Of a stretch of 64,000 nucleotides of DNA, positions 1 to 64,000 are shown piece by piece; position 1 is the first letter of the stretch, and every line of letters begins with the position of its first letter. The stretch is from the NCBI GenBank assembly GCA_015061165.1, contig SUXC01000001.1, positions 62,001 through 126,000 of the forward strand, in the 5' to 3' direction. The notes under the pieces were generated by a model. The model searched no databases. It saw only the letters and a program-made list of their open reading frames with translations, and was not told the DNA's origin. This DNA comes from Bacteroidales bacterium. Its GTDB lineage: Bacteria; Bacteroidota; Bacteroidia; Bacteroidales; Paludibacteraceae. The position numbers were made by a program, and so were the translations under genes.

Positions 1-164
1 ATGACATGCTAAAGAATCTTGTACATGAAAATGGCGGAGAGATTCTTGGTCTTGGAACTATCTGTATGTACACTCACGATTCGACTGGGCGCAAAGCAAT
101 CTTAACAGGATGGCTCGCATCTCAATCAGACATGCTGTCAGAAGACTGGGAACTTGTCGAGTAG
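1..164 (+). CDS. C-terminal end of an unidentified protein (cut by window edge)
   Basis: An open frame enters from the window edge and stops at TAG 162-164, giving about 53 residues that end in DWELVE. The segment includes GEILGLGTICMYTHDSTGR and GWLASQSDML. I do not recognise the family. A strong hairpin terminator begins 29 bases after the stop, which supports a real gene end. The true start lies outside the window. Confidence 0.5.
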   Translation, partial: DMLKNLVHENGGEILGLGTICMYTHDSTGRKAILTGWLASQSDMLSEDWELVE

Positions 165-192
165 GTTGTGATTTCGCACCTGTAAGTTAGCG

Positions 193-239
193 AAAATGCC
201 TGTAATGTGATAGAAAATAATCATATTGCAGGCATTTTT
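193..239 (+). terminator. Rho-independent terminator after the partial gene
   Basis: AAAATGCCTGTAATGTGAT (193-211) pairs with 220-238 around an A-rich loop and is followed by a T run. It lies between the partial gene and the next promoter. Confidence 0.75.
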
Positions 240-240
240 C

Positions 241-271
241 TTGTTTATATAGTTTTTTTATTGTACCTTTG
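241..271 (+). promoter_or_regulatory. Bacteroidetes-type promoter of the small gene at 289
   Basis: TTG at 241-243, a 20-base spacer, and TACCTTTG at 264-271 match the Bacteroidetes -33/-7 consensus. The ATG of the next small gene lies 18 bases downstream. Confidence 0.7.
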
Positions 272-288
272 TCGCCGCAATTGAGAAG

Positions 289-471
289 ATGGAAATAATA
301 TCGGGTAACAAAAACTATGTAGTAAGTTTCACTGATGTTTCACAGAGTCTAATCCACCTCCCGTATCTTACTGTATATCAAAAAACTACAACTGAATACG
401 AGAAGATCGAGGTTCATCTTTGGTTATTAGCATGGGAGTACCAGAGACGGTATAAGGGAGAGAAATCTTAA
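289..471 (+). CDS. Small hypothetical protein, 60 aa
   Basis: A 60-residue frame with no recognised family: polar, no signal peptide, with a central aromatic-rich stretch (VHLWLLAWEYQRRYKG) and a basic C-terminus. It is supported by position: a good promoter ends 18 bases before the ATG and a strong hairpin terminator follows 80 bases after the stop, so it has its own transcription unit. No useful ribosome binding site is visible, which is normal for this phylum. The alternative is a short non-coding transcript. Confidence 0.4.
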   Translation: MEIISGNKNYVVSFTDVSQSLIHLPYLTVYQKTTTEYEKIEVHLWLLAWEYQRRYKGEKS

Positions 472-551
472 TAAAAAGCCTTTTTCTGGAGATAAAGATA
501 TACACAGCGAACTACCGCCGTGCACATAACAAACTGCGGGAACAAAATCAA

Positions 552-590
552 ACAAAAGACATCGATAGGTTTCCTACCGATGTCTTTTGT
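552..590. terminator. Bidirectional terminator between the small gene and tig
   Basis: ACAAAAGACATCG (552-564) pairs with CGATGTCTTTTGT (578-590), with an inner AGG/CCT pairing. A-rich and T-rich flanks make it usable on both strands, for the small plus-strand gene and for tig on the minus strand. Confidence 0.75.
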
Positions 591-661
591 TTTGTATTGT
601 CGGCTACTGCCGAGGTTGTGTGCCCATTGGGCAGGTCGTGTCGCTTCGCGAGGTCTAACGA

Positions 662-1996
662 TTACGCGAAGAGTTTGCCGAAGTCAGCGTGGCTGATCTC
701 TTTCTCCTCAATCTTGGCTACGCCTTTGAGTGCGTCGTAGATCTTGTTCTCAGCTACGCGCTCAACGATACCACGGAGTTGCTTCTCATCCTTAAGCATT
801 TGCTCTGCGTAGTTAGCCAAGTAGCTATCCTCTACGTGCATCAAACCGTATTGCATGAACTGCATGCGAGCTACCTCTTTAGCGTATGCCTCTACGTCCT
901 CTTTCTCTACTTGAACGTTGAAGTGCTTAGCCAATTGGTCTTTTGCCAAGTGCCAACGGAGCTCATCCACCATAGCTGGGAAGTCTTTCTCGAGTTCCTC
1001 CTCAGTCATCTTCTCGTTGGTAGCTTTCACCCAACGTTTGAGGAATGCCTCTGGAAACTCTACCTTAGCCATCTTCTTCATCACTGCTGCCTTAGCGTCC
1101 AAACCGAACTTGTACTTAGCATCCTCTGCCATGTTTTGCTCGATCTCGGCTTTGATATGTGCGCGGAAGTCTGCCTCATCAGCGATATTGTTCTCGCCAT
1201 ACACCTTTGCAAACAACTCGCCGTCGATAGCCGCAGCTTGGTGACGGGTGATAGCTTGCAACTCGAAGGTGAAGTCAGAAGTCAATTCTTTTGCCTCCTC
1301 TTTGGTGATACCGAGCATAGAGCTTACCTCTACTTCGCTACCATATGCTTTGGTTGGGTTGAAGGTGATGACGTCGCCTACCTTTGCGCCTGCAAAGAGC
1401 TTAGCTTGCTCTGCATCCTTCATGTATTGAGGAGTGAGCATACCGTTCTCCTTCACGATACCGTTCTCTTTTTGCTCGGTGAGCAGACCCTTGAGCACGT
1501 CGCCATCTTGCACCTCTTCAGCGCTTACGTAATCGCCAAAGCGTTGTGCATAGCTTTGTACTTGGTTCTCCACCATTTCATCGGTAACGGTGATGGTGTA
1601 TTGAGTGAGTTTGTTCTTGCCGTTGAGCATTGCATCGAACTCTGGAGCCACAGCAATGTCGAAGCAGAAAGTGAAAGTGTCTTGTGTGTCGAAGTTCACC
1701 TCTGGAGTGAGTTCCTCGTTTGGCAATGGGTCGCCAAGGAGGTTGAGGTGTTGCTCTTCGATGTACTTATTGAGGTTCTCGCCGATGGTTTTGTTGATTA
1801 CCTCAGCAAGGATGCTCTTTCCGTACATTTTTTGCAACATGCCCTTAGGTGCCATACCCGGACGGAAACCTGGGATGTTGGCTTTCTTACGAATTTGGAT
1901 AAGTTCTTTTTGAACTGCCTCTTGGTAGTCTGCTGGCTCCACAGTCATGGTGATTACCGCAGTGAGGTCTTTGATTTCTGATTGTTCAATTTTCAT
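662..1996 (-). CDS. tig: Trigger factor, ribosome-bound chaperone
   Basis: Trigger factor binds the ribosome exit tunnel and shields nascent chains in the cytoplasm. The 444-residue protein has the N-terminal ribosome-binding domain with the family signature IPGFRPGMAP near residues 41-50. It continues through a divergent central region in place of a classic FKBP domain and a helical C-terminal chaperone domain (AEFRAHIKAEIEQN-like helices from about residue 265). The start MKIEQSEIKDL fits the family N-terminus. It lies downstream of typA on the same strand with a 55-base gap that contains a short 7-base-period repeat. A large antisense frame over it is a shadow. Confidence 0.93.
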   Translation of the reverse strand: MKIEQSEIKDLTAVITMTVEPADYQEAVQKELIQIRKKANIPGFRPGMAPKGMLQKMYGKSILAEVINKTIGENLNKYIEEQHLNLLGDPLPNEELTPEVNFDTQDTFTFCFDIAVAPEFDAMLNGKNKLTQYTITVTDEMVENQVQSYAQRFGDYVSAEEVQDGDVLKGLLTEQKENGIVKENGMLTPQYMKDAEQAKLFAGAKVGDVITFNPTKAYGSEVEVSSMLGITKEEAKELTSDFTFELQAITRHQAAAIDGELFAKVYGENNIADEADFRAHIKAEIEQNMAEDAKYKFGLDAKAAVMKKMAKVEFPEAFLKRWVKATNEKMTEEELEKDFPAMVDELRWHLAKDQLAKHFNVQVEKEDVEAYAKEVARMQFMQYGLMHVEDSYLANYAEQMLKDEKQLRGIVERVAENKIYDALKGVAKIEEKEISHADFGKLFA

Positions 1997-2027
1997 ATAA
2001 CTAAATTTTTAATTTGATTTCTTTTTT

Positions 2028-2055
2028 GAGTCAGGATTCGGGAATCGAGAGTTAA
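2028..2055. repeat. Four-unit 7-base array between tig and typA
   Basis: Units gagtcag, gattcgg, gaatcga, gagttaa. It has the same unit type (GGGAATC/GGGAGTC) as the long arrays inside the methyltransferase and folK genes. It overlaps the last codon of typA. Confidence 0.6.
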
Positions 2056-3851
2056 GATTTGTTTGCGCGTTTGCGCTCGAGTTCATCGAGGATAATCTTG
2101 CGGATACGCATGTAGTTTGGTGTTACCTCTACGTATTCATCTTCCTTGATATACTCCAATGCCTCCTCCAGCGAGAAGATTACAGGTGGTGGCAATACCG
2201 CCTTGTCATCTGCCGACTTCGAGCGCATATTGGTCAGTTTCTTCGACTTGGTTACATTGATAACAATGTCGCCCTCTTTGCTATTCTCGCCCACAACCTG
2301 ACCTGCATATACCTCGTCTTGTGGCGAAATGAAGAATCGTCCGCGGTCTTGCAATTTGTCCAAGGCATAGGCATATGCCGTACCCGACTCCATAGCGATG
2401 AGCGAACCGTTGTTGCGCTTCACAATCTCGCCTTTGTATGGTTGGAACTCCAAGAAACGGTGCGCCATGATCGCCTCGCCTGCCGACACGTTCAGCACGT
2501 AGGTACGCATACCGATGATACCACGGCTCGGAATCTCGAACTCCAGTTGTACGCGGTCGTTGATCATCTCCATGCGGGTCATCTCGCCCTTGTGGGTGGA
2601 TACATATTCGATAATCTTGCCCGAGCACTCCTCTGGCGTGTTCACCGTGAGTTGCTCCACAGGTTCGCACTTCACGCCGTCAATCTCCTTGATAATGACT
2701 TGTGGCTGACCTACCTGCAACTCGTATCCCTCGCGGCGCATGGTCTCTACCAATACGCTCAGGTGCAACACACCACGACCAAACACATTCCACGAGTTCT
2801 CATCCGTACCGCGCTCCACGCGCAATGCCAAGTTCTTTTCCAATTCTTTGTCCAAGCGTTCTTGGATATGGCGCGAAGTCACGAACTTACCGTCTTGACC
2901 GAAGAATGGCGAGTCGTTGATAGTGAATACCATGGACATCGTTGGCTCATCAATCGCGATGGGCTTCAATGCCTCTGGTGTCTCAATGTCGCAAATCGTG
3001 TCGCCAATCTCGAAACCGTCAATACCGATGAGCGCGCATATATCGCCCGATTTCATTTCGTCTGTTTTCACATGTCCCATGCCCGAGAACGTGTGCAACT
3101 CTTTGATTTTGGTCTTGACCATCGTGCCGTCTTTCTTGGCGAGCATGACGTTCTGACCGTTGCGCAATGTACCACGGTGCACACGTCCCACAGCAATACG
3201 ACCTACGTATGGGTTGTAGTCAAGACTGGTGATGAGCATCTGTGGTGTACCCTCCAACACTTCAGGCTCTGGGATATACTCAATGATGGCATCCATCAAT
3301 GCGGTCAGGTCTTCGGTTGGCTGCTTCCAATCGGTGGACATCCAGCCGTTCTTGGCTGAGCCGTAGAGCGTTTGGAAATCCAATTGTTCCTCTGTGGCAT
3401 CGAGGTTGCACATCAGGTCGAACACTTCCTCTTGCACCTCGTCAGGGCGGCAATTCAGTTTATCTACTTTATTGATTACCACGATGGGCTTCAAATTCAG
3501 TTCCAACGCTTTTTGCAACACGAAGCGCGTTTGTGGCATAGGGCCTTCGAAGGCATCCACCAGCAGCAGCACGCCGTCTGCCATGTTCAGTACGCGCTCC
3601 ACCTCGCCGCCAAAGTCGGCGTGGCCAGGGGTGTCAATCACATTGATTTTGTAGCCCTTGTATTCAATCGCTACGTTCTTCGCCAAGATGGTGATACCGC
3701 GCTCGCGCTCCAATTCGTTGTTGTCGAGGATAAGTTCGCCCTTCTGCTCGTTGTCGCGGAAGAGGTTGGCGGTGTACAGCATCTTGTCCACGAGCGTTGT
3801 TTTGCCGTGGTCTACGTGTGCGATAATGGCTATGTTTCTGATGTTTTGCAT
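2052..3851 (-). CDS. typA: Ribosome-associated GTPase TypA/BipA
   Basis: TypA is an EF-G-like GTPase that binds the 70S ribosome and aids 50S assembly and stress growth. The N-terminal G domain shows AHVDHGKTT (residues 11-19), the switch II motif DTPGHADF and the NKVD box. Elongation-factor domains II and V and the BipA-specific C-terminal domain follow. The longer frame would begin at 3896, but I chose ATG 3851 because AAAGGAGAAT lies directly upstream, a rare good ribosome site here, and 599 residues is the usual family length. Its promoter is at 3930-3960. Confidence 0.95.
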   Translation of the reverse strand: MQNIRNIAIIAHVDHGKTTLVDKMLYTANLFRDNEQKGELILDNNELERERGITILAKNVAIEYKGYKINVIDTPGHADFGGEVERVLNMADGVLLLVDAFEGPMPQTRFVLQKALELNLKPIVVINKVDKLNCRPDEVQEEVFDLMCNLDATEEQLDFQTLYGSAKNGWMSTDWKQPTEDLTALMDAIIEYIPEPEVLEGTPQMLITSLDYNPYVGRIAVGRVHRGTLRNGQNVMLAKKDGTMVKTKIKELHTFSGMGHVKTDEMKSGDICALIGIDGFEIGDTICDIETPEALKPIAIDEPTMSMVFTINDSPFFGQDGKFVTSRHIQERLDKELEKNLALRVERGTDENSWNVFGRGVLHLSVLVETMRREGYELQVGQPQVIIKEIDGVKCEPVEQLTVNTPEECSGKIIEYVSTHKGEMTRMEMINDRVQLEFEIPSRGIIGMRTYVLNVSAGEAIMAHRFLEFQPYKGEIVKRNNGSLIAMESGTAYAYALDKLQDRGRFFISPQDEVYAGQVVGENSKEGDIVINVTKSKKLTNMRSKSADDKAVLPPPVIFSLEEALEYIKEDEYVEVTPNYMRIRKIILDELERKRANKS

Positions 3852-3929
3852 ATTCTCCTTTGGTTTATTTTTTAGCGATTTTTCGAGCGTACTCACATGC
3901 GCGCATTACGCATTATATGAAAAATCGGG

Positions 3930-3960
3930 CAAAGGTACTACAAAAAAAGCACATATGCAA
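3930..3960 (-). promoter_or_regulatory. Promoter of typA
   Basis: On the minus strand TTGCA (-33, ending at 3960) is followed by a 20-base spacer and TACCTTTG (3937-3930). The leader to the typA ATG is about 75 bases. Confidence 0.8.
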
Positions 3961-4034
3961 ATTTTTCAGCCAAAAAATACACACCGCTATATATTTTGCT
4001 AATATCTCATGAAGCGCGGCAGGAAGTTGATTGC

Positions 4035-4085
4035 CGCGCAATGTTGTCTATGTTGTCTTTTTAATAAAAAATGTTAATTTATATT
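4035..4085. repeat. Dispersed intergenic repeat, copy 1
   Basis: GCGCAATGTTGTCTATGTTG followed by TCTTTTTAATAAAAAATG resembles the sequence at 24046-24101 upstream of ybeY (GCGCAGTTGTTGTTTATGTTG, then TCTTCTTAAATAAAATAA). Both copies lie in long intergenic spaces. Confidence 0.5.
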
Positions 4086-4120
4086 GTTTGTCTTCAGCGC
4101 TTTTTCTCTCCCAGCATTTA

Positions 4121-4153
4121 TCCCGAAGATACCCCGAAGATACCCCGAAGATA
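4121..4153. repeat. Three-unit 11-base tandem repeat
   Basis: Units CCCGAAGATAC, CCCGAAGATAC, CCCGAAGATAG in exact register. The unit resembles the 11-base repeats at 22541-22646 (CCCGATACATA and CCCATGAATAC). Confidence 0.8.
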
Positions 4154-4225
4154 GACCACATATAAAACGCTCTTTTTCCCTCTTTCCCTATAAGATATTT
4201 TAACATATTTTTAACAAAGCACTTC

Positions 4226-4472
4226 ACTTCCACACTACCACACTACCACATAAAAAAATGTGTCGAACGTTTTTCCAAAAAATCCAATTTTAGCCTATAT
4301 AATTAATATATAATATATATTATATATTATATATATAATTATAACCCTACCCCCTATTGCCCCCTCCCCTTAAAATTTTGCCATTTTCAGCCAAAGTATG
4401 ATTGCAGCATTTTAGCCCTAAAATACACCCATTCGCTCATAATTTTATGTGGTAGTGTGGTAATGTGGAAGT
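4226..4472. repeat. AT-rich 247-bp element bounded by 30-base inverted repeats
   Basis: The left arm 4226-4255 and the right arm 4443-4472 are reverse complements at 29 of 30 positions. Each arm is itself a short array of an 8-base unit (CCACACTA / GTGGTAGT). The interior is non-coding and contains a long A/T palindrome near 4297-4343. The element lies between the divergent typA and yccF promoters. It may be a MITE-like remnant or a large cruciform. The rest of 3961-4509 holds no gene I can support. Confidence 0.65.
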
Positions 4473-4509
4473 TAAAAGTATTAAAATATATTAATAATCA
4501 CATATCCTC

Positions 4510-4540
4510 TTGCCCAATCCAAAATATTTCACTACCTTTG
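4510..4540 (+). promoter_or_regulatory. Promoter of yccF
   Basis: TTG 4510-4512, a 20-base spacer, and TACCTTTG 4533-4540. The ATG follows at 4568. Confidence 0.8.
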
Positions 4541-4567
4541 CAGTCGCAAAACGTAAAATACACCACT

Positions 4568-4936
4568 ATGAACTTTCTTGGAAATCTTGTTTGGCTGATT
4601 ATGGGCGGACTGCTCACAGCCGTCATGTATTGGATAGCAGGACTACTGATGTGCATCACCATCATCGGTATCCCCTTCGGCGTGCAACTCTTCAAGATTG
4701 GCACATTAGCACTGTGGCCCTTCGGGCATGACTTTACGCCCAAGAACAACGATACCAGCTGCTTGCAGGTGGTTTTCAATGTCCTTTGGATACTCCTCGG
4801 TTGGTGGGAGATCGCGCTCACGCACTTGGTATTCGGTTTGATTCTCTGCTGCACCATCGTGGGCATCCCATGGGGCGTACAACACTTCAAATTGGCAATA
4901 GCAACCGTCTTCCCATTTGGCAAGGAAGTGCTGTAA
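4568..4936 (+). CDS. yccF: YccF family inner-membrane protein (DUF307)
   Basis: A 122-residue membrane protein with the two YccF repeats: IIGIPFGVQLFKIGTLALWPFG near residue 35 and IVGIPWGVQHFKLAIATVFPFG near the C-terminus, each preceded by a hydrophobic helix. The function of the family is not established. An upstream in-frame extension to 4457 would cross the promoter, so the start at 4568 (MNFLGNLVWL) is preferred. It converges on the GNAT gene with only 19 bases between the stops. Confidence 0.85.
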   Translation: MNFLGNLVWLIMGGLLTAVMYWIAGLLMCITIIGIPFGVQLFKIGTLALWPFGHDFTPKNNDTSCLQVVFNVLWILLGWWEIALTHLVFGLILCCTIVGIPWGVQHFKLAIATVFPFGKEVL

Positions 4937-4955
4937 ACGATGGCGTTCTACTGAT

Positions 4956-5204
4956 TTATGAGGAAGATACAGTAGAAAGGTATTTCTGCGCAAACGAGCA
5001 AATCGGAATAATGGTATAGCCGTGCGCCGTCGCCCATTGCACAGCAGCACGCATTAAGCGAGAACCTATGCCGCGACCTTGCTCATAGGCGTATGTATGC
5101 AGTATAGACAACTCATTACCCGATAGTGAATATTGCAACTTTCCAAGCACTTTATCTTCTTCTATGGCTTGAATTTCTTTATTCTTGAAAATCGTTCGTA
5201 TCAT
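4956..5204 (-). CDS. Small GNAT-type N-acetyltransferase (YidJ/Gcn5-related)
   Basis: An 82-residue protein of the short acetyltransferase class. It shows the acyl-CoA loop GRGIGSRLM followed by a helix and the family-specific ending IIPICSFAQKYL. Earlier Met codons exist at 5249 and 5288, but the start at 5204 (MIRTIFKNKE) gives the normal length. The substrate is unknown. It converges with yccF and is divergent from rplU. Confidence 0.75.
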   Translation of the reverse strand: MIRTIFKNKEIQAIEEDKVLGKLQYSLSGNELSILHTYAYEQGRGIGSRLMRAAVQWATAHGYTIIPICSFAQKYLSTVSSS

Positions 5205-5315
5205 CGTTATGTAATTTTTATTGGTTACTATACGCCTACTCATACAAAAATCGCGCCAAAAAAACACAAAGAAATTCGTAATAATCATTTTTTTACAGAT
5301 TTTTTCAACAAATCC

Positions 5316-5346
5316 TTGGTCATATCAAAAAAAAGTAGTACCTTTG
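5316..5346 (+). promoter_or_regulatory. Promoter of rplU-rpmA with a 125-base leader
   Basis: TTGGTCATATC at 5316 with TACCTTTG at 5339-5346. The 33-base core is almost identical to the tRNA-Pro promoter at 49271-49301. The leader 5351-5476 is long and GC-rich for this phylum and could fold, as ribosomal protein leaders often do, but I see no known motif in it. Confidence 0.8.
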
Positions 5347-5476
5347 CACGCTTTTTCGGCTTTTGGGCTCCTAAGTAGCGCTGCTGAGGGGACGGATGAT
5401 ATCCATTTCGGGTATGCCAACGTCGAGGACTCCGCATCTCGCCTGACCGATGTTAATCATTAAAAACATTTAACAA

Positions 5477-5797
5477 ATGTACGCAATTGTAGAAATGCAA
5501 GGCTTCCAATACCGTGTGGAAGCAGGCAAAAAACTCTTTGTTAACCGCATCGCTGAGACAGAGAAAGGCGCTGAGGTAACATTCGAGAAAGTGCTCCTCG
5601 TGGACAACGACGGAGAGGTAAAAGTAGGTACTCCTGTTGTAGAGGGTGCTAAAGTGGTTTGCGAAGTACTCGACAACGAGTGCCGTGGCGAGAAAGTTCT
5701 CGTGTTCCACAAAAAACGCCGCAAAGGCTATCGTAAATTGAACGGCCATCGTCAAGATTTGACCAATCTCGTAGTTAAGGAGATCGTGTTGGCTTAA
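5477..5797 (+). CDS. rplU: Ribosomal protein L21
   Basis: A component of the 50S subunit that binds 23S rRNA near L20. The 106-residue sequence starts [20 protein letters not shown] and carries the late basic segment [18 protein letters not shown] typical of L21. It is followed after 35 bases by rpmA, the conserved L21-L27 operon. Confidence 0.97.
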
Positions 5798-5832
5798 TTG
5801 TTTAACCTTTTTAAAAGCAAAGTTTAAGAGAT

Positions 5833-6096
5833 ATGGCACATAAGAAAGGTGTCGGTAGTTCCAAGAACGGCCGTGAATCAGAAAGCAAACGACTTGGTGT
5901 AAAAATCTTTGGTGGTCAATTCGCTAAAGCAGGTAACATCATCGTACGTCAACGTGGTACAGTGCACAACCCAGGCGAGAACATCGGTATGGGTTCTGAC
6001 CACACTCTTTTCGCACTTACAGATGGTATCGTATGCTTCCAAAAGAAGCGTAACAACAAATCCTACGTTTCTATCCAACCTATCGCTGAGGCATAA
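5833..6096 (+). CDS. rpmA: Ribosomal protein L27
   Basis: A 50S protein whose N-terminus reaches the peptidyl transferase centre. The 87-residue protein starts [20 protein letters not shown] and contains [17 protein letters not shown] and the HTLFALTDG motif. No N-terminal cleavage extension of the Firmicutes type is present. A strong terminator follows. Confidence 0.97.
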
Positions 6097-6118
6097 TCGG
6101 ATAGAGGGATAAACCGCA

Positions 6119-6169
6119 ACATTTCTCCTACCGATTGCACACGCAATTCGGCGGGAGAAATTTGTTTTT
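6119..6169 (+). terminator. Terminator of the rplU-rpmA operon
   Basis: ACATTTCTCCTACCGATTGC pairs with GCAATTCGGCGGGAGAAATTT across an ACAC loop and is followed by TTTTT. Confidence 0.85.
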
Positions 6170-6204
6170 ATGAATTCTTATCTCGCCTTTACGGCTTGAA
6201 CGAT

Positions 6205-6239
6205 TAATTCAAAATTCATAATTCAAAATTCTAAATTAG
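6205..6239. repeat. Five-unit 7-base array directly before serS
   Basis: Units taattca, aaattca, taattca, aaattct, aaattag end one base before the serS ATG. The same units recur inside serS at 6720-6754. Confidence 0.8.
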
Positions 6240-6240
6240 C

Positions 6241-7614
6241 ATGCTGACTTTAAAACAAATATACGACAACAAAGCCGCTATCATTGCTGGCTTAGAGAAA
6301 AAGCACTTCGCCAATGCGGCTGAAACCATTGAGCAAGTCATCGCCCTTGATACAGAGCGCAAAGCAGCACAACAAAAGAAGGACGCTGCTTCGGCAGAGA
6401 TGAACAAAATCTCTAAATCCATCGGCGCACTCATGGCGCAAGGCAAACGCGAAGAGGCAGAGGCAGCCAAAGCACAAACAGGTGCACTCAAACAAGCCAT
6501 CCCTGGCTACGAGCAAGAGATGGCAAAAGCAGAAGAGGCACTCACCTCCCTGCTCCTCACTATCCCTAATGTACCTTACGACCTCGTACCTCAGGGCGGT
6601 AGCGCAGAGGATAACCTCGTGGTCAAAATAGGCAACTGGGAAAATAAGCCTATGCTCGACAAACTCGCTGCCGAAGGCACCATCGCCCTCCGCGATTGGG
6701 ATAACGAAGCAGACGAGGAAACTTCAAAATTCTTAATTCAAAATTCAGAATTCACAAAACTCCCACACTGGGAATTGGCGAAGAAATACAACCTCATTGA
6801 CTTCGACCTCGGTGTCAAAATCTCTGGAGCAGGCTTCCCCGTATATGTAGGTTTAGGCGCACGCCTGCAACGCGCACTCATTAATTTCTTCCTCGCGGAA
6901 GCCAGCGCAGCAGGTTATACCGAGATCATGCCACCTACCGTAGTGAACGAGGCCAGTGGTTATGGTACAGGACAACTCCCCGACAAAGAGGGACAAATGT
7001 ACCACTGCCAACTCGACAACCTCTACCTCATCCCTACTGCTGAGGTACCTGTTACCAACATTTACCGCGATGTCATCCTTGAAGAGGCACAACTGCCTAT
7101 CAAGAACTGCGCATACACCCAATGCTTCCGCCGCGAGGCAGGTTCCTATGGCAAAGACGTGCGCGGACTCAACCGCCTGCACGAGTTCAGCAAGGTAGAG
7201 ATCGTGCGTATTGACACCCCTGAGCACTCCGACGAGAGCCACAAAGAAATGCTCGCACACGTAGAGGGTCTTCTCCAAAAACTCGAACTCCCCTACCGCG
7301 TTCTTCGCCTCAGCGGTGGCGACATGTCCTTCACCGCAGCACTCTGCTATGACTTCGAGGTATATTCCGAAGCACAACACCGTTGGTTAGAGGTATCATC
7401 TACTTCTAACTTCGATACCTACCAAGCCAACCGCCTCCACTGCCGCTATCGCCGTGCAGAGGATAAGAAGGTAACTCTCTGTCACACGCTTAACGGTTCG
7501 GCATTGGCTCTCCCTCGTGTCGTGGCTGCCCTCCTCGAGAACAACCAAACACCTGAAGGCATCCGCATCCCTGCTGCCCTCCAACCATACATGGGCTGCG
7601 ATATAATCAAGTAA
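6241..7614 (+). CDS. serS: Seryl-tRNA synthetase
   Basis: A class II synthetase that charges tRNA-Ser in the cytoplasm. The 457-residue protein has the N-terminal coiled-coil arm (about residues 25-110), then motif 2 (TQCFRREAGSYGKDVRGL) and motif 3 (LNGSALALPRVVAALLEN). Residues about 160-172 (SKFLIQNSEFT) are encoded by a 7-base tandem array identical in units to the one just upstream of the start codon. The array sits between the arm and the catalytic core, before PHWEL, and keeps the frame. It appears to be a tolerated insertion. No promoter was found close by. Confidence 0.96.
   Translation: MLTLKQIYDNKAAIIAGLEKKHFANAAETIEQVIALDTERKAAQQKKDAASAEMNKISKSIGALMAQGKREEAEAAKAQTGALKQAIPGYEQEMAKAEEALTSLLLTIPNVPYDLVPQGGSAEDNLVVKIGNWENKPMLDKLAAEGTIALRDWDNEADEETSKFLIQNSEFTKLPHWELAKKYNLIDFDLGVKISGAGFPVYVGLGARLQRALINFFLAEASAAGYTEIMPPTVVNEASGYGTGQLPDKEGQMYHCQLDNLYLIPTAEVPVTNIYRDVILEEAQLPIKNCAYTQCFRREAGSYGKDVRGLNRLHEFSKVEIVRIDTPEHSDESHKEMLAHVEGLLQKLELPYRVLRLSGGDMSFTAALCYDFEVYSEAQHRWLEVSSTSNFDTYQANRLHCRYRRAEDKKVTLCHTLNGSALALPRVVAALLENNQTPEGIRIPAALQPYMGCDIIK
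6720..6754. repeat. 7-base array inside serS
   Basis: Units aacttca, aaattct, taattca, aaattca, gaattca. They are read in frame as part of the linker before the catalytic domain. Confidence 0.8.
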
Positions 7615-7632
7615 GATACACTTCGCACAAAC

Positions 7633-7667
7633 AAAAAACGACTGCCCCAACAAGCAGTCGTTTTTTT
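7633..7667 (+). terminator. Terminator of serS
   Basis: AAAAAACGACTGC pairs with GCAGTCGTTTTTT around an eight-base loop, followed by a T run. It is also usable for polA on the minus strand because both flanks are A/T runs. Confidence 0.85.
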
Positions 7668-7680
7668 ATTTCTCTTGAAC

Positions 7681-7730
7681 ACCAGCCTATACCACTCTAT
7701 ACTATCCTATACCACCCTACACACCGCGCA
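7681..7730. repeat. 10-base-period array ending at the polA stop
   Basis: Five consecutive 10-base blocks (accagcctat, accactctat, actatcctat, accaccctac, acaccgcgca). The array abuts the polA stop codon at 7731. Confidence 0.7.
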
Positions 7731-10079
7731 TTAATGCGCTTCTAACCAGTTCTTTCCTACACCGCAGTCGGCAATCAAGGGCACAGTCAAATGCACCACA
7801 TTCTGCATCTCGCTGACCACAATCTCGCGCACCTTATCCACCTCGTCCATTGGCACATTGAAGTTCAACTCATCATGCACCTGCATAATCATCTGCGCCT
7901 TCAGCCCCTCATCCTTCAAACGGCGATGAATAGTAACCATTGCCATTTTTATAATATCCGCTGCTGTACCCTGAATAGGCGAATTAACGGCATTGCGCTC
8001 CGCGAACGAACGAACCGTAGCATTATGCGACAATATATCGGGCAAATAACGCTTTCTACCGAACAAGGTAATCGCATAGCCCTGCTCTCGTGCCAACTCT
8101 TTCTGACGTTCGATATAATCAATCACACCGGGGAAAGCAGCAAAATAGCCATCAATCAATGCCTTCGCCTCCGAACGCGAACAATCCAATTGCTGCGCCA
8201 AACCGAAAGCCGAGATTCCATAGATAATACCAAAATTGGCAGTCTTCGCTTGACGGCGTTGGTCTTTAGTAACCTGCTCAATAGGCACATTGAAAATCTT
8301 GGCTGCTGTGGCAGCGTGAATATCCTGTCCCGAACGGAACGCTTCCACCAGATGAGGGTCTTGCGAGAAATGTGCCATCAATCTAAGTTCAATCTGCGAA
8401 TAGTCCGCCGATAAGAACACACAACCCTCATCGGGTATCACCGCTTGGCGAATCAATTGTCCACGCTCGCTGCGAATAGGCAGGTTCTGCAAATTCGGAT
8501 TGGACGACGACAAACGCCCCGTAGCCGTAACCGTCTGATTATATGTCGTATGTATCTTACCCGTCTCCGCATTAATATACGTAGGCAATGCCGAAATATA
8601 CGTCGAAATCAGTTTCTTCAGTTCTCTATACTCTAAGATCATGCCCACTACCTTATGCTTGCCCTTCAAACCCAACAACACCTCCTCCGAAGTGGAATAC
8701 TGACCCGTCTTTGATTTTTTGGCTTTGGCATCCAACTTCAACTGGTCAAACAGCACCTCGCCCACCTGCTTAGGGGAATTGATATTAAAGGTCGTTTCCG
8801 CAGCCATATATATCTGTTCTTCCAGCACCTGCAACTCGTCATTGAGTTGAATCTCTGCCTGCTTGAGCATATCCACATCAATACGCACACCCGCTTGCTC
8901 CATTTCACGCAGTACTGCCGACAATGGCAGTTCCACCTCTTGATAGAGATTCCAGAGAGCCGTATCAGCCTTCAATACCTCCCACTGAATAGGTTGCGAT
9001 GGGTTATATGCCACTTCAGGATTGAGCAGATAACTCACCAAACGCCCCTCAATTGAGTCTTGGGACACCGTTTCTTCCTTTGCTATCCACCCGTTATCCT
9101 CCTCATATCCACCCGATAAAGAATCAGTTTCTACAGAGGCAAACAAGTCAAGTGTCGCCTCCTGTGGCTTGGCTTTCTTAGTGGCTTTGGCTATTGGCAA
9201 TGGGCTATTGGCAATAGAAGCGGGAGCCTGTTTGAGCAGCGAATTAAACTCTAATTCCCTATACAGAGGAGCCAATCGCTCCCAATCCTTCTCCTGACAC
9301 ACCAGCGATTGCGCATCAAAAGAAATAGGCACATCGGTCTTAATTGTGGCCAAGAACTTCGAAAAACGGATATTATCCACCTGTTCCTGCACTTTGCGCT
9401 GCAGTGCCCCTTTGAGTTGGTCGGTGTTCGCCAATAGGTTCTCTATCGAACCAAACTGCTGCAATAGTTGTACCGCCGTCTTCTCACCAACCCCTTTACA
9501 GCCAGGGATATTATCGCTGCTATCGCCCATCAATCCCAACAAATCCACCACCTGTGCCTGCGTTTGCAAACCATATTTCTCACACACTTCCTGAGGACCC
9601 ATCTTCTCAAATCCCCCCGTATGGCGCGGACGGAACATAAAAACATGTTCGGTTACCAACTGCCCATAATCCTTGTCGGGCGTTGCCATATACACCTCAA
9701 AACCCTCTTTCTCGGCCTGATGAGCAAGCGTTCCTATCACATCGTCTGCCTCATAACCATCCACCTGCAGAATAGGAATATTCATAGCCTGAAGCAGTTG
9801 TTTGATTCGAGGTACTGCCCAACGTATATCCTCTGGCGTCTCCTGTCGTTGCGCCTTATATTGCTCAAATGCTTCATGACGGAACGTAGGTCCCGCAGGG
9901 TCAAACGCCACAGCCAAGTGACTGGGCTTCACACGCTTAATCAAGTCCTCCAACGTGACTACAAAACCAAAAATAGCCGAAGTATTCTCTCCGCGCGAGT
10001 TCATACGAGGCGCACGAATAAAAGCATAATACGCGCGATAAATCATCGCGTAAGCATCTATGAGCAATAAGGTCTTCAA
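7731..10079 (-). CDS. polA: DNA polymerase I lacking most of the 3'-5' exonuclease domain
   Basis: DNA polymerase I fills gaps in repair and removes Okazaki primers. The 782-residue protein has the N-terminal 5' nuclease (residues 1 to about 285, with GYEADDVIGTLA and LMGDSSDNIPG). It also has the polymerase domain with motif A (DYSQIELRLMAH), motif B (RRQAKTANFGIIYG) and motif C (VHDEL). Between them only about 60-80 residues remain, where relatives carry a proofreading domain of about 180 residues. The C-terminal edge of that domain (LVSYLLNPEVAYNP) is still recognisable. The linker contains IANSPLPIAKAT, encoded by a 7-base array. Relatives are usually 920-950 residues long. Confidence 0.93.
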   Translation of the reverse strand: MKTLLLIDAYAMIYRAYYAFIRAPRMNSRGENTSAIFGFVVTLEDLIKRVKPSHLAVAFDPAGPTFRHEAFEQYKAQRQETPEDIRWAVPRIKQLLQAMNIPILQVDGYEADDVIGTLAHQAEKEGFEVYMATPDKDYGQLVTEHVFMFRPRHTGGFEKMGPQEVCEKYGLQTQAQVVDLLGLMGDSSDNIPGCKGVGEKTAVQLLQQFGSIENLLANTDQLKGALQRKVQEQVDNIRFSKFLATIKTDVPISFDAQSLVCQEKDWERLAPLYRELEFNSLLKQAPASIANSPLPIAKATKKAKPQEATLDLFASVETDSLSGGYEEDNGWIAKEETVSQDSIEGRLVSYLLNPEVAYNPSQPIQWEVLKADTALWNLYQEVELPLSAVLREMEQAGVRIDVDMLKQAEIQLNDELQVLEEQIYMAAETTFNINSPKQVGEVLFDQLKLDAKAKKSKTGQYSTSEEVLLGLKGKHKVVGMILEYRELKKLISTYISALPTYINAETGKIHTTYNQTVTATGRLSSSNPNLQNLPIRSERGQLIRQAVIPDEGCVFLSADYSQIELRLMAHFSQDPHLVEAFRSGQDIHAATAAKIFNVPIEQVTKDQRRQAKTANFGIIYGISAFGLAQQLDCSRSEAKALIDGYFAAFPGVIDYIERQKELAREQGYAITLFGRKRYLPDILSHNATVRSFAERNAVNSPIQGTAADIIKMAMVTIHRRLKDEGLKAQMIMQVHDELNFNVPMDEVDKVREIVVSEMQNVVHLTVPLIADCGVGKNWLEAH
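9191..9218. repeat. 7-base array inside polA linker
   Basis: Units ctattgg, caatggg, ctattgg, caataga. They are related to the CCAATCA/CCAATTG units in queG and the methyltransferase gene. Confidence 0.7.
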
Positions 10080-10099
10080 GGTTGAAAAAGTTTTAAGTG

Positions 10100-10153
10100 T
10101 TCTACGATTTCTATAACGTCTATGATTTCTATAGCCTCTATAACTTCTATAGA
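10100..10153. repeat. Six-unit 9-base array between polA and ung
   Basis: Units ttctacgat, ttctataac, gtctatgat, ttctatagc, ctctataac, ttctataga in register. They fill most of the spacer between two minus-strand genes. Confidence 0.8.
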
Positions 10154-10162
10154 CACCACCTT

Positions 10163-10825
10163 TTACCAGTTAATCGGTGCTTCTCCGTGTTGCAGAAGAT
10201 AATTATTCGCTTGAGAGAAGTGTCCGCAGCCAATAAACCCTCGATACGCGCTCAGCGGGCTGGGGTGCACAGCCGTCAATACCAAATGTCGTTTGCGGTC
10301 AATATACTGCCCCTTACGTTGTGCATAACTGCCCCAAAGCATAAATACAATATTATCCCGCTTTTGATTAAGCGCTTGTATTGCCGCATCCGTCAGTTCT
10401 TCCCAACCTTTGCCCTGATGGCTACCTGCCTTATGTGCCTCCACCGTCAGCGTAGCATTCAGCAACAACACCCCCTGCTCCGCCCAATGCGTCAGATTGC
10501 CCGAAGTAGGAATCGGTTTACCCAAATCGCGGTTGAGTTCCTTATAAATATTCTCCAACGATGGCGGAATACGCACACCATCCTGCACCGAGAAACATAA
10601 GCCATGTGCCTGATTCACATCATGATACGGATCCTGTCCGATAATCACAACCCGCACTTTGTCAAACGGACAAAGGTCAAATGCACGAAATATCTGCCCC
10701 GCAGGAGGAAAACACTGTTGCGTAGCGTAAGCGTGGCGCACAAAATCGGTCAGCAACTCGAAATACGGTTTGTCAAACTCGGGTTGCAACACCTGTCGCC
10801 AACTCTCATCAATACGCACAGTCAT
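10163..10825 (-). CDS. ung: Uracil-DNA glycosylase, family 1
   Basis: Removes uracil from DNA to start base excision repair. The 220-residue protein has the water-activating motif GQDPYH (about residues 64-69), NLTHWAEQGVLLLN, and the DNA-intercalation loop HPSPLSAYRGF near the C-terminus. Length and motif order match the family. It stands upstream of polA on the same strand, which fits a shared repair role. The gap holds a 9-base repeat array. Confidence 0.95.
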   Translation of the reverse strand: MTVRIDESWRQVLQPEFDKPYFELLTDFVRHAYATQQCFPPAGQIFRAFDLCPFDKVRVVIIGQDPYHDVNQAHGLCFSVQDGVRIPPSLENIYKELNRDLGKPIPTSGNLTHWAEQGVLLLNATLTVEAHKAGSHQGKGWEELTDAAIQALNQKRDNIVFMLWGSYAQRKGQYIDRKRHLVLTAVHPSPLSAYRGFIGCGHFSQANNYLLQHGEAPINW

Positions 10826-10829
10826 AGGG

Positions 10830-10901
10830 TATAAGTCTATAAGGTTTTAAGAATTTTAAGGGTCTTAAGAACGCTTAATTAAGGGTTTTAAGAATTATTA
10901 A
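10830..10901. repeat. Degenerate 9-base array between ung and queA
   Basis: About seven blocks of the type TAAGGTTTT / TAAGAATTT / TAAGAACGC. They occupy the whole gap between the two genes. Confidence 0.7.
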
Positions 10902-10904
10902 CGA

Positions 10905-12011
10905 CTAATCGTTGAGGATGAGCATAGCATCGCCATAATCACCAAAACGATACCCCTCTTTGATAGCCTCTTTGTATGCTTTCATCACGCAATCATACCC
11001 TCCGTATGTTGCCACCATAATCAATTGCGTGGACATAGGCATATAGAAATTCACGAGGAAAGAATTAGCAACTGTGAAACTATATGGCGCATAAATGAAC
11101 TTGTTGGTCCATCCTTCGTAAGCCTTAATCTGTCCGTTGGTACCTACCACATGCTCCAAAGCACGCATAACCTCCGTTCCTACAACACATACACGTTTCG
11201 ACTCTGTATGCGCCTTTTCTACCGCATCAGCCACCTGTTGAGAAATGAAAATCTGCTCACTCTCCACTTTATGTTTGCTCAAATCCTCTACATCCACGGG
11301 CTTGAAATTGCCCAAACCGACATGCGAAGTAATCGTATATGTATCCACACCACGAATCTCCAAACGCTTGAGGAGGTTCTTGGAGAAGTGCATACTGGAT
11401 GCTGGTGCAGCCACTGCACCAATATGCTTAGCAAAGACCGTTTGATAACGTTCTTCATCCATCTCCATCACGGGCAAATCCATAAATATCTCTTCGTATT
11501 GCTCCAAAGTCTCCTCTGTCATTGGTCGAGCAATATACTTAGGCAATGGAGTCGTACCCATACTATACAAGTGCTCCACAAAGTCATCGCCCTCATAATC
11601 CGTCAAGAAACGCAAGGTACGACCACGAGACGTCGTGTTATCAATCACTTCCGCAAAGATGGTAGCATCCTCATCAAAAAACAATTTGTTGCCAATACGA
11701 ATCTTACGCGCTGGATCAACCAACACATCCCAATAGCGGTTCTCGTGGTGCAACTCACGCAATAAGAATACCTCTATATTCGCGTTGGTTTTTTCCTTCT
11801 TAGCATACAAACGTGCAGGAAAAACCTTCGTGTCATTGGCAATCAATATATCTCCTTCATCGAAATATGCAGCAAGGTCACTCACCAATTTATGCTCAAT
11901 CTCGCCCGTCTTGGCATGCAACACCAACATACGCGCTTCATCGCGAAAACGACTTGGGAACTGCGCTATCAATTCCTCTGGAAGTTTGAATTTGAAATCA
12001 CTTAATCTCAT
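10905..12011 (-). CDS. queA: S-adenosylmethionine:tRNA ribosyltransferase-isomerase
   Basis: Transfers the ribosyl group of SAM to preQ1 in tRNA to make epoxyqueuosine. The 368-residue protein starts MRLSDFKFKLPEELIAQFPS and contains ANDTKVFPARL, GTTPLPKYIARP, HIGAVAAPASSMHFS and HVGLGNFKPV, all family-typical. It overlaps truB by 14 bases, so the two are translationally linked. The next queuosine enzyme, QueG, is encoded separately at 30235. Confidence 0.94.
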   Translation of the reverse strand: MRLSDFKFKLPEELIAQFPSRFRDEARMLVLHAKTGEIEHKLVSDLAAYFDEGDILIANDTKVFPARLYAKKEKTNANIEVFLLRELHHENRYWDVLVDPARKIRIGNKLFFDEDATIFAEVIDNTTSRGRTLRFLTDYEGDDFVEHLYSMGTTPLPKYIARPMTEETLEQYEEIFMDLPVMEMDEERYQTVFAKHIGAVAAPASSMHFSKNLLKRLEIRGVDTYTITSHVGLGNFKPVDVEDLSKHKVESEQIFISQQVADAVEKAHTESKRVCVVGTEVMRALEHVVGTNGQIKAYEGWTNKFIYAPYSFTVANSFLVNFYMPMSTQLIMVATYGGYDCVMKAYKEAIKEGYRFGDYGDAMLILND

Positions 12012-12693
12012 TATCTATCAAGTTTGTAAATTGTTCGAATGTCATACAATCCTCTACACGAATCTCCCCTACCCTCGTTCGGCGCAATGCTGTCAAGTGC
12101 GCACCACTATTCAATCGCTGACCTATATCACGCGCCAAAGCACGAATATATGTACCTTTGGAGCATACAATCCGCAAAGTCAGTTGCATAGTTTGTGGAT
12201 TAAACTCCTGTATCTCTATCTCATCAATGACCAGCAGTTTGGCTTTTAATTCCACCTCCTCGCCCTGTCGAGCCAATTTGTAAGCACGTTTACCATCCAC
12301 CTTGACCGCCGAAAACATAGGAGGCACCTGCCATTGTTCTCCCTCGAAAGTCGGAATAACCTCCTCTATCAACTCGCGCGTGATATGCTCAGTAGGATAA
12401 GTGGCATCAATCTCTTTCTCCAAGTCAAAACTGGGCGTAGTAGCCCCCAACTGCAAAGTCGCCACATATTCTTTTTGATGGGCTTGCAATTGATCAATGA
12501 GTTTCGTTTTCTTGCCTGTACAAACAACTACTACACCCGTCGCCAATGGATCAAGCGTACCCGAATGACCGACCTTCAACTTCTTGACGCCTAACTTCTT
12601 ACACAACAGCCATCGTACCTTACCCACCACGTCGAAACTGGTCCAACGATAGGGCTTATCGAACGCCAATATCTCCCCCTCAACAAAATCCAT
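11998..12693 (-). CDS. truB: tRNA pseudouridine-55 synthase
   Basis: Makes pseudouridine at position 55 of the T arm of tRNAs. The 231-residue protein has FDKPYRWTSFDVV near the N-terminus, the catalytic segment KVGHSGTLDPLATGV with its Asp, and a C-terminal RRTRVGEIRVEDC. ATG 12693 is preferred over a GTG two codons upstream. It starts 10 bases after the uppP stop and overlaps queA at its end, so it sits inside the envelope/secretion operon. Confidence 0.94.
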   Translation of the reverse strand: MDFVEGEILAFDKPYRWTSFDVVGKVRWLLCKKLGVKKLKVGHSGTLDPLATGVVVVCTGKKTKLIDQLQAHQKEYVATLQLGATTPSFDLEKEIDATYPTEHITRELIEEVIPTFEGEQWQVPPMFSAVKVDGKRAYKLARQGEEVELKAKLLVIDEIEIQEFNPQTMQLTLRIVCSKGTYIRALARDIGQRLNSGAHLTALRRTRVGEIRVEDCMTFEQFTNLIDNEIK

Positions 12694-12703
12694 ATTCACA
12701 CTT

Positions 12704-13510
12704 TCAACACAGTCCGTACACTATAGCAAATACACCTGCTACAAGGCAATATATAGCGAAGTACACCAGTTTTTGACGACGGACAATATTTATCATGAAC
12801 CTGCAAGCCAAACAGCCCGATACAAAAGCAGCGACAAAGCCAACCACCATAGGCACAATCCCCAACGAACTGACAACCTCACCACTCAAAATATCCAACA
12901 ACTCCAAAAACGCCTCGCCCAAAATAGGGATCAACACCATCAGGAAAGAGAACTTGGTTACACTCTCCTTTTTCACCCCACACAACAAACCCGTAGCAAT
13001 TGTTGTGCCACTGCGACTTAGTCCTGGCAACACAGCCACAGCCTGCGCAAGACCGATAATAATCGCATCCTTATAGCCTACTTCGTGACCCATTCCTGCA
13101 CGACGTTTGCTCAGCCACTCGCTGAAATATAGCAAGACTGCCGTTACGCACAAACATATACCTACAAGCAGCAATCCGCTACCAAAGAATGCCTCTACCT
13201 GCTCTTTGAAAAACATACCTACTATAAAAACAGGTATCATAGACACCAGAATCATGGCTACATAATTCTTGTCCTCATTCCATTTCGTAGTAGTAAATGT
13301 ACCTTTGAACAATTGTGCTACCTCTTTCCAAAGAATGACCAACGTGGACAATACCGTCGCAGTATGTACTACGATGGCAAAAGTCAAGTTCTCTTCGCCT
13401 GCTGTCCCCAACAACGCTTGACCTATTTCCAAATGTCCAGAGGACGAAACGGGCAGGAACTCAGTAAGACCCTGAATTATACCCAACACTAACGCTTCCC
13501 ACCAACTCAT
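12704..13510 (-). CDS. uppP: Undecaprenyl-diphosphatase UppP/BacA
   Basis: An integral membrane phosphatase that recycles undecaprenyl pyrophosphate for cell-wall and glycan synthesis. The 268 residues include the active-site motifs [12 protein letters not shown] (residues 17-28) and [13 protein letters not shown], with about eight membrane helices. Its start overlaps the end of the DUF3098 gene by 4 bases (ATGA). The same pairing of ftsX, DUF3098 and uppP is common in Bacteroidetes. Confidence 0.95.
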
Positions 13511-13725
13511 TTCTTACGTGGTTTATATAAAATGGCTACTATCATCACCATGAATCCGAACAACGAAATCATTGGACCAACGGTGATGCGACGTACTGAA
13601 AAAATATCTGGATTAAATTCGGTTGCTCCACTGGGTTCACCCACCATAAGAGCAAAACCTATTACAACGATGACCAAACTAATGGCAATCAATATAGCAT
13701 TGAGTTTTGGAAGATTAAATTTCAT
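13507..13725 (-). CDS. DUF3098 small membrane protein
   Basis: A 72-residue protein with two membrane helices (about residues 10-27 and 47-65) separated by a polar loop with [15 protein letters not shown]. This pattern is typical of the DUF3098 family found next to ftsX in Bacteroidetes. Its function is not known. It overlaps ftsX by 11 bases and uppP by 4 bases, so all three are tightly co-translated. Confidence 0.85.
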
Positions 13726-14575
13726 ACATTTTACTGGTTTTCATTCGTATATAACGATTGGTGGCTGCCAATGACGCAAAGAATGTTATCACTATGCCTG
13801 TCGCCAACACAATCACAGATATAAACGCTATATTTTGCCAAATCAGTGGGAACAATGTGATTCCTAAGCGCGTTTGACAATAATAATACGTTGCAGCCAA
13901 CATCAGCAACGACAAGATTGCAGCCTCAACGCCCATACCTATATTGCGGCGAATCAGTGGCCACTTTATCACCCATGGGGTAGCGCCTACCAAGCGCATC
14001 GTATTGATTAAGAATCGTTTAGAATATACTTGCAATTGAATCGTATTACTAATCAGCACCAATGCGATAATCAATAGTGCCAACGCTACTGCCAACAATA
14101 TGAGTGCTATCTCGTTGAGATTATTATCCAGCACTTTTACCACATCCTTTTGATAAATCACCTTTTCCACATATGGCATAGCCTGCAATCCCTTTTCTAT
14201 CCGAGCTATACTGTCAGAATGGGCATATTTGGCTTGCAAACGAACCTCAAACGCATCGGTCAAAGGGTTATATCCTAAGAACGCGGTAGGGTCTTCGCCC
14301 AAATTAGTGATATGTTCTTGCAATGCCTCTTCACGAGAGATAAAACGATAATCCAACACATACGGTGCTGCATTCAGCAAGCGTTTGGTACGATCAACCT
14401 CATCCGTTGTATTATCCTCCTTCAATACAATAGACAACACTACGTTCTCCTTCACTTGGCGCATCAACTCATGAGCCGATAACAGCACCAAGCACTCCAA
14501 TCCTACCAAAAACAACACCAGAGCCACTGATACTGTCGTGGTAAAATACATATTAAATAAACTGCGTCTTTTCAT
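13715..14575 (-). CDS. ftsX: Cell division protein FtsX-like permease
   Basis: FtsX works with the ATPase FtsE in the inner membrane to control peptidoglycan hydrolases at division. The 286-residue protein has an N-terminal helix, an extracytoplasmic domain (about residues 45-150) and three C-terminal membrane helices, with VLISNTIQLQVYSKR and MRLVGATPWVIKWP between the second and third helices, as in the family. ATG 14575 is preferred to a GTG at 14602. ftsE is not in this window. A hairpin lies between gldN and this gene. Confidence 0.9.
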   Translation of the reverse strand: MKRRSLFNMYFTTTVSVALVLFLVGLECLVLLSAHELMRQVKENVVLSIVLKEDNTTDEVDRTKRLLNAAPYVLDYRFISREEALQEHITNLGEDPTAFLGYNPLTDAFEVRLQAKYAHSDSIARIEKGLQAMPYVEKVIYQKDVVKVLDNNLNEIALILLAVALALLIIALVLISNTIQLQVYSKRFLINTMRLVGATPWVIKWPLIRRNIGMGVEAAILSLLMLAATYYYCQTRLGITLFPLIWQNIAFISVIVLATGIVITFFASLAATNRYIRMKTSKMYEI

Positions 14576-14585
14576 TGTAAGAAGG

Positions 14586-14611
14586 AAAGGGCAGGTTCGC
14601 ACCCGCCCTTT
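14586..14611 (-). terminator. Hairpin between gldN and ftsX
   Basis: AAAGGGC pairs with GCCCTTT, with an inner CCC/AGG pairing. There is no long T run, so it may be a partial terminator or an RNA-processing site that lowers ftsX-queA expression relative to the gld genes. Confidence 0.5.
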
Positions 14612-14624
14612 GATTTATTGATTA

Positions 14625-15560
14625 TTAATATTCCCAAAGGTCTTGTTCTGCACTCAGCAATTCCCATTCTATGCGCTCTTGCTCTTTTGCGATAGCTTCA
14701 GGGGTAGTAGCATAATCAGGAATCATACGGTCGTACACATTACTTGCGCCCACCACATACGAACTGTAGAGTTTCTTGAGGAAGAAATCATCAAAGGTTA
14801 CACGCTTCGACTCGTTGTCTGATTGCATCACATACTGTTGAGCCATATATGGGCGGAACGCATCAAATGGCACCCAGAAGAGGATTTGTCCATACAATGC
14901 CTCCATGATAGGCTGTCCATCATAATAAGTGGTGTTATCAGCATGCATAGGTGCTATACCCAAGATCTTAGAATACAAACGAGAGTAATGTTTGTCAAAG
15001 AACACGATTTCTTGAATCACATATTTCAACTGATTACGCACAAAACCCTTGTATGTATAGTTGTTAAAGCGCATCTCGTTGGTGGTAGAATCGTAGTTCA
15101 ATAGCATGTATTCTGATGTTGCTATATTACCATCGCTTAATTCACCTGTACGGTCGGTGTTCAGGATTGTAGGAATCATCTCGCGAGGCATTGGTGGGAG
15201 ATTAAAATAAGGTTTAATATCGCCGACCTCCGAGGATTTCTCATATACTTCCATACCATCTTTGATGGCATTGAGCATAACCAAGAACAGAGACTTGTAT
15301 TGTGGGTCTTCTGATGAAACGGGATTATACAATTGGTAGTTTTGCTTAAAACGCATATCGATAATACGATATACCACACGTGACCAAACTATGTCATCCG
15401 CACGGTGGAATTTACTCACCAGCGTATCAGCCGTTTCTGACAACTCTTGGGTCTCTAAGCGTACAATACCCATATTGTCAAAAAACGAGTTTACTTGATA
15501 CTGTGCTTGGGTGGTAGCAAAACCAACCAACGCGAAAATAATTAAACAAACTTTCTTCAT
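14625..15560 (-). CDS. gldN: Type IX secretion periplasmic protein GldN/PorN
   Basis: GldN/PorN forms the periplasmic ring with the lipoprotein GldK/PorK in the type IX secretion system. The 311-residue protein has a signal peptide (cleavage after TQAQ near residue 19). The family landmarks ADDIVWSRVVYRIIDMR, QYKSLFLVMLNAIKDG and ILFWVPFDAFRP are present. It is last of the gld genes and starts 9 bases after gldM. Confidence 0.95.
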   Translation of the reverse strand: MKKVCLIIFALVGFATTQAQYQVNSFFDNMGIVRLETQELSETADTLVSKFHRADDIVWSRVVYRIIDMRFKQNYQLYNPVSSEDPQYKSLFLVMLNAIKDGMEVYEKSSEVGDIKPYFNLPPMPREMIPTILNTDRTGELSDGNIATSEYMLLNYDSTTNEMRFNNYTYKGFVRNQLKYVIQEIVFFDKHYSRLYSKILGIAPMHADNTTYYDGQPIMEALYGQILFWVPFDAFRPYMAQQYVMQSDNESKRVTFDDFFLKKLYSSYVVGASNVYDRMIPDYATTPEAIAKEQERIEWELLSAEQDLWEY

Positions 15561-15569
15561 AATATTCTT

Positions 15570-17129
15570 TTAATTTAACTCTATAGGAAGACCGCGCAAT
15601 TGTATCTCCTTGCCATCAGGACCTTTCGCCTTGATATACATCAAGTTGACAGTATTGCCTTGTTTCAATTTCTTGATAGCGTCCAATGCTTTGTTATCAA
15701 AGTGGTCGCCTTTTACCGAAATAGAAGCACCTGTTGGCAATTTCACTTGGAAACCAGTGATTTCGAACTTAGCTTGTACCAGTCCATCCGCACCATACGA
15801 AGCCACGATTCTGTTCTTTGGATTAATCAGCTGTGCGCGTGGTACACGTGTATCCTCAGTTGGCACACCGTTTATCTCGAAGTAAGCATCTGGACGAGGC
15901 AGATTCTTCACGCGGTATAGTTGCGAACCCATCAAAGTAGGTGTTCCTTCTATAGTTGCATATACTTCAATTTCCAAATTGTCTGGAGAATCTGCACTTG
16001 GACGGATAATCCACATATTGCCATCATGTTGGATAGATGCTTGTGCACATTTCACTTGCAACAAGTGGGCACTCACACCTGGCACTGAGATGGAGAATGG
16101 GTTGTCATAACCACGATACATGATATTCAAGTCGGTGTTGGAGATGGTCGCTGTTGGCTCACCTACGGTGTACTCACGCTCGAATGGCAAATATTGCATC
16201 ACACCTTGTTGGTCCATATAACCAATCTTACCTGTAATCTTCTGTACACCAACGGTATTTGCCACCACTTCATACACACCTTTGCTATTCAACTTTTGAC
16301 CATTCACATAGTACTCAGGTGTTTGGGTTGAGTCAATAGCAGCCAAAATCACTTGTGCGGTGTATTTTGTACCTTTCACCACGTAGTTAGCAGAAGGGAT
16401 CACGTATGCGTTAAACTTGTTCACGCGCAAGTCGCCTGCATCGGTAGCGCCCAACAGCAATCGCGTTGCCACGCCCTCGCAGTGACGAATATCATTCTGC
16501 AACTTAGTCAGAATAGTGATTGACGCACACATTGGCATCTCGTTGAAGATCATATTCTCCCATGTTACAGGGTCGCCTTCTGCGTTCTCGCCGTCATCGG
16601 TCACGAAAGTGCGGTTCATTTCCTCATGGAACATTGTCGCACCTGGGGCCTCTTCGGTATACTTAATCAAGAAGTTACGGAAACGATTAATCTTCTCTTT
16701 CAGTTCGGTAGCATGACCTTCGTTGATGGCATATTGAGCAGGGATATTGGTATCATCTTTCTTGCCAATCTCACTTACTTTGGCGTTCATCACTGCCTTT
16801 TTGCCGTCTGCCAACAGCACCATATCATCTTTGAATTTCTGCACATACTCAAAGAACTCATCCGAAACGCGTTTTACCTCCATGGCTTTGTCGTACCATT
16901 CTTGGGTCTTCTCTGGGTTTTTGTCCAAAGCAGCCTTAAAGGTAGCGTATGTTTCGGCGTTACTATCTTGCATTGTGTCAATAGTTGCATGCAAACTATC
17001 ATCCACTTGCGTGTATCCGTTCAAGATAGCTGCACTGACGTTGAGCGCCAACATGGCGGTCAACACCAGATACATCATACCTATCATCTTTTGTCTCGGA
17101 GTTTCCGGACAGTTAGTAGCTCCACTCAT
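15570..17129 (-). CDS. gldM: Type IX secretion motor protein GldM/PorM
   Basis: GldM spans the periplasm and, with GldL, forms the proton-driven inner-membrane motor of type IX secretion. The 519-residue protein has one membrane helix near residues 16-37 (MIGMMYLVLTAMLALNVSAAIL). A long periplasmic part of four domains follows, with a helical first domain up to about residue 220, YVIPSANYVVKGTKY, and the Ig-like C-terminal domains. The start MSGATNCPETPRQKMIG is the classic family N-terminus. Confidence 0.96.
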   Translation of the reverse strand: MSGATNCPETPRQKMIGMMYLVLTAMLALNVSAAILNGYTQVDDSLHATIDTMQDSNAETYATFKAALDKNPEKTQEWYDKAMEVKRVSDEFFEYVQKFKDDMVLLADGKKAVMNAKVSEIGKKDDTNIPAQYAINEGHATELKEKINRFRNFLIKYTEEAPGATMFHEEMNRTFVTDDGENAEGDPVTWENMIFNEMPMCASITILTKLQNDIRHCEGVATRLLLGATDAGDLRVNKFNAYVIPSANYVVKGTKYTAQVILAAIDSTQTPEYYVNGQKLNSKGVYEVVANTVGVQKITGKIGYMDQQGVMQYLPFEREYTVGEPTATISNTDLNIMYRGYDNPFSISVPGVSAHLLQVKCAQASIQHDGNMWIIRPSADSPDNLEIEVYATIEGTPTLMGSQLYRVKNLPRPDAYFEINGVPTEDTRVPRAQLINPKNRIVASYGADGLVQAKFEITGFQVKLPTGASISVKGDHFDNKALDAIKKLKQGNTVNLMYIKAKGPDGKEIQLRGLPIELN

Positions 17130-17173
17130 ACTTTGTTAATAAGTAATTTGCGTTAAGTACAATCTACTGTTTA

Positions 17174-18118
17174 TCAAGACAATGCGTTGAGCATATTGCC
17201 ATATACTTTGTTCAAATCAGCCACTTGGCTTGCCAATTTCTTTGTAGCAGCCTCGTATGCCTCTTGTGCTTTCAATGCCTCAGCAGAAGCGTCGGTCATC
17301 TTCTTCACAGTAGAGGTCAAACCGTCAATGTGTTGTGTAGCACCGTTCACTTTCTCTGCTTGAGCCTTGTATGCCTCCACTTGTGCTTGTACGGCATTCA
17401 CTTGCAACTCATACACGGCGTTCAAACTATTCAATTGTTTAGCCACAGCAGCCACTTGGTTCTCGTACTCTTTAGTACCAGCAGCCACTTTCTTCATATC
17501 GTCTGCCACTTGGCTATAGGTTGCACCCAAGGCTTCGCTCTTCTCGCTGATAGTTTTGCCTGCCACTACAAATTGCTCTGCTGCTTGACCTGCCGCATCC
17601 AATTTCTCTGACAACTGAGTGGTAGAGGTTGCCACTTTGCCCAACTCGTTCAATTGTACTGCTGTCTTTGCCAAACCTGCGATACCGTCTTTCAAAGCAG
17701 ACATTTCCTTCTCGGATAATGCGGGTACACTGGCTGATTGTGCAGAAGAGCCGCCTTCAGCACCGCCACCTACACCACCCATCAAGGTTGGTTTAGGACG
17801 AGATTGCATCTCTTTCAACAACTCTGGCTCAGTTCCGTGACCCAACAATTGTGGGAATACTTCGTGCCAGTGGAACTCTGGGTGAGGTTTATCCAAACAA
17901 CCAATCAGGAACAAGAAGGCCTCGGTAATCATACCTACCATCAACACGGCACCTGCACCGGGGAAGTGCATAATCTTAAACAATGCACCGATAATTACGA
18001 CAGATGCACCAATAGAATACACCATACCTACTACACGTTTACCTTGGTACGAACCATACCATTCCATAAAACGTGCACCAAAACCTTTTTTCTCGTTAGG
18101 ATTCATTTCTTTAGACAT
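17174..18118 (-). CDS. gldL: Type IX secretion motor protein GldL/PorL
   Basis: The inner-membrane partner of GldM. The 314-residue protein has two membrane helices (about residues 32-49 and 56-74). The second contains the membrane glutamate (GMITEAFLFLIG, E66) at the position known in the family to be needed for proton flow. A cytoplasmic helical tail rich in Ala, Lys and Glu follows (about residues 140-310, coiled coil). It lies between gldK and gldM in the canonical order. Confidence 0.95.
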   Translation of the reverse strand: MSKEMNPNEKKGFGARFMEWYGSYQGKRVVGMVYSIGASVVIIGALFKIMHFPGAGAVLMVGMITEAFLFLIGCLDKPHPEFHWHEVFPQLLGHGTEPELLKEMQSRPKPTLMGGVGGGAEGGSSAQSASVPALSEKEMSALKDGIAGLAKTAVQLNELGKVATSTTQLSEKLDAAGQAAEQFVVAGKTISEKSEALGATYSQVADDMKKVAAGTKEYENQVAAVAKQLNSLNAVYELQVNAVQAQVEAYKAQAEKVNGATQHIDGLTSTVKKMTDASAEALKAQEAYEAATKKLASQVADLNKVYGNMLNALS

Positions 18119-18161
18119 ATTTTTGATTATTTTTAGTTATTCTATATTGTTGATTATCAAA

Positions 18162-19523
18162 TTATTGTCCCATGTAGGAACGCACGCAGCGGAAACCGAT
18201 ATATGAGCGACCTTCGTATTGATATTCGTAGGTACGCACACCGCATTGCATGTAGTAACTAATATCTTTCCAGCTACCACCTTTGATTACTTTGCGCTTC
18301 AATGAGTTTGGATCTTCCTTGCGCGCAATGTATGGGAACTCTGGGTTCAAGTCATGAACTCTCGCATTCGATGAGGTGGAGTATGCCGAAGCGGTCCACT
18401 CTGCCACATTACCAGCCATATCAAACAAACCGAAGTCGTTTGGCTCAAAACTACCCACTGTCATGGTGGACACACCTGTGTCATTGTGATACGAACCGCG
18501 ATAAGGCTTAAAGTTTGCCAAGTAGCAGCCCTCCGAATCGCGAGCATAGCGATCGCCCCATGGATACATTGCCATCTTGCGACCACCGCGAGCGGCATAT
18601 TCCCATTCGGCCTCTGTTGGCAAACGGTATGAGTTCACCACTATATTTTGTTGCGAACGCAACAGATGGGTACGCCAGTGGCAGAAAGCGTGCGCTTGTT
18701 CCCATGTTACACCCACTACTGGATAATCCGAGTAACTTGGAGAATTGAAATAGCTATACAGCAATGGGTCGTTGTATGAATGTTCGAAGTCACGCGCCCA
18801 AACCATGGTATCTGGATAAACGCAAATGATACCGTTGGTATTGATGTCGCTTGGCTGACGCAATGGACGTTCAATTGTCTCATAGTGAATCTCATCATTC
18901 TCTACCCAGAACGAGTCCACGCGAATGGATGCACCTTTTGGATAGCTACCGCGAGCCACATCAAACTTATTAGCCGCTTTCACTGCTTGGTCAATGTTCA
19001 CCCATGTATAGTGATAACGCAAAGCGGTGGTTTTCAGACTTCCACGACCTTCGTCATAGAACATTGGCGACAGAATCTCGGCCATTGGTTCATCGGGGAT
19101 AAAGCGATTCTCCCATGGGATACGTTTCTTCCAGTTAATCAGTACATTCTCATCGTCTGTCTCGTACTTTGATTGCAGAGCGTACTCGCTGTCTGCACCT
19201 TCTTCTTCAATCAACAGCGAATAGGCGATAGAATCGCGTACCCAATTCACGAATTGGCGGTACTCACTGTTGGTAATCTCTGTTTCATCCATCCAAAACG
19301 CATTCACGGTTACCATCACATTATTGTCCGCTTGGTCAAAAACGGCGGATTGTGAATTAGCCCCCATCAAGAAGGATCCTTTACGAACAAGCACCATTCC
19401 GAATGGGTTGGCTTCTACGAACCCTGCTCCAGAACTTGCGCCTACCAACTCGCCTGCAGGTTTATTGCAAGCGACCATGCACAACATTAATACAACAATT
19501 GATAATAATTTTGTTACTTTCAT
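18162..19523 (-). CDS. gldK: Type IX secretion lipoprotein GldK/PorK
   Basis: An outer-membrane-anchored lipoprotein that forms the GldK/GldN ring. The 453-residue protein has a lipobox ending at C19 (MVAC). Its single large domain is of the formylglycine-generating-enzyme fold (GSFLMGANS, WMDETEITNSEYRQF, RLPTEAEWEYAARGG, GLFDMAGNVAEWT, GFRCVRSYMG). In this family that fold is structural rather than catalytic. It stands 24 bases after porP. Confidence 0.95.
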   Translation of the reverse strand: MKVTKLLSIVVLMLCMVACNKPAGELVGASSGAGFVEANPFGMVLVRKGSFLMGANSQSAVFDQADNNVMVTVNAFWMDETEITNSEYRQFVNWVRDSIAYSLLIEEEGADSEYALQSKYETDDENVLINWKKRIPWENRFIPDEPMAEILSPMFYDEGRGSLKTTALRYHYTWVNIDQAVKAANKFDVARGSYPKGASIRVDSFWVENDEIHYETIERPLRQPSDINTNGIICVYPDTMVWARDFEHSYNDPLLYSYFNSPSYSDYPVVGVTWEQAHAFCHWRTHLLRSQQNIVVNSYRLPTEAEWEYAARGGRKMAMYPWGDRYARDSEGCYLANFKPYRGSYHNDTGVSTMTVGSFEPNDFGLFDMAGNVAEWTASAYSTSSNARVHDLNPEFPYIARKEDPNSLKRKVIKGGSWKDISYYMQCGVRTYEYQYEGRSYIGFRCVRSYMGQ

Positions 19524-19547
19524 TTTATTTTGTAATTTATAACTTCT

Positions 19548-20555
19548 TTATAAGTACCTTACGCTTTTGTATCTATTTGTACGTTTGGGTTTCAGGATAT
19601 TGAATCCGTATGCCAAATACAACTCGTGCGAACCATAACTCTCTCTTATCAAACCATTTGCGGGCAATTCGTAGGTGTATCCCAACTGCAATCCGTCAAT
19701 GATATCCATGCCCAGCAGTATATTCACGCTACCTGCTATGCGATAACCCAAACCAAAGCGATAGCGGTTGTTCACCTGAGCCAACATTGTCAAGTTCACA
19801 TCCCAACCCACAAAATCCGTCTGCAACATTGCGCTGGGCATCAGCACCCATTTCTTGTCGCGCAAGCGCCAGTTATATCCTCCCGCAGCGTAGAATGAGC
19901 CTCGCACAGGCACTTCTGTTTGGTCGCTCCACTCCAATACAGGCTGTGTCACGTGGCCGTAACTCACGCCTGCCCACCATGTCGAGGTGGCATAGTAAAC
20001 GCCTACTCCCAAATCAAACCCCATACCTGACACACCATTCTGTCCACTTGACTCTGGAATGGCATTATCTGTTGCATTGTGATACGCATGCTCTTGCACC
20101 AGTTCGGCGACATCTTTCAGGTTCACGCTATCCACCGCAAAACTCAGGTTGATAAAGCCCAAATCCGCACCTACGCTCATATATCCTTTGCCCAACTTAA
20201 AGCGGTAGGCATACCCTGCGTGCAGACTTTGATTCGAGAACAATCCGAATCGGTCATTCATAAAGCGCACACCGGCTGCATGCTGTGTCTTTCCCACCAC
20301 AAACGGAGACGAGAAAGAGAAGTATGTCGTCATAGGCGCATCCATTATGCCTGTAAACTGCATGCGATGACTACCATACACGCGCATCAAATCGCCCTCT
20401 CCCACCGCTGCGGGGTTATACGTGGATTGCATAAACATATACTGCCCTACCTGTGGATCAAACTGAGCGCGCACACCGGCCACACAGCACAACACTCCAC
20501 ATAATAGTACAATATAGCGTTTCACAACATTATCAATTTTACCCAATTGACTCAC
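19548..20555 (-). CDS. porP: PorP/SprF-type outer-membrane protein
   Basis: PorP/SprF proteins are outer-membrane barrels associated with type IX secretion and, in gliding relatives, with adhesin export. The 335-residue protein has a signal peptide (cleavage near VRAQ), the family opening DPQVGQYMFMQSTYNPAAVG, a central GMGFDLGVGVYYAT and a terminal GSHELYLAYGF followed by a basic tail. It is the first gld-cluster gene, directly upstream of gldK as in Porphyromonas. Confidence 0.93.
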   Translation of the reverse strand: MSQLGKIDNVVKRYIVLLCGVLCCVAGVRAQFDPQVGQYMFMQSTYNPAAVGEGDLMRVYGSHRMQFTGIMDAPMTTYFSFSSPFVVGKTQHAAGVRFMNDRFGLFSNQSLHAGYAYRFKLGKGYMSVGADLGFINLSFAVDSVNLKDVAELVQEHAYHNATDNAIPESSGQNGVSGMGFDLGVGVYYATSTWWAGVSYGHVTQPVLEWSDQTEVPVRGSFYAAGGYNWRLRDKKWVLMPSAMLQTDFVGWDVNLTMLAQVNNRYRFGLGYRIAGSVNILLGMDIIDGLQLGYTYELPANGLIRESYGSHELYLAYGFNILKPKRTNRYKSVRYL

Positions 20556-20561
20556 AAACGA

Positions 20562-20783
20562 TTAATATTCTTCTTCATCAAAGAAGAAGTCATCTTTCGT
20601 AGGATAATCAGGCCAAATATCTTCTATAGATTCATATACTTCCTCATCATCCTCTATCTCCTGAAGGTTCTCTATCACCTCCAATGGTGCACCCACGCGC
20701 AAGGCATAATCCAGCAACTCATCTTTTGTTGCTGGCCAAGGAGCATCCTCTAATTTCGTAGCTAATTCAAGTGTCCAATACAT
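20562..20783 (-). CDS. DUF2795 small acidic protein
   Basis: A 73-residue protein starting MYWTLELATKLEDAPWPATKDELLDYA, the DUF2795 pattern, with a strongly acidic second half (runs of E and D) ending FFFDEEEY. Function unknown. It ends 6 bases before the porP start and has a good promoter 46 bases upstream, so it is the first gene of the type IX secretion operon. Confidence 0.8.
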   Translation of the reverse strand: MYWTLELATKLEDAPWPATKDELLDYALRVGAPLEVIENLQEIEDDEEVYESIEDIWPDYPTKDDFFFDEEEY

Positions 20784-20828
20784 AACCAATCAACGCACCA
20801 CCTGTGCGCTCCTTACAAATTAAGCGCG

Positions 20829-20859
20829 CAAAGGTAGTAAAAATTTCTAACATACGCAA
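20829..20859 (-). promoter_or_regulatory. Promoter of the DUF2795-porP-gld operon
   Basis: On the minus strand TTGCG at 20859 with TACCTTTG 20836-20829 and a 20-base spacer. No other consensus promoter was seen until queA, so the whole run may be one transcript. Confidence 0.75.
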
Positions 20860-20874
20860 GAAAAAATGAGTTTT

Positions 20875-21423
20875 TTACTCTTTTTTCCAAAAAATTGGCA
20901 TTATTTTCTCCTCTTTTGCTATCCAACGAGCCAAAACGAAGCAATAATCGCTCAGTCGATTCACGAAGCAAACCACGCCTTCTGGCAATGCTTTTTCTTC
21001 CGAATCGCACCAATCTACTATGTTTCGTTCCAACCGTCTTGCTACTGTCCTACAGACGTGGCACACCGCAACCAGTTCATCACCGCAGGGCAGGATAAAC
21101 TCGCGCAATACGGGCAACTCGGCTTGCATGTCATCTATCCATTTTTCCAACTGACTGACAGCCACTTCCGTTACCGTCATGTCGGCGCCGGCCAGTATGG
21201 CTCCCACGTCGAACAACCTATTCTGCACCCATCCCAACTGTTCGTCAATCACGATATGCCAGATAGGCAACTTGTCGGCTATTTTTGCGCGCAGCCAACC
21301 TACGTAACTATTCAATTCATCCGCTGTCCCGTAGGCTTCCAAACGCTTACTGGACTTACGAACGCGACCACCTACTGCCAAACTAGTGTCGCCCTTGTCT
21401 CCTGTTTTTGTGTAGATTTTCAT
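20875..21423 (-). CDS. ATP:cob(I)alamin adenosyltransferase, PduO type
   Basis: Transfers adenosyl from ATP to cob(I)alamin to form coenzyme B12. The 182-residue protein has the PduO ATP-binding N-terminus YTKTGDKGDTSLAVGGRVRKS, the EAYGTADELNS motif and the C-terminal CRTVARRLERNIVDW and FVNRLSDYCFVLARW. It follows the methyltransferase gene after 26 bases on the same strand. No partner B12 enzyme lies nearby. Confidence 0.93.
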   Translation of the reverse strand: MKIYTKTGDKGDTSLAVGGRVRKSSKRLEAYGTADELNSYVGWLRAKIADKLPIWHIVIDEQLGWVQNRLFDVGAILAGADMTVTEVAVSQLEKWIDDMQAELPVLREFILPCGDELVAVCHVCRTVARRLERNIVDWCDSEEKALPEGVVCFVNRLSDYCFVLARWIAKEEKIMPIFWKKE

Positions 21424-21433
21424 ATTTCCTTGC

Positions 21434-21468
21434 CTTTACACTTTACACCTTAAACCCTAATCCTATAA
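21434..21468. repeat. 7-base array at the methyltransferase 3' end
   Basis: Units ctttaca, ctttaca, ccttaaa, ccctaat, cctataa. It overlaps the last codons and stop of the methyltransferase gene at 21450. Confidence 0.7.
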
Positions 21469-22442
21469 TCCCTCTTCCAATAGTCCTTATCGAAGAACAC
21501 CAATCCCATTTGGTATAAATCCATGGTACTTGTCACGCGTTCATCTTCGCATATCTCGTGCCAGGCTTTTTCCATTTCTTTGTTGTAGTGAATATCATCC
21601 ACTACTACTACGCTTTTTGCGTGTACTTTTTCTGCTAATACATTAAAGTATGCGCGCGTGCCCGCGTACGTGTGGTTCGCATCTATAAAAGCCACATCCA
21701 CACGCTCCAAATCCCTATCTAACATATCGGCGGTTATCTCCCCCACTCGACAATCTATGTTCTTTATTCCCAAGGCTTTCCAATTCTCTTTGGCTATCTC
21801 AGCCACGGCGGGACAACCTTCGTATGTAATCACTTTGTTGCGTTTGTTCATGGCTGCCATATAGGCTGTCGTCACGCCCAAACTTGTTCCAAGTTCCACA
21901 ACTATCAATCGCCTATCACCCATCTCCAATTGCCCATCACCAATTGCCAATTGCCCATCGCCCATCGCCAATCGTCCATCGCCCAACCAATTCACCAGCC
22001 GTGCCAACATCTGCGCATATTTCTTCTTCGCCAAACTCTTCTTTGCTATATCACTGACCTTTCGCCTATCTCTCGCCTCCCGATTCCCGATTTTCGTTTT
22101 CGGACTCCCGACTCCCGATTCCCGATTCTCGTTTTCGGACTCCCGACTCCTGACTCCCGATTCCCGTTTTCGGACTCCCGACTCCCGATTCCCGTTTTCG
22201 GACTCCCGATTCCCGATTCCCGCCCCATAATCCACGAATTCTACTGTGCGGTTATCTGCCAGCATTTCCTCGCGCACTTTTTCTATTTTCTCCCACGCGT
22301 AGTAGCTGTGTTCATCGCGCATGACCAACCTCACCCATTCGAACAGATAGGGCGAATGTATTCCATGCCCACCCGTATGCCGAGCGGTCAGGCAGTGTTT
22401 CAGGTACGAACCCACACGATATATCGCCGTTTGCCAATCCAT
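21450..22442 (-). CDS. Class I SAM-dependent methyltransferase (O-methyltransferase-like) carrying two repeat arrays
   Basis: A Rossmann-fold methyltransferase with the SAM loop VVELGTSLGVTTAYMA, YEGCPAVAEIA, FIDANHTYAGTRAY and VVVDDIHYN, like the O-methyltransferase 24 type. The substrate is unknown. I start it at ATG 22442 (MDWQTAIYRVG), just after a promoter; the longer frame upstream only translates an 11-base repeat. Two in-frame arrays interrupt the protein before the SAM loop: residues about 75-121 (repeats of the type GNRESG) and about 152-180 (GDGQLAIGDGQLEMG). Apart from these inserts, the flanks read as one continuous domain. Confidence 0.85.
   Translation of the reverse strand: MDWQTAIYRVGSYLKHCLTARHTGGHGIHSPYLFEWVRLVMRDEHSYYAWEKIEKVREEMLADNRTVEFVDYGAGIGNRESENGNRESGVRKRESGVRSRESENENRESGVGSPKTKIGNREARDRRKVSDIAKKSLAKKKYAQMLARLVNWLGDGRLAMGDGQLAIGDGQLEMGDRRLIVVELGTSLGVTTAYMAAMNKRNKVITYEGCPAVAEIAKENWKALGIKNIDCRVGEITADMLDRDLERVDVAFIDANHTYAGTRAYFNVLAEKVHAKSVVVVDDIHYNKEMEKAWHEICEDERVTSTMDLYQMGLVFFDKDYWKRDYRIRV
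21905..21988. repeat. Twelve-unit 7-base array inside the methyltransferase gene
   Basis: Consecutive units of the type ccaattg, cccatca, ccaatcg, cccatcg run in perfect register from 21905. They encode the low-complexity GDGQLAIGDG region. Confidence 0.9.
22081..22220. repeat. Twenty-unit 7-base array inside the methyltransferase gene
   Basis: Twenty consecutive heptamers: cgattcc, cgatttt, cgttttc, ggactcc, cgactcc, cgattcc and so on. A higher-order order of ggactcc, cgactcc, cgattcc, cgttttc recurs about every four to five units. Confidence 0.93.
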
Positions 22443-22472
22443 CTTCTGCGCGAAAACTACCGTAATTTTCTG

Positions 22473-22503
22473 CAAAGATAATACAAAACTCTCAAATATG
22501 CAA
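22473..22503 (-). promoter_or_regulatory. Promoter of the methyltransferase-adenosyltransferase pair
   Basis: Minus strand TTGCATATT at 22503 with TATCTTTG 22480-22473. It decides the methyltransferase start at 22442. Confidence 0.75.
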
Positions 22504-22540
22504 ATACTTCCCCCATTTTTCTTGTTTGTTTCTATACATT

Positions 22541-22646
22541 CCCGATACATACCCGATACATACCCGATACATACCCGATACATACGTATATCCCATGAAT
22601 ACCCCACGAATACCCCGCATATACCCCATGAATACCCCAAGCATGA
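22541..22646. repeat. 11-base tandem repeats between divergent promoters
   Basis: Four exact copies of CCCGATACATA (22541-22584) are followed, after 7 bases, by five copies of CCCATGAATAC-type units (22592-22646). Apart from the promoters, the gap 22443-22778 holds nothing else I can support. Confidence 0.92.
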
Positions 22647-22738
22647 CAAAAAAGAAGGAAAAAAGGAGTATAAAAGCACCCATACACCGCATAATCCTTA
22701 AAACTTTTAAAACTCGTAACACTTTTTTCACCCAAAAT

Positions 22739-22769
22739 TTGCACATCCGCAAATTTTGTTGTACCTTTG
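22739..22769 (+). promoter_or_regulatory. Promoter of the nucleoside-gate protein gene, near-leaderless
   Basis: TTG 22739-22741, 20 bases, TACCTTTG 22762-22769. The ATG is only 10 bases after the last G of the -7 box, so the leader is a few bases at most. Confidence 0.8.
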
Positions 22770-22778
22770 CAGGCAATT

Positions 22779-24011
22779 ATGGTACTCAATTATATTTGGA
22801 TAGGACTTATTCTTCTCGCGGTCGTTATGGGCTGCGTGCAGTTCTTTGTGTATGGACAAAGTGAAATATTCACCGAGATACTTAATTCTACCTTCGCTTC
22901 TGCCAAGAACGGTTTTGAGATTTCTATCGGTCTGACGGGAATCCTTGCTTTGTGGATGGGTATTCTCAATATCGGTCAGCAGGGTGGCGTAGTGAATACG
23001 CTTTCGCGTGGTGTCGCACCTTTCTTCCGCCGTATTTTCCCCGAGATTCCTGCCAAGCACCCTGTCTTTGGTACCATGTTTATGAATTTCTCCGCCAACA
23101 TGTTGGGCTTGGACAATGCGGCGACGCCTATCGGACTGAAGGCTATGTCCGAACTGCAAGACTTGAATGCCGACAAGCAGAAAGCCAGCAACGCTATGAT
23201 TATGTTCGTGGTATTGGGTGCCAGCGGTTTGACTATCATACCCACAACGATTATGGCGTATCGTGCTCAGATGGGCGCAGCCAACCCTGCAGATGTCTTC
23301 CTGCCACTGATGATGGCTACTTACTTCTCCACCCTCGCGGGTATGTTAGCGGTATGCTTTGTGCAGAAGATTAAGATTTGGGACAAGGTCATTCTTGGTA
23401 CGCTGATTGGTCTAACGGCTTTAATGGTGGGTATGTTGTTTGCAGCGCGCCATTTGCCCGAAGAGACCTTGAATACATTTTCGGCACTCATAGCGGCTAT
23501 TATATTGTTGGGCATTATTTGTTGGTTTATCATCCAAGCTTCGGTACGCAAAGTGAATGTCTATGAAGCTTTTATTGATGGAGCGAAAGGTGGATTCCAA
23601 ACGGCTATTGGTATTATTCCTTATTTGATTGCTATTCTTGTAGCGGTGGGTATGTTCCGTGCCAGTGGTGCTATGGGCTTGTTGGAGCAAGGTATGGCGC
23701 AGGTGTTTGCGTGGATAGGTATCAATCCTGATATGGCGAGTGCCGTGCCTACGGCATTGATGAAGCCTCTTTCGGGTAGTGGTGCACGCGGACTGATGAT
23801 TGAGGCGATGGCCACACACGGAGCCGACTCATTGGTAGGACGATTGTGTTGTATTTTGCAAGGCACCACAGACACTACTTTCTATGTTATTTCGGTCTAT
23901 TTCGGCAGTATCGGTATCAAGAACACCCGCCACGCTGTTAGTTGCTGCCTCTTCTGCGACCTTATCGGAATTATTGCTGCCTTCATTATTGCCAATATTT
24001 TCTTTGGATAA
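22779..24011 (+). CDS. SpmA/SpmB-like fused nucleoside-recognition membrane protein
   Basis: A 410-residue integral membrane protein with two nucleoside-recognition (Gate) domains. The N-terminal half resembles SpmA (ALWMGILNIGQQGGV, FMNFSANMLGLDNAATPIGLKAM). The C-terminal half resembles SpmB (GAKGGFQTAIGIIPYLIAI, LMKPLSGSGARGLMIE, TTDTTFYVISVYFGS). In spore formers these are two proteins; in Bacteroidetes the fusion is common and its substrate is unknown. ATG 22779 is chosen because an upstream TTG at 22767 lies in the promoter. Confidence 0.9.
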   Translation: MVLNYIWIGLILLAVVMGCVQFFVYGQSEIFTEILNSTFASAKNGFEISIGLTGILALWMGILNIGQQGGVVNTLSRGVAPFFRRIFPEIPAKHPVFGTMFMNFSANMLGLDNAATPIGLKAMSELQDLNADKQKASNAMIMFVVLGASGLTIIPTTIMAYRAQMGAANPADVFLPLMMATYFSTLAGMLAVCFVQKIKIWDKVILGTLIGLTALMVGMLFAARHLPEETLNTFSALIAAIILLGIICWFIIQASVRKVNVYEAFIDGAKGGFQTAIGIIPYLIAILVAVGMFRASGAMGLLEQGMAQVFAWIGINPDMASAVPTALMKPLSGSGARGLMIEAMATHGADSLVGRLCCILQGTTDTTFYVISVYFGSIGIKNTRHAVSCCLFCDLIGIIAAFIIANIFFG

Positions 24012-24045
24012 GTTATAAATCCTGGTAAGCGCAATGTTGGCGCGC

Positions 24046-24101
24046 GCAGTTGTTGTTTATGTTGTCTTCTTAAATAAAATAATAGTTTGTATTTATATTC
24101 T
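24046..24101. repeat. Dispersed intergenic repeat, copy 2
   Basis: Resembles 4035-4085 (shared TATGTTGTCTT followed by TTAAATAAAAT-like sequence and a TTTATATT end). It fills most of the space before ybeY. Confidence 0.5.
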
Positions 24102-24109
24102 TAAACAGC

Positions 24110-24526
24110 ATGATTACTTTTTCCTCCGATAACATCTCCATGCCTTCACTTGACTACCCACAGGTAGAGCGTTGGATTCGTGCGGTGGCAGCGCAGTACG
24201 GCTATGCCGTAGGCGAACTAAATTATATCTTTTGTAATGATGAGAAGATTCTCTCTGTCAATCGTGAGTTCTTGCAGCACGATTATTATACAGACGTCAT
24301 CACCTTTGATTATACCACGCGCACGCGTGTAAACGGTGATATTTATATTTCTTTGGACACGGTTGCCAGCAATGCCGAGCAGGTAGGTGTGCCTTTCCTC
24401 CACGAATTGCATCGTATCATCATCCACGGCCTACTCCATCTCACGGGGCAAGCGGACAAGACCCCTGAGACCAAAGCCCAGATGACTGCCAAAGAGGAAT
24501 CCGCCCTCCGCCACCTGCATCTATAG
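24110..24526 (+). CDS. ybeY: Endoribonuclease YbeY
   Basis: A metal-dependent RNase for 16S rRNA 3' maturation and ribosome quality control. The 138-residue protein contains NREFLQHDYYTDVITFDY, the GDIYIS strand and the zinc motif HGLLHLTGQADKTPE. The third histidine of the classic H-x3-H-x5-H motif is replaced by Asp, as is usual in Bacteroidetes. The last codons run into the first of two hairpins shared with convergent nadB. Confidence 0.92.
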   Translation: MITFSSDNISMPSLDYPQVERWIRAVAAQYGYAVGELNYIFCNDEKILSVNREFLQHDYYTDVITFDYTTRTRVNGDIYISLDTVASNAEQVGVPFLHELHRIIIHGLLHLTGQADKTPETKAQMTAKEESALRHLHL

Positions 24527-24573
24527 CAGGCATGCCTTCGGCTATAGTGATGACTGCCTTCGCAAGTCATCAC
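24521..24573. terminator. Two adjacent hairpins between convergent ybeY and nadB
   Basis: Hairpin 1: CTATAGC (24521-24527) with GCTATAG (24541-24547). Hairpin 2: GTGATGACT (24547-24555) with AGTCATCAC (24565-24573). Each contains GCCTTCG. They fill the whole gap and probably stop transcription from both sides, although T runs are lacking. Confidence 0.65.
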
Positions 24574-26172
24574 CTACCACACCTCATTGCTATTCGTATT
24601 CAAACCCTTAGGATAGTCAATCGTATAGTGCAGACCGCGAGACTCCTTGCGCTCCAAAGCCTGACGGGTAATGAGATAACCCACATTAATCATATTACGC
24701 AATTCGCAAATATCCTTCGTTGCTTTCACACGTTTGAACAAATCCTCTGTTTCCTCGTACAACAAATCCAATCGCTCCCAAGCACGGCGCAAACGCAAAT
24801 CACTACGCACAATACCCACATACGTGGACATCACTTGACCCACTTCGCGCATGTCTTGCGAGATAAGTACATACTCCTCGTTGGTCATAGTACCTTCGTC
24901 GTTCCAGTCGGGGATATTATCGTTGAAATCGTAGGTTTCTATCACACTAAGCGAGTGTTTGGCTGCGGCATCGGCATACACCACTGCCTCTATAAGAGAG
25001 TTACTTGCCAAGCGGTTGCCACCATGCAAGCCCGTGCAACTGCACTCGCCCACCGCATACAAACGGCAGATAGTGGATTGCGCATCCAAGTCCACCTTGA
25101 TACCGCCACACATATAGTGCGCACAAGGGGCTACTGGGATATACTCTTTCGTGATATCAATGCCTATGCTCAGGCACTTGGCGTAGATATTGGGGAAGTG
25201 GTGCTTGGTTTCTTCAGGGTCTTTGTGCGTAACGTCGAGGCAGACATGGTCAAGACCATGAATCTTCATCTCATTATCAATAGCGCGTGCCACAATATCG
25301 CGTGGCGCAAGCGAGAGACGCTTGTCGTACTTCTGCATAAACTCCTCGCCATTAGGCAGGCGCAATATACCGCCATAACCACGCATAGCCTCAGTGATGA
25401 GGTAGGCAGGGTGTCGCTCGGCAGGGTTGAAAAGTGCGGTTGGGTGAAACTGCACAAACTCCATATCCTTGACCAATCCTTTGGCACGATAGACCATCGC
25501 GATACCGTCGCCCGTAGCCACATTCGGGTTGGTGGTAGTGGCATAGACTGCTCCCGTGCCACCTGTAGCCATCAACGTGATACGGCTCAGATAGGTATCA
25601 ATCTTGCCCGTCTCGGGGTTGAGGATATACGCGCCATAGCACTCAATATCGGGTGTACGACGAGTAACGCGCACACCTAAGTGGTGTTGGGTGATAATCT
25701 CCACGGCAAAGTGATTCTCCAACACATCAATGTATGGGTTAGCGCGCACCGCAGCCATCAGTCCGCGTTGGATCTCCGCGCCTGTGTCGTCGGCATGGTG
25801 GAGGATACGGAACTCAGAGTGACCGCCTTCGCGGTGAAGGTCAAACGTGCCGTCCTCCTTCTTGTCGAAGTTCACACCCCAATTGACTAGTTCCTCTATC
25901 TGCTTAGGTGCCTGGCGCACCACTTGCTCCACCGCAGCAGGGTCGCTGAGCCAGTCGCCTGCTACCATAGTGTCGTGGATGTGCTTTTCGAAGTCATCTA
26001 CGAGCATGTTGGTCACACTGGCGATACCGCCTTGCGCACGGCTGGTGTTGGTTTCTTCGAGAGTCGTCTTGCAGCAGAGTGCAATACGATACTTCTGTGT
26101 GCGAGCCACTTTGAGCGCAAAACTCATACCCGCTACACCGCCACCGATGATGAGAAAATCATACTTTTTCAT
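24574..26172 (-). CDS. nadB: L-aspartate oxidase
   Basis: Oxidises aspartate to iminoaspartate with FAD, the first step of de novo NAD synthesis. The 532-residue flavoprotein has the FAD motif IIGGGVAGMSFAL near the N-terminus, NTSRAQGGIASV, HREGGHSEFRILHHAD, PTALFNP, and the catalytic/FAD region APCAHYMCGGIKVD with GLHGGNRLASNSLIE. It starts 2 bases after the CCA-adding enzyme stop. nadA and nadC are not nearby. Confidence 0.95.
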   Translation of the reverse strand: MKKYDFLIIGGGVAGMSFALKVARTQKYRIALCCKTTLEETNTSRAQGGIASVTNMLVDDFEKHIHDTMVAGDWLSDPAAVEQVVRQAPKQIEELVNWGVNFDKKEDGTFDLHREGGHSEFRILHHADDTGAEIQRGLMAAVRANPYIDVLENHFAVEIITQHHLGVRVTRRTPDIECYGAYILNPETGKIDTYLSRITLMATGGTGAVYATTTNPNVATGDGIAMVYRAKGLVKDMEFVQFHPTALFNPAERHPAYLITEAMRGYGGILRLPNGEEFMQKYDKRLSLAPRDIVARAIDNEMKIHGLDHVCLDVTHKDPEETKHHFPNIYAKCLSIGIDITKEYIPVAPCAHYMCGGIKVDLDAQSTICRLYAVGECSCTGLHGGNRLASNSLIEAVVYADAAAKHSLSVIETYDFNDNIPDWNDEGTMTNEEYVLISQDMREVGQVMSTYVGIVRSDLRLRRAWERLDLLYEETEDLFKRVKATKDICELRNMINVGYLITRQALERKESRGLHYTIDYPKGLNTNSNEVW

Positions 26173-26174
26173 AA

Positions 26175-27668
26175 CTACTCTTGGTTAGCTATCTTCATTA
26201 AATATGCTTTGGCTGCCTCGTACTCGTTAGGAATAATGCCGTCGAGTATGGCATCTTTGATTGCATTCTTGAGTTCGCCCACACGCGAGCAAGGTTCGAG
26301 ATTCAATAGCTGCATAATCTCTTCGCCACGCACAGGCGGTTGGAAATTGCGGATACGGTCTTTCTCCTCCAGTTCAATCATCTTCTGCCGTACCAGTTCG
26401 TAATTCTTGTGGAAGCGACGCACTTTCTCTTCGTTGCGCGAAGTGATATCTGCATCGCAAAGGAGCATGAGGTCATCTATATCGTTGCCTGCCTCAAACA
26501 ATAGGCGGCGTACTGCCGAATCGGTAACCGTATCTTCGATGAGATTGATTGGGCGCATATGCAGGTCTACCATCTTGATGACATACTGCATCTTCTCGTT
26601 CTGTGGCATCTTCATGGTCTTGAAGATACGCGGAATCATCTTTGCGCCGAGATAGTTATGGTTGCGGAAAGTCCAGCCCGCATGGTCGTCCCATGCTTTG
26701 GATTTAGGTTTGCCTATATCGTGTAGTAATGCAGCCCAACGAAGCCACAAATTGTCCGATTTCATCGACAAATTATCCAATACTTGCAGCGTGTGGAAGA
26801 ACACATCTTTGTGCCCTTTGCCATCTTTGGTCTCTACGCCTTTGAGTGCGGATAATTCGGGGAAAATCAGCGGAAGGAGTCCTGTCTTGTCAAGCAATAT
26901 CCACCCCACGGACGGCTTGCGCGAGAGCATAATCTTGTTGAGTTCCTCTACAATGCGCTCTTTGGTGATGATCTTGATTCGTTCGCGATTTCTCTCGATG
27001 GAATCGAAGGTTTCTCTATCTAAGTAGAAGCCCAGTTGCGTGGCAAAGCGGATGGCACGCATCATACGAAGCGGGTCATCGCTGTAGGTGATATCAGGGT
27101 CGAGGGGTGTGCGGATAGTGCACTCGTTCATATCGTGTATGCCACCGAAGGGATCAAGCAGTTCGCCATAGCGGTCTTTATTAAGACACACAGCCATGGC
27201 GTTGATAGTAAAGTCGCGGCGATTCTGGTCATCCTCCAGCGTACCGTCTTCCACAATTGGGTTGCGCGAATCATGTTGATAACTCTCACGGCGAGCACCT
27301 ACGAATTCCAACTCTATCTTTCCACGCTGCGGGGTCCCCGACAAGCCTCGTGGGCGAGTGGGGTGCACTTTGACTTGGGCAGTACCGTAAGTCTTGAAGA
27401 CACTAAGGTGTGCCCCTTTGCCGAGGCGTTTGGCAACGGCTTGCGCGAGGTCAATGCCACAACGGGTTCCCTGACTTGCCTCGTGGGCAAGTAGGGTGTT
27501 CTTACCTACCACGACTACATCAATGTCGGTACTCTCGCGATGCAAGAAGATATCGCGCACATAACCGCCAATGACATAGCACTCCAAGCCGAGACGGTCG
27601 GCTTCTTCGCCTACGAGGTGAAGAATGGGGAGGTCTATTTTAGGGTGAGAGGCGAGCATACGTGGCAA
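26175..27668 (-). CDS. cca: CCA-adding-type tRNA nucleotidyltransferase with HD domain and two inserted repeats
   Basis: A class II nucleotidyltransferase that adds or repairs the tRNA 3' CCA end. The 497-residue protein has the head motif VIGGYVRDIFL with the metal-binding DID (residues 48-50), RRDFTINAMA, DPLRMMRAIRFA and an HD domain (LLHDIGKP, FRNHNYLGAKM). Residues about 57-70 and 102-115 are foreign-looking: they interrupt the normal DVVVVG...GIDLAQAVAKRL and TAQVKV...KIELEFVGARRES strings. Both come from the same 38-40-base hairpin element read in different frames. A 7-base array abuts the start codon. Confidence 0.92.
   Translation of the reverse strand: MPRMLASHPKIDLPILHLVGEEADRLGLECYVIGGYVRDIFLHRESTDIDVVVVGKNTLLAHEASQGTRCGIDLAQAVAKRLGKGAHLSVFKTYGTAQVKVHPTRPRGLSGTPQRGKIELEFVGARRESYQHDSRNPIVEDGTLEDDQNRRDFTINAMAVCLNKDRYGELLDPFGGIHDMNECTIRTPLDPDITYSDDPLRMMRAIRFATQLGFYLDRETFDSIERNRERIKIITKERIVEELNKIMLSRKPSVGWILLDKTGLLPLIFPELSALKGVETKDGKGHKDVFFHTLQVLDNLSMKSDNLWLRWAALLHDIGKPKSKAWDDHAGWTFRNHNYLGAKMIPRIFKTMKMPQNEKMQYVIKMVDLHMRPINLIEDTVTDSAVRRLLFEAGNDIDDLMLLCDADITSRNEEKVRRFHKNYELVRQKMIELEEKDRIRNFQPPVRGEEIMQLLNLEPCSRVGELKNAIKDAILDGIIPNEYEAAKAYLMKIANQE
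27329..27366. repeat. Hairpin repeat inside cca, copy 1
   Basis: CGGGGTCCCCGACAAGCC then TCGTG then GGCGAGTGGGGTG. Its hairpin arms are imperfect. It aligns with copy 2 over about 38 bases with roughly 80% identity. Confidence 0.8.
27461..27500. repeat. Hairpin repeat inside cca, copy 2
   Basis: ACGGGTTCCCTGACTTGCC, TCGTG, GGCAAGTAGGGTGTT. ACTTGCC and GGCAAGT form a perfect 7-base stem with a TCGTG loop. It is translated in a different frame from copy 1. Confidence 0.82.
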
Positions 27669-27696
27669 TTTTGAATTATGAATTTTGAATTAAGAA
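27669..27696. repeat. Four-unit 7-base array touching the cca start codon
   Basis: Units ttttgaa, ttatgaa, ttttgaa, ttaagaa. Same family as the arrays before serS and at 41691. Confidence 0.8.
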
Positions 27697-27750
27697 GAAA
27701 AAGTTTCAAGGGTTCCAGTAGTGAATGATTGAAACCTTTGAAACTTTTTG

Positions 27751-27800
27751 CATGGTGTAGTATTGTTTAGAATGGTGTAGTGTGGTGTAGTATTGTTGTC
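27751..27800. repeat. 10-base-period array between efp and cca
   Basis: Blocks catggtgtag, tattgtttag, aatggtgtag, tgtggtgtag, tattgttgtc. A 9-base pattern (gattgaaac, ctttgaaac) lies just before it. Confidence 0.75.
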
Positions 27801-27824
27801 CACATTAGACCAAAACTAATACGA

Positions 27825-28388
27825 TTAGCGAACGCGCTCGCAGTAGCTACCATCGCGGGTATCTACGCGGATAATCTCACCTTCGTTGCAGAAGAGAGGA
27901 ACGCGGATCTCAGCACCTGTCTCGAGAGTAGCAGGTTTGAGGGTGTTGGTAGCGGTATCGCCTTTGAGACCTGGCTCGGTGTAAGAGATAGCCAACTCCA
28001 CCTTAGTTGGCAACTCAGCAAAGAGGATAGTATCGGTGCTTGCGTCAGATACAACGTCGCAAACAAAACCCTCTTTCAAGAAATCTACACCAGTGATAAG
28101 GTCATGGCCGATAGGCACTTGCTCAAAAGTCTCTTGGTTCATGAAGATATAGTCCTCACCCTCTTTATAGAGGTATTGATATGGACGGCGCTCTACGCGA
28201 ACATCCTCCAATTTCTCGCCGATATTGAAGCGACGCTCCAATACGCGACCATCCACTACATCTTTGAATTTCACACGCATAATGGTGTTACCTTTTCCTG
28301 GCTTAACGTGCAGGAAGTCAATTACAAAATACAAACGGCCGTCCATGCGGATACATACACCGTTCTTTACGTCTTGAGAGTTAATCAT
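27825..28388 (-). CDS. efp: Elongation factor P
   Basis: Relieves ribosome stalling at polyproline stretches. The 187-residue protein has the KOW-like domain I with the tip loop PGKGNT (K32, the position modified in other bacteria) and two OB-fold domains ending GAEIRVPLFCNEGEIIRVDTRDGSY. No EpmA/EpmB-like modification gene is near. It is divergent from marC with back-to-back promoters. Confidence 0.95.
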   Translation of the reverse strand: MINSQDVKNGVCIRMDGRLYFVIDFLHVKPGKGNTIMRVKFKDVVDGRVLERRFNIGEKLEDVRVERRPYQYLYKEGEDYIFMNQETFEQVPIGHDLITGVDFLKEGFVCDVVSDASTDTILFAELPTKVELAISYTEPGLKGDTATNTLKPATLETGAEIRVPLFCNEGEIIRVDTRDGSYCERVR

Positions 28389-28459
28389 AAATATAATTTG
28401 AGTTAAAAAAGTTTTGCTGTTTCAAAGTGCGCACAAAGCACCAATTTCAAATTCGGGTG

Positions 28460-28490
28460 CAAAGGTACAACAAAAAATGCAAATATGCAA
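28460..28490 (-). promoter_or_regulatory. Promoter of efp
   Basis: Minus strand TTGCATATTTGCA at 28490 with TACCTTTG 28467-28460. Confidence 0.82.
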
Positions 28491-28509
28491 GCAAAAGCGC
28501 AGAAAGTAT

Positions 28510-28540
28510 TTGCATATTTGCAAAAAAAGCAGTAATTTTG
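28510..28540 (+). promoter_or_regulatory. Promoter of marC
   Basis: TTGCATATTTGCA at 28510 with TAATTTTG 28533-28540. Its -33 region is the same TTGCATATTTGCA as the divergent efp promoter. Confidence 0.75.
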
Positions 28541-28575
28541 CAGCATATTTGTGAAATAAACAAAAAAATAAGTAT

Positions 28576-29169
28576 ATGACAGAGTTTTTTGGAACATTTG
28601 ACATTTGGCAAGTATTGTCATCATTCATCTTCCTATTTGCGATTATTGACCCATTGGGCAACTTGCCCGTAACGCTCAATATGCAACGCAAAGGAGTAAA
28701 AATCAATCCATTGAAAGTTTGTATCGCCACCATCGTGATTCTTATCACTTTCCTCTTCGCAGGGGAATGGGTGCTAAAGCTATTCGGAGTGAAAATCGAA
28801 TACTTTGCTATTGCGGGTGGATTTGTCATCTTCCTCATGGCATTAGAAATGGTATTAGATGTTACCATCTTCAAGAACGAAGGCTTAGAGGGTTCTGGTA
28901 GTATCGTGCCATTGGCGTTTCCAATGTACGCGGGTCCAGGTGCTTTTACGGCTCTGCTTTCCATTACTGCCGAGTATGATATCATCAACTTGGTCATTTC
29001 GGTAGCGTTGAATACCTGTACGTTGTTCTTGGTACTGGTAGGTACCAACTGGCTCAATAAATATGTAGGGCAAACTACCCTATATATTCTGCGCAAGTTC
29101 TTTGGTATCATCGTATTGGCTATTGCATGTAAACTGATGTTTGGCAATTTGGCGATGGTGTTTAGTTAA
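28576..29169 (+). CDS. MarC family integral membrane protein
   Basis: A 197-residue protein with six predicted membrane helices and the MarC signatures FLFAIIDPLGNLPV and PLAFPMYAGPGAFTALL. The family was once linked to multiple antibiotic resistance, but a transport role has not been proven. It is divergent from efp; the next gene starts 23 bases downstream. Confidence 0.9.
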   Translation: MTEFFGTFDIWQVLSSFIFLFAIIDPLGNLPVTLNMQRKGVKINPLKVCIATIVILITFLFAGEWVLKLFGVKIEYFAIAGGFVIFLMALEMVLDVTIFKNEGLEGSGSIVPLAFPMYAGPGAFTALLSITAEYDIINLVISVALNTCTLFLVLVGTNWLNKYVGQTTLYILRKFFGIIVLAIACKLMFGNLAMVFS

Positions 29170-29192
29170 TGTTGGATTAAGTATTACGAATT

Positions 29193-30263
29193 ATGAATAA
29201 TAGAAGATTTCTTATTGTTGGTTTGCTGGCATTGGCCTTGGTGGGTTGCCAACGCACAGAAACGTTTACCGTAAATGGTACAGTCGCTAATGCTGCGGGC
29301 GAAATGCTCTATTTGGAACATACCGCATTGACCCAAACCAGTGTAGTGGATTCATGCAAATTAGATGAGGATGGTACCTTTGTGTTGGAGGCTCCAGCAC
29401 CTGCCTATCCTGATTTCTATCGCTTGCGTATCGGCACGCAATCTCTGCCTTTGGCTGTCGATTCCACCGAGACCATCAGCATTAGTACCACACGCGACAG
29501 TTTGCCATACACATTGTCCATCGAGGGTAGCCACAATTCGCTCATCATGGCTCAATTGCGTGCCACTGCTCGCAATGCATCACGCGAGGAGTTGCGCGAA
29601 GAAGCCAAGCAAGTGATTATGGCAAACCCTGGTTCGTTGGCTGCTTACTATGCCGTGTTTTTGAAACAAGGCAGACAATACATTTGGAATATCCTCGACC
29701 CATCCGACCGACGCATGTATCAAGCGGTAGCCACCTCGTTCTACACATGGTTGCCAGAGTACGAGCGCACCAAGGTGCTTTATAACCAAGTATTGGAAAT
29801 CTTGCAAGCCGAGCGTTCCATCAAGAACCAACAAACCATGCGCCAGTTTATTGATGAGGCAGAAAACTCCGTGTTGGACATCACTTTGCCCGATGAAATG
29901 GGAGAAATGCAGTCATTATCTGACCTGCAAGGCGACGTGGTCGTATTGGACTTCTCATCATCGGAAATGGAAAATTCAGTGGGATACAATTTCGAATTGC
30001 GTGAACTGTACAATAAATACCAGAAACGTGGCTTGGAAATATACTCTGTATCCATCGACCGCAATAAACTGCTGTGGGAACAAACAGTGGAGAACCTACC
30101 ATGGATTACCGTTCATGCCGACCAAAATAATGCCGTACAAGTGTTGATGCTGTACAATGTACAAGCGTTGCCTACCCTCTTCTTATTGGACAGAAATGGC
30201 AATGTGCAAGGTAGGTATATCGACTTCGAGAAACTTGATACTGACATCAGAAAATATCTGTAA
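29193..30263 (+). CDS. DUF4369/thioredoxin-fold lipoprotein without CXXC
   Basis: A 356-residue exported lipoprotein (lipobox ending C19, LVGC). Residues 25-125 match the DUF4369 beta domain that precedes thioredoxin-like domains in Bacteroidetes. Residues about 225-356 have a thioredoxin/TlpA fold (GDVVVLDFSSSEMENSVGYNF, YSVSIDR, VQALPTLFLLDRNG with the cis-Pro). The active-site CXXC that should follow VVLDFW is absent (SSSEMENS), so it cannot act as a disulfide reductase by the usual mechanism. The 3' end overlaps queG. Confidence 0.85.
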   Translation: MNNRRFLIVGLLALALVGCQRTETFTVNGTVANAAGEMLYLEHTALTQTSVVDSCKLDEDGTFVLEAPAPAYPDFYRLRIGTQSLPLAVDSTETISISTTRDSLPYTLSIEGSHNSLIMAQLRATARNASREELREEAKQVIMANPGSLAAYYAVFLKQGRQYIWNILDPSDRRMYQAVATSFYTWLPEYERTKVLYNQVLEILQAERSIKNQQTMRQFIDEAENSVLDITLPDEMGEMQSLSDLQGDVVVLDFSSSEMENSVGYNFELRELYNKYQKRGLEIYSVSIDRNKLLWEQTVENLPWITVHADQNNAVQVLMLYNVQALPTLFLLDRNGNVQGRYIDFEKLDTDIRKYL

Positions 30264-30903
30264 ACTGGCACGCGAGGTGGGCTTTGATGCCTGCGGTGTG
30301 GCTCCCGTTCATCGTTTAGATGATGATGCACAATTCATGGATCATTGGCTCGCTGAGGGACTGCACGGCGAGATGGATTATCTGGAGCGTAACCGCGAGA
30401 AACGGTATAACCCTGCTATCTTAGTTCCTGATGCACAGGCGGTAGTCGTTTGTTTGTTGCGTTTCGAACATTCGGGCAGAGACTATCACCGACGCGTGAA
30501 ATCGCTGCTCTATACCCTCGAAGCCAGACTAAAGCAGGCATTTGGCGAGGACATCGTGTCCGCCACACACCAACATATATTTTGCGACTCCGCACCTATG
30601 TTAGAAAGGCGATGGTGCATGGAGGCAGGACTCGGATTTATCGGCAAGAACCACCAACTTATCCATCCTACCTTGGGCAGTATGGTACACCCGGGGGAGA
30701 TTGTCATTAACCAATTGCCAATCACCAATCACCAATCGCCAATCGCCCCAACCTGCTCCAACTGCCGCCTCTGCTTGGATGCTTGCCCCACGGGCGCACT
30801 GCGCAATGAGAAATGGGATGCTCGCCAATGTATAGCATACACCACCCACCACTGCTTGGAGTGCCAACATGTTTGCCCATACAACCAAACAACACCCAAC
30901 TAA
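30235..30903 (+). CDS. queG: Epoxyqueuosine reductase QueG, shortened
   Basis: QueG is a B12- and iron-sulfur-dependent enzyme for the last step of queuosine synthesis. The N-terminal part (GFDACGVAPVHRL, MDYLERNREKRYNP, DSAPMLERRWCMEAGLGFIGKN) and a first cluster motif CSNCRLCLDACPTGA are clear. The region between CIAYTT and the second cluster (CLECQHVCPYN) lacks about 30 residues present in relatives, and the C-terminal tail is missing, giving about 222 residues against 300-380. INQLPITNHQSPIAP before the first cluster comes from a 7-base array. The start is uncertain: TTG 30235 is one option, overlapping the upstream gene by 29 bases. Confidence 0.75.
   Translation: MILTSENICKLAREVGFDACGVAPVHRLDDDAQFMDHWLAEGLHGEMDYLERNREKRYNPAILVPDAQAVVVCLLRFEHSGRDYHRRVKSLLYTLEARLKQAFGEDIVSATHQHIFCDSAPMLERRWCMEAGLGFIGKNHQLIHPTLGSMVHPGEIVINQLPITNHQSPIAPTCSNCRLCLDACPTGALRNEKWDARQCIAYTTHHCLECQHVCPYNQTTPN
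30711..30745. repeat. Five-unit 7-base array inside queG
   Basis: Units ccaattg, ccaatca, ccaatca, ccaatcg, ccaatcg in exact register. Confidence 0.88.
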
Positions 30904-30905
30904 AC

Positions 30906-30925
30906 AACCCTATACAACCCTATAA
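30906..30925. repeat. Two-unit 10-base repeat before rpiB
   Basis: AACCCTATAC followed by AACCCTATAA, just ahead of the rpiB ATG. Confidence 0.6.
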
Positions 30926-30927
30926 AC

Positions 30928-31368
30928 ATGACAAATCTCAAACTCGGCATCGCCAGCGATCACGCGGGCTTTGCACTTAAACAAACGGTCATAGATTGGC
31001 TGCAAGAGCAGGGCATACAAGTAACCGACTACGGTTGCCCTTCTACCGAGAGTTGCGATTACCCTGATTTTGCTCATCCTTTGGCAACCTCAGTGGAAAA
31101 TGGCACCAACGATATGGGTATCGCTATCTGCTCTACAGGCAATGGTATCACCATGACTTGCAACCATCATCAGGGTATCCGTGCTGCACTCTGTTGGGAC
31201 GAGCCTTTAGCGCGTCTGGCTCGCCAGCATAACAATGCCAATATCATCGGCTTGCCTGCCAACTATATCTCCAAGGAGAAAGCCATCGAATTGGTCAAAA
31301 TCTTCTTGACAACCGAGTTTGAAGGAGGCCGTCACGAACGTCGTGTCAATAAGATTCCTTGCCAGTAG
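30928..31368 (+). CDS. rpiB: Ribose-5-phosphate isomerase B
   Basis: Interconverts ribose 5-phosphate and ribulose 5-phosphate. The 146-residue protein has ASDHAGFALK (residues 9-18), DYGCPSTESCDYPDFA, and the catalytic loop ICSTGNGITM with its Cys. GIRAALCWDEPLARLARQHNNANI and the C-terminal GGRHERRV are also typical. The next gene overlaps its 3' end. Confidence 0.95.
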   Translation: MTNLKLGIASDHAGFALKQTVIDWLQEQGIQVTDYGCPSTESCDYPDFAHPLATSVENGTNDMGIAICSTGNGITMTCNHHQGIRAALCWDEPLARLARQHNNANIIGLPANYISKEKAIELVKIFLTTEFEGGRHERRVNKIPCQ

Positions 31369-32341
31369 AATTACCAATCAACTACGCTGTTGGTGGAGTT
31401 ACGCACTATCATTGTTCGGGATAGTGCGCGTGCGTCATTTGCCTACATTCGTTAGTATCGAGCCTGCCAACTACTGCCAACTGCGTTGCCCAGCATGTCC
31501 GGTGGGGCAACGCTCGAATAGCAACACCCCGCACAAAGCACAGAACATGACATGGGATACCTATTTGCGTATCCTCACCCAACTACAATCCACAGCACAT
31601 ACCATACAGTTTTACTTTCAAGGCGAACCCTTGCTCAATCCTCTTCTACCTAAAATGATTGCGCGCGCACACGAGGCAGGACTGTTTACCATTGTTTCCA
31701 CCAATGCACAAGCCCTAACCCACACTATGGCACAAGAATTGGTGCAAAGTGGCTTGAATCGTATCATTGTGTCTATTGATGGCTTTTCGGAGGAATCCTA
31801 TGCGGCTTATCGTGTAGGGGGCAGCCTGCATCGCGCCTTAGAGGGCTTGCAGTTTCTGCGTGAGGCAAAAGCGCAATACGGTTCAACCATTTGTATCGAA
31901 CTGCAAGTCCTTCGCCTACGCACCAACGAACACGAATGGCAATGGATAAAGCGCCACTACCAACAATTAGGTGCAACACATTTGGTCTTTAAGACCGCCC
32001 AACTGTATGATTATCAGCACGGACATCCGCTCATGCCTACCAACCAACGCTACTCCAGATACCATCGCCAAACCGATGGCACCTACCAACTCCATCGCCC
32101 CGCACCTTTCACTCTTCGCCATAACAACACTCCTTGTTATCGCCTCTGGTCTGGTTGCGTAGTTACCACAGCTGGCGAACTCCTACCATGCTGCTATGAC
32201 AAGGCGGGCGAGCATGCTTTTGGTTCGCTATTAACGCAAGACATACAGCAAGTATGGCACAACAAAAATGCCGACGATTTCCGTCGGCAAGTCTTGCTCA
32301 GTAGCCATACTGTTCCTATATGCAACGAGTGTTATTTCTAA
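31343..32341 (+). CDS. Radical SAM protein with SPASM-like C-terminus
   Basis: About 332 residues. The radical SAM cluster motif is CQLRCPACP (C-x3-C-x2-C), followed by IQFYFQGEPLLNP and a typical barrel. The C-terminal part has cysteines arranged like an auxiliary-cluster (SPASM) domain: CYRLWSGCVVTTAGELLPCCYD and a final ICNECYF. Such enzymes modify peptides or small molecules, and no peptide substrate gene is visible next to it. The start is uncertain: GTG 31343 is preferred; TTG 31319 is also possible. Both overlap rpiB. It converges directly on the lipoprotein gene at 32342. Confidence 0.8.
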   Translation: MSIRFLASRITNQLRCWWSYALSLFGIVRVRHLPTFVSIEPANYCQLRCPACPVGQRSNSNTPHKAQNMTWDTYLRILTQLQSTAHTIQFYFQGEPLLNPLLPKMIARAHEAGLFTIVSTNAQALTHTMAQELVQSGLNRIIVSIDGFSEESYAAYRVGGSLHRALEGLQFLREAKAQYGSTICIELQVLRLRTNEHEWQWIKRHYQQLGATHLVFKTAQLYDYQHGHPLMPTNQRYSRYHRQTDGTYQLHRPAPFTLRHNNTPCYRLWSGCVVTTAGELLPCCYDKAGEHAFGSLLTQDIQQVWHNKNADDFRRQVLLSSHTVPICNECYF

Positions 32342-33175
32342 TCACTCATTGGCGGTTGGCACTGCGTTCAGATACTTCCTTTCGTAATAGGCTATTTGAT
32401 TGCGAGCCGTGTTGCCCATCTGCTCCAAACGCAAAATATCTTTCATCAGAAAACCTAATTGGTAGGTCTGCGAGAGTGCTTCTTTTTCTTTATCATTGAG
32501 ATAGTACACCCAAGTATGTGTAGGCTTTTCGCCTGCTCCGTGCACACGAACACGGTCGCTGTAGTGTGCGCTAACGAAGTTGAGCAACTGCAAGGCTGAT
32601 TCATCTTCCAGGGTCATTATCTCGTGCCATCCTTCGGCTTCAAAAGCATGATTGCTGCCCGCAAAACGCATTTCTTCCCCTTGAGCGGACAGGGTAACTT
32701 GTTGCTGATTCACTTTGTAGGAGCCGTAGTAATAACTCTTGACTATCGTTTGACGGTCATCTCGCACGTATGCCTGCAAGAAATTACGCGAGGTATTCCC
32801 TCCTGTATTGAGCAAACGATGAACATATCGCCCTTTGTCCTCGTACTTGTCGTTTTTCTCGTACTTAAATTGCTTGAGCAGTTTGTCTGACTGTTCGAGC
32901 AGAGGTGGCAGCATACTGTCTGCGTATGCGAGTGTTCGTTGGGCTTCCAGATAGGTGATACTGTCGTTCAGTGCTTTTGCCACACGACGTTGTGCTACTT
33001 CGCGTGGATACGCAGCATGCAACGAGTCTAATACGATACGTGCTTGTCGCCATTGTCCATTATCAACCAATGTTTGTGCATGTTGCACTAACTGCTGTGC
33101 ACATTCGCTGTCCGAAGGCGCACATGCCACCAAGAGTAAGGCACATAGAGAAAAATATGCAATCTTCGTTTTCAT
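32342..33175 (-). CDS. Exported lipoprotein of unknown function
   Basis: A 277-residue protein with a lipobox ending C18 (LLVAC). A helical repeat-like first part follows (about residues 25-115, with GQWRQARIVLDSLHAAYP resembling a TPR), then a beta-rich middle (about residues 115-220) and a helical end. This type recurs in Bacteroidales, but I know no function. Its promoter overlaps a long palindrome at 33233-33288. The stop touches the radical SAM gene stop. Confidence 0.7.
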   Translation of the reverse strand: MKTKIAYFSLCALLLVACAPSDSECAQQLVQHAQTLVDNGQWRQARIVLDSLHAAYPREVAQRRVAKALNDSITYLEAQRTLAYADSMLPPLLEQSDKLLKQFKYEKNDKYEDKGRYVHRLLNTGGNTSRNFLQAYVRDDRQTIVKSYYYGSYKVNQQQVTLSAQGEEMRFAGSNHAFEAEGWHEIMTLEDESALQLLNFVSAHYSDRVRVHGAGEKPTHTWVYYLNDKEKEALSQTYQLGFLMKDILRLEQMGNTARNQIAYYERKYLNAVPTANE

Positions 33176-33210
33176 ACTACAATAAGGTGTTTGTTATCAC
33201 ATTCCCGCTG

Positions 33211-33241
33211 CAAAGGTACTACAAATAATGCACATTTGCAA
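33211..33241 (-). promoter_or_regulatory. Promoter of the lipoprotein gene at 32342
   Basis: Minus strand TTGCAAATG at 33241 with TACCTTTG 33218-33211. The -33 element lies inside one arm of the adjacent palindrome. Confidence 0.8.
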
Positions 33242-33288
33242 CAAAATAGCGCGAAAGTTAACTTTCGAGTGCGATTTTGTTGCAAATG
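33233..33288. promoter_or_regulatory. 56-base palindrome overlapping a promoter
   Basis: CATTTGCAACAAAATAGCGC then GAAAGTT (33233-33259) is mirrored by 33260-33288, with only a 2-base length difference. The centre is GAAAGTTAACTTTC. It covers the -33 box of the minus-strand promoter and could be an operator or a cruciform. Confidence 0.65.
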
Positions 33289-33540
33289 GGCTGCATTAAG
33301 CGACCGTACTTTCGAGGTGAAGAAGTGCCTTGAATGGCACTTCGAGTCTTGCGCCCGAAGAGTCCCCACTCTGAGGAAATAGCGCAAGACATAGAATGGC
33401 GTGACCCACCGCGGTCGCGCAGCCGTATGGCTATAGGGTAGTGCCGTACAGGGTAGGCACGACCGCCCATATTCTGTGATATTGTATTTGTTACAGAGTG
33501 TATCACTTAATGCGAGGGCGCATCCCGCATCCCCCAAAAA
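33289..33540. other. Non-coding stretch dense in nested hairpins
   Basis: Visible stems include AAGTGCC/GGCACTT (about 33325-33345), GTCTTGCGC/GCGCAAGAC enclosing AGAGT-CCCC-ACTCT, AGAATGGCG/CGCCcatATTCT enclosing AGCC-GTAT-GGCT and GTGCC/GGCAC, then GTGATA/TATCAC and ATGCG-AGGG-CGCAT. No promoter on either strand is clear. Frames across it show no recognisable protein. It may be a structured RNA or a decayed element. Confidence 0.5.
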
Positions 33541-33676
33541 AAGTGCGTTTTCTTAAGATTCTTTCTCTTTTCGTTTCTTGATCCGTTGCCCAATTTTACC
33601 GAGAGACAACCCTGAGAACTCCGAGAGAACTCCCCGAGACCGCCCAAACGAAAAAAGTGCGTTTTGTTAAGATTGT
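33535..33676. repeat. Direct repeat of a 24-base motif around an 11-base array
   Basis: AAAAAAGTGCGTTTTCTTAAG near 33535 and the G variant near 33651 flank a four-unit 11-base array at 33599-33642 (ccgagagacaa, ccctgagaact, ccgagagaact, ccccgagaccg). Confidence 0.65.
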
Positions 33677-33680
33677 GCCT

Positions 33681-33722
33681 AAATCGCCATTTGTGTTTTC
33701 GAACATGAATGGCGATTTTTTT
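33681..33722 (+). terminator. Terminator-like hairpin
   Basis: AAATCGCCATT pairs with AATGGCGATTT, followed by seven T residues. It would end a plus-strand transcript from the structured region upstream, and isolates the next promoter. Confidence 0.7.
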
Positions 33723-33732
33723 GTGCAATATC

Positions 33733-33763
33733 TTGCATATATCACAAAAATGTTGTACCTTTG
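33733..33763 (+). promoter_or_regulatory. Promoter of the 350-nt RNA
   Basis: TTGCATATATC at 33733 with TACCTTTG 33756-33763 and a 20-base spacer. Confidence 0.82.
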
Positions 33764-33768
33764 CAGTC

Positions 33769-34122
33769 GCAAAGAGGTTGATAGAAGATATTAACTATTA
33801 ATTATTAACTATTAACTGCTCGGCAGACATATTAAAAAGGCGTTTATTGCGCTCTGTTCTGACGAATTGAAATCTCGCAAGTTTCAGGGAATTTCAGGAC
33901 TTAGCAACGATAGATGTCCTACGGGATATAAGATTATCCCTCTTGTGCCTATTTTGGTACGTCTTTTGCGTATATACGTATGCGCACACGCGTACCTTAA
34001 CTATGTAGCACGAGAGTATATTTTATATTCGGCGTGGGCTTCGCGTTGTCGGTTCTAAATTCCAAGGCAATGCGAGAGCCTCAATTCGTGGAACTGGCAA
34101 AAGGCAAGTTCCGCGCTTTTTT
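33769..34122 (+). ncRNA. Probable structured non-coding RNA of about 350 nt
   Basis: The unit has its own consensus promoter and ends at an intrinsic terminator (34087-34122), with no supportable gene inside. Stems seen by eye: TGAAA/TTTCA, AGGAC/GTCCT, GGGATA/TATCCC, GGTACG...CGTACC with an inner GCGTATA/TATGCGC, CGAGAGTATA/TATATTCG, and GGCT-GCGTTG/CAATGC-AGCC. It starts with a four-unit 7-base array (33790-33817). It lacks tmRNA or RNase P landmarks. It could belong to a Bacteroidales RNA class known only from comparative work, or be a long leader for the gene at 34185. Confidence 0.55.
34087..34122 (+). terminator. Terminator of the 350-nt RNA
   Basis: CGTGGAACT (34087-34095) pairs with AGTTCCGCG (34107-34115), followed by CTTTTTT. 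Confidence 0.7.
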
Positions 34123-34184
34123 GTATGTGTATAACGGTTTGAATAATAATAACATAAATACAAACGTACTAAAATACTACAACA

Positions 34185-34910
34185 ATGAAAAAGACAATCA
34201 TTCTCGCCCTTATGGCGTTGGCTATTGTAGCCGTTCCTGCAACTGCACAAACACGCAAAGAGAGAAAAGCAGCAGAGAAAGCCAAATGGGAGCAACAACA
34301 GCAGTTTGATGCTGAAGAGGCTGCCCTCCGTCATCAAATCCGTATGGATAGTATTGCTAATGCCAAGCGCGTAGAAGAAGAAAAAGCCGCTGAGGCAGCA
34401 GCCCGCGCCAAAGCCCGTGCAGAAGCGCAAGCAGCACAAGAGGTAGAGGTGAGTGAGCCATGTAGCGATCTCTTGACAACTGCTACCCTTATTCGCGGTC
34501 GCGGTATAGGCGAAGATTACGACCAACAGATGGCTGTAGAATTAGCACGCTCGGCTGCATTGGAGGAAATGGCTTCGCAAATCAACACCAGTGTGCAGGC
34601 AATTGTGAGCAATTACAAGAAAACGATGCGCATTAACCTCACTCGCGAGTCTAAACAACGCATGGAGGGCATGACTTTGACCGCAGTTGAGCAAAGTACA
34701 GGCTACCGTATCGCATGTCGCAAAACTACCTCCTATGTCCTCAATGGCGAAAAACTATTCAAGCATTACATGGTGGTAGAGGTAGCCAAAGATGAGTTGT
34801 TAGAGCCTATTTATGAGGGTATTCAAGAAGATGAAGAACTGCAATTGGATATGGACTACCAAAAGTTCGCCGAAGAGTTTGACAAAAACCTGCAACAAGA
34901 TATGCAATAA
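34185..34910 (+). CDS. Exported coiled-coil protein with LPP20-like domain
   Basis: A 241-residue protein with a signal peptide (cleavage near ATAQ, residue 22). A charged coiled coil rich in Glu, Lys, Ala and Gln follows (residues 23-90), then an LPP20-like domain (residues about 100-215) with GRGIGEDYDQQMAVELARSA, the pattern of this family. LPP20 proteins are outer-membrane-associated and of unclear function. Two bases separate it from the CsgG-like gene, so the two form an operon. Confidence 0.65.
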   Translation: MKKTIILALMALAIVAVPATAQTRKERKAAEKAKWEQQQQFDAEEAALRHQIRMDSIANAKRVEEEKAAEAAARAKARAEAQAAQEVEVSEPCSDLLTTATLIRGRGIGEDYDQQMAVELARSAALEEMASQINTSVQAIVSNYKKTMRINLTRESKQRMEGMTLTAVEQSTGYRIACRKTTSYVLNGEKLFKHYMVVEVAKDELLEPIYEGIQEDEELQLDMDYQKFAEEFDKNLQQDMQ

Positions 34911-34912
34911 TC

Positions 34913-36193
34913 ATGAAACGAATTTTATTTCCTCTTATTCTTGCTTTCCTATGCCTCTCTGTCTTTGCACAAACAGACGTCAAAAAAGTAGCCATCCTCG
35001 AAACGGTGGACAAAATGGGCAATGTGCCTTATGGTGTGTTGCTGCAAGTGCGAAGTAGTTTGACCTATGCCATTTCCAGCAACGCAGGCTACGAGGGTTA
35101 TGATCGTGTGGACATGGCTGCCATTACAGGCGAGCAGAATTTCCAACGCACAGGTATGGTCAGCGATGAACAAATCAAGCGTTTGGGTGAGATGACAGGC
35201 GCAGCGTATGTGCTGATTGCTGAGGCTGCCATCTATGATGACCAAAACATCATCATCGCAGCCAAGATTCTGGATGTAGAAACAGGTGGTGTGATGAGTA
35301 GTACCCCTCCTGCAGTAGCACCTAAAGACCCTACGAAAATGGCAGAGGCATGTATCAAATGCTCGCAAACATTGGTGGAAGGTAAAATGCCAACTCGTAC
35401 AATGGCAACTACCACAACAACTTCTACTTCTACTTCAACGCAACCTGCCCCTGTTGCTAATCAGGACTTTATTGAAACTGCTTGGGGTATCAACATGAAA
35501 ATGATTTGGGTAGAAGGCGGTGATTTCCTCATGGGCTGTACTTCCGAGCAAAGCGATTGCGAAAACGATGAACAAAATGTCCGTCGTGTTACCGTGGATG
35601 GCTTCTATATTGGCATGTTGGAAGTAACCCAATCCCAATGGGAAAAAGTGGTAGGTACCAGTATCTATCAACAGAAATCCAAAGAAAATGCAAGTGGTAC
35701 AAATGGCGTTGGTCCTGATTATCCAATGTATTTTGTAACTTGGGACGAGGCTATGGAGTTCTGTCGTCTGTTGAGTAATAAGACAGGTCGCACTTATACC
35801 CTGCCTACCGAGGCGCAATGGGAATATGCGGCTCGTGGTGGCAATAAGAATGAAGGAGCTAAATACGCAGGCAGCAATATGATTGATGCTGTGGCGTGGT
35901 ACTATAATAATAGTGGTATCAGTACACATATTGTAGGTTCAAAACGCGCGAATGCGTTGGGTATTTATGATATGTCGGGTAATGTATGTGAGTGGTGCAA
36001 AGACTGGTATGCCAGTTCGTATGTGAGTTACGATACCAACAATCCTGTAGGTCCTTCGTCGGGGAACCACCGCGTGAGTCGGGGCGGTAGCTGGGACTAC
36101 ACTGCTTCCGGCTGTCGCGTTGCCCGCCGTAACGGCTACTCTCCTGGACTTCGCTACTGCTACATTGGGTTCCGTGTTGTTTGTTTGCCGTAG
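34913..36193 (+). CDS. CsgG/LpoB-like domain fused to a formylglycine-generating-enzyme fold
   Basis: A 426-residue exported protein: signal peptide (1-19); a CsgG/LpoB-like alpha/beta domain (about 22-160, VKKVAILETVDKMG, AAYVLIAEAAIYDD); a Thr/Ser-rich linker (about 163-180); and an FGE/SUMF1 domain (about 193-426: MIWVEGGDFLMGC, VTQSQWEKVVG, LPTEAQWEYAARGG, GIYDMSGNVCEWCKDW, RVSRGGSWD, GFRVVC). In such proteins the FGE fold may bind a partner rather than modify sulfatases. It shares the fold with GldK in this window. The combination with two LPP20-like genes suggests an envelope assembly. Confidence 0.75.
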   Translation: MKRILFPLILAFLCLSVFAQTDVKKVAILETVDKMGNVPYGVLLQVRSSLTYAISSNAGYEGYDRVDMAAITGEQNFQRTGMVSDEQIKRLGEMTGAAYVLIAEAAIYDDQNIIIAAKILDVETGGVMSSTPPAVAPKDPTKMAEACIKCSQTLVEGKMPTRTMATTTTTSTSTSTQPAPVANQDFIETAWGINMKMIWVEGGDFLMGCTSEQSDCENDEQNVRRVTVDGFYIGMLEVTQSQWEKVVGTSIYQQKSKENASGTNGVGPDYPMYFVTWDEAMEFCRLLSNKTGRTYTLPTEAQWEYAARGGNKNEGAKYAGSNMIDAVAWYYNNSGISTHIVGSKRANALGIYDMSGNVCEWCKDWYASSYVSYDTNNPVGPSSGNHRVSRGGSWDYTASGCRVARRNGYSPGLRYCYIGFRVVCLP

Positions 36194-36205
36194 TTTATTC
36201 ATACA

Positions 36206-36248
36206 TATATTGCTAATCGGCGTTTTCACTCTTCGCTGATTAGCAATA
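36206..36248. terminator. Strong hairpin after the CsgG-FGE gene
   Basis: ATATTGCTAATCGGCG pairs with CGCTGATTAGCAATAT around an 11-base loop. There is no T run on the plus strand. It could end the operon or form the 3' part of a minus-strand small RNA. Confidence 0.55.
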
Positions 36249-36385
36249 TGCTTATATACTGTTACAATCAACTGCCCAAAGCACCCACGTTCTGTGATAT
36301 ATTGAAATTTCTATCTATTTCTCTTATTCACGAAAATCATGTAAAATATGTAGCCGTACTTCCGATTGTCAATGAAAATATGTTG

Positions 36386-36393
36386 CAAAGGTA
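36386..36393 (-). promoter_or_regulatory. Possible minus-strand promoter
   Basis: CAAAGGTA on the plus strand gives TACCTTTG on the minus strand, with a weak -33 (CTG). No minus-strand gene follows; it points at the hairpin at 36206-36248. The rest of 36194-36496 shows no gene. Confidence 0.4.
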
Positions 36394-36496
36394 CTAAAAA
36401 TAAATGAATTACGCAGTATTTTGCAAAAAAGACTGAGAAACGTAAGAAATATTCAATATCCAAGAACTCATCACGAAAACTAAAAGCACCAACAAT

Positions 36497-37576
36497 ATGA
36501 AGAAAACTCTTTTGACATCTCTTTTCTGTTGGGCAATAGCTACCGTTGCTGCTTTCGCCCAAATGCCACCAGCGTGGTGCGACCACGACTTGCGACGCTT
36601 GGATTATCCCGATAGCGAGTATTTTACGGGCTACGCCGAAGGTGCACCCACAGGCAGTGAACGCCAAGAAGTTGCTACTCAACGCCTCAAAGATGCAGCG
36701 CGCGTAGAAGCCATATCCACTATCCGCGTACATGTCAAGAATAACACCACCAAGAATGCGCTTAGCCAAACCCTTCGCTCCAACGAAGGCACGTTCCGTC
36801 AATCCATACGCGAGTTCACTTCCTCTACCACCACAACGGTGGATATGAAAATCCCTGGGCTGCAAATAGAATCATGGCGTAATCCACAAACAGGCACTAT
36901 CGCTGCCTTTGCCTACGTAAAGAAAAGCACTCTTATCCGCCAATTAGAGAAGCAAATCACCGTAGCACTCACCAAGGTGGAGATGTCGCTCGACCAAGTG
37001 GACCAACTCATCGCCACAGGACAGAAACTGCAAGCGCGTAGCGCAGCCGAAAAAGCATTGCCCCTATTCACGGAAGTGGATGAAGCACAGAAACTATTGG
37101 TGGCAGTAGATACCGATGCCACCGAAGAAACGCTTATGCTCAGCGAAACACGCACATTGCAGCAACGCCTTATGGCAATGGTCGCACAACTCAAAAATGC
37201 CCTGACAATCTGCATCAAAGTTCATGCAACAGCATTTGAGAGTATTTATCCCGCTTTGCAAGAGGAATTGAAAGGGGCATTGAGTCCATTGGGGTGTAAC
37301 TTCGTGACTGACCCGAGCACAGCGGATTGGATAATCAATATTTCAGCCCAAGCGCGCGAGTACAATACCGTAACAATGGGCGATGTGAATACCTATTTCG
37401 TATATGTGGACGCCACTGTATCGATTACCAAGACTACGACAGGGCAACGTGTGTATGAAAACATGTTCACGGAGAAAGGTGGACACACCCACAACTATCA
37501 ACAAGCCGCACGTGAGGCATACAAATACCTGACACCCAAAATCCGCAAAGTAGTAGAGGAACAAGTCAAGCAATAG
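36497..37576 (+). CDS. Exported LPP20-like protein
   Basis: A 359-residue protein with a signal peptide (cleavage near AFAQ, residue 22). An LPP20-like domain follows (about residues 35-155: SEYFTGYAEGAPTGSERQE, RLKDAARVEAISTI, AAFAYVKKSTLIRQL), then a helical segment (about 160-235) and a C-terminal alpha/beta domain (about 240-355) with WIINISAQAREYN. It belongs with the two genes upstream by family and direction. No consensus promoter is close, only a near match around 36415-36423. Confidence 0.7.
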   Translation: MKKTLLTSLFCWAIATVAAFAQMPPAWCDHDLRRLDYPDSEYFTGYAEGAPTGSERQEVATQRLKDAARVEAISTIRVHVKNNTTKNALSQTLRSNEGTFRQSIREFTSSTTTTVDMKIPGLQIESWRNPQTGTIAAFAYVKKSTLIRQLEKQITVALTKVEMSLDQVDQLIATGQKLQARSAAEKALPLFTEVDEAQKLLVAVDTDATEETLMLSETRTLQQRLMAMVAQLKNALTICIKVHATAFESIYPALQEELKGALSPLGCNFVTDPSTADWIINISAQAREYNTVTMGDVNTYFVYVDATVSITKTTTGQRVYENMFTEKGGHTHNYQQAAREAYKYLTPKIRKVVEEQVKQ

Positions 37577-37749
37577 ATTAACAATCTATTCTGTTTTGAG
37601 TGTACACAAGCCACGGATAAGATACCGATAGGCTTACGATGTGCCACTATCAACCCGTCAAAAACCCGTTATGAACCCGTAAAATCTTCGGAAGTAGGTA
37701 GGAAAGCATGTTGTTCATAGTAAAAAATAGACAAAAATATCTCAGCGAT

Positions 37750-37780
37750 TTGCATAATTCAATAAAAAGCAGTAACTTTG
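37750..37780 (+). promoter_or_regulatory. Promoter of the toxin-antitoxin pair
   Basis: TTGCATAATTCAA at 37750 with TAACTTTG 37773-37780. It is closely similar to the glnN promoter over its full 31 bases. Confidence 0.78.
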
Positions 37781-37824
37781 CAGCGAAAAAGCAAAATGTT
37801 TGACAATATTATAATGTATATACT

Positions 37825-38073
37825 ATGGCAACAGTACAATTAGACGGAGAAATCCTGCGCAATTTGGGAATCATAGCAGAAGATAAAAATACACTTAGCA
37901 AAGTGGCTAAGTACTTGCGCCGTATGGCTAAGCAAATAGCCAATGATCCTACGCTGATGAGTAAGGAGGAGTTTTTTGCACGAGTAGAGGAGGCTGAGAA
38001 GGATATTAAAGAGGGAAAGGGAATTACATTTACCAATAAGTCCGAGATGAACGCTTGGCTGAATGCTCTTTGA
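37825..38073 (+). CDS. Antitoxin of a type II toxin-antitoxin pair
   Basis: An 82-residue protein with a basic helical N-terminal part (LSKVAKYLRRMAKQIAN) and an acidic C-terminal part (EEFFARVEEAEKDIKEGKGI), the usual layout of a toxin-neutralising tail. Its stop lies 2 bases before the toxin ATG. The identity as antitoxin rests on that position; the family (Phd/RelB-like) is not certain. Such pairs normally repress their own promoter. Confidence 0.75.
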   Translation: MATVQLDGEILRNLGIIAEDKNTLSKVAKYLRRMAKQIANDPTLMSKEEFFARVEEAEKDIKEGKGITFTNKSEMNAWLNAL

Positions 38074-38075
38074 TT

Positions 38076-38348
38076 ATGTACACAATTATCTATTCCCCAA
38101 GAGCAGAAGAAGATTTGCGTAAGTTGAAAAGGAGCGAACCTGCTGCATTCCAAAAAGCAGTTCGCCTTCTAAACGAATTAGTGGAACATCCCAAAGTAGG
38201 CACTGGACATCCTGAACCGCTGAAGGGGCAACCAGAAGGTCGTTGGAGTCGTCAAATTACCAAAAAACATCGTTTAGTATATCGAATCTATGAGAATGAG
38301 ATATATGTGGAGGTTCTCACGGCTTACGGACACTATAACGATAAGTAG
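38076..38348 (+). CDS. YoeB/Txe-type toxin, ribosome-dependent mRNA interferase
   Basis: A 90-residue RelE-superfamily protein. It shows YSPRAEEDLRKLKRSEP near the N-terminus, HPEPLKGQPEGRWSRQITKKHRLVYRI and the C-terminal TAYGHYNDK, matching the YoeB/Txe motif set (Arg, His, YGHY). The start at 38076 is preferred to an upstream in-frame start at 38055 that lies in the antitoxin gene. It is presumably harmless while the antitoxin is made. Confidence 0.85.
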   Translation: MYTIIYSPRAEEDLRKLKRSEPAAFQKAVRLLNELVEHPKVGTGHPEPLKGQPEGRWSRQITKKHRLVYRIYENEIYVEVLTAYGHYNDK

Positions 38349-38449
38349 TTTATCTTCACGGACATGGCGAATGTGGGCTAAGGATACAGAGAAGAATGTC
38401 CGCAAAAAGTCCGTGGGAAGGCAGTTGAATAGATATACCTAAAAATACC

Positions 38450-38500
38450 AATCCGCATAATCGAAAGTAACAGAATCGGTTATGCGGATTATTAGTTTGT
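38450..38500 (+). terminator. Hairpin after the toxin-antitoxin operon
   Basis: AATCCGCATAA (38450-38460) pairs with TTATGCGGATT (38480-38490), followed by ATTAGTTTGT. Earlier, at about 38356-38415, CACGGACAT can pair with either of two downstream partners (ATGTCCG or GTCCGTG). Confidence 0.6.
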
Positions 38501-38634
38501 GGGGAATGCAAAAATGTAGAATGGGTATTTAGGAATGCCCAATACTTTCCCTGTAGTTTGGCAGGGTAATGAGTATGAAAATGGCATGAAATGATAATAC
38601 TATACAAAAAAATACCCTAATTCTGTAAAAACAT

Positions 38635-38665
38635 TTGCATAATTCAAGAAAAAGTAGTACTTTTG
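38635..38665 (+). promoter_or_regulatory. Promoter of glnN
   Basis: TTGCATAATTCAAG at 38635 with TACTTTTG 38658-38665. Confidence 0.78.
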
Positions 38666-38717
38666 TGGCTGATTTAGGAAAATAATCAGATTGAAAACAA
38701 AAATCAGCGTAAAATCT

Positions 38718-40904
38718 ATGTCGAATATTCGATTTGAAGCCCTAAAAACAGCGTGGGCGCATCAACCCCAACAAGTACCCGCTACTCTGCGCGCCAGTGT
38801 CATCTTCTCGCAAAACGTCTTTACACGCGAGAAAATGAAAGAGTATATCGCCAGCAATATCGTAGAGGAACTATTTGACCTCATGGACAATGAGAAGACC
38901 CTCAGTCGCGATATAGCCAACAGCGTAGCCATCGGTATGAAGAAATGGGCGATGGAGCAGGGGGCTACTCACTATACCCACTGGTTTCAACCCCTGACAG
39001 GTGGCACAGCCGAGAAACACGATGCCTTCTTCGATTTTGATGACAAAGGCGCACCTATGGAGAAATTCTCTGGTTCGGTACTCTATCAGCAAGAACCAGA
39101 TGCCTCCTCCTTCCCAAACGGCGGTATCCGCAATACCTTTGAGGCACGTGGTTACTCGGCATGGGACCCTTCTTCCCCCGCATTCGTGATTGGCGATAGA
39201 TTGTGTATCCCTACTATCTTTGTGGCATATACAGGTGAGGCATTGGACTACAAGACCCCTCTGTTGCGCTCCATCACTGCTGTGGGTAAGGCTGCAACGG
39301 CTGTGGCAAACTACTTTGACAAGAACGTAAAACGTGTATATACCTATTTGGGAACAGAGCAAGAGTTCTTTCTCGTGGATGAAGCACTCTACAACGCCCG
39401 CCCCGACCTGATGATGACAGGTCGCACACTCATGGGACACTATGCCAGCAAGAGTCAGCAATTGGATGACCACTATTTAGGCACTATTCCCGAACGTGTG
39501 TTGGCATTCATGACCGAATTGGAGCAAGAGGCACTGAAACTCGGTATCCCAATCAAAACACGCCACAACGAGGTGGCACCAAACCAATTTGAGTTGGCAC
39601 CCATTTACGAAGAAGCCAATCTCAGCAGCGATCACAACCAATTGCTCATGTCGCTCATGGAGCAGGTGGCGCACCATCATCAGTTCCGTGTGCTGTTCCA
39701 CGAAAAGCCCTTTGGTGGCGTGAACGGTAGCGGTAAGCACTGCAACTGGTCATTAGGTACAAACACGGGCGTGAACTTGCTTGCCCCAGGTAAGAATCCA
39801 TACCACAACTTGCAGTTTGTTACCTTCCTCGTGAATGTATTGAAGGCGGTGCATCGCCATAATGGATTGCTGAAAGCCTCTATCGCTTCGGCTACCAATG
39901 CCCATCGTTTGGGTGGGCATGAGGCTCCGCCTGCTATCATATCCGTCTTCCTCGGTACGCAAATCAACGAGGCACTTGACCAGATAGAGCATGCCGATGT
40001 GGACAAAGGTATCATCATCAATGCTAAGAAGGAGATGAAACTTGGCGTGGGCAATATCCCTGAGATTCTGTTGGACAATACCGACCGCAACCGCACTTCG
40101 CCTTTTGCGTTTACGGGTAATCGTTTTGAGTTTCGTGCAGTGGGTTCATCTGCCAACTGTGGTGCTGCCGTATTGGCACTGAATGCCGTAGTGGCAGAGC
40201 AACTGAATCGTTTTCGCGAAGAGGTGGACGCACTAATCGCCAAAGGCGAAGCCAAAGAGCGTGCGCTGTTTACAGTCATCAAGCGTTGCTTGCACGATTG
40301 TCGTGATATCCGTTTTGATGGCAATGGCTATAGCGAGGCATGGCAGCAAGAAGCGAAAAAGCGCGGGTTGGACACCGAGACCAGCGTGCCACTGATGATT
40401 GACCAATACCTCAAGACGGAGAGCGTACAAATGTTCGGCTCAACAGGCGTGCTCAATCATGCCGAACTATTGGCGCGTAGCGAAGTGAAATGGGAAAACT
40501 ACTCCATGAAACTGCAAATAGAGTCGCGTGTCTTAGGGGATTTGGTCATTAATCATGTCATTCCCGCTGCCAAACGTTATCAGACAATATTGCTGCAAAA
40601 CGTACTGAGTGTGAAGCAGGTGTTTAGTGCGGATGAGGCTACTGGGCTCAACGAGCAGGACTTGTTGCTGATTCGTCGTATCGAAAACCATGCCAGTGCC
40701 ATTGTGGCGAGGGTAGAGGAGATGAATAAGGAACGTGCGCGCGCGAACCACATTGATGACCAACGCGCGCGTGCCATCACGTTCCACGACCAATTAGTGC
40801 CACTCATGGAGGAGATTCGCAACCACGTGGACGATTTGGAAATGGTGATAGATGACCAACTATGGCCACTGCCTAAGTATCGCGAATTGCTTTTTATACA
40901 TTAA
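38718..40904 (+). CDS. glnN: Glutamine synthetase type III
   Basis: Makes glutamine from glutamate and ammonia. The 728-residue length and sequence fit the GSIII family first known from Bacteroides. Landmarks are THWFQPLTGGTAEKHDAFF, YLGTEQEFFLVD, the metal/ATP region NQFELAPIYEEANLSSDHNQ, GVNGSGKHCNWSLGTNTG and GNRFEFRAVGSSANCGAA. ATG 38718 is chosen over a TTG at 38691. It has its own promoter and no nitrogen-regulator gene beside it. Confidence 0.95.
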   Translation: MSNIRFEALKTAWAHQPQQVPATLRASVIFSQNVFTREKMKEYIASNIVEELFDLMDNEKTLSRDIANSVAIGMKKWAMEQGATHYTHWFQPLTGGTAEKHDAFFDFDDKGAPMEKFSGSVLYQQEPDASSFPNGGIRNTFEARGYSAWDPSSPAFVIGDRLCIPTIFVAYTGEALDYKTPLLRSITAVGKAATAVANYFDKNVKRVYTYLGTEQEFFLVDEALYNARPDLMMTGRTLMGHYASKSQQLDDHYLGTIPERVLAFMTELEQEALKLGIPIKTRHNEVAPNQFELAPIYEEANLSSDHNQLLMSLMEQVAHHHQFRVLFHEKPFGGVNGSGKHCNWSLGTNTGVNLLAPGKNPYHNLQFVTFLVNVLKAVHRHNGLLKASIASATNAHRLGGHEAPPAIISVFLGTQINEALDQIEHADVDKGIIINAKKEMKLGVGNIPEILLDNTDRNRTSPFAFTGNRFEFRAVGSSANCGAAVLALNAVVAEQLNRFREEVDALIAKGEAKERALFTVIKRCLHDCRDIRFDGNGYSEAWQQEAKKRGLDTETSVPLMIDQYLKTESVQMFGSTGVLNHAELLARSEVKWENYSMKLQIESRVLGDLVINHVIPAAKRYQTILLQNVLSVKQVFSADEATGLNEQDLLLIRRIENHASAIVARVEEMNKERARANHIDDQRARAITFHDQLVPLMEEIRNHVDDLEMVIDDQLWPLPKYRELLFIH

Positions 40905-40919
40905 TTTGCTTATTGGCTC

Positions 40920-40950
40920 TTGCAAATATGCAAAAAAAGCCGTACCTTTG
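40920..40950 (+). promoter_or_regulatory. Promoter of the barrel-protein gene
   Basis: TTGCAAATATGCA at 40920 with TACCTTTG 40943-40950. Confidence 0.82.
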
Positions 40951-40976
40951 CACCGTAATTTAGGTGATTCAATGAT

Positions 40977-41690
40977 ATGAAACAGAAATTAGTATTTATT
41001 CTTACCTTCTTGTGCCTCGCTTTATCGGCAGTGGCGCAAGTGCAACCTGGCGATTCGCAGTATAGTGTATCGCTACATGCGGGATATGGTCATAATCTGA
41101 CATACGGCTCGTATGCCAATTTTGATTTAGATGCCTATATGCCTATCAATCAGCATTTTGATATGCAAGCAAATGTGCGTACCAGTACAGCCAATTTTCA
41201 TGCAATGGGTGTTCAGTTGCGCCCGAAGTTCATATTGCCAATTGGCGAGTTGTATATTGAAGATAGATTGTTGATGCGTTTTGTGAGCCGTGATAGCTTT
41301 CGTGATTTCGTTCATGCACTATCTGTGGGGTACAAGATGCAGTACGTCAATGTGCAAGTGGGTATGGCAACGCGTATTATTACGCCATTGCCATATATCA
41401 ATCGCAGCGAAGATGAAATGATCTTAGAACCCTTTGATGCTGTCTATCGCGTAGAGGCATTTGTGCGTCCACAAACCTCACCTTGGAACATCAGTCTGTG
41501 CCTCTCCAATATGGATAACTACCAAGTGGAGCGCATGTGGCAACCTATGTTTTATCTGGGTGGATGGTATGATATTACCAAGCATTGGCGTGTACGCCTG
41601 TCAGGCAAATACAAACTGGCAGGTATGTTCCATTTGAATGCGCATTACTATGGAGCAGAAGTACGTGCGGGAGTAGAATACCGTTTTTAA
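40977..41690 (+). CDS. Predicted outer-membrane beta-barrel protein
   Basis: A 237-residue protein with a signal peptide (cleavage near AVAQ, residue 21), alternating hydrophobic strands with aromatic ends, and a terminal strand AHYYGAEVRAGVEYRF that ends in Phe, the outer-membrane insertion signal. I do not recognise a specific family. It is followed after a 23-base 7-base-period array by the phosphoesterase gene. Confidence 0.65.
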   Translation: MKQKLVFILTFLCLALSAVAQVQPGDSQYSVSLHAGYGHNLTYGSYANFDLDAYMPINQHFDMQANVRTSTANFHAMGVQLRPKFILPIGELYIEDRLLMRFVSRDSFRDFVHALSVGYKMQYVNVQVGMATRIITPLPYINRSEDEMILEPFDAVYRVEAFVRPQTSPWNISLCLSNMDNYQVERMWQPMFYLGGWYDITKHWRVRLSGKYKLAGMFHLNAHYYGAEVRAGVEYRF

Positions 41691-41718
41691 TTAAGAATTT
41701 TGAATTAAGAATTATGAA
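41691..41718. repeat. Four-unit 7-base array that contains the next start codon
   Basis: Units ttaagaa, ttttgaa, ttaagaa, ttatgaa. The ATG of the phosphoesterase gene (41714) is within the last unit. Confidence 0.85.
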
Positions 41719-42619
41719 AAAGAATATACAAATTTGTCTTGGTTCCTTGCTCCTTGTTCTTGGTTCCATCTTCACGGCATGTGGCCCTGATGCACGATTG
41801 GATATGGTGGGTATGTTTGCGGGTACATCGCCAACGATTGATAAGCGATTCGAAGTGTCTCAAAAGTATAACCAACAAACGGGTTTTGCCACATTACAGG
41901 CTCCAGCGGATGACTATCATGTCTATGTCTGCACCGATACGCATATTACCAAAACTCGTACACGTTGGGAATATTTTATCAATACGTATCGCGAGGATGT
42001 GTTATGTCCGGTGGCTGTGCATTTAGGTGATATTATTGATGCAAGAACAGACTTTGCCTATGTACAAGAGTCACTTGCACCCCAAAAGGTTTTAGCCAAT
42101 CAACAGATGAAAGCCGATACACTAATGGCTGTGTGTGGTAATCATGATATATATTTCAGTTTGTGGGAGAAGTTTATCAATGCATTCAAAACCAGCAGTT
42201 ATTACTTCGTGGTGCAGACTCCATCTGGCAAGCAAGACTTGTTTGTCGTTTATGATTCAGCAGATGGCACTGTGGGCAAGAATCAACTACAATGGTTGGA
42301 GCAAACGCTGGATTGGGCTGATAAGCAAGACTTCCGTCATATCGTGGCATGTACGCATACGCATTTCTTCAAGCGCGATGGTTCACAGGGACATACATCC
42401 AATTACACGTTGGAAGAGACATACGCATTGCTCAATCTCTTTACGAAGCATGGCGTAGAAATGGTATGGTCGGGTCATGACCATTCGCGTGAGATTACCC
42501 AAGTGAAGGGAATGACCTGCATTGTGGTGGACTCGATGAAAGATGAGGACAAAGAGCCATACTATATGTTGGTAACGATGGGCGAAAAGATTGATTATGA
42601 ATTTGTAGCAGTCCCATAA
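41714..42619 (+). CDS. Calcineurin-like metallophosphoesterase lipoprotein
   Basis: A 301-residue lipoprotein (lipobox ending C23, FTAC) with the metal-binding motifs of the family: CTDTHI (in place of the usual D-x-H), HLGDIIDAR (GD), CGNHDIYFS (GNHD), CTHTHFF and WSGHDHSRE (GH-x-H). It should hydrolyse a phosphoester in the periplasm or at the surface; the substrate is unknown. It follows the barrel gene closely. Confidence 0.85.
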   Translation: MKKNIQICLGSLLLVLGSIFTACGPDARLDMVGMFAGTSPTIDKRFEVSQKYNQQTGFATLQAPADDYHVYVCTDTHITKTRTRWEYFINTYREDVLCPVAVHLGDIIDARTDFAYVQESLAPQKVLANQQMKADTLMAVCGNHDIYFSLWEKFINAFKTSSYYFVVQTPSGKQDLFVVYDSADGTVGKNQLQWLEQTLDWADKQDFRHIVACTHTHFFKRDGSQGHTSNYTLEETYALLNLFTKHGVEMVWSGHDHSREITQVKGMTCIVVDSMKDEDKEPYYMLVTMGEKIDYEFVAVP

Positions 42620-42620
42620 T

Positions 42621-42660
42621 AACCCTCTACACCCTTTGCTACATTCCACAACCCCATACA
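42621..42660. repeat. Four-block 10-base array before folK
   Basis: Blocks aaccctctac, accctttgct, acattccaca, accccataca end exactly at the folK ATG. Confidence 0.7.
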
Positions 42661-43164
42661 ATGCTTATCTACTTTGGAATAGGAACAAACTTGGGCGATC
42701 GTGAGGCGAATCTCCGCATGGCGCTTCAGTTGCTGCATGAGCGCGTAGGGGAGTGCATAGCCTGTTCCTCTATTTATAGAAGCGCACCACAGGGCTTTGC
42801 CTCGGAGAATGAGTTTGCGAACGTGGTGGTTGTGTGCCGTACTGACCATTCGCCCGAAGAAGTGTTGCTGATAACTCAGCATATAGAACGCGAGATGGGA
42901 AGAACCGAGAAATCGGTCAATGGCGTGTATCACGATAGGGTGATTGATATAGACCTGCTGCAAGCGGGAATCGGGAATCGGGAGTCGGGAAGCGTGAATC
43001 AGGAAACGGGAATCGGGAGTCGAGAATCGGGAATTCAAACTCAGGTGGAATGTAAAACCGATACCCTCACGCTTCCTCATCCACGTATGCACGAGCGCGA
43101 CTTTGTGCTTATCCCTCTCCGCGAGGTAGAAGCCATTCTCCAGTCTTTAACCTTTAACCTCTAA
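42661..43164 (+). CDS. folK: Hydroxymethyldihydropterin pyrophosphokinase with an in-frame repeat array
   Basis: Transfers pyrophosphate from ATP to the pterin in folate synthesis. The 167-residue protein has GIGTNLGDREANLRMAL, SSIYRSAPQGF, ENEFANVVV and the signature YHDRVIDIDLL. The family normally continues with a short loop into TLTLPHPRMHERDFVL. Here residues about 102-125 (GIGNRESGSVNQETGIG and on) are inserted between them and come from a ten-unit 7-base array. The stop codon lies in another such array. Confidence 0.92.
   Translation: MLIYFGIGTNLGDREANLRMALQLLHERVGECIACSSIYRSAPQGFASENEFANVVVVCRTDHSPEEVLLITQHIEREMGRTEKSVNGVYHDRVIDIDLLQAGIGNRESGSVNQETGIGSRESGIQTQVECKTDTLTLPHPRMHERDFVLIPLREVEAILQSLTFNL
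42964..43033. repeat. Ten-unit 7-base array inside folK
   Basis: Units gcgggaa, tcgggaa, tcgggag, tcgggaa, gcgtgaa, tcaggaa, acgggaa, tcgggag, tcgagaa, tcgggaa. Same family as 22081-22220. Confidence 0.92.
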
Positions 43165-43172
43165 CCTCTAAC
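43145..43172. repeat. 7-base array supplying the folK stop codon
   Basis: Units ctttaac, ctttaac, ctctaac, ctctaac. The folK TAA (43162-43164) lies in the third unit. Confidence 0.85.
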
Positions 43173-43177
43173 CTCTT

Positions 43178-43870
43178 ATGCAAGTATTATACGAAGACAA
43201 CCACATTATAGCCATTAGCAAGACCTGCCACGAGATTGTGCAAGGCGATAAGACGGGGGATACACCTCTTTCGGATGTGGTAAAGGCGTATATCAAAGAG
43301 AAGTATCAAAAACCAGGCGAAGTATTTCTTGGCGTTACGCATCGCTTGGACCGCCCTACGACGGGTGTGGTATTGTTTGCTCGTACAAGCAAAGCACTCA
43401 CAAGACTGAATGCGATGTTTCAGTCGCACGAACAAATTCAGAAGACCTATTGGGCGATAGTGCCTGCCAATCCCCAATTGCCACTTACCAATCGCCTCGA
43501 GAATTACATATGGCGCAATGAGAAGCAGAACAAGTCCTTTGTGGTGAAATCCGATACCAAAGGTGCCAAACGAGCTGTACTGACATACAAGGTGATTGCT
43601 CAGGGCGACCGCTACATGCTATTAGAAATCAATCTGGAGACGGGTCGCCATCATCAGATTCGTTGCCAGTTGGCAGCGATAGGTTGTCCAATCAAAGGCG
43701 ACTTGAAGTATGGTGCCAAGCGCAGCAACCCTGATGGCGGTATATCGCTACATGCCCGCCAGATTGAGTTCGTTCATCCTGTCAGCAAACAATCAATTAC
43801 TATCACAGCCCCTGTGCCTGATGATAGTTTGTGGCAGTCATTTTCGGGTATGATGACCGATTTGGAATAA
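43178..43870 (+). CDS. RluA-family pseudouridine synthase
   Basis: A 230-residue protein with the catalytic motif THRLDRPTTGVVLFARTS (Asp near residue 59), the RluA family hallmark, and the later LETGRHHQIRCQLAAIGCPIKGDLKYG. It has no S4 domain, so it resembles the short RluA/TruC class that modifies rRNA or tRNA; the exact target is unknown. It starts 13 bases after folK. Confidence 0.9.
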   Translation: MQVLYEDNHIIAISKTCHEIVQGDKTGDTPLSDVVKAYIKEKYQKPGEVFLGVTHRLDRPTTGVVLFARTSKALTRLNAMFQSHEQIQKTYWAIVPANPQLPLTNRLENYIWRNEKQNKSFVVKSDTKGAKRAVLTYKVIAQGDRYMLLEINLETGRHHQIRCQLAAIGCPIKGDLKYGAKRSNPDGGISLHARQIEFVHPVSKQSITITAPVPDDSLWQSFSGMMTDLE

Positions 43871-43875
43871 AATGC

Positions 43876-43906
43876 TTGCATATTTGCATTTTTTGTAGTA
43901 CCTTTG
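43876..43906 (+). promoter_or_regulatory. Promoter of def
   Basis: TTGCATATTTGCA at 43876 with TACCTTTG 43899-43906. Confidence 0.85.
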
Positions 43907-43946
43907 CAGTCTAATTCGTAATTCAAGTAAAAATACAACCAAAAAT

Positions 43947-44495
43947 ATGATTCTACCTATTTATCTTTACGGGCAACCCGTGTTGCGTAAGCCCACAGAG
44001 GATATAACACCCGAATCGCTTGACGTGAAGCAATTGTTATCCGATATGTGGGAGACGTTGGAGGTGGCTGAAGGCTGTGGCTTGGCTGCACCTCAGATTG
44101 GCAAATCTATTCGCCTCTTTATTGTGGATGGTACCGAACTGGCAGAGGATTATCCTGAGTGTCAGGACTTTAAGAAGGTGTTTATCAATCCTGTTATTAT
44201 AGAGGAGAGCGAAGATACTACCACATTTTCGGAAGGTTGTCTCTCTTTGCCAGGCATCTCGGAGAATGTAATTCGCCCTGCCAGTATCACTATTCGCTAT
44301 ATGGATGAGAACTTTACCGAGCATACCGAAACGTATGACGGTTTTGCTGCGCGAATCATCCAACATGAATATGACCACTTGGAGGCACATGTGTTTACCG
44401 ACCGTATCTCGCCTATCCGCCGTCAGTTCGTGAAAACTAAACTCACGAATATTGCCAAAGGCAAAGTGGGCGCACGCTATCGTGTAAAACGATGA
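43947..44495 (+). CDS. def: Peptide deformylase
   Basis: Removes the N-formyl group from new proteins. The 182-residue protein has all three motifs: GCGLAAPQIG (residues 48-57), EGCLSLPG with the metal Cys, and QHEYDHLEA with the two metal His and catalytic Glu. Length is typical. Its own promoter lies 40 bases upstream. Confidence 0.97.
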   Translation: MILPIYLYGQPVLRKPTEDITPESLDVKQLLSDMWETLEVAEGCGLAAPQIGKSIRLFIVDGTELAEDYPECQDFKKVFINPVIIEESEDTTTFSEGCLSLPGISENVIRPASITIRYMDENFTEHTETYDGFAARIIQHEYDHLEAHVFTDRISPIRRQFVKTKLTNIAKGKVGARYRVKR

Positions 44496-44512
44496 TTAAT
44501 AGTAATACCTTC

Positions 44513-44540
44513 CTTTACACCATACACCTTACACCATAAA
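44513..44540. repeat. 7-base array touching the mntP start codon
   Basis: Units ctttaca, ccataca, ccttaca, ccataaa. The last base is the A of the mntP ATG. Confidence 0.82.
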
Positions 44541-45112
44541 TGAGTTTACTCACAATCATATTACTGGCAGTGGGCTTGGCCATGGACTGCTTTGCGGTGT
44601 CTGTGTGCAAAGGACTGACCTCACCACACGGCTATGTGCCTCGCTATATCAAACCATTGCTTATGGCATTGCTATTTGGCGTATTCCATGCGGGAATGCC
44701 ATTGATAGGTTATTTCGCGGGTAGTTTGTTTGCATCTTTCTTTGAGCGTTTTGCCCCATGGATAGCCCTTGTGTTACTTGGCTTTATTGGAGGAAAAATG
44801 ATTTATGACTCGCTCAAAGAGGACAATCAGGAGGCGCACTTAGCCGATTTCTCATTGCTATCGCTGCTATCGTTGGCATTTGCGACATCTATGGACACAT
44901 TGGCTACGGGTGTTATCTTTATTCCTCATCCCGAGGTGCTTTGGTTGGCAGTAGGAGTGATAGCCCTGACCTGTTTCTTATTCTCCTTCACGGGGTTTGT
45001 GATAGGTCATTTGGTAGGTGCGCGACTGAGAATGAATGTAACCATTCTCGGAGGAGCGATACTGATTTTGATTGGTGTGAAAATCTTTGTAGAAGGAATA
45101 TTATGTTCTTGA
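44540..45112 (+). CDS. mntP: Manganese efflux pump MntP
   Basis: A 190-residue inner-membrane protein of six helices. It has the duplicated acidic membrane motifs GLAMDCFAVSVCKG (residues 13-26) and FATSMDTLATGV (about 115-126) that define MntP, an Mn(II) exporter. It overlaps the DUF3109 gene by 10 bases. No manganese riboswitch (yybP-ykoY type) is visible in the short upstream gap. Confidence 0.92.
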   Translation: MSLLTIILLAVGLAMDCFAVSVCKGLTSPHGYVPRYIKPLLMALLFGVFHAGMPLIGYFAGSLFASFFERFAPWIALVLLGFIGGKMIYDSLKEDNQEAHLADFSLLSLLSLAFATSMDTLATGVIFIPHPEVLWLAVGVIALTCFLFSFTGFVIGHLVGARLRMNVTILGGAILILIGVKIFVEGILCS

Positions 45113-45684
45113 TTCAGAATACATTGGTCAGTTTGGATGTCTTGGAGAAGGACTTTTGCTGCGATTTGGATAAATGTCGCGGTTGCTGCTGTATTGAGGG
45201 CGATGCAGGGGCACCTCTCACCGATGAGGAAGAAGAAAAAATACGCGAGATTCTGCCTGTCCTTCTGCCCGATATGACCAAAGAGGCACGTGCCGTGGTG
45301 GAAGCGCAAGGACTATCGTATCTTGACCCGTCAGGCGAGAAAGTAACATCTATAGTGAATGACAAAGACTGTGTCTTTGCGCGCACAGACCACAACGGTT
45401 GGTGCTATTGCCTCATTGAGAAAGCATACAACGCAGGCAAGATTGATTTCAAGAAACCTATCTCGTGTCATTTGTATCCCATTCGACTGAATCAAGTGGG
45501 CGATATGATAGGGGTGGAGTATCATCGTTGGGATATTTGCCACTGCGCTCGCGTATTGGGCAAGAAACTGCATTTGCCTATCTATCAATTCCTGAAAGAG
45601 CCACTCATTCGCCGTTTTGGACAAGAGTGGTATGATGAACTTTGCCTTGTGGCGGAGGAATGGAAGAAACAGGGAAAGGTGTAG
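45103..45684 (+). CDS. DUF3109 cysteine-rich protein
   Basis: A 193-residue protein with a cysteine-rich N-terminal part (DFCCDLDKCRGCCCIEGDAG), CVFA near residue 88, CYCLIEKA, and ISCHLYPIR with WDICHCARV. The pattern is that of a metal or iron-sulfur binding protein of the DUF3109/YkgJ-like kind. Start ATG 45103 lies inside mntP, so the two are translationally coupled. A link to metal homeostasis is an inference from this overlap. Confidence 0.82.
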   Translation: MFLIQNTLVSLDVLEKDFCCDLDKCRGCCCIEGDAGAPLTDEEEEKIREILPVLLPDMTKEARAVVEAQGLSYLDPSGEKVTSIVNDKDCVFARTDHNGWCYCLIEKAYNAGKIDFKKPISCHLYPIRLNQVGDMIGVEYHRWDICHCARVLGKKLHLPIYQFLKEPLIRRFGQEWYDELCLVAEEWKKQGKV

Positions 45685-45706
45685 AGTGTAAAGTGTAAAG
45701 TGTAAA
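45679..45706. repeat. Four-unit 7-base array before cinA
   Basis: Units gtgtaga, gtgtaaa, gtgtaaa, gtgtaaa. The DUF3109 stop lies in the first unit and the cinA start follows within 10 bases. Confidence 0.88.
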
Positions 45707-45715
45707 GGCATGGGT

Positions 45716-46954
45716 ATGAAGGCTGAGATTATAACAATAGGCGACGAATTGCTGATAGGACAGGTGGTGGATACCAACTCGGCGTGGATGGCGCAGCGAT
45801 TGAATGAGTATGGCATTGTGCTGCATCAGATTACCTCTGTGCATGATGACCGTCAGCATATACTGACTGCTATTGATGAGGCATTTGGACATGCAGATAT
45901 TGTACTGACAACTGGTGGATTGGGGCCCACAAAAGATGATATAACCAAGCAGGTACTTTGCGAATATTTCAACACTTCGCTGGTGGAGGATATTCGCGTG
46001 CGTGAACACATATATTCATGGTATAAGGAGCGACCTGATGTGCTCAATCGTTTGACAGCCACCCAATGGCTCGTACCCAAATCGGCTACCATACTGCCCA
46101 ATAGAGTAGGTAGCGCACCGATTATGGTGTTCGAGAAAGAGGTGATAGGCATTGGGAAGAAGTTGCTGGTTGCTATGCCTGGTGTGCCGCATGAGATGCA
46201 GATTGCCATGACGGAGCAAGTGATACCTTATATTAGATTAGAGGCAGGGGGTATTATTCACAAAACCATGTTATTATCTGGAATCCCCGAATCGACATTA
46301 GCCATTCGCATTGAGGATTGGGAGAATGCGTTGCCAAGTTATATGCATTTGGCATACTTGCCCAAGGATGGTATGATCCGTTTGCGATTGAGCAGCTATG
46401 GCGAGGCGACTGAAGAGGAGATGAACCAGCAGATAGAGCTGCTCCAGCCATTGATTTCGGAGTACCTACTTGCTTCGGAAGATTTATCTCTGGAAACGAT
46501 CTTAGGTAATCTGCTCAAGCAGCATGGACAAACCATTTCTACCGCAGAGAGTTGTACCGGAGGCCGATTAGCAGCCGCACTGAATGCACAATCGGGGTCG
46601 TCTGCGTATTATATGGGCTCTGTGGTAGCATACGACAATTCCATAAAAGAACAAGTGCTGGGTGTAGAGCATACGATACTTGAAGAATATGGCGCCGTCA
46701 GCGAACAAACGGTTCGCCAGATGGCGGAAGGTGTTCGTGTACTAATGCAAACTGATTATGCGATAGCCACCTCTGGCATAGCAGGACCTACGGGGGGAAC
46801 GAAAGACAAACCAGTAGGAACAGTCTGGATAGCATGGGCTACACCCAAGGGGACACATGCCAAATGTTTCCGTTTGGGCACATTGCGCGAACAAATAACC
46901 CAACGCGCCGTAACAACAGCCATGATACATTTAATCCGTATAATGAGAGATTAA
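45716..46954 (+). CDS. cinA: CinA-like protein with C-terminal nicotinamide-nucleotide amidase domain
   Basis: The N-terminal domain (about residues 1-170) is MoaB/MogA-like, starting MKAEIITIGDELLIGQVVDTN and with TTGGLGPTKDDITK. It acts as an ADP-ribose pyrophosphatase in characterised members. The C-terminal PncC domain (about 255-412) has STAESCTGGRLAAAL, YYMGSVVAYDNSIK and ATSGIAGPTGGTKDKPVGTVW and deamidates NMN in pyridine-nucleotide salvage. Start 45716 is preferred; an in-frame ATG lies two codons upstream. Confidence 0.93.
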   Translation: MKAEIITIGDELLIGQVVDTNSAWMAQRLNEYGIVLHQITSVHDDRQHILTAIDEAFGHADIVLTTGGLGPTKDDITKQVLCEYFNTSLVEDIRVREHIYSWYKERPDVLNRLTATQWLVPKSATILPNRVGSAPIMVFEKEVIGIGKKLLVAMPGVPHEMQIAMTEQVIPYIRLEAGGIIHKTMLLSGIPESTLAIRIEDWENALPSYMHLAYLPKDGMIRLRLSSYGEATEEEMNQQIELLQPLISEYLLASEDLSLETILGNLLKQHGQTISTAESCTGGRLAAALNAQSGSSAYYMGSVVAYDNSIKEQVLGVEHTILEEYGAVSEQTVRQMAEGVRVLMQTDYAIATSGIAGPTGGTKDKPVGTVWIAWATPKGTHAKCFRLGTLREQITQRAVTTAMIHLIRIMRD

Positions 46955-46982
46955 TGAGGAATTAATAAGGAATTAATAAGGA
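46950..46982. repeat. Three-unit 11-base array at the cinA stop
   Basis: Units attaatgagga, attaataagga, attaataagga. The cinA TAA is at the start of the array. Confidence 0.85.
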
Positions 46983-47007
46983 TTTGTTGTAATAATTTGC
47001 TATTTAT

Positions 47008-47038
47008 TTGCAGATGTAATAAAAAAGCAGTACCTTTG
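47008..47038 (+). promoter_or_regulatory. Promoter of the CBS/DUF21 gene
   Basis: TTGCAGATG at 47008 with TACCTTTG 47031-47038. Confidence 0.82.
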
Positions 47039-47064
47039 CAGACTATTTCAATCAAACGTAAAAT

Positions 47065-48135
47065 ATGATAACTTATTTATTGTTGTATCTTTTTCTTGCG
47101 CTGTGCGTGTCATTCGTATGCTCGTTGCTGGAGTCCACGTTGATGTCCACTACGCTGTCATACATCACGCTACGCGAAGAAGAAGGATACAAACCTGCTT
47201 CGCTCATGAAAAAGTACAAAACAGAGACGGAGCGTCCATTAGCGGCTATATTGTCGCTCAACACCATCGCCAACACCGTAGGTGCCAGTGGCGTAGGTAT
47301 GCAAGCTACACTCATCTTTGGCGAAACATGGTTCGGCGTATGCAGCGCCGTGATGACCATCCTGATCTTGGTCTTCTCCGAGATCTTCCCTAAGACCATC
47401 GGTACCACGTATTGGAAACATCTCATGGGCTTGGCAGCGCACACAATACGCATACTCATCTTTGTAATGTACCCCATTGTGAAACTCATAGAGCTCATTT
47501 CGCGTCTATTCCCTGAGCCAGATGAGGCTGCGGTTAGTCGCGAGGAAGTAATCGCTATGGCTAATGTGGGCGAAGAAGAAGGTGTGATAGAGGAAGATGA
47601 GAACAAGATTATTCGCAATTTAATGCGTCTGAACGAGGTGAAGGCATACGAAGTGATGACACCCCGCGTGGTGGCAGCCACTGCTCAAGAGAATATGACC
47701 CTCAAGGCATACTACGAAAGTGATCAGTATGACCATTTCTCGCGTATTCCTGTATATGCTGAATCACAGGAGTTTATCACAGGATATGTATTGCGCGATG
47801 ATGCGTTGGAAGAACTGACGGAAGACCAATTCCAAAAGACATTGGGCGAAATCAAACGACCATTGCTCTATTTCAACGAAGAAAGTAGTGTGAGCGACAT
47901 CTTTGATAAGATGCTGCAAGAGAAATCGCAGATAGGTGTGGTGATTGATGAGTATGGTTGCTTCCAAGGTGTATTGACCTTTGAAGATGTGATAGAAACA
48001 ATCTTTGGTTTTGAGATTATTGATGAGATGGACGTGGTAACCGACATGCAGCAGTATGCTCGCGAACGTTGGCAACAACGCCAAAAGAAATATCGTACTA
48101 TATCACCTAAAGAGAAGTTAGAGGTTAAAGGCTAA
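47065..48135 (+). CDS. DUF21/CBS-domain membrane protein (CNNM/CorC family)
   Basis: A 356-residue protein with an N-terminal DUF21 membrane domain of about four helices (residues 1-150, ESTLMSTTLSYI, EIFPKTIGTTYW). An acidic hinge follows (EEEGVIEEDENKIIRNLM), then two CBS domains (about 190-330: MTPRVVAATAQEN, FSRIPVYAE, GVVIDEYGCFQGVLTFEDVIETIFG). It lacks the usual C-terminal transporter-associated domain. Relatives move or sense Mg or other divalent metals. The last residues are encoded by a 7-base array. Confidence 0.88.
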   Translation: MITYLLLYLFLALCVSFVCSLLESTLMSTTLSYITLREEEGYKPASLMKKYKTETERPLAAILSLNTIANTVGASGVGMQATLIFGETWFGVCSAVMTILILVFSEIFPKTIGTTYWKHLMGLAAHTIRILIFVMYPIVKLIELISRLFPEPDEAAVSREEVIAMANVGEEEGVIEEDENKIIRNLMRLNEVKAYEVMTPRVVAATAQENMTLKAYYESDQYDHFSRIPVYAESQEFITGYVLRDDALEELTEDQFQKTLGEIKRPLLYFNEESSVSDIFDKMLQEKSQIGVVIDEYGCFQGVLTFEDVIETIFGFEIIDEMDVVTDMQQYARERWQQRQKKYRTISPKEKLEVKG

Positions 48136-48161
48136 AGGTTATAGGCGAGAGGTAAGAGCTT
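48113..48161. repeat. Seven-unit 7-base array across two convergent gene ends
   Basis: Units agaagtt, agaggtt, aaaggct, aaaggtt, ataggcg, agaggta, agagctt. Both stop codons (48133-48135 plus strand, 48139-48141 minus strand) fall in it. Confidence 0.85.
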
Positions 48162-49173
48162 CGAGAGCGCGGAGCGTGAGGCGTGATAGCGCATAATCGT
48201 CAATAGCCGAAAACGGAATAATGATAGTATGGGGTATCTGAGGCAACTCAGATACCTTTTTTATATGAAAGCGCGCATGCAATCGTTGATGCGAAAGGAT
48301 ATGTGTTAGGTCAATGGTTGGTACTCCCTTAGGCACCTCCAACAGGTGGTCGCTTTCCACCAATGGAAACTCGTAGAGGTGTTGCCAAATATCTTTATCG
48401 GTACGTTGATGCAGCAGAATACGCATATCGGGCGTACAATAAATGGTATAGTTGAGGTATCTATCTCGCAAAGCAGTACGCGGTTTTCGCACGGGCAATA
48501 GTTCTACGGTATGGTGTGCGTGGGCTAAGCAGCAGTCCTGAATAGGACAATTATCGCAATCGGGCGAAGTTGGCGTGCAGTGCAAAGCACCGAACTCCAT
48601 GATAGCCGAATTGAAGAGGCGAGGGTGTTCTCTATCCAACAACTCTTCTGCCAATTGGCGAAAATGCTTCTTGCCCTGCGTGGTATCAAAAGCAATCTCG
48701 CAATCGTATAGTCGTGCCAACACCCGATAGACATTACCATCTAAGGCAGGGTAGGGTAAATCGAAGGAAAAAGAGGAGATAGCCCCTGCAGTATATTCGC
48801 CCACGCCGGGCATAGAGAGCAGTGTGCGGAAAATCGTTTCGGGCGACAGATGACTGGCATCAGAAAAGACCTCTGCCCCCTGCTGCACCATTTGTTGGGC
48901 TGCTCGGTGCATGTTCCTTGCACGGGAGTAATAGCCCAGTCCTTGCCAATAACGCAATACCTCATCTTCGTTGGCAGCAGCCAGGGATTGGATGTTGGGG
49001 AAACGATCCACAAAGCGCATGTAATACTCCAGTCCTTGGTTCACGCGCGTTTGCTGCAAGATAATCTCAGAGACCCATATGCGATATGGGTCTTCCGTTT
49101 CTCTCCAAGGCAGTACGCGATGATTCTGTTCGTACCACTGAGATAACCTGCTATGTATCCATGTGCGGTTCAA
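48139..49173 (-). CDS. mutY: A/G-specific adenine DNA glycosylase
   Basis: Removes A opposite 8-oxoG. About 344 residues: the HhH-GPD core with ILQQTRV, LLSMPGVGEYTAGAI and the catalytic Asp in ALDGNVYRV; the 4Fe-4S cluster CTPTSPDCDNCPIQDCC; and a C-terminal Nudix-like domain (YTIYCTPDMRILLHQR). The longer frame from 49206 starts upstream of the promoter's -7 box. The first in-frame starts after it are ATT 49176 and TTG 49173, so I place the start at TTG, on a nearly leaderless transcript. Confidence 0.88.
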   Translation of the reverse strand: MNRTWIHSRLSQWYEQNHRVLPWRETEDPYRIWVSEIILQQTRVNQGLEYYMRFVDRFPNIQSLAAANEDEVLRYWQGLGYYSRARNMHRAAQQMVQQGAEVFSDASHLSPETIFRTLLSMPGVGEYTAGAISSFSFDLPYPALDGNVYRVLARLYDCEIAFDTTQGKKHFRQLAEELLDREHPRLFNSAIMEFGALHCTPTSPDCDNCPIQDCCLAHAHHTVELLPVRKPRTALRDRYLNYTIYCTPDMRILLHQRTDKDIWQHLYEFPLVESDHLLEVPKGVPTIDLTHILSHQRLHARFHIKKVSELPQIPHTIIIPFSAIDDYALSRLTLRALEALTSRL

Positions 49174-49181
49174 AATCCGTG

Positions 49182-49189
49182 CAAAGGTA
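49182..49189 (-). promoter_or_regulatory. -7 box of mutY promoter
   Basis: Minus-strand TACCTTTG 49189-49182; the -33 element is weak. It lies inside the longest open frame and therefore moves the mutY start downstream. Confidence 0.65.
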
Positions 49190-49270
49190 CAATAAATGAT
49201 GTACATAACCTCAGTTTTTTCCTAAAAATGCAGTTTTTTTAGGGAAAAATGCATTTTTTTTGAAAAATAT

Positions 49271-49301
49271 TTGGTCATATCAAAAAAAAGCAGTACCTTT
49301 G
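49271..49301 (+). promoter_or_regulatory. Promoter of tRNA-Pro
   Basis: TTGGTCATATC at 49271 with TACCTTTG 49294-49301. Nearly identical to the rplU promoter. Confidence 0.85.
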
Positions 49302-49326
49302 CACCCGCTTTCGAGAGAGAAGGCTG

Positions 49327-49401
49327 CGGGATGTAGTTCAGCCCGGTTAGAATGCCTGCTTTGGGAGCAGGAGGTCGTGAGTTCGAATCTCGCCATCCCG
49401 A
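49327..49401 (+). tRNA. tRNA-Pro (anticodon TGG)
   Basis: A 75-base cloverleaf: acceptor CGGGATG/CATCCCG, anticodon stem CCTGC/GCAGG with loop TTTGGGA, T arm with GTTCGAATC, discriminator A. CCA is not encoded. An integrase gene starts 166 bases downstream, so the 3' part of the tRNA is the likely attachment core. Confidence 0.95.
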
Positions 49402-49567
49402 CTAACCATCGCGCGAAAGCGCAGGAAATCAGCCATAACCGCAAGTATTGACTGGAAAATGTGAGTGAAAATGTGAGTGCAAATACTCACATTTTCGTTT
49501 TAAGTAACTTGCAGAACCCGAAATATGAGGATCTGGAAGGGACTTAAAACCTTAAACTATCAAAACT

Positions 49568-50782
49568 ATGCGGACAAAACAATTAATCAGCTACCCCACG
49601 CTGAATGACAAAAATGGGGACGCCTCCAAAGATTGGTATGTAGAGTACTCGTTTCGCTTGCCAGGCGACGACCAGTTGCATCGCTATCGTATTTGCGGTG
49701 GTCTTCGGCGTACCGTGCCGACAGACCAGCGCTACAAGATAGCTGCCGAAATTATCCGAGACAGAACCGAGTACCTAAAGGCGGGCGTGTATCTTGATCA
49801 CCCCGACGACACCAGCCCACTACGCAAGGACGATACCCATCGCCCAGAACATCAGCGATTCACGGAGCGAAGCGAGCGGTACCAACTCAAGCATGTAATC
49901 GAAAGCTACATGCAAGATATGAGTGGTACCATACGCAAGACCAGCCAGCAGAAATACCAAGGCGAGATGAATGTGTTTATGGATTGGGTACTAGCGGAAA
50001 AAGCGCCGCTCTATATCGGCATGTACACACAGGAGATAATGCAATCATTCTTCGACTACCTCGCCCGAGAGAGGGCTGAAGGTGGGCGTGGTCTGTGCCA
50101 CGAGAGTATCAAGCAATATCGCCAACGGCTCTACGGTCTATTCGAACACGCACGGAAGAATGGAGTCTTCGAGGATAAAAATCCCGCAGATGACATTCGC
50201 AATCGGGGCAAGTATGTGGACTGTGCCCCTTCTCCGTTTACCAAGGATGAGCGCACGATGCTCAAGGAGGCTATCTTGCCTCGCCAACCGTATCTATGGT
50301 TGGCAATTGAGCTGATGTACTACAGTGCCATCCGCCCAGGAGAAGCACGATTGCTCCGTGTGGGCGATATAGACCGCGAGCGGCGATTGGTGAACATACG
50401 CAACTCGGTGGCAAAGAACAAGCGCACTCAGCAGGTAGGGATAAACAAAGACACCCTGTCGCTGATGGAGCGGCTGGGTGTCTTTGCATACCATCCCGAC
50501 CTATACCTCTTTGGGCAAGGTGGCGTGCCTGGTGTGAAGCCGATAGGTAAGAGCACTATGCGCACTCGTTTCCGCCAGTACCGCAAGCAGCTGCACATTC
50601 CTGAAGATAGAACCCTATATGCTTGGAAACATACAGGGGCTATCAACGCCCTAGAGAAAGGGATGGACTTAGTGAAGCTGAAGGACCACATGCGGCATGC
50701 CAACATCGATACGACCATGCAATATGCTAAGAAGCGTGGTCGTGATGTGCATGCCGCCGATGGGTATATCGACCAACTCTAA
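49568..50782 (+). CDS. Tyrosine recombinase (integrase)
   Basis: A 404-residue phage-type integrase. It has an N-terminal arm region, a SAM-like core-binding domain (about residues 118-215, LKHVIESYMQDMSG) and the catalytic domain (about 225-400). The first Arg is in YYSAIRPGEARLL. The second box reads LYAWKHTGAINALEKG, with Lys where the usual H-x-x-R has Arg. MRHANIDTTMQYAKK holds the later His and the Tyr nucleophile. It most likely integrates at the tRNA-Pro gene just upstream. Its 3' end overlaps the tail gene by 4 bases. Confidence 0.92.
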   Translation: MRTKQLISYPTLNDKNGDASKDWYVEYSFRLPGDDQLHRYRICGGLRRTVPTDQRYKIAAEIIRDRTEYLKAGVYLDHPDDTSPLRKDDTHRPEHQRFTERSERYQLKHVIESYMQDMSGTIRKTSQQKYQGEMNVFMDWVLAEKAPLYIGMYTQEIMQSFFDYLARERAEGGRGLCHESIKQYRQRLYGLFEHARKNGVFEDKNPADDIRNRGKYVDCAPSPFTKDERTMLKEAILPRQPYLWLAIELMYYSAIRPGEARLLRVGDIDRERRLVNIRNSVAKNKRTQQVGINKDTLSLMERLGVFAYHPDLYLFGQGGVPGVKPIGKSTMRTRFRQYRKQLHIPEDRTLYAWKHTGAINALEKGMDLVKLKDHMRHANIDTTMQYAKKRGRDVHAADGYIDQL

Positions 50783-52593
50783 TCGATGATCTCGTAGAAC
50801 TCTCCCTCGACCAACTCAGACATGCCCTTGACTGTGATTTGGGCAGTCAGTTTGAGGCAGGCGTATCTCTTACCCTTGATAAGAAAGATGCTTGTAGGCG
50901 ATGGGAGAGTTTTGGCAAGGAACTTGTATCGATAGAGCTTGGTCTCGTCCACTTTGGGGAGTGAGGCATTGGCTTGGATAGATGGATCAGCAGGAGATAG
51001 AGTGTAGGGATGGCGTACTAGATTATCAGTGTATATAGGTCTCTTTTCTTTAGGAATATATCCATGCACTCCCTCTGTGTATAGCACTCTTTTTACCTTA
51101 GTCTCATACTCCCTTGTGTATAAATAATTACCGAGCTCATCGTTTTCTCCTGTATGAAGTACGATATACAATTTCTCATAATATTGCACCGCTTTAGGTT
51201 CTCCGCTACTTAAAGCATCAAGAACTTCCGTTTGTACATATCCATCATTGTTTATCGATTCTATTTCTAAATCTTTAATAACTGGTAGTACAGCCATCCG
51301 ATAAGGTACATAGTTAGGAGAATCGATTGGTGCCGTATTCCCATATCTATCTATCTCATTCGTGCGCTTGTAGATGGTTTGACAGGGAACCAATCCTAAT
51401 TCTATACCCTCACGAAAATCTCCGTACTGGTTCATAATCTCATATTCAATGAATAGAAATTCGGGACGACCTTCACTCTCCTCGTCCCAACCCTCTGTAT
51501 TATAAGGGTTGTATCCTGTAACTATTGCGTATAGATCTAAGTCGGATAGATAAAAAATCTCTGTCTTTGAACTTAACATCATTCTTACGCTTAACTCAAC
51601 ACCAAAAGCTGCCTCATTTATCCAGCCATAAAATTCAGTAGATGTGCACTCGTTTTTGTTATAAAGAATATGATTATATCTTAATATCCATTCTGCCATA
51701 TTCAACTTTAAAGGGTCAGCTTCATCAGATAGCTTAAAACCTTTATTGCCAATATATGCTTGCTCTTCTTGATTTGATAATTCTACCGAGAAGTCGTCTA
51801 ATACTTTTAACGATACGGGATTATCTTTTCTATTGTTAGGGACATATGATACGGATTTGTTTTTTACTACAGGAGTGCATCCAAAGAAGTTGCCTAACTC
51901 TTGTAGAAATTGATTAAGCGTCCAATGAGGCAAAGCTCTTTCTAAATCAGCTGTACGACCATATATTGAATTTGTTGTATTTACAACCACAATATTCATA
52001 TACATAGGAATAGCTCGTAACTTAGAGTCGTCTATCGTCACGCCGCTTAAACGCGCAACTAATTCAACAAGATGGTATAAATAGATATAGCGATGTTCTG
52101 TGGAGTCTGTGTTAACATATTGCTCAAGCATCGGGATAGGATGCTCCTCTTCGCTATCCCACACGATCAAATCTGCCCAACGAGAACTATGAAAGTTCTC
52201 TAGCGATTCGCTCGAGCGATCACTACCATCCCACTGCGAGAAGTCAAGGTCGGTCAGATAGACATCGGGCAAGGATGAGGCAAAGTTCTGTTGGCTCATA
52301 CCTTCCAAGAACTGACCCTTCACCTCCGTATCGCTTACAGAGGTGATAGTCAGAATACCCGACTTGACAAACGCATCCGTTTGGATCTCGCACGGGAACG
52401 ACACCTTCGAGATATCCACGCCCTTCACATGGAGCGGGCCAAAAATGGAGATGTTCTGTGGACAATCTTTCATGGGGAACGGAATCTCCATGGTATAATC
52501 TTCCGCTTCGGTGAAGAGCGGATTCTCGCTCACATACTCAAACGAGGCGTTGGCTTTCAGTACCGCCTCTCTGCCATTGACTAAGATTTTCAT
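50779..52593 (-). CDS. Phage distal tail / tail-tip-like protein
   Basis: A 604-residue protein. The first about 150 residues (MKILVNGREAVLKANASFEY, EIPFPMKDCPQNISIFGPLH) and the last about 80 are typical of Bacteroidetes prophage tail proteins encoded after the tape measure. The middle (roughly residues 160-515, 51040-52110) is much richer in A and T and in Asn, Tyr and Ile codons, suggesting a swapped receptor-binding or variable segment. Its start overlaps the tape measure stop by 4 bases. Function is inferred from position. Confidence 0.6.
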   Translation of the reverse strand: MKILVNGREAVLKANASFEYVSENPLFTEAEDYTMEIPFPMKDCPQNISIFGPLHVKGVDISKVSFPCEIQTDAFVKSGILTITSVSDTEVKGQFLEGMSQQNFASSLPDVYLTDLDFSQWDGSDRSSESLENFHSSRWADLIVWDSEEEHPIPMLEQYVNTDSTEHRYIYLYHLVELVARLSGVTIDDSKLRAIPMYMNIVVVNTTNSIYGRTADLERALPHWTLNQFLQELGNFFGCTPVVKNKSVSYVPNNRKDNPVSLKVLDDFSVELSNQEEQAYIGNKGFKLSDEADPLKLNMAEWILRYNHILYNKNECTSTEFYGWINEAAFGVELSVRMMLSSKTEIFYLSDLDLYAIVTGYNPYNTEGWDEESEGRPEFLFIEYEIMNQYGDFREGIELGLVPCQTIYKRTNEIDRYGNTAPIDSPNYVPYRMAVLPVIKDLEIESINNDGYVQTEVLDALSSGEPKAVQYYEKLYIVLHTGENDELGNYLYTREYETKVKRVLYTEGVHGYIPKEKRPIYTDNLVRHPYTLSPADPSIQANASLPKVDETKLYRYKFLAKTLPSPTSIFLIKGKRYACLKLTAQITVKGMSELVEGEFYEIID

Positions 52594-55500
52594 TTGCCTT
52601 TGTTTTTCATTAGTTGATCATATTTCTTCTGTGCACGCAAGATGCCACGGTCACCCGTCACTGTATTGACCGTCACGAATGGCTCATCAAGGCGCTTGTT
52701 GAGCTTCTCAAGAACGGCACTCTCGCTGGAGGACGATTGAGAGATTGTTGCTGAACGATTGGCAGATTGTTTCTGAACAATTGAAGAATTGTTGCTGAAC
52801 GATGGTTTTTGCAAGCTGCCGATGGTGTTGGTGCGCTGCGCCTCATCGAGGGCTGCAATGGTGGCAGCCGCCGTAGGGTTGGCAAGCAGTTCTTGCGAAG
52901 CGACCCACTCGCCAGCATGGACGATACCCGCAGGTTCGTACTTGCCGCCTGGGCGAGTGTAACCACCGGTGGCGTAACCTTGCGCGAGGGCTGCGTCTCG
53001 TTGCTTCTTGAGTGCGGCTAACTGAAGTGCACCAGCCGCTACAGCCATACCTGCAGCAATAGGAGCCATCACCCAACCCACGATAGGAATAGCAGCTGCT
53101 GAAGAATACGCATTGATGGCAGCCATTGCGGTTTGAGCGATAGTGGACATCACCTGCATCTCATACTTCTTGGCTTCTGCTTGGTTCTTAACTTCAGCAA
53201 TCTCCTTCTCCTTCTCGGCTTCTATCTGAGCGACTTTGCGCTTGTTGCCACCAGCAGCCGCCAACTCACGCTCATATTTCTTCTCAATCTTCGCCGTCTG
53301 GAGTTCTGTTTCCGCGTCGATGAGGTCGGTGAGAGATGAGAAGATATCGCACATACCACTGACCACAGTGGAGAAGCCTTGGCTGAATGCTTGCCAGCCG
53401 TCCGACTCCATGTAGGCGAGTACTTCGTCCCAATCGGAACGGACTTGGTCAATCTGATCCATGCCAATCTTATCGTTGTATTGCTTAGCCAACTGATAGC
53501 GCGCTTCCTGATAGGCCTTCTCTATCTGCATGCGCTCTTGGTCGGTGGAAGCACTGCTCTTGAGCGTGAGATAAACCGCATCCAGCTGAAGCTTCTCCTC
53601 GTCGTATGTCGCTTGGTCGGTCACGCCGCTATGCTTGGAGAAATAAGCACGCTTGAGGCGTTCCTGAATCTTCTCCGCTTCTTTGGCGTGTTGCTTTTGG
53701 TACTTGAGGGAAGCCTTTTGGTACTTATCTTGAGCGGCAAGACGTTCCACCGATCCCTCTTCGTAGAGATTGACGATGTTCTGCAAGTGGGTGAGTTCCG
53801 CTTGCTCGAGAGCCAATTGGTAGGCACGATTGGACATCTCACCATCGGCATAACGTTGTTGAAGGATAGCACGCTCCTCGGCATAACGCTGCTGTTCTGC
53901 CTGCAAGGTCTGACCAGCTGCTTGCTCGGTTTGCTTCTTTTGCGCCTCAAGATAGGAAGCCTGTGCTGTGAGGTACTCGGTAGTGCCTTCCTTGGCTTCA
54001 TTCATTTTCTTTTGCCAGTACTCCACTTCGATGGCGAGTTGTCGATCGGTGTATGCCTGGAAATCTTTTTCGCCTTGGAGATAGGCAATCTTATTGATGG
54101 CTTCCTCTTTTTTCTTCCACTCGTCAGCCAAAGACGACGTAGTACCACCACCTGTGCCACCACCATCACCACCAGCAGGGGTGTTGCCAGTGCCAATACT
54201 TGAATCCAAAATAGAGGATCCTTTCATCCTCTGTTTAATAGCATCGATGGCTTCCTCTATCTCGCCCAACTCATCTTTAGCTGCCTGCAGGTTTTCGGTT
54301 CTGACACGAACGGCTACAGAGTAAGAGTTCTCTGTGCCGCCTGCAGGACCAGCAGCACCCGATGAGGTACGAATCTGCACTCTGTTTCCATTGTCTCGAG
54401 CATCTGCTACGGCTTCTTCATAAGCTTGCTGACTGATAGCAAGATTATCTTCAGCAGCCATCTTCTGACGATACAACTCCTGAAGCTTTTCGGAATAGAC
54501 TTGTAATTGGATTTGCTTCTCAAGCGCTTTGGTGTAGTTCTCTACCGCTTCCTTATTATCATTGATGAGCTTACCCTCATCGGTGAGAGAAGCGTGATAT
54601 CCTGGCACAAAGCTCTTGAGTTCTTCAAGAGCTTTGCGGCGTTCGCTGAGAGCAATACTCTCGTCTCGCAAGGTATCGTTGAGCATATCAATCTTGGACT
54701 TTTGCTCCATGTATTGCTCGCTGATCTTCTTGGAGGTATCATCAAAAGTCTTTTGCAGAATGGTTGTCTCTTTCAATCGCTTGCTGAAGATAGCAAATGC
54801 TGCTGTCGCTGTACCAAGCACAAAAGCAAACCACTTGAGCGGACTGGCAGCCGTGACGGCATTCCAAGCAGTCTGCAAGGCAATACCAGCTTTCTTTATA
54901 GCATTGTATGCTGTCTCTACAGCGGTTGCTGCTTTGACTGCTACGATATAAGCAGCTACACCAGCAGCAAGACCTGCCAACACACGACCATGCTCTTGGA
55001 CGAAATCAATCATAATGGACAATGCCTTCATTGCCATTGATGTGGACGAATGGAAGTGACCCATCACAGGGAGCAACTTCTCGCCAAGTTCGACGGCATG
55101 CTCACGGAAGATCTTCTTTTTCTTCTCAAGATCGGCTTGGACGGTGGTGTTTTGAACCGTGAACTCCTTGTCAATAGATATCGCCTCTTGGAAAGCTACA
55201 TTCGCTGCCTCTTGTTGTTGGCGAACCATATCCACATTACCCGCCAAAGCCGCCAACACTGCCGAAGCGCGAGCGCCGTTCTCGCCCATATCGGCGAAGA
55301 CCGGAGCGAGCGTGTCAATGCCGCCTAACTCATGCAAGCGGTTGAGCAACATGAGCAGACCCTCGTTGGTGCTGCGCTTGCAAGTCTCAGCGAACTCCGT
55401 GACCGCCATGCCTGTCGCCTTGGCAATCTTCTCCGGCGACTTAAACAGATTCATAATCACTTTGCTCACGGCGGTGGAGGACATCTCCAGCTTCTGACCT

Positions 55501-56474
55501 TGGCTATCCAGCACAGCCGCAAAGCCCATGATCTCGGGGATGGTCATGTGGGCTTGCGCTCCGACACCCGCCAAGCGTTGAGCAAACTCCGCCAGATACG
55601 GAGCAGAAGCCGTACTGTTCTGCGACAACTCGTTGATGACCGAACCGACCGCCAGCAATGAGCGCTCTGTACCGAGGCGTTCCTCGTCGCCGAAGATATT
55701 GGTGAGCTTGGAGAGGGTTAGCGTTGCACCCTCGCCAAGGTCGTCAAGCGCGACATTGATCTTATCAGCAGCACGCACGAAACCGAGCACATCCTCCTCG
55801 GACTGCTTGCCTAAGCGGCCTGCCTCTTGTGCGAGTTGGTTGAGGGCTTCGCGGCTGGTGCGGGTGTCCATCTTCTTGAACTCTTCGTTGAGATGGTCAA
55901 CCTGTTCGGCAGTCATACCTGTGTACTTACGAACATTGGCCATCTCCTGGTCCATCTCGGCGTAGGCTTCCACGGCTGCTTTACCAGCCGCTACCAAGCC
56001 CGCCATGGCAGCAGCACCGGCGGCGATGCTGGCACCCCAGTCGTTGACCGTGTTCTTCATGCGAGCAAACATACCCTCCGACTGACGAAGCTCGGCATTG
56101 ACCTTGTCGAGTTCGGCTTTGACACGGCGGATCTTCTCGGTTTGTGCCGTCCATGCGGCAGAACCGCGCTCGATATTCTTGAGCTCGCTATTAAGGAACT
56201 TGAGGGCACGCTGCAAGTCAGCAGGCGAGGCTTTGTCCAGCTGGGCAAAGACACGCTGACATGCCTTAGTACCGCTTTCCATCTTGCGGATCTCGGTTTC
56301 TGTCTTCTTAATCTCCTTGCGGAACTTCTCCGCCATTGCTCTATCGCCAGCCTCGCCGGCTTTGACAAAAGCAGTGCGTAGCGAATCGACTTCTTGTTTT
56401 AAGCGAGACAATTCATTTTCAGCATCTTTTCCATTGATGCGAAGACTAACACTAACTGAATTATTATCTGCCAT
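52590..56474 (-). CDS. Phage tail tape measure protein
   Basis: A 1294-residue protein that would set tail length. N-terminal coiled coil (about 1-130); TP901-type core (about 165-420: YAEMDQEMANVRKYTGMTAEQ, LAQEAGRLGKQSEEDVLGFVRA, LTLSKLTNIFGDEERLG); a hydrophobic helix region (about 485-560); and long Gln/Glu/Lys/Ala-rich coiled coils (about 565-1120). A hydrophobic Ala/Ile-rich segment follows (about 1120-1165, AIPIVGWVMAPIAAGMAVAAGA). The end, with GYATGGYTRPGGKYEPAGIVHAGEWV, is a tail-measure hallmark. Confidence 0.93.
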   Translation of the reverse strand: MADNNSVSVSLRINGKDAENELSRLKQEVDSLRTAFVKAGEAGDRAMAEKFRKEIKKTETEIRKMESGTKACQRVFAQLDKASPADLQRALKFLNSELKNIERGSAAWTAQTEKIRRVKAELDKVNAELRQSEGMFARMKNTVNDWGASIAAGAAAMAGLVAAGKAAVEAYAEMDQEMANVRKYTGMTAEQVDHLNEEFKKMDTRTSREALNQLAQEAGRLGKQSEEDVLGFVRAADKINVALDDLGEGATLTLSKLTNIFGDEERLGTERSLLAVGSVINELSQNSTASAPYLAEFAQRLAGVGAQAHMTIPEIMGFAAVLDSQGQKLEMSSTAVSKVIMNLFKSPEKIAKATGMAVTEFAETCKRSTNEGLLMLLNRLHELGGIDTLAPVFADMGENGARASAVLAALAGNVDMVRQQQEAANVAFQEAISIDKEFTVQNTTVQADLEKKKKIFREHAVELGEKLLPVMGHFHSSTSMAMKALSIMIDFVQEHGRVLAGLAAGVAAYIVAVKAATAVETAYNAIKKAGIALQTAWNAVTAASPLKWFAFVLGTATAAFAIFSKRLKETTILQKTFDDTSKKISEQYMEQKSKIDMLNDTLRDESIALSERRKALEELKSFVPGYHASLTDEGKLINDNKEAVENYTKALEKQIQLQVYSEKLQELYRQKMAAEDNLAISQQAYEEAVADARDNGNRVQIRTSSGAAGPAGGTENSYSVAVRVRTENLQAAKDELGEIEEAIDAIKQRMKGSSILDSSIGTGNTPAGGDGGGTGGGTTSSLADEWKKKEEAINKIAYLQGEKDFQAYTDRQLAIEVEYWQKKMNEAKEGTTEYLTAQASYLEAQKKQTEQAAGQTLQAEQQRYAEERAILQQRYADGEMSNRAYQLALEQAELTHLQNIVNLYEEGSVERLAAQDKYQKASLKYQKQHAKEAEKIQERLKRAYFSKHSGVTDQATYDEEKLQLDAVYLTLKSSASTDQERMQIEKAYQEARYQLAKQYNDKIGMDQIDQVRSDWDEVLAYMESDGWQAFSQGFSTVVSGMCDIFSSLTDLIDAETELQTAKIEKKYERELAAAGGNKRKVAQIEAEKEKEIAEVKNQAEAKKYEMQVMSTIAQTAMAAINAYSSAAAIPIVGWVMAPIAAGMAVAAGALQLAALKKQRDAALAQGYATGGYTRPGGKYEPAGIVHAGEWVASQELLANPTAAATIAALDEAQRTNTIGSLQKPSFSNNSSIVQKQSANRSATISQSSSSESAVLEKLNKRLDEPFVTVNTVTGDRGILRAQKKYDQLMKNKGK

Positions 56475-56486
56475 AAGTATTAAAAT

Positions 56487-58115
56487 TTAATTAACGCCAT
56501 AAGTATTAATGGATGCTACTTTGACTGGTTTGTTATTCATTCCTATATAGAGGGTATCGAATGCATCGGTACCATCAGTGCGGTGCTCGAGGAGGTTTTC
56601 CTCGTTTTCCGCTAATTTCTCGCCTGCTTTGTATTTATGGAAACCATTACGACCACGCATTACGCCTGCAGACTCAATAGCGACCAATAAATCTTCGTTA
56701 TTGTCTATATTGAAGTATGGCGTAAGGCGCTTCTTTCCTGCAAATCCCTGGTTAATGAGGAGGTATTTCTCGTTGTGTCGCATAGGATGACCAAGATATA
56801 CCGATTTGATTTTCCAACCGTGTCTCTTAAACTCTCTTTCAATAACAAACTTAAAATCTTCCTTATTCACAGCATAGTTAGAACCAAGGGCGGTACTATC
56901 GTAGTAGAATATTACCTGCTTTTTGCTATGATTACGATAGTAGTCGCAAAAATCTTCAATGAGTGCAGGTATCTTGCGCTCGAATTTGACATAGAATGAT
57001 TTTAAGACATTGAGACGGCCATCTCTTTCTTGACCAGCGACAATCCAGTTAATGTTTGCATTATAGTCCATGCCTATGCAGATAGGCAAATTAGGATTGA
57101 TATCGCGGTCGGCTTGAGAATTAAGAAGGCGCTTATATTCTGCCTCTGATTTGCCATAGCCCAAGGTAGCGAGATATTCATTATTGGCCGCATGGTATTT
57201 GTGGCTCTCTTTCATGGAAGAATAGAAGCCATCTCGAGAGATACCTATGCGTTTGCAGAGAATGGATGTTTGGAATACTAATGGTGGCAAATCACGCTTC
57301 ATATCCCTAATATAATTCTCACCAACGACCTCGAGATTTTCGATAGTGGAAACTTCCACATATAATACAGCAGCTGCCCTAAGCTGATTGAGAAGGCGAT
57401 TGTTTGACCGCAAATGAAATTTCAAGTAACTTGGAACTGGCTTGCGTTTCGCGCGAAGATCACGAACGCGCTGTTTCATTTTCCATTCCTCAATCACCAG
57501 AGATTCTATGGTTTGAATTACTTCCACATCCATTTTCTCTCTGTAATTCAAGAACCAACTACCTTTGCTGCCGACAGGCATATCAGACATGATCATGATA
57601 GAGTGATGGCATGAGTGGTGGCCGAAGTGTGCACGGATACCACCATTAGCTGGCAAAGTTTCATCTTTCAATTTATTAAAATTGATGAACTTTGCTTCAT
57701 CAATCAATAGCCAGTCGAGGGTGAGGGAGTTGGACGAACCTGTTATGTCTTGCGAGATGAGTACTGCACGGCTACCGTTGTAAAAGGAAATGACATGCTC
57801 ATATTCTCTCGGCTCTATCTTTGCCTCTTTGAATGTCTTAGGTGGGCGTTTGCCCACTACATAATGTACATTCTCAATAATACCGATACTTTTCCAAAAA
57901 GAAAATAGACCAGGCAGCGTGTTGGTAAGACCATGGCGAAATGTTGGTACCACAATACCGCCTGTAGAACCAGGCATGCGCTGCATGTTGCGCAGCGCAA
58001 ATGGAGCACCAATGCCGAATGTCTTACCAGTACGACGACCAGCAACTACGACAGTAGTTTTGGCCGCAATGTACATAACACGCTGCTGTATCTTATTCAG
58101 ATATACTTGTTTCAT
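56487..58115 (-). CDS. Phage terminase large subunit
   Basis: The ATPase-nuclease that packages DNA. About 542 residues from ATG 58115 (MKQVYLNKIQQRV). Walker A is VVAGRRTGKTFG (near residue 24-35), Walker B is LDWLLIDEAKF, and nuclease-domain acidic residues are in ICIGMDYNANINW, FYYDSTALGS and RTDGTDAFDTLYIGM. The frame extends further upstream, but this start overlaps the preceding gene by 23 bases and has a weak GAAG site. Base composition is AT-rich compared with the tape measure gene. Confidence 0.88.
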   Translation of the reverse strand: MKQVYLNKIQQRVMYIAAKTTVVVAGRRTGKTFGIGAPFALRNMQRMPGSTGGIVVPTFRHGLTNTLPGLFSFWKSIGIIENVHYVVGKRPPKTFKEAKIEPREYEHVISFYNGSRAVLISQDITGSSNSLTLDWLLIDEAKFINFNKLKDETLPANGGIRAHFGHHSCHHSIMIMSDMPVGSKGSWFLNYREKMDVEVIQTIESLVIEEWKMKQRVRDLRAKRKPVPSYLKFHLRSNNRLLNQLRAAAVLYVEVSTIENLEVVGENYIRDMKRDLPPLVFQTSILCKRIGISRDGFYSSMKESHKYHAANNEYLATLGYGKSEAEYKRLLNSQADRDINPNLPICIGMDYNANINWIVAGQERDGRLNVLKSFYVKFERKIPALIEDFCDYYRNHSKKQVIFYYDSTALGSNYAVNKEDFKFVIEREFKRHGWKIKSVYLGHPMRHNEKYLLINQGFAGKKRLTPYFNIDNNEDLLVAIESAGVMRGRNGFHKYKAGEKLAENEENLLEHRTDGTDAFDTLYIGMNNKPVKVASINTYGVN

Positions 58116-58719
58116 CTTCAGTATCAGGGAATAGTGATTCTTCCTCAAGGTCAGCAAGCTCGTAATCAATATCTTCAATATCGGGATTATCGGCTGCTAA
58201 TTGCTTGCGTAAGCGAGCTTTGACTTCTTCCAAATTATCAATGCGCTTCAATCCGATGAGAGTAGGATCGAGCGATGGAGAGAATGGCTGTACCACGATT
58301 AATTCGTATGGCAACTCTTTCTCATCATCAAGATCCACACGATTGACCTTGCCGAGTTCCTTAGCGGCAAGCGCCATTGCTTTGACATCCTTGCGTGCTT
58401 TCGCCATGTTGTAGGTTTCCAATAGCATCTCGCTGACCTGCTTGCGATGGAACTCACGACTGGCAGGTGCAAGGGCTGGCAATAGCTGCTTGACCAAAGC
58501 CAGATCTGCATACGCCATGGATTGGGATATGTTGTACTTTGCACGGAACTTATCCACGAAATTACGATCACGCCCAGCAGGGTCGTTGAGGAAAAAATTA
58601 TACATATCGCGCAAGCGTATGAGATGCTCCACACGCTCGGGGCTGAAACGCTTTTCCAATTCCTCCCTTGGCGTAAACATCTCTTGTCTCGCTAAATCTA
58701 TGGTTTTAATCTGTGCCAT
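58093..58719 (-). CDS. Terminase small subunit-like DNA-binding protein
   Basis: A 208-residue acidic protein. The N-terminal part (about 15-75) includes EELEKRFSPERVEHLIRLRDMY and KFRAKYNISQSMAYADLALVKQL, a helix-turn-helix-like segment. A helical middle and a very acidic tail (DIEDIDYELADLEEESLFPD) follow. The position just before the large terminase supports a small terminase role. One base is shared with the upstream gene. Confidence 0.6.
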   Translation of the reverse strand: MAQIKTIDLARQEMFTPREELEKRFSPERVEHLIRLRDMYNFFLNDPAGRDRNFVDKFRAKYNISQSMAYADLALVKQLLPALAPASREFHRKQVSEMLLETYNMAKARKDVKAMALAAKELGKVNRVDLDDEKELPYELIVVQPFSPSLDPTLIGLKRIDNLEEVKARLRKQLAADNPDIEDIDYELADLEEESLFPDTEDETSISE

Positions 58720-58994
58720 TACTCATCATCCTCCATATCAAGAAGGTTTTTATTCGCATTTTCCAAGGCAAGTGGACTACCTACTTTGGCAAGCGCCATC
58801 TCTTGAGAGCGAATTTGCACTTTAGACAGAGCTTTACCCCTTCGGTACCGAAGTGATACATCAGTGATTTGCGCAGCAATATCACTACGCAAATCATCCT
58901 CGTTGACCTCAATAATGAGGGCAATGTCAGATATTTTCATGTAGATAGAAGCGAGCTTCTCTACTTGTTCCAATTGTTCTTCGGTGTATTCCAT
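58719..58994 (-). CDS. Small phage protein with terminase-small-like helix-turn-helix pattern
   Basis: A 91-residue protein starting MEYTEEQLEQVEKLASIYMK. KISDIALIIEVNEDDLRSDI resembles a helix-turn-helix as found in small terminases that scan DNA, and LRYRRGKALSKVQIRSQEMALA follows. ATG 58994 is preferred to GTG 59003. The start overlaps the upstream stop by 1 base. It may act with the neighbouring 208-residue protein. Confidence 0.55.
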   Translation of the reverse strand: MEYTEEQLEQVEKLASIYMKISDIALIIEVNEDDLRSDIAAQITDVSLRYRRGKALSKVQIRSQEMALAKVGSPLALENANKNLLDMEDDE

Positions 58995-59488
58995 TATTCC
59001 CACTCGTCAGGATTATACGATAGATCTATATAGGTATCCACGGCAATCTCAAACATGAAAATTGCTGTGCCAGGTACAAGATAGCGACTGACCTCTTGCA
59101 GGTGGATTCGGCTATCGAGGTACTGCATATTTTCCTGCAGGCGTGTTCGCTCAAGCAATAGTCGTGAGCAGAACTGACGATGCAGTTCTTTTATGGTAAG
59201 CATGCACTGTTCGCGAGCGGTCATATCGCCCAATTTGTGTCGCATGGCAAAGAACACTGTGCGTACTCTGCGAGTATGTGGTGAGTTCTCCAGTTCGGTG
59301 TAGCCAGCAGCATTGTCTTGCACGAAGACAAAGTTAGGTGTTGACTGCATGCGACCAAGCGCTTCCTCCAGCCCTTCTAATCCACTGATCTCGACATAGA
59401 CAAAGCCCTTTGTCTTGGCGAGTTTATTTTTCTCGGTGAGGGAACGAAAGAATGCTTTGGCGTTCCACTCTGTGGTTCTATTTAACAT
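58994..59488 (-). CDS. Phage protein of unknown function, 164 aa
   Basis: Starts at ATG 59488 (MLNRTTEWNAKAFFRSL), overlapping the upstream gene by 11 bases. Mixed alpha/beta protein with GFVYVEISGLEGLEEALGRM and RTVFFAMRHKLGDMTAREQ, and a C-terminal strand ATAIF-like region (GTAIFMFEIAVDTYIDLSYN). I do not recognise the family; position between connector and terminase genes suggests a virion role. The open frame extends 15 codons further upstream. Confidence 0.55.
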   Translation of the reverse strand: MLNRTTEWNAKAFFRSLTEKNKLAKTKGFVYVEISGLEGLEEALGRMQSTPNFVFVQDNAAGYTELENSPHTRRVRTVFFAMRHKLGDMTAREQCMLTIKELHRQFCSRLLLERTRLQENMQYLDSRIHLQEVSRYLVPGTAIFMFEIAVDTYIDLSYNPDEWE

Positions 59489-60212
59489 TTGGGTACTGTT
59501 TTTTGAGTTGTTCGTAGTCTTCAGCTTGCGCATTTAACTCTACCAAAGCGCGGTGAGTGTCCATGGCAAGAATTTCTTTCTCCTTGGTGATATCGCCTTT
59601 AGTAAGCGCTCGAATCTGCATGTTCATTGCATTGTATAACTTCTCGAAAGTGGCACCGTCCACTTCGTCGCTGGAGACGGGCGATGATACAAAGAAATGC
59701 GAAAAGCGTGCTGCAAACATGCGCTTGACACTGGCAAACCATAAGAACACACCGTAAGCTTCTGTGGCAGATAGGTGCAACTTCTTGCCGTAAAGCATAG
59801 GCGTCATCTCATCCAGTAGGAGGATATTCTTTGTGTGGATATACCCTTGATAGAGATTCTCCAGCGTGAGGTATTGCTCAAAAGGCAATCCTTGCAGGTC
59901 GGCACGGAATGCCTCGCAACCCTGAACTTTCTCCAGACGGATAGGACGCTCAGGCACTTGCATGAGCCAATCCATCAGCGGCAGGAAGCAAGCTATTTGT
60001 TCGGGGCGAATAATCACTTGCCTGCCCTCTGACTCGACTTGCAGACCGTCTGGCGTGTATGTCTTGGGCTGTAACTTGCTCCAGCGGATGATAGCAAGGG
60101 CTTTCACTTGGTCGGATTCATAATGACCCGATGAGAGCAGGAAACACGCATAGTGTAATTGCTCTTGGGTCAGTTCTGACCATGATTGAGGAACCTGCAG
60201 ATTGAGTATCAT
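59478..60212 (-). CDS. Phage protein of unknown function, 244 aa
   Basis: Begins MILNLQVPQSWSELTQEQLHYACFLL at ATG 60212, overlapping the upstream stop by 4 bases (ATGA). Mostly helical, with YGKKLHLSATEAYGVFLWFASVKRMF in the middle. Proteins of this kind recur in Bacteroidetes prophages beside the connector gene, but I can assign no function. Confidence 0.6.
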   Translation of the reverse strand: MILNLQVPQSWSELTQEQLHYACFLLSSGHYESDQVKALAIIRWSKLQPKTYTPDGLQVESEGRQVIIRPEQIACFLPLMDWLMQVPERPIRLEKVQGCEAFRADLQGLPFEQYLTLENLYQGYIHTKNILLLDEMTPMLYGKKLHLSATEAYGVFLWFASVKRMFAARFSHFFVSSPVSSDEVDGATFEKLYNAMNMQIRALTKGDITKEKEILAMDTHRALVELNAQAEDYEQLKKQYPNVK

Positions 60213-60997
60213 AGCCAAAATCCTCCTTTAGATTTGTCATTCTTATAAGTGTAATCTTGCCAGCGAACAGCTGCTTGGCTGTCTGCCCAATTGGGATAGT
60301 CTTCAGGATGCTTGCGGATGAAATCTACCATATCTATCATATTTTGGCGACAGTCTTCGCCTTGGATGTAAGATATGACGGCATGTTGCACCATGGTCAG
60401 CAGAATATAATGGGGCGCGGGGCATTTATCGCGCATGCCGCGCAATTGCTCTAATATATCCCGTGAGATAGCATGAGAGGCGAAGTGGTTCTCCGCTGAA
60501 GCTATCTGTGTCTCATAGGTAAACAATTCTAGCAAGAGGTGCTTGGATTTGCCCAATAGGCGAACTGCCTCGTAGCCACGGAATAGCGATGGACGCAAAA
60601 GCAAGGTATCTGGAGCATGGAGCATCAGCATCTCAATGGCTGCATCGCACTGAGCCTCCAGCGAGTCGAGGAGCGCATTGATACGGTCACGACTGGCAGG
60701 AGCGATGGTCTGATTGCTCACAATGCCAAAACCATTGGCTGTGAGCACTACATCCAACGATGGAATAGCACGGCGATAGGCATCACTGGCGATAGCTGTA
60801 CGGGCGAAAGTTAGCAACTCCTCGCTATTTTCCAGCGCGGAGAGTTGCTCATAGGTAGCGATTCTACTCTCAAACCATGCTTCCGTCAGTTGGATGAAGC
60901 TTCGGATTTTCGTGAAGAGATCTTCCTCTCCCTCAACAGGAGAGATTACATTGGGGGTAAATTGCACCAATGCTGTATTGTCTTGAATGAACTTCAT
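60209..60997 (-). CDS. Probable head-tail connector protein (DUF6712-like)
   Basis: A 262-residue helical protein starting MKFIQDNTALVQFTPNVISP, close to the opening typical of a Bacteroidetes prophage family placed after the portal. It ends with a basic YKNDKSKGGFWL. It starts 2 bases after the portal stop. The connector role is inferred from position. Confidence 0.6.
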   Translation of the reverse strand: MKFIQDNTALVQFTPNVISPVEGEEDLFTKIRSFIQLTEAWFESRIATYEQLSALENSEELLTFARTAIASDAYRRAIPSLDVVLTANGFGIVSNQTIAPASRDRINALLDSLEAQCDAAIEMLMLHAPDTLLLRPSLFRGYEAVRLLGKSKHLLLELFTYETQIASAENHFASHAISRDILEQLRGMRDKCPAPHYILLTMVQHAVISYIQGEDCRQNMIDMVDFIRKHPEDYPNWADSQAAVRWQDYTYKNDKSKGGFWL

Positions 60998-60999
60998 AG

Positions 61000-62334
61000 T
61001 TATTCCTCTTTAATTTGTTTACCATTATCTTGAGTAGGCTTTACATCTTTGTGCTCATCCAGCGTGGTGAGTTGCATTATCTGGCATTTAGGCTCAACGC
61101 TATCCCATTGGTTGATGGCACAAATGATGCGATGTGGACGAAGCAATAGGTCGTGCGTTGGCTTATTAAGCAACTGCGCAATAGTATATAGCTCACGCTT
61201 GTCGCTGCCTGAATTGTTGCTTTGAGATTTTCCTGGCACCGAGCCTACGAGGTTCGAGTGAACACCCATAGTAAAGCACACCATGTTGATAGCCTCTTGA
61301 ATGTCAGTTTCCCAATCGCCACCTTCTTTGCTTTGCTCAAGGTTGGTGATTTGGATGTGCGGAATAGCTTTGCCCGTGCCTGGATCTATATACGAACCGC
61401 TGAATACTGCCCGACCAGCATTCTCTGCGCCAGTAAGGAAATCAATGATATTATCTTTGGTCTTCCTTACAAATTCTGCTTGTTCTTTTTCATCGGTGAT
61501 ACCAGCTAACTCAAATTGTTCATCCCAAAAATGCGACGAGATTGTGATGATATATTTGAGAGGGGCAGAGTTCTTGAGTTTGCTATATTTCGCAAGCGCA
61601 ATCAGCTGCTTGATATCATACCATTTTCCTTTGAATAGTGAAGCGTAATACGGAATAGGATAGTAGGTACTATCGGGAGTAGGAATACGCGTAACCATAG
61701 CAAACTGATTTATGCCTTTTTTATTTTTCGCATTCATATACTCTTCCAAGTCACTAAGAGGGTCATCCTGATCAAGAAGTATATATTTGTGTATCTTTTC
61801 AGGCTCCGTAGTATCACGCCAATTTGCGTAGAATACATATCTACGGGATTCTCCTTGAGGAGAGAATCGGCAATACATCGCTTCCTTTCGACTGATAGAA
61901 GCGATTTTATCCCCACCACGACTGAGCGTGAACACAGTGACGGCAAACTGCCAAAACTTCATATCGGTACATACACCAAGATAATAGCTGGAGAGGTCGT
62001 TGCGATTACAGAATTTGCGAACTTCATTTGCAATATTAGGAGAAGTACCTTCAGGAATGAGGTATTCTAAGCCTGCAGCATAGCAGTTCTTGATATTGTG
62101 CTGCTGGCAGGTGTTGATTGTTTCATCCGATTCGATTTTATCTAAAATCTCATACGGCATGTTGTTATCTGCACCCCATGGCATATATTTCAGTCCGTTT
62201 TTAAGTTTATTCGGTTCGATTCGTTGGGATGCACTCTCTTCTTTCCAAATTTGCCCAGAAGCGGGAACAAACGCGGCAAGAATTTTGTCTTGCTCGGTGA
62301 TGATGGAGTCTACGGAAAAAATTTCTGTTTTCAT
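61000..62334 (-). CDS. Phage portal-like protein
   Basis: A 444-residue protein starting MKTEIFSVDSIITEQDKILA. YMPWGADNNMPYEILDKIESDETINTC, AGLEYLIP and NLVGSVPGKSQSNNSGSDKRELY are the kind of motifs seen in portal proteins of Bacteroidetes prophages, where the portal forms the DNA entry ring. It heads the morphogenesis block, with a -7 box 30 bases upstream. Confidence 0.7.
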   Translation of the reverse strand: MKTEIFSVDSIITEQDKILAAFVPASGQIWKEESASQRIEPNKLKNGLKYMPWGADNNMPYEILDKIESDETINTCQQHNIKNCYAAGLEYLIPEGTSPNIANEVRKFCNRNDLSSYYLGVCTDMKFWQFAVTVFTLSRGGDKIASISRKEAMYCRFSPQGESRRYVFYANWRDTTEPEKIHKYILLDQDDPLSDLEEYMNAKNKKGINQFAMVTRIPTPDSTYYPIPYYASLFKGKWYDIKQLIALAKYSKLKNSAPLKYIITISSHFWDEQFELAGITDEKEQAEFVRKTKDNIIDFLTGAENAGRAVFSGSYIDPGTGKAIPHIQITNLEQSKEGGDWETDIQEAINMVCFTMGVHSNLVGSVPGKSQSNNSGSDKRELYTIAQLLNKPTHDLLLRPHRIICAINQWDSVEPKCQIMQLTTLDEHKDVKPTQDNGKQIKEE

Positions 62335-62363
62335 ACTATCAATGGTTGTAACTAATTACGCTG

Positions 62364-62371
62364 CAAAGGTA
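62364..62371 (-). promoter_or_regulatory. -7 box before the portal gene
   Basis: Minus-strand TACCTTTG 62371-62364 (CAAAGGTA on the plus strand) in TGTACCTTTGCAG context. The -33 is weak. It is a host-type promoter for the phage structural block. Confidence 0.6.
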
Positions 62372-62416
62372 CACATACACGCGCGAGATAAAAAAGGACA
62401 TACTAAAAGCGGGGGC

Positions 62417-62665
62417 TTATCGCCACCCGCTTGCCAGTACTCGGCTCTCCTCAAGGCGCTGCGCCTCTTGCCGCTTGAGCGCACTATCAAGCTGCTTGTA
62501 TAGCCACCCTGCACGACCGCTGAAGAAATCTTGCTCTATCTCTTGGCTCTCTCTGAACTCTCGCATACTGCAAGCATACACCTTGCGCTCTACTGGCTGC
62601 ACTACAGGCTGAGCCACTGGGCGGCTCTCTGCCTCTGCGAACATTGCAAACAAATCTAATTGCAT
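62417..62665 (-). CDS. Small phage protein with an N-terminal clamp-binding-like motif
   Basis: An 82-residue protein from ATG 62665. It opens MQLDLFAMF, where QLDLF matches the consensus used by proteins that dock on the DNA polymerase sliding clamp. A Pro/Val-rich linker and a basic helix follow (YKQLDSALKRQEAQRLEESR). The longer frame to 62731 overlaps the neighbour and lacks support. Function unknown. Confidence 0.55.
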   Translation of the reverse strand: MQLDLFAMFAEAESRPVAQPVVQPVERKVYACSMREFRESQEIEQDFFSGRAGWLYKQLDSALKRQEAQRLEESRVLASGWR

Positions 62666-62669
62666 AACC

Positions 62670-62861
62670 TTATTTATTCCATTCAAAAGTGACACCATCA
62701 TATTGCTGTATACTATTCCAAAGATTATCAAGATTGTAATGTGTCATTATACTACAGTAGATACCACCTTGTTCTATTTCATCGATTGCCTTGCCTATTG
62801 TATTGAGCAACTCATAGAGATATTTTTCACTTGCAATCTGCTTTTCTTTATCTGTCATCAT
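62670..62861 (-). CDS. Small hypothetical phage protein, 63 aa
   Basis: A short acidic helical protein (MMTDKEKQIASEKYLYELLN, then IGKAIDEIEQGG), ending DGVTFEWNK. It overlaps the upstream gene by 4 bases and is 4 bases from the next, so it is part of the early operon. No family recognised. Confidence 0.5.
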   Translation of the reverse strand: MMTDKEKQIASEKYLYELLNTIGKAIDEIEQGGIYCSIMTHYNLDNLWNSIQQYDGVTFEWNK

Positions 62862-63196
62862 TGTGCGCCTCCTTTCTTTGTAAAATGTACTTGATTAGCA
62901 GCGAACAGAAAAACAACAGGATAGAACGGACTGCCCTCACGCTCTACAGGCTTGCCCCAAAATAGGAGCGCATGCTCGCCACGCTTGACCGCTGCGCCTC
63001 GCTTTTTCCAACCCTCGAATGTATGCAACTTTGCGCCACTCTTCAAACCATAGGCTTCACGGAGTAATTGATTGATTGTGTAATCTTCGCGACAATTCAT
63101 AGAAGCACGGACATCTAACTCTACTGATAGATTTCTTAAACTTTTTCTAATTGCTACCATCTTTTCGGCTGACTTCATTTGTTGTAACTCTTTCAT
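62858..63196 (-). CDS. ArdC N-terminal-like protein
   Basis: A 112-residue protein. Residues about 40-100 (YTINQLLREAYGLKSGAKLH, then TFEGWKKRGAAVKRGEHAL with a following FW) match the single-stranded-DNA-binding N-terminal domain of ArdC-type proteins carried by plasmids and phages. The metalloprotease half of ArdC is absent. It is the first gene of the minus-strand early block. Confidence 0.65.
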   Translation of the reverse strand: MKELQQMKSAEKMVAIRKSLRNLSVELDVRASMNCREDYTINQLLREAYGLKSGAKLHTFEGWKKRGAAVKRGEHALLFWGKPVEREGSPFYPVVFLFAANQVHFTKKGGAQ

Positions 63197-63346
63197 AACT
63201 GTAGGATTTTAATTGTTTAACTTGTGAATAATTAATTTTTGAATTTATACTGCTTTACCAAGGTAGCGAGTGCCGCTTGCAAGATTTTTACGAAAAATAC
63301 TACCTATCGGGTTGGAGATTTTTCTTTTGTAAAACGCTGCTTGACC

Positions 63347-63379
63347 TTGCAAGGCGACAGCGCGAGCGTCTTACCTTTG
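63347..63379 (+). promoter_or_regulatory. Promoter of a short plus-strand gene
   Basis: TTG 63347-63349 and TACCTTTG 63372-63379 with a 22-base spacer. The gap 63197-63437 otherwise shows only a near-consensus minus-strand box around 63257-63264 (TACCTTGG). Confidence 0.6.
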
Positions 63380-63437
63380 CAGTACTAAAGGCGAAAATTA
63401 TACACAAGGTAACGAAATCCGCAGAGAAAGAGACAAA

Positions 63438-63608
63438 ATGAAGCGAGCGAAAGAGAGAAAGCAGAAAAAAGATGTAGCCCCCACATGCTTGTCATGTATT
63501 GAGCAGACTGGAGCAGACGGATCCGCCATCGGTTCCGCTCTGGGAAGGACAGCAGACACCTGCCTGCGAGACAAAGAAAATAGCATTTTGTTGGAGTCAA
63601 CAAAATGA
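63438..63608 (+). CDS. Short basic protein, 56 aa
   Basis: An ATG frame 59 bases after a promoter: MKRAKERKQKKDVAPTCLSC and on to SILLESTK. The basic start and two cysteines separated by two residues (CLSC) could bind nucleic acid or metal. No family recognised. The support is the promoter and the frame only. Confidence 0.35.
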   Translation: MKRAKERKQKKDVAPTCLSCIEQTGADGSAIGSALGRTADTCLRDKENSILLESTK

Positions 63609-63721
63609 TTGGGGAGATGATAGGGAAGTTGAGTTCCTAATCAAAAACACCCCCGTTTTGCAAAGTCCAGTTTACAAAATAAGAAAATAATAAGGAAAAG
63701 TATATTTTTTCGCAAAAATAT

Positions 63722-63752
63722 TTGCATATAAGTAGAAATTTTACTACCTTTG
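63722..63752 (+). promoter_or_regulatory. Promoter of hicA
   Basis: TTGCATATAAG at 63722 with TACCTTTG 63745-63752 and a 20-base spacer. Confidence 0.8.
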
Positions 63753-63776
63753 CAGTGGATTTAAGAAATAATAATT

Positions 63777-63965
63777 ATGAACTACAACGAATTAAAGAAA
63801 AAACTAATGAAAGCTGGATGCTACTTAGAGAAGCAGAAAAGCAATCATGAATGGTGGTACAGCCCACACACTGAACAACATTTTCCAATTCAACGCCACG
63901 GAAAAATGGATATTGGAAAAAATCTTTTGAAACAAATTAGCAAGGAATCAGGGGTTAAACTTTAA
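63777..63965 (+). CDS. hicA: HicA-type mRNA interferase toxin
   Basis: A 62-residue dsRNA-binding-fold toxin: MNYNELKKKLMKAGCYLEKQ, then KSNHEWWYSP with the catalytic His, and FPIQRHGKMDIGKNLLKQISKESG, all in HicA order. HicB normally follows on the same strand; only 35 bases remain in the window, so it would lie beyond the edge. Confidence 0.85.
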   Translation: MNYNELKKKLMKAGCYLEKQKSNHEWWYSPHTEQHFPIQRHGKMDIGKNLLKQISKESGVKL

Positions 63966-64000
63966 CCCCTCACCTTGCAAAAAAATATAAACCAACTTAA

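Follow-up and report, generated by a model that had tools for sequence, protein, structure and literature searches.

The genome under study, that of a Bacteroidales bacterium, not a cyanobacterium, which is placed near Paludibacteraceae and has Bacteroidales as its nearest named relatives, carries short tandem arrays of 7-base units that belong to several unrelated families, and on balance these are probably dispersed short satellites that turn over by whole units, are seeded from a repertoire of the species and are tolerated where they are harmless. The wider group of this host consists of gut-dwelling bacteria. In a blind set of 614 kb of host DNA, picked regardless of arrays, 34 intergenic arrays of 7-mers were found against none in 20 shuffles, and 25 intergenic arrays of 11-mers, the second period class of the host, against none in 20 dinucleotide shuffles. 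With units of 5–11 nt and lengths beyond chance, the host arrays fall under the definition of long simple sequence repeats. Arrays are present in all 13 sampled congeners, two of which lack intergenic 7-mers, and eight genomes of other families yielded a single intergenic array in 264 kb. An earlier note, made from the window (the whole stretch of 64,000 nucleotides analysed), had described arrays of several unit families at gene borders across the host chromosome, and the search of the host and its relatives supports a lineage-wide excess of such arrays.

Sampling and Detection

About one third of the host genome was examined. Six of the 20 host stretches in one set were selected for GGGAATC doublets and the window was likewise non-blind; the stretches of G033, G046 and G047 were without exception selected for orthologues, as were three of genome G022. 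Blind and selected stretches were scored apart for the host and G022. Gene borders were obtained with a purpose-written codon-usage gene caller, trained on long host open reading frames and also used on the relatives, whose called starts are approximate and may be biased in placement by the arrays.

At each of the 16 positions listed in the earlier note, the local lag-7 match in 121 bases was compared with 500 dinucleotide shuffles. Fifteen reached P ≤ 0.01, 9191 just at the limit with 0.010, and the array listed at 2028, four very degenerate GGGAATC-like units, did not stand out (P = 0.47). Tandem Repeats Finder (minimum score 30), the second method used on the window, reported arrays at every listed position except 2028, with slightly shifted coordinates; nearly all its 7-mer rows have 0% indels. 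All four unit families named at the outset are present, although GTGTAAA and CTCTAAC, then placed in one family, are better separated. When compared with Rfam at gathering scores, tRNA was the sole match, and literature searches by combined terms and by family name gave no match.

Arrays of the Window

Two arrays are associated with serS (6241–7614). The AATTCAA/AATTCAT array (6205–6237, plus strand) has its 3′ end 3 nt from the start codon at 6241, and the AAAATTC-type array (6719–6754, plus) is located within the gene near residues 160–171, in a stretch (134–169) for which the best solved SerRS match has only six residues. Within polA (7731–10046) are about two 14-base copies of the ATTGGCN family (9189–9215, minus; P = 0.010). 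A GTGTAAA array (21434–21452), read on the minus strand, terminates in the common AAAGGCAAGG right end, and a CCAATCG/ATCGCCC array (21906–21985, minus) is found at the 5′ edge of a methyltransferase gene (21450–21965, minus). The spacer at 21966–22778 contains a GGGAATC/GGGAGTC array with a 35-base higher-order repeat (22070–22222, minus) and two 11-mer arrays (ATACATACCCG and ACGAATACCCC; 22534–22639, plus). An AATTTTG/AATTATG array (27667–27696, minus) is immediately 5′ of a gene for a poly(A)-polymerase-head/HD protein (26175–27659, minus), a CCAATCR array (30711–30747, plus) lies in frame within a QueG-like 4Fe-4S gene, and a TATTAAC array (33789–33817, plus) is intergenic. The GAATTAA/GAATTTT array (41689–41718, plus) occupies the 23-nt spacer of two genes, and this spacer has a different sequence in G022, G033 and G047. 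Further along, the CTTTACACCATACACC array (44513–44538, plus) is positioned 5′ of a MntP-like gene (44540), and four GTGTARA units (45679–45707, plus) provide the preceding gene with its stop codon and end 2 nt from cinA (45710). An AGAGGTT/AAAGGCT array (48113–48153, plus), which by eye was not seen in L001 and L002, overlaps the 3′ ends at which a CNNM gene and mutY converge.

Gene Borders and the Prophage

The placement of arrays at gene borders, as first described, is borne out between genes: for the 63 intergenic 7-mer arrays of the host sample the median distance to the closest predicted border is 7 nt, against 17.4 nt for random placement in the same spacer, and none of 2000 permutations gave a value as low. 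The description is nevertheless incomplete, because the arrays at 6719 (serS), 9189 (polA), 30711 (QueG-like) and 42965 (folK) are coding. In the host sample, array density is 12.8-fold higher between genes. With all units pooled, 46 of the 7-mer arrays are in co-directional spacers (0.76 per kb), 8 in divergent (0.46 per kb) and 9 in convergent ones (0.86 per kb). The GGGAATC family has 17 intergenic and 12 coding arrays in a host sample that includes the six stretches selected for GGGAATC; coding DNA is 6.6 times larger, and thus the density of this family is also higher between genes.

The prophage region, located 3′ of a tRNA-Pro gene and encoding an integrase, a tape-measure protein and a terminase-like protein, contains no 7-mer array, as the earlier note had it. 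Since about two would be expected there at the genome density, this absence is not significant as a sign of depletion in mobile elements.

Arrays within Enzymes

In-frame arrays were found within FolK, RsmH, SerS, PurL, Mfd, DXS and AroB. The folK gene (HPPK; 42661–43164, plus; TIGR01498 above cut-off) includes ten GGGAATC/GGGAGTC units in frame (42965–43034, plus), flanked by DIDLLQA and LTLPHP, and its stop codon is spanned by a CTTTAAC/CTCTAAC array (43145–43176, plus) that ends 1 nt from the next start codon (43178). Judged from the protein sequences, the array loops of FolK and RsmH relatives differ in multiples of seven residues: 18, 25 or 32 residues in FolK and 17, 24, 31, 45 or 59 in the array series of the RsmH loop. 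Whole-unit length change is therefore seen between related proteins. One RsmH loop varies by five residues (EGDEAK repeats) rather than seven, which counts against this pattern. The clusters compared are the best 120 matches listed per search, the RsmH search having scored 8000 candidates, and the clusters parsed were 118 of 120 for FolK, 95 of 120 for RsmH loop 1 and 29 of 120 for RsmH loop 2.

In congeners, the same loops of folK and of the QueG-like gene bear different units. The folK comparison uses the 11 of 30 loci at which the motif was parsed, with the other 19 left out. For the QueG-like gene, 7 of 12 loci were tried, four of which (G033, G047, G025 and G041) gave no usable protein; its loop has a CCAATAY array in G022 and no array, at similar loop length, in G005 and G046.

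Recurrence of Units and Competing Explanations

In the host, the unit is identical in 4.7% of all pairs of 7-mer arrays (4.6% of unlinked pairs), compared with 0.2–0.4% after the letters of the units were permuted. Unlinked pairs from blind stretches had an identical unit in 8 of 336 and in 25 of 372 cases, and a single permutation of each set gave none. In G022, the blind stretches showed no excess (2 of 70 pairs versus 3 in one permutation), which counts against the favoured explanation. Unit sharing exceeds the permuted level for near relatives and mostly does not for distant congeners; in the distant congener G011, however, two arrays have a unit in common with the host (2 of 212 pairs, none after permutation), which was likewise counted against that explanation. 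Exact GGGAATC doublets occur 11 times in the host and 0 to 2 times in each of 80 other genomes, GTGTAAA doublets 39 times in the host and 20 times in G080 (found in 20 of 81 genomes), and ATCACTC doublets 20 times in G022 and 4 times in the host (found in 8 of 81 genomes). One superfamily has a common right end, AAAGGCA, with a lag-7 match of 0.475 upstream and 0.28 downstream, whereas the difference in 33 letter-permuted controls is at most 0.076. Together, the recurring units and the common right-hand end of this superfamily, rather than any copying event seen, point to copying between loci. Block copying of long arrays was rejected: exact 24-base matches between unlinked arrays numbered 22 versus 17.2 (maximum 29) with unit order shuffled, 28-base matches numbered 4 versus 3.2 with unit order shuffled, and only exact matches of 18 and 21 bases exceeded unit-order shuffles.

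At one orthologous junction, where the genes overlap in 11 of 17 congeners, the host and four congeners bear arrays of five different units, as judged by eye. The earlier suggestion that units differ while the period is shared thus holds at orthologous sites. A mechanism that makes 7-base repeats instead of copying one sequence is not supported as stated, since the period varies (8 and 11 also occur), units recur, one superfamily shares a right end and related arrays are on record in Bacteroidetes.

In four host families two unit positions are variable: GTGTA is followed by RR, ATTGG by NN and GAATT by WW, and GGGAATC varies at positions 2 and 5. The GGGAATC family of the host sample comprises 29 arrays (consensus at ≤1 mismatch) and 124 units, with position 5 as the main variant. 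When units were counted at one and zero mismatches, the fixed and free positions of the GGGAATC and ATTGG arrays were alike in coding and intergenic DNA; a difference hinted at with two mismatches, where families are mixed, was gone. In a test of single arrays, just 8 of 29 were position-clustered (P ≤ 0.05). Two variable positions fixed per family were counted against decay after duplication, which would not predict them.

Local slippage alone, by which the polymerase would step by 7 nt and each array would grow from its own seed with no movement between loci, agrees with the whole-unit length differences between related proteins, with the 0% indels and, as reported in two papers (PMC4679880; PMC4692102), with heptamers being the commonest long simple repeats in most bacteria and with the footprint idea. 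It is nonetheless unlikely as the whole account, given the identical units at many unlinked sites, the right end common to one superfamily and the periods of the congeners, which should presumably share a replisome and are mainly 8- or 11-mer (G011 chiefly 8- and 11-mers; G002, G012 and G041 chiefly 11-mers). Because congeners prefer other periods, a fixed 7-nt footprint is disfavoured. Selection could instead maintain the unit cores (GTGTA, ATTGG, GAATT) as putative sites of an RNA- or DNA-binding regulator at a 7-nt pitch. About five conserved and two free positions in four families, the proximity to gene borders and the translational control proposed for TAACTGA arrays in MacGregor 2015 (PMC4679880) would suit such cis-elements, but they are very improbable when the GGGAATC and ATTGG arrays keep the same fixed and free positions in coding DNA, arrays also occupy convergent gene ends, a given site has its unit replaced from one congener to another, and 18 GTGTAAA arrays run along both neighbours in 10 cases and against both in 7, with 1 at a contig edge. 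The arrays are probably mostly neutral or selfish, not regulatory.

It is scarcely credible that the arrays are eroded remnants of the termini of a longer miniature element, in which inverted arrays would enclose a hairpin and which a transposase would move. A few arrays do lie beside a GCGGC-N-GCCGC hairpin, and in two cases they form an inverted pair whose inner ends carry AAAGGC, but the intergenic host sample holds only six such hairpins, three of them ≤60 bp from a 7-mer array, and in the families displayed the flanks beyond the AAAGGC end appear unrelated by eye. No match to the Y1 (RAYT) transposase family PF01797 was found in the host genome (98% complete), for which controls were positive in 5 of 14 genomes; with the hairpins being few, a RAYT/REP origin was rejected. 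A dedicated copying activity of this genus, a telomerase-like or template-switching satellite writer, might also write arrays from species-specific short RNA or single-stranded DNA templates into gene borders and protein loops, keeping position and period while the unit is overwritten between species. Suggested by units with some five constant and two loose positions, whether the array is coding or intergenic, and by the defined right-hand end of one superfamily, such a bacterial writer is decidedly unlikely.

Proposed Origin and Turnover

Under the favoured explanation of dispersed satellites with whole-unit turnover, each species would possess a repertoire of 7-mer, and also 8- and 11-mer, units scattered over many loci in short arrays. 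From it, new arrays would be seeded at unlinked sites, perhaps by ectopic template switching or non-reciprocal recombination; no enzyme for this was found, which counts against the explanation. The arrays would lengthen, shorten and homogenise by whole units, possibly through slippage or unequal exchange. They would persist where least harmful, beside start and stop codons and at junctions where most congeners have overlapping genes, and in protein loops they may be tolerated if units are gained or lost in threes (21 nt) overall. As 7 and 3 have no common factor, an array of a stop-codon-bearing unit stops all three frames.

In the parts of the literature available here, only hypotheses have been offered since 2007 for the dominance of heptamers among long bacterial simple repeats. 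The host genus provides a natural experiment: it has dozens of related species, its best-sampled genome carries several unit families, a site that is empty in one species can bear one unit or another elsewhere, and proteins log length in seven-residue steps. The origin, spread and fate of short repeats thereby become testable in this genus, where short satellites add or replace loops in essential enzymes.

Comparison with Known Repeats

The STRR are heptameric tandem repeats of heterocystous cyanobacteria. The likeness to them drawn in the earlier note is upheld in kind; the host arrays are heptamers, and the nearest named relatives of their bearer are Bacteroidales. The Rickettsia palindromic elements are palindromes of ~100–150 bp found in frame inside protein genes, a location that the host arrays share, but the latter are direct heptamer repeats and not palindromes.

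Rehm 2015 (PMC4692102) describes GGGAATC/GGGNATC heptamer repeats of Xanthomonas and Nostoc, which vary in length and sequence between two Xanthomonas genomes, are under-represented in coding regions and between divergent genes, and are characterized by G-quadruplex formation and a preference for four units. The host GGGAATC arrays match the unit definition given there (two or more units of GGGAATC or (GGGANTN)n) and are alike in unit, (GGGANTN)n heterogeneity, dispersal and mostly intergenic location near gene ends. Here, however, GGGAATC is one among many families, and 12 of its 29 arrays, in a sample partly selected for this unit, are coding. MacGregor 2015 (PMC4679880) reports TAACTGA direct repeats, for which translational control is proposed, in Beggiatoaceae, Cyanobacteria and five Bacteroidetes, with two sets in Paludibacter propionicigenes. 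Related arrays are thus on record in Bacteroidetes; the earlier note knew of no description for this lineage. Like those repeats, the host arrays stand directly before start codons or over stop codons, and such repeats occur sporadically across phyla; in contrast to the coding repeats there, found mainly at protein ends, several host arrays are in the middle of conserved enzymes. The TAACTGA unit is found in 1 of 106 7-mer arrays of the host sample (L036:203–246) and is not its main repeat.

As cited in both papers, Mrazek 2007 found heptamers to be the commonest class of long simple repeats in most bacterial genomes and raised the polymerase-footprint idea (PMC4679880; PMC4692102). The host shares this period class and heptamer preference, and adds to what is cited there species-specific unit repertoires and a same-site comparison within one genus. 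The (GATAGRA)n satellite of Chloroflexus aurantiacus (PMC6749651) is scattered over many sites of one species as one heptamer unit with one purine-degenerate position, in which it resembles the host arrays, and differs from them in that the host has many families per genome and coding insertions. Heptamer families are thus published in other bacteria, and what is new here is the many families in one genome and the arrays inside housekeeping enzymes.

Arrays in the host genome

When each of the 16 positions that the earlier note had listed as heptamer arrays was scored singly, by the lag-7 match in the surrounding 121 bases against 500 dinucleotide shuffles, 15 gave P<=0.01, position 2028 being the exception, and Tandem Repeats Finder concurs. 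The host genome comprises 2.47 Mb in 32 contigs, about a third of which was sampled (799,641 bases, 5,588 of them masked; ~104-105 kb intergenic by our own gene caller). Its intergenic DNA holds 59 arrays of period (k) 7, 35 of k=11, 17 of k=14, nine each of k=9 and k=10 and seven of k=8, while three dinucleotide shuffles of it yielded no arrays. This sample was partly selected for GGGAATC matches, and the count was redone on the 614 kb picked without regard to arrays (the blind part), where 34, 25, 12, 8, 8 and 5 intergenic arrays of periods 7, 11, 14, 9, 10 and 8, respectively, and 21 coding arrays of k=7 were found; 20 shuffles of the blind intergenic stretches gave zero arrays of k=7 and zero of k=11. 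Across the roughly one third of the genome that was sampled, period 7 is thus in intergenic excess over shuffled sequence. In the whole sample its density is 12.8-fold higher in intergenic than in coding DNA (70 arrays in 105 kb vs 36 in 689 kb; the totals are 59 and 33 when periods 12 to 15 also compete). The placement at gene borders proposed earlier also holds: 37 of 63 arrays in clean spacers lie <=10 nt from a predicted border, with a median distance of 7 nt vs 17.4 expected, and 0 of 2000 permutations were as low.

The 11-mer arrays, the second commonest class, occur in the window at 22534-22639 and 46941-46982; one 11-mer array, TATCCACCGCT, has identical copies at L029:89-118, L029:19727-19756 and L033:4854-4883 (L-numbers denote sampled loci). 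At L029:2343-2444 are three copies of a 37-base higher-order repeat that consists of a four-heptamer block and CAGCAATTG.

Lineage and preferred period

The mutY product of the window is 81% identical to its counterparts in two genomes, one of Paludibacteraceae from the colon of a water buffalo and the other a Bacteroidales metagenome genome; the next eight best loci are labelled Paludibacteraceae and come from herbivore guts or faeces, and we infer a gut habitat for the host. Elsewhere in the window, at 49327-64000, a tRNA-Pro is followed by a tyrosine integrase, and some of the genes there match the tape-measure and terminase families; this is a prophage that probably extends beyond the window end. 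A GldM gene at 15570-17129 points to a cluster for gliding or type IX secretion.

The samples were small, at 25 to 186 kb for each congener and 6 to 60 kb for each outgroup. Every one of the 13 congeners sampled had intergenic arrays of one period or another, which occupied between 0.6 and 7.5% of the intergenic bases; the samples of G002 and G036 contained no intergenic array of k=7. Eight outgroup genomes, each representing a different family elsewhere in the order, together had one intergenic array (period 7) and eight coding arrays (periods 6 to 15) in some 264 kb. The preferred period is 7 in the host and its near relative G022 and 11 in G002, G012 and G041; G011 has nine arrays of period 8 and six of period 11 vs two of period 7, and in G008 period 9 is commonest, on three arrays. 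A mechanism that makes 7-base repeats, as the earlier note suggested, leaves this variation in preferred period unexplained.

Unit repertoires and structure

Units recur within the host genome. Among its 106 arrays of k=7, the unit is identical up to rotation and strand in 4.7% of all pairs and in 4.6% of unlinked pairs, vs 0.2-0.4% after letter permutation and 0.2% for random intergenic 7-mers; in two blind sets, this was so for 8 of 336 and 25 of 372 unlinked pairs, and a single permutation of each set gave none. Recurrence in the blind G022 sequence did not exceed that in one permutation (2 of 70 pairs vs 3). Units common to the host and the near relatives G022, G033, G046 and G047 made up 1.4, 3.1, 4.7 and 3.3% of pairs (permuted levels 0.1, 0.9, 1.3 and 0%) on few arrays (23, 3, 3 and 2). 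Sharing did not exceed the permuted level in the more distant congeners G025, G007, G041 and G008, and G011 had one unit in common with the host (2 of 212 pairs, two arrays). Counts of exact doublets over 81 genomes show blooms: GGGAATCx2 was found in six genomes (host 11, <=2 elsewhere), GTGTAAAx2 in 20 (host 39, G080 20, G062 8) and ATCACTCx2 in eight (G022 20, host 4), with 0, 3 and 2 matches over all genomes for the respective reversed patterns, all three doublets having been selected after being seen in the sample. Within 65 kb of host contig C26 (54275-119081) there are nine matches to the GTGTAAA doublet, corresponding to about eight arrays, a higher density than elsewhere among the host matches listed.

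In arrays at one mismatch or none, substitutions concentrate on two positions per unit: GTGTA is followed by R,R (82 units), ATTGG by two loose bases (74) and GAATT by two mostly W bases (44), and GGGAATC varies at positions 2 and 5 (124). For each of these four families P is below 1e-13 (chi-square vs uniform, one mismatch), and only 8 of 29 arrays are position-clustered at P<=0.05 in an array-by-array test that excluded units with >2 mismatches. Neutral decay does not predict this pattern. The variable positions are alike in coding and intergenic arrays of GGGAATC and ATTGG, and a regulator leaves fixed and loose positions inside coding sequence unexplained.

Arrays of GTGTAAA, AGGTTAA, AGGCGAA and GTTTAAA units often have the right end AAAGGCA in common. 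Over its 40 intergenic occurrences the lag-7 match is 0.475 in the 42 bases upstream and 0.28 downstream, vs a difference of 0.076 for the best of 33 letter-permuted controls. The end is weak in G022 (0.41 vs 0.28, 7 occurrences) and was not seen in G007, G025, G011 and G041 (3 to 6 occurrences each). Since it is also present in arrays pointing against the neighbouring genes, it is not simply a ribosome site. At L023:4589-4682, L023:5380-5443 and L028:18394-18470, heptamer arrays adjoin GCGGC-N3-GCCGC hairpins; in two cases they form inverted pairs whose inner ends carry AAAGGC.

Different units at the same site

Units at one site differ among relatives. Upstream of cinA (45710) the two genes overlap in 11 of the 17 congeners in which both were found, ten of the overlaps measuring 21-22 bases by script when counted from the codon that corresponds to the first one of the host gene and about 16 bases from their own ATG. 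The host junction holds four GTGTARA units, which provide the stop codon of the upstream gene; read by eye, that of G022 holds an AGGTTAA-type 7-mer, G033 a AACTCCTG-type 8-mer, G005 a TTTGTAAA-type 8-mer and G001 an AATCAGT-type 7-mer, and in G009 and G007 the spacer is short and array-free. The folK loop between DIDLLQA and LTLPHP, for which 19 of 30 loci were unparsed and 4 of the 11 parsed were significant, is filled by GGGAATC units in the host, ATCACTC units in G022 and G033, an AGGCGAT-type 8-mer in G066 and a degenerate AATTCAA-like stretch in G047 that is not significant alone (P=0.49); G062 has no recognisable array there and five other parsed species have ordinary sequence. Since the array-type loops, apart from that of the host, are near the ancestral-looking length (48-51 bases vs mostly 51-54), the array there replaces sequence and does not just add to it. 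One loop of a QueG-like gene has CCAATCR in the host and CCAATAY in G022, and is of similar length without an array in G005 and G046. The convergent CNNM-mutY ends bear an AGAGGTT-type array in the host and none by eye in L001 and L002. On contig C87 of G033 (L141), a 5.2-kb stretch separates the homologues of window genes 44540 and 45103.

Arrays inside enzymes

Coding sequence tolerates the arrays: 26 arrays of k=7 in the host sample, in 23 predicted genes, lie 30 bases or more from the gene's edge. A Pfam scan of 18 of the encoded proteins gave family matches for 16, including FGAM synthase (PurL), transcription-repair coupling factor (Mfd), DXP synthase, MurF-alanine racemase, 3-dehydroquinate synthase (AroB), tRNA m7G methyltransferase (TrmB), RsmH and a MiaB/RimO-type enzyme; essential roles are represented among these enzymes. 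In alignments of seven proteins with solved structures, the array lies in an insertion or break in RsmH, HPPK, SerRS and DXS (five residues) and lies at the alignment end in AroB and TrmB, and the two arrays of the MiaB-like enzyme are in weakly aligned stretches adjoining gaps, not within them.

Among the best 120 database relatives of FolK, clustered at 90% identity (118 loops parsed), the GIGNRESG series has 18 residues in 100 clusters (95 RES-like), 25 in one and 32 in six, and eleven further clusters have 22-24 residues with a distinct TPSNSPFKGEN-like insert. The first RsmH loop, parsed in 95 of the best 120 relatives, forms an FGNRESG series of 17 (48), 24 (2), 31 (12), 45 (10) and 59 (1) residues, besides other sequence of 18 (21) or 29 (1); the second (29 parsed) has a NRESGIGNQISG-like sequence of 12 or 19 residues in some, and EGDEAKG repeats varying by five residues or PTPTPSLKGREL in others. 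Lengths in the array series rise in steps of 7 residues; the corresponding 21 bases are the shortest change that leaves both heptamers and codons whole. These relatives are 80-98% identical to the host proteins and hence belong to close strains or species. The steps, seen at the protein level, are good evidence that array copy number changes over short times and that selection filters frame; either slippage or recombination may make the change. In related protein clusters (P0126-P0150 for RsmH, P0102 and P0108 for FolK) the same loops are filled by PTPTPSLKGREL, PHPLPKGKG or TPSNSPFKGEN peptides, which may represent another dispersed family of repeats translated in frame.

Interpretation and known systems

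Local slippage alone fails, as it does not account for the recurrence of units or the shared right end, and regulation alone fails on the coding arrays, the convergent-end arrays and the unit turnover at a fixed site. Because each falls short, we lean towards dispersed short satellites with whole-unit turnover as the somewhat more probable reading. Such satellites would transfer units between loci, may be neutral and would be turned over by putative enzymes.

In the mainly open-access literature searched, we found no report of such arrays for this genus, nor of mid-enzyme heptamer arrays with 21-base steps in many housekeeping enzymes. Heptamer arrays as such are a kind already known. Published examples are the GGGAATC heptamers of Xanthomonas and the related GGGGA(C/T)T repeats of Nostoc, in a paper that cites a polymerase-slippage hypothesis (PMC4692102), arrays of TAACTGA from a few Bacteroidetes as well as from Beggiatoaceae and Cyanobacteria (PMC4679880), and the (GATAGRA)n repeats of Chloroflexus (PMC6749651).
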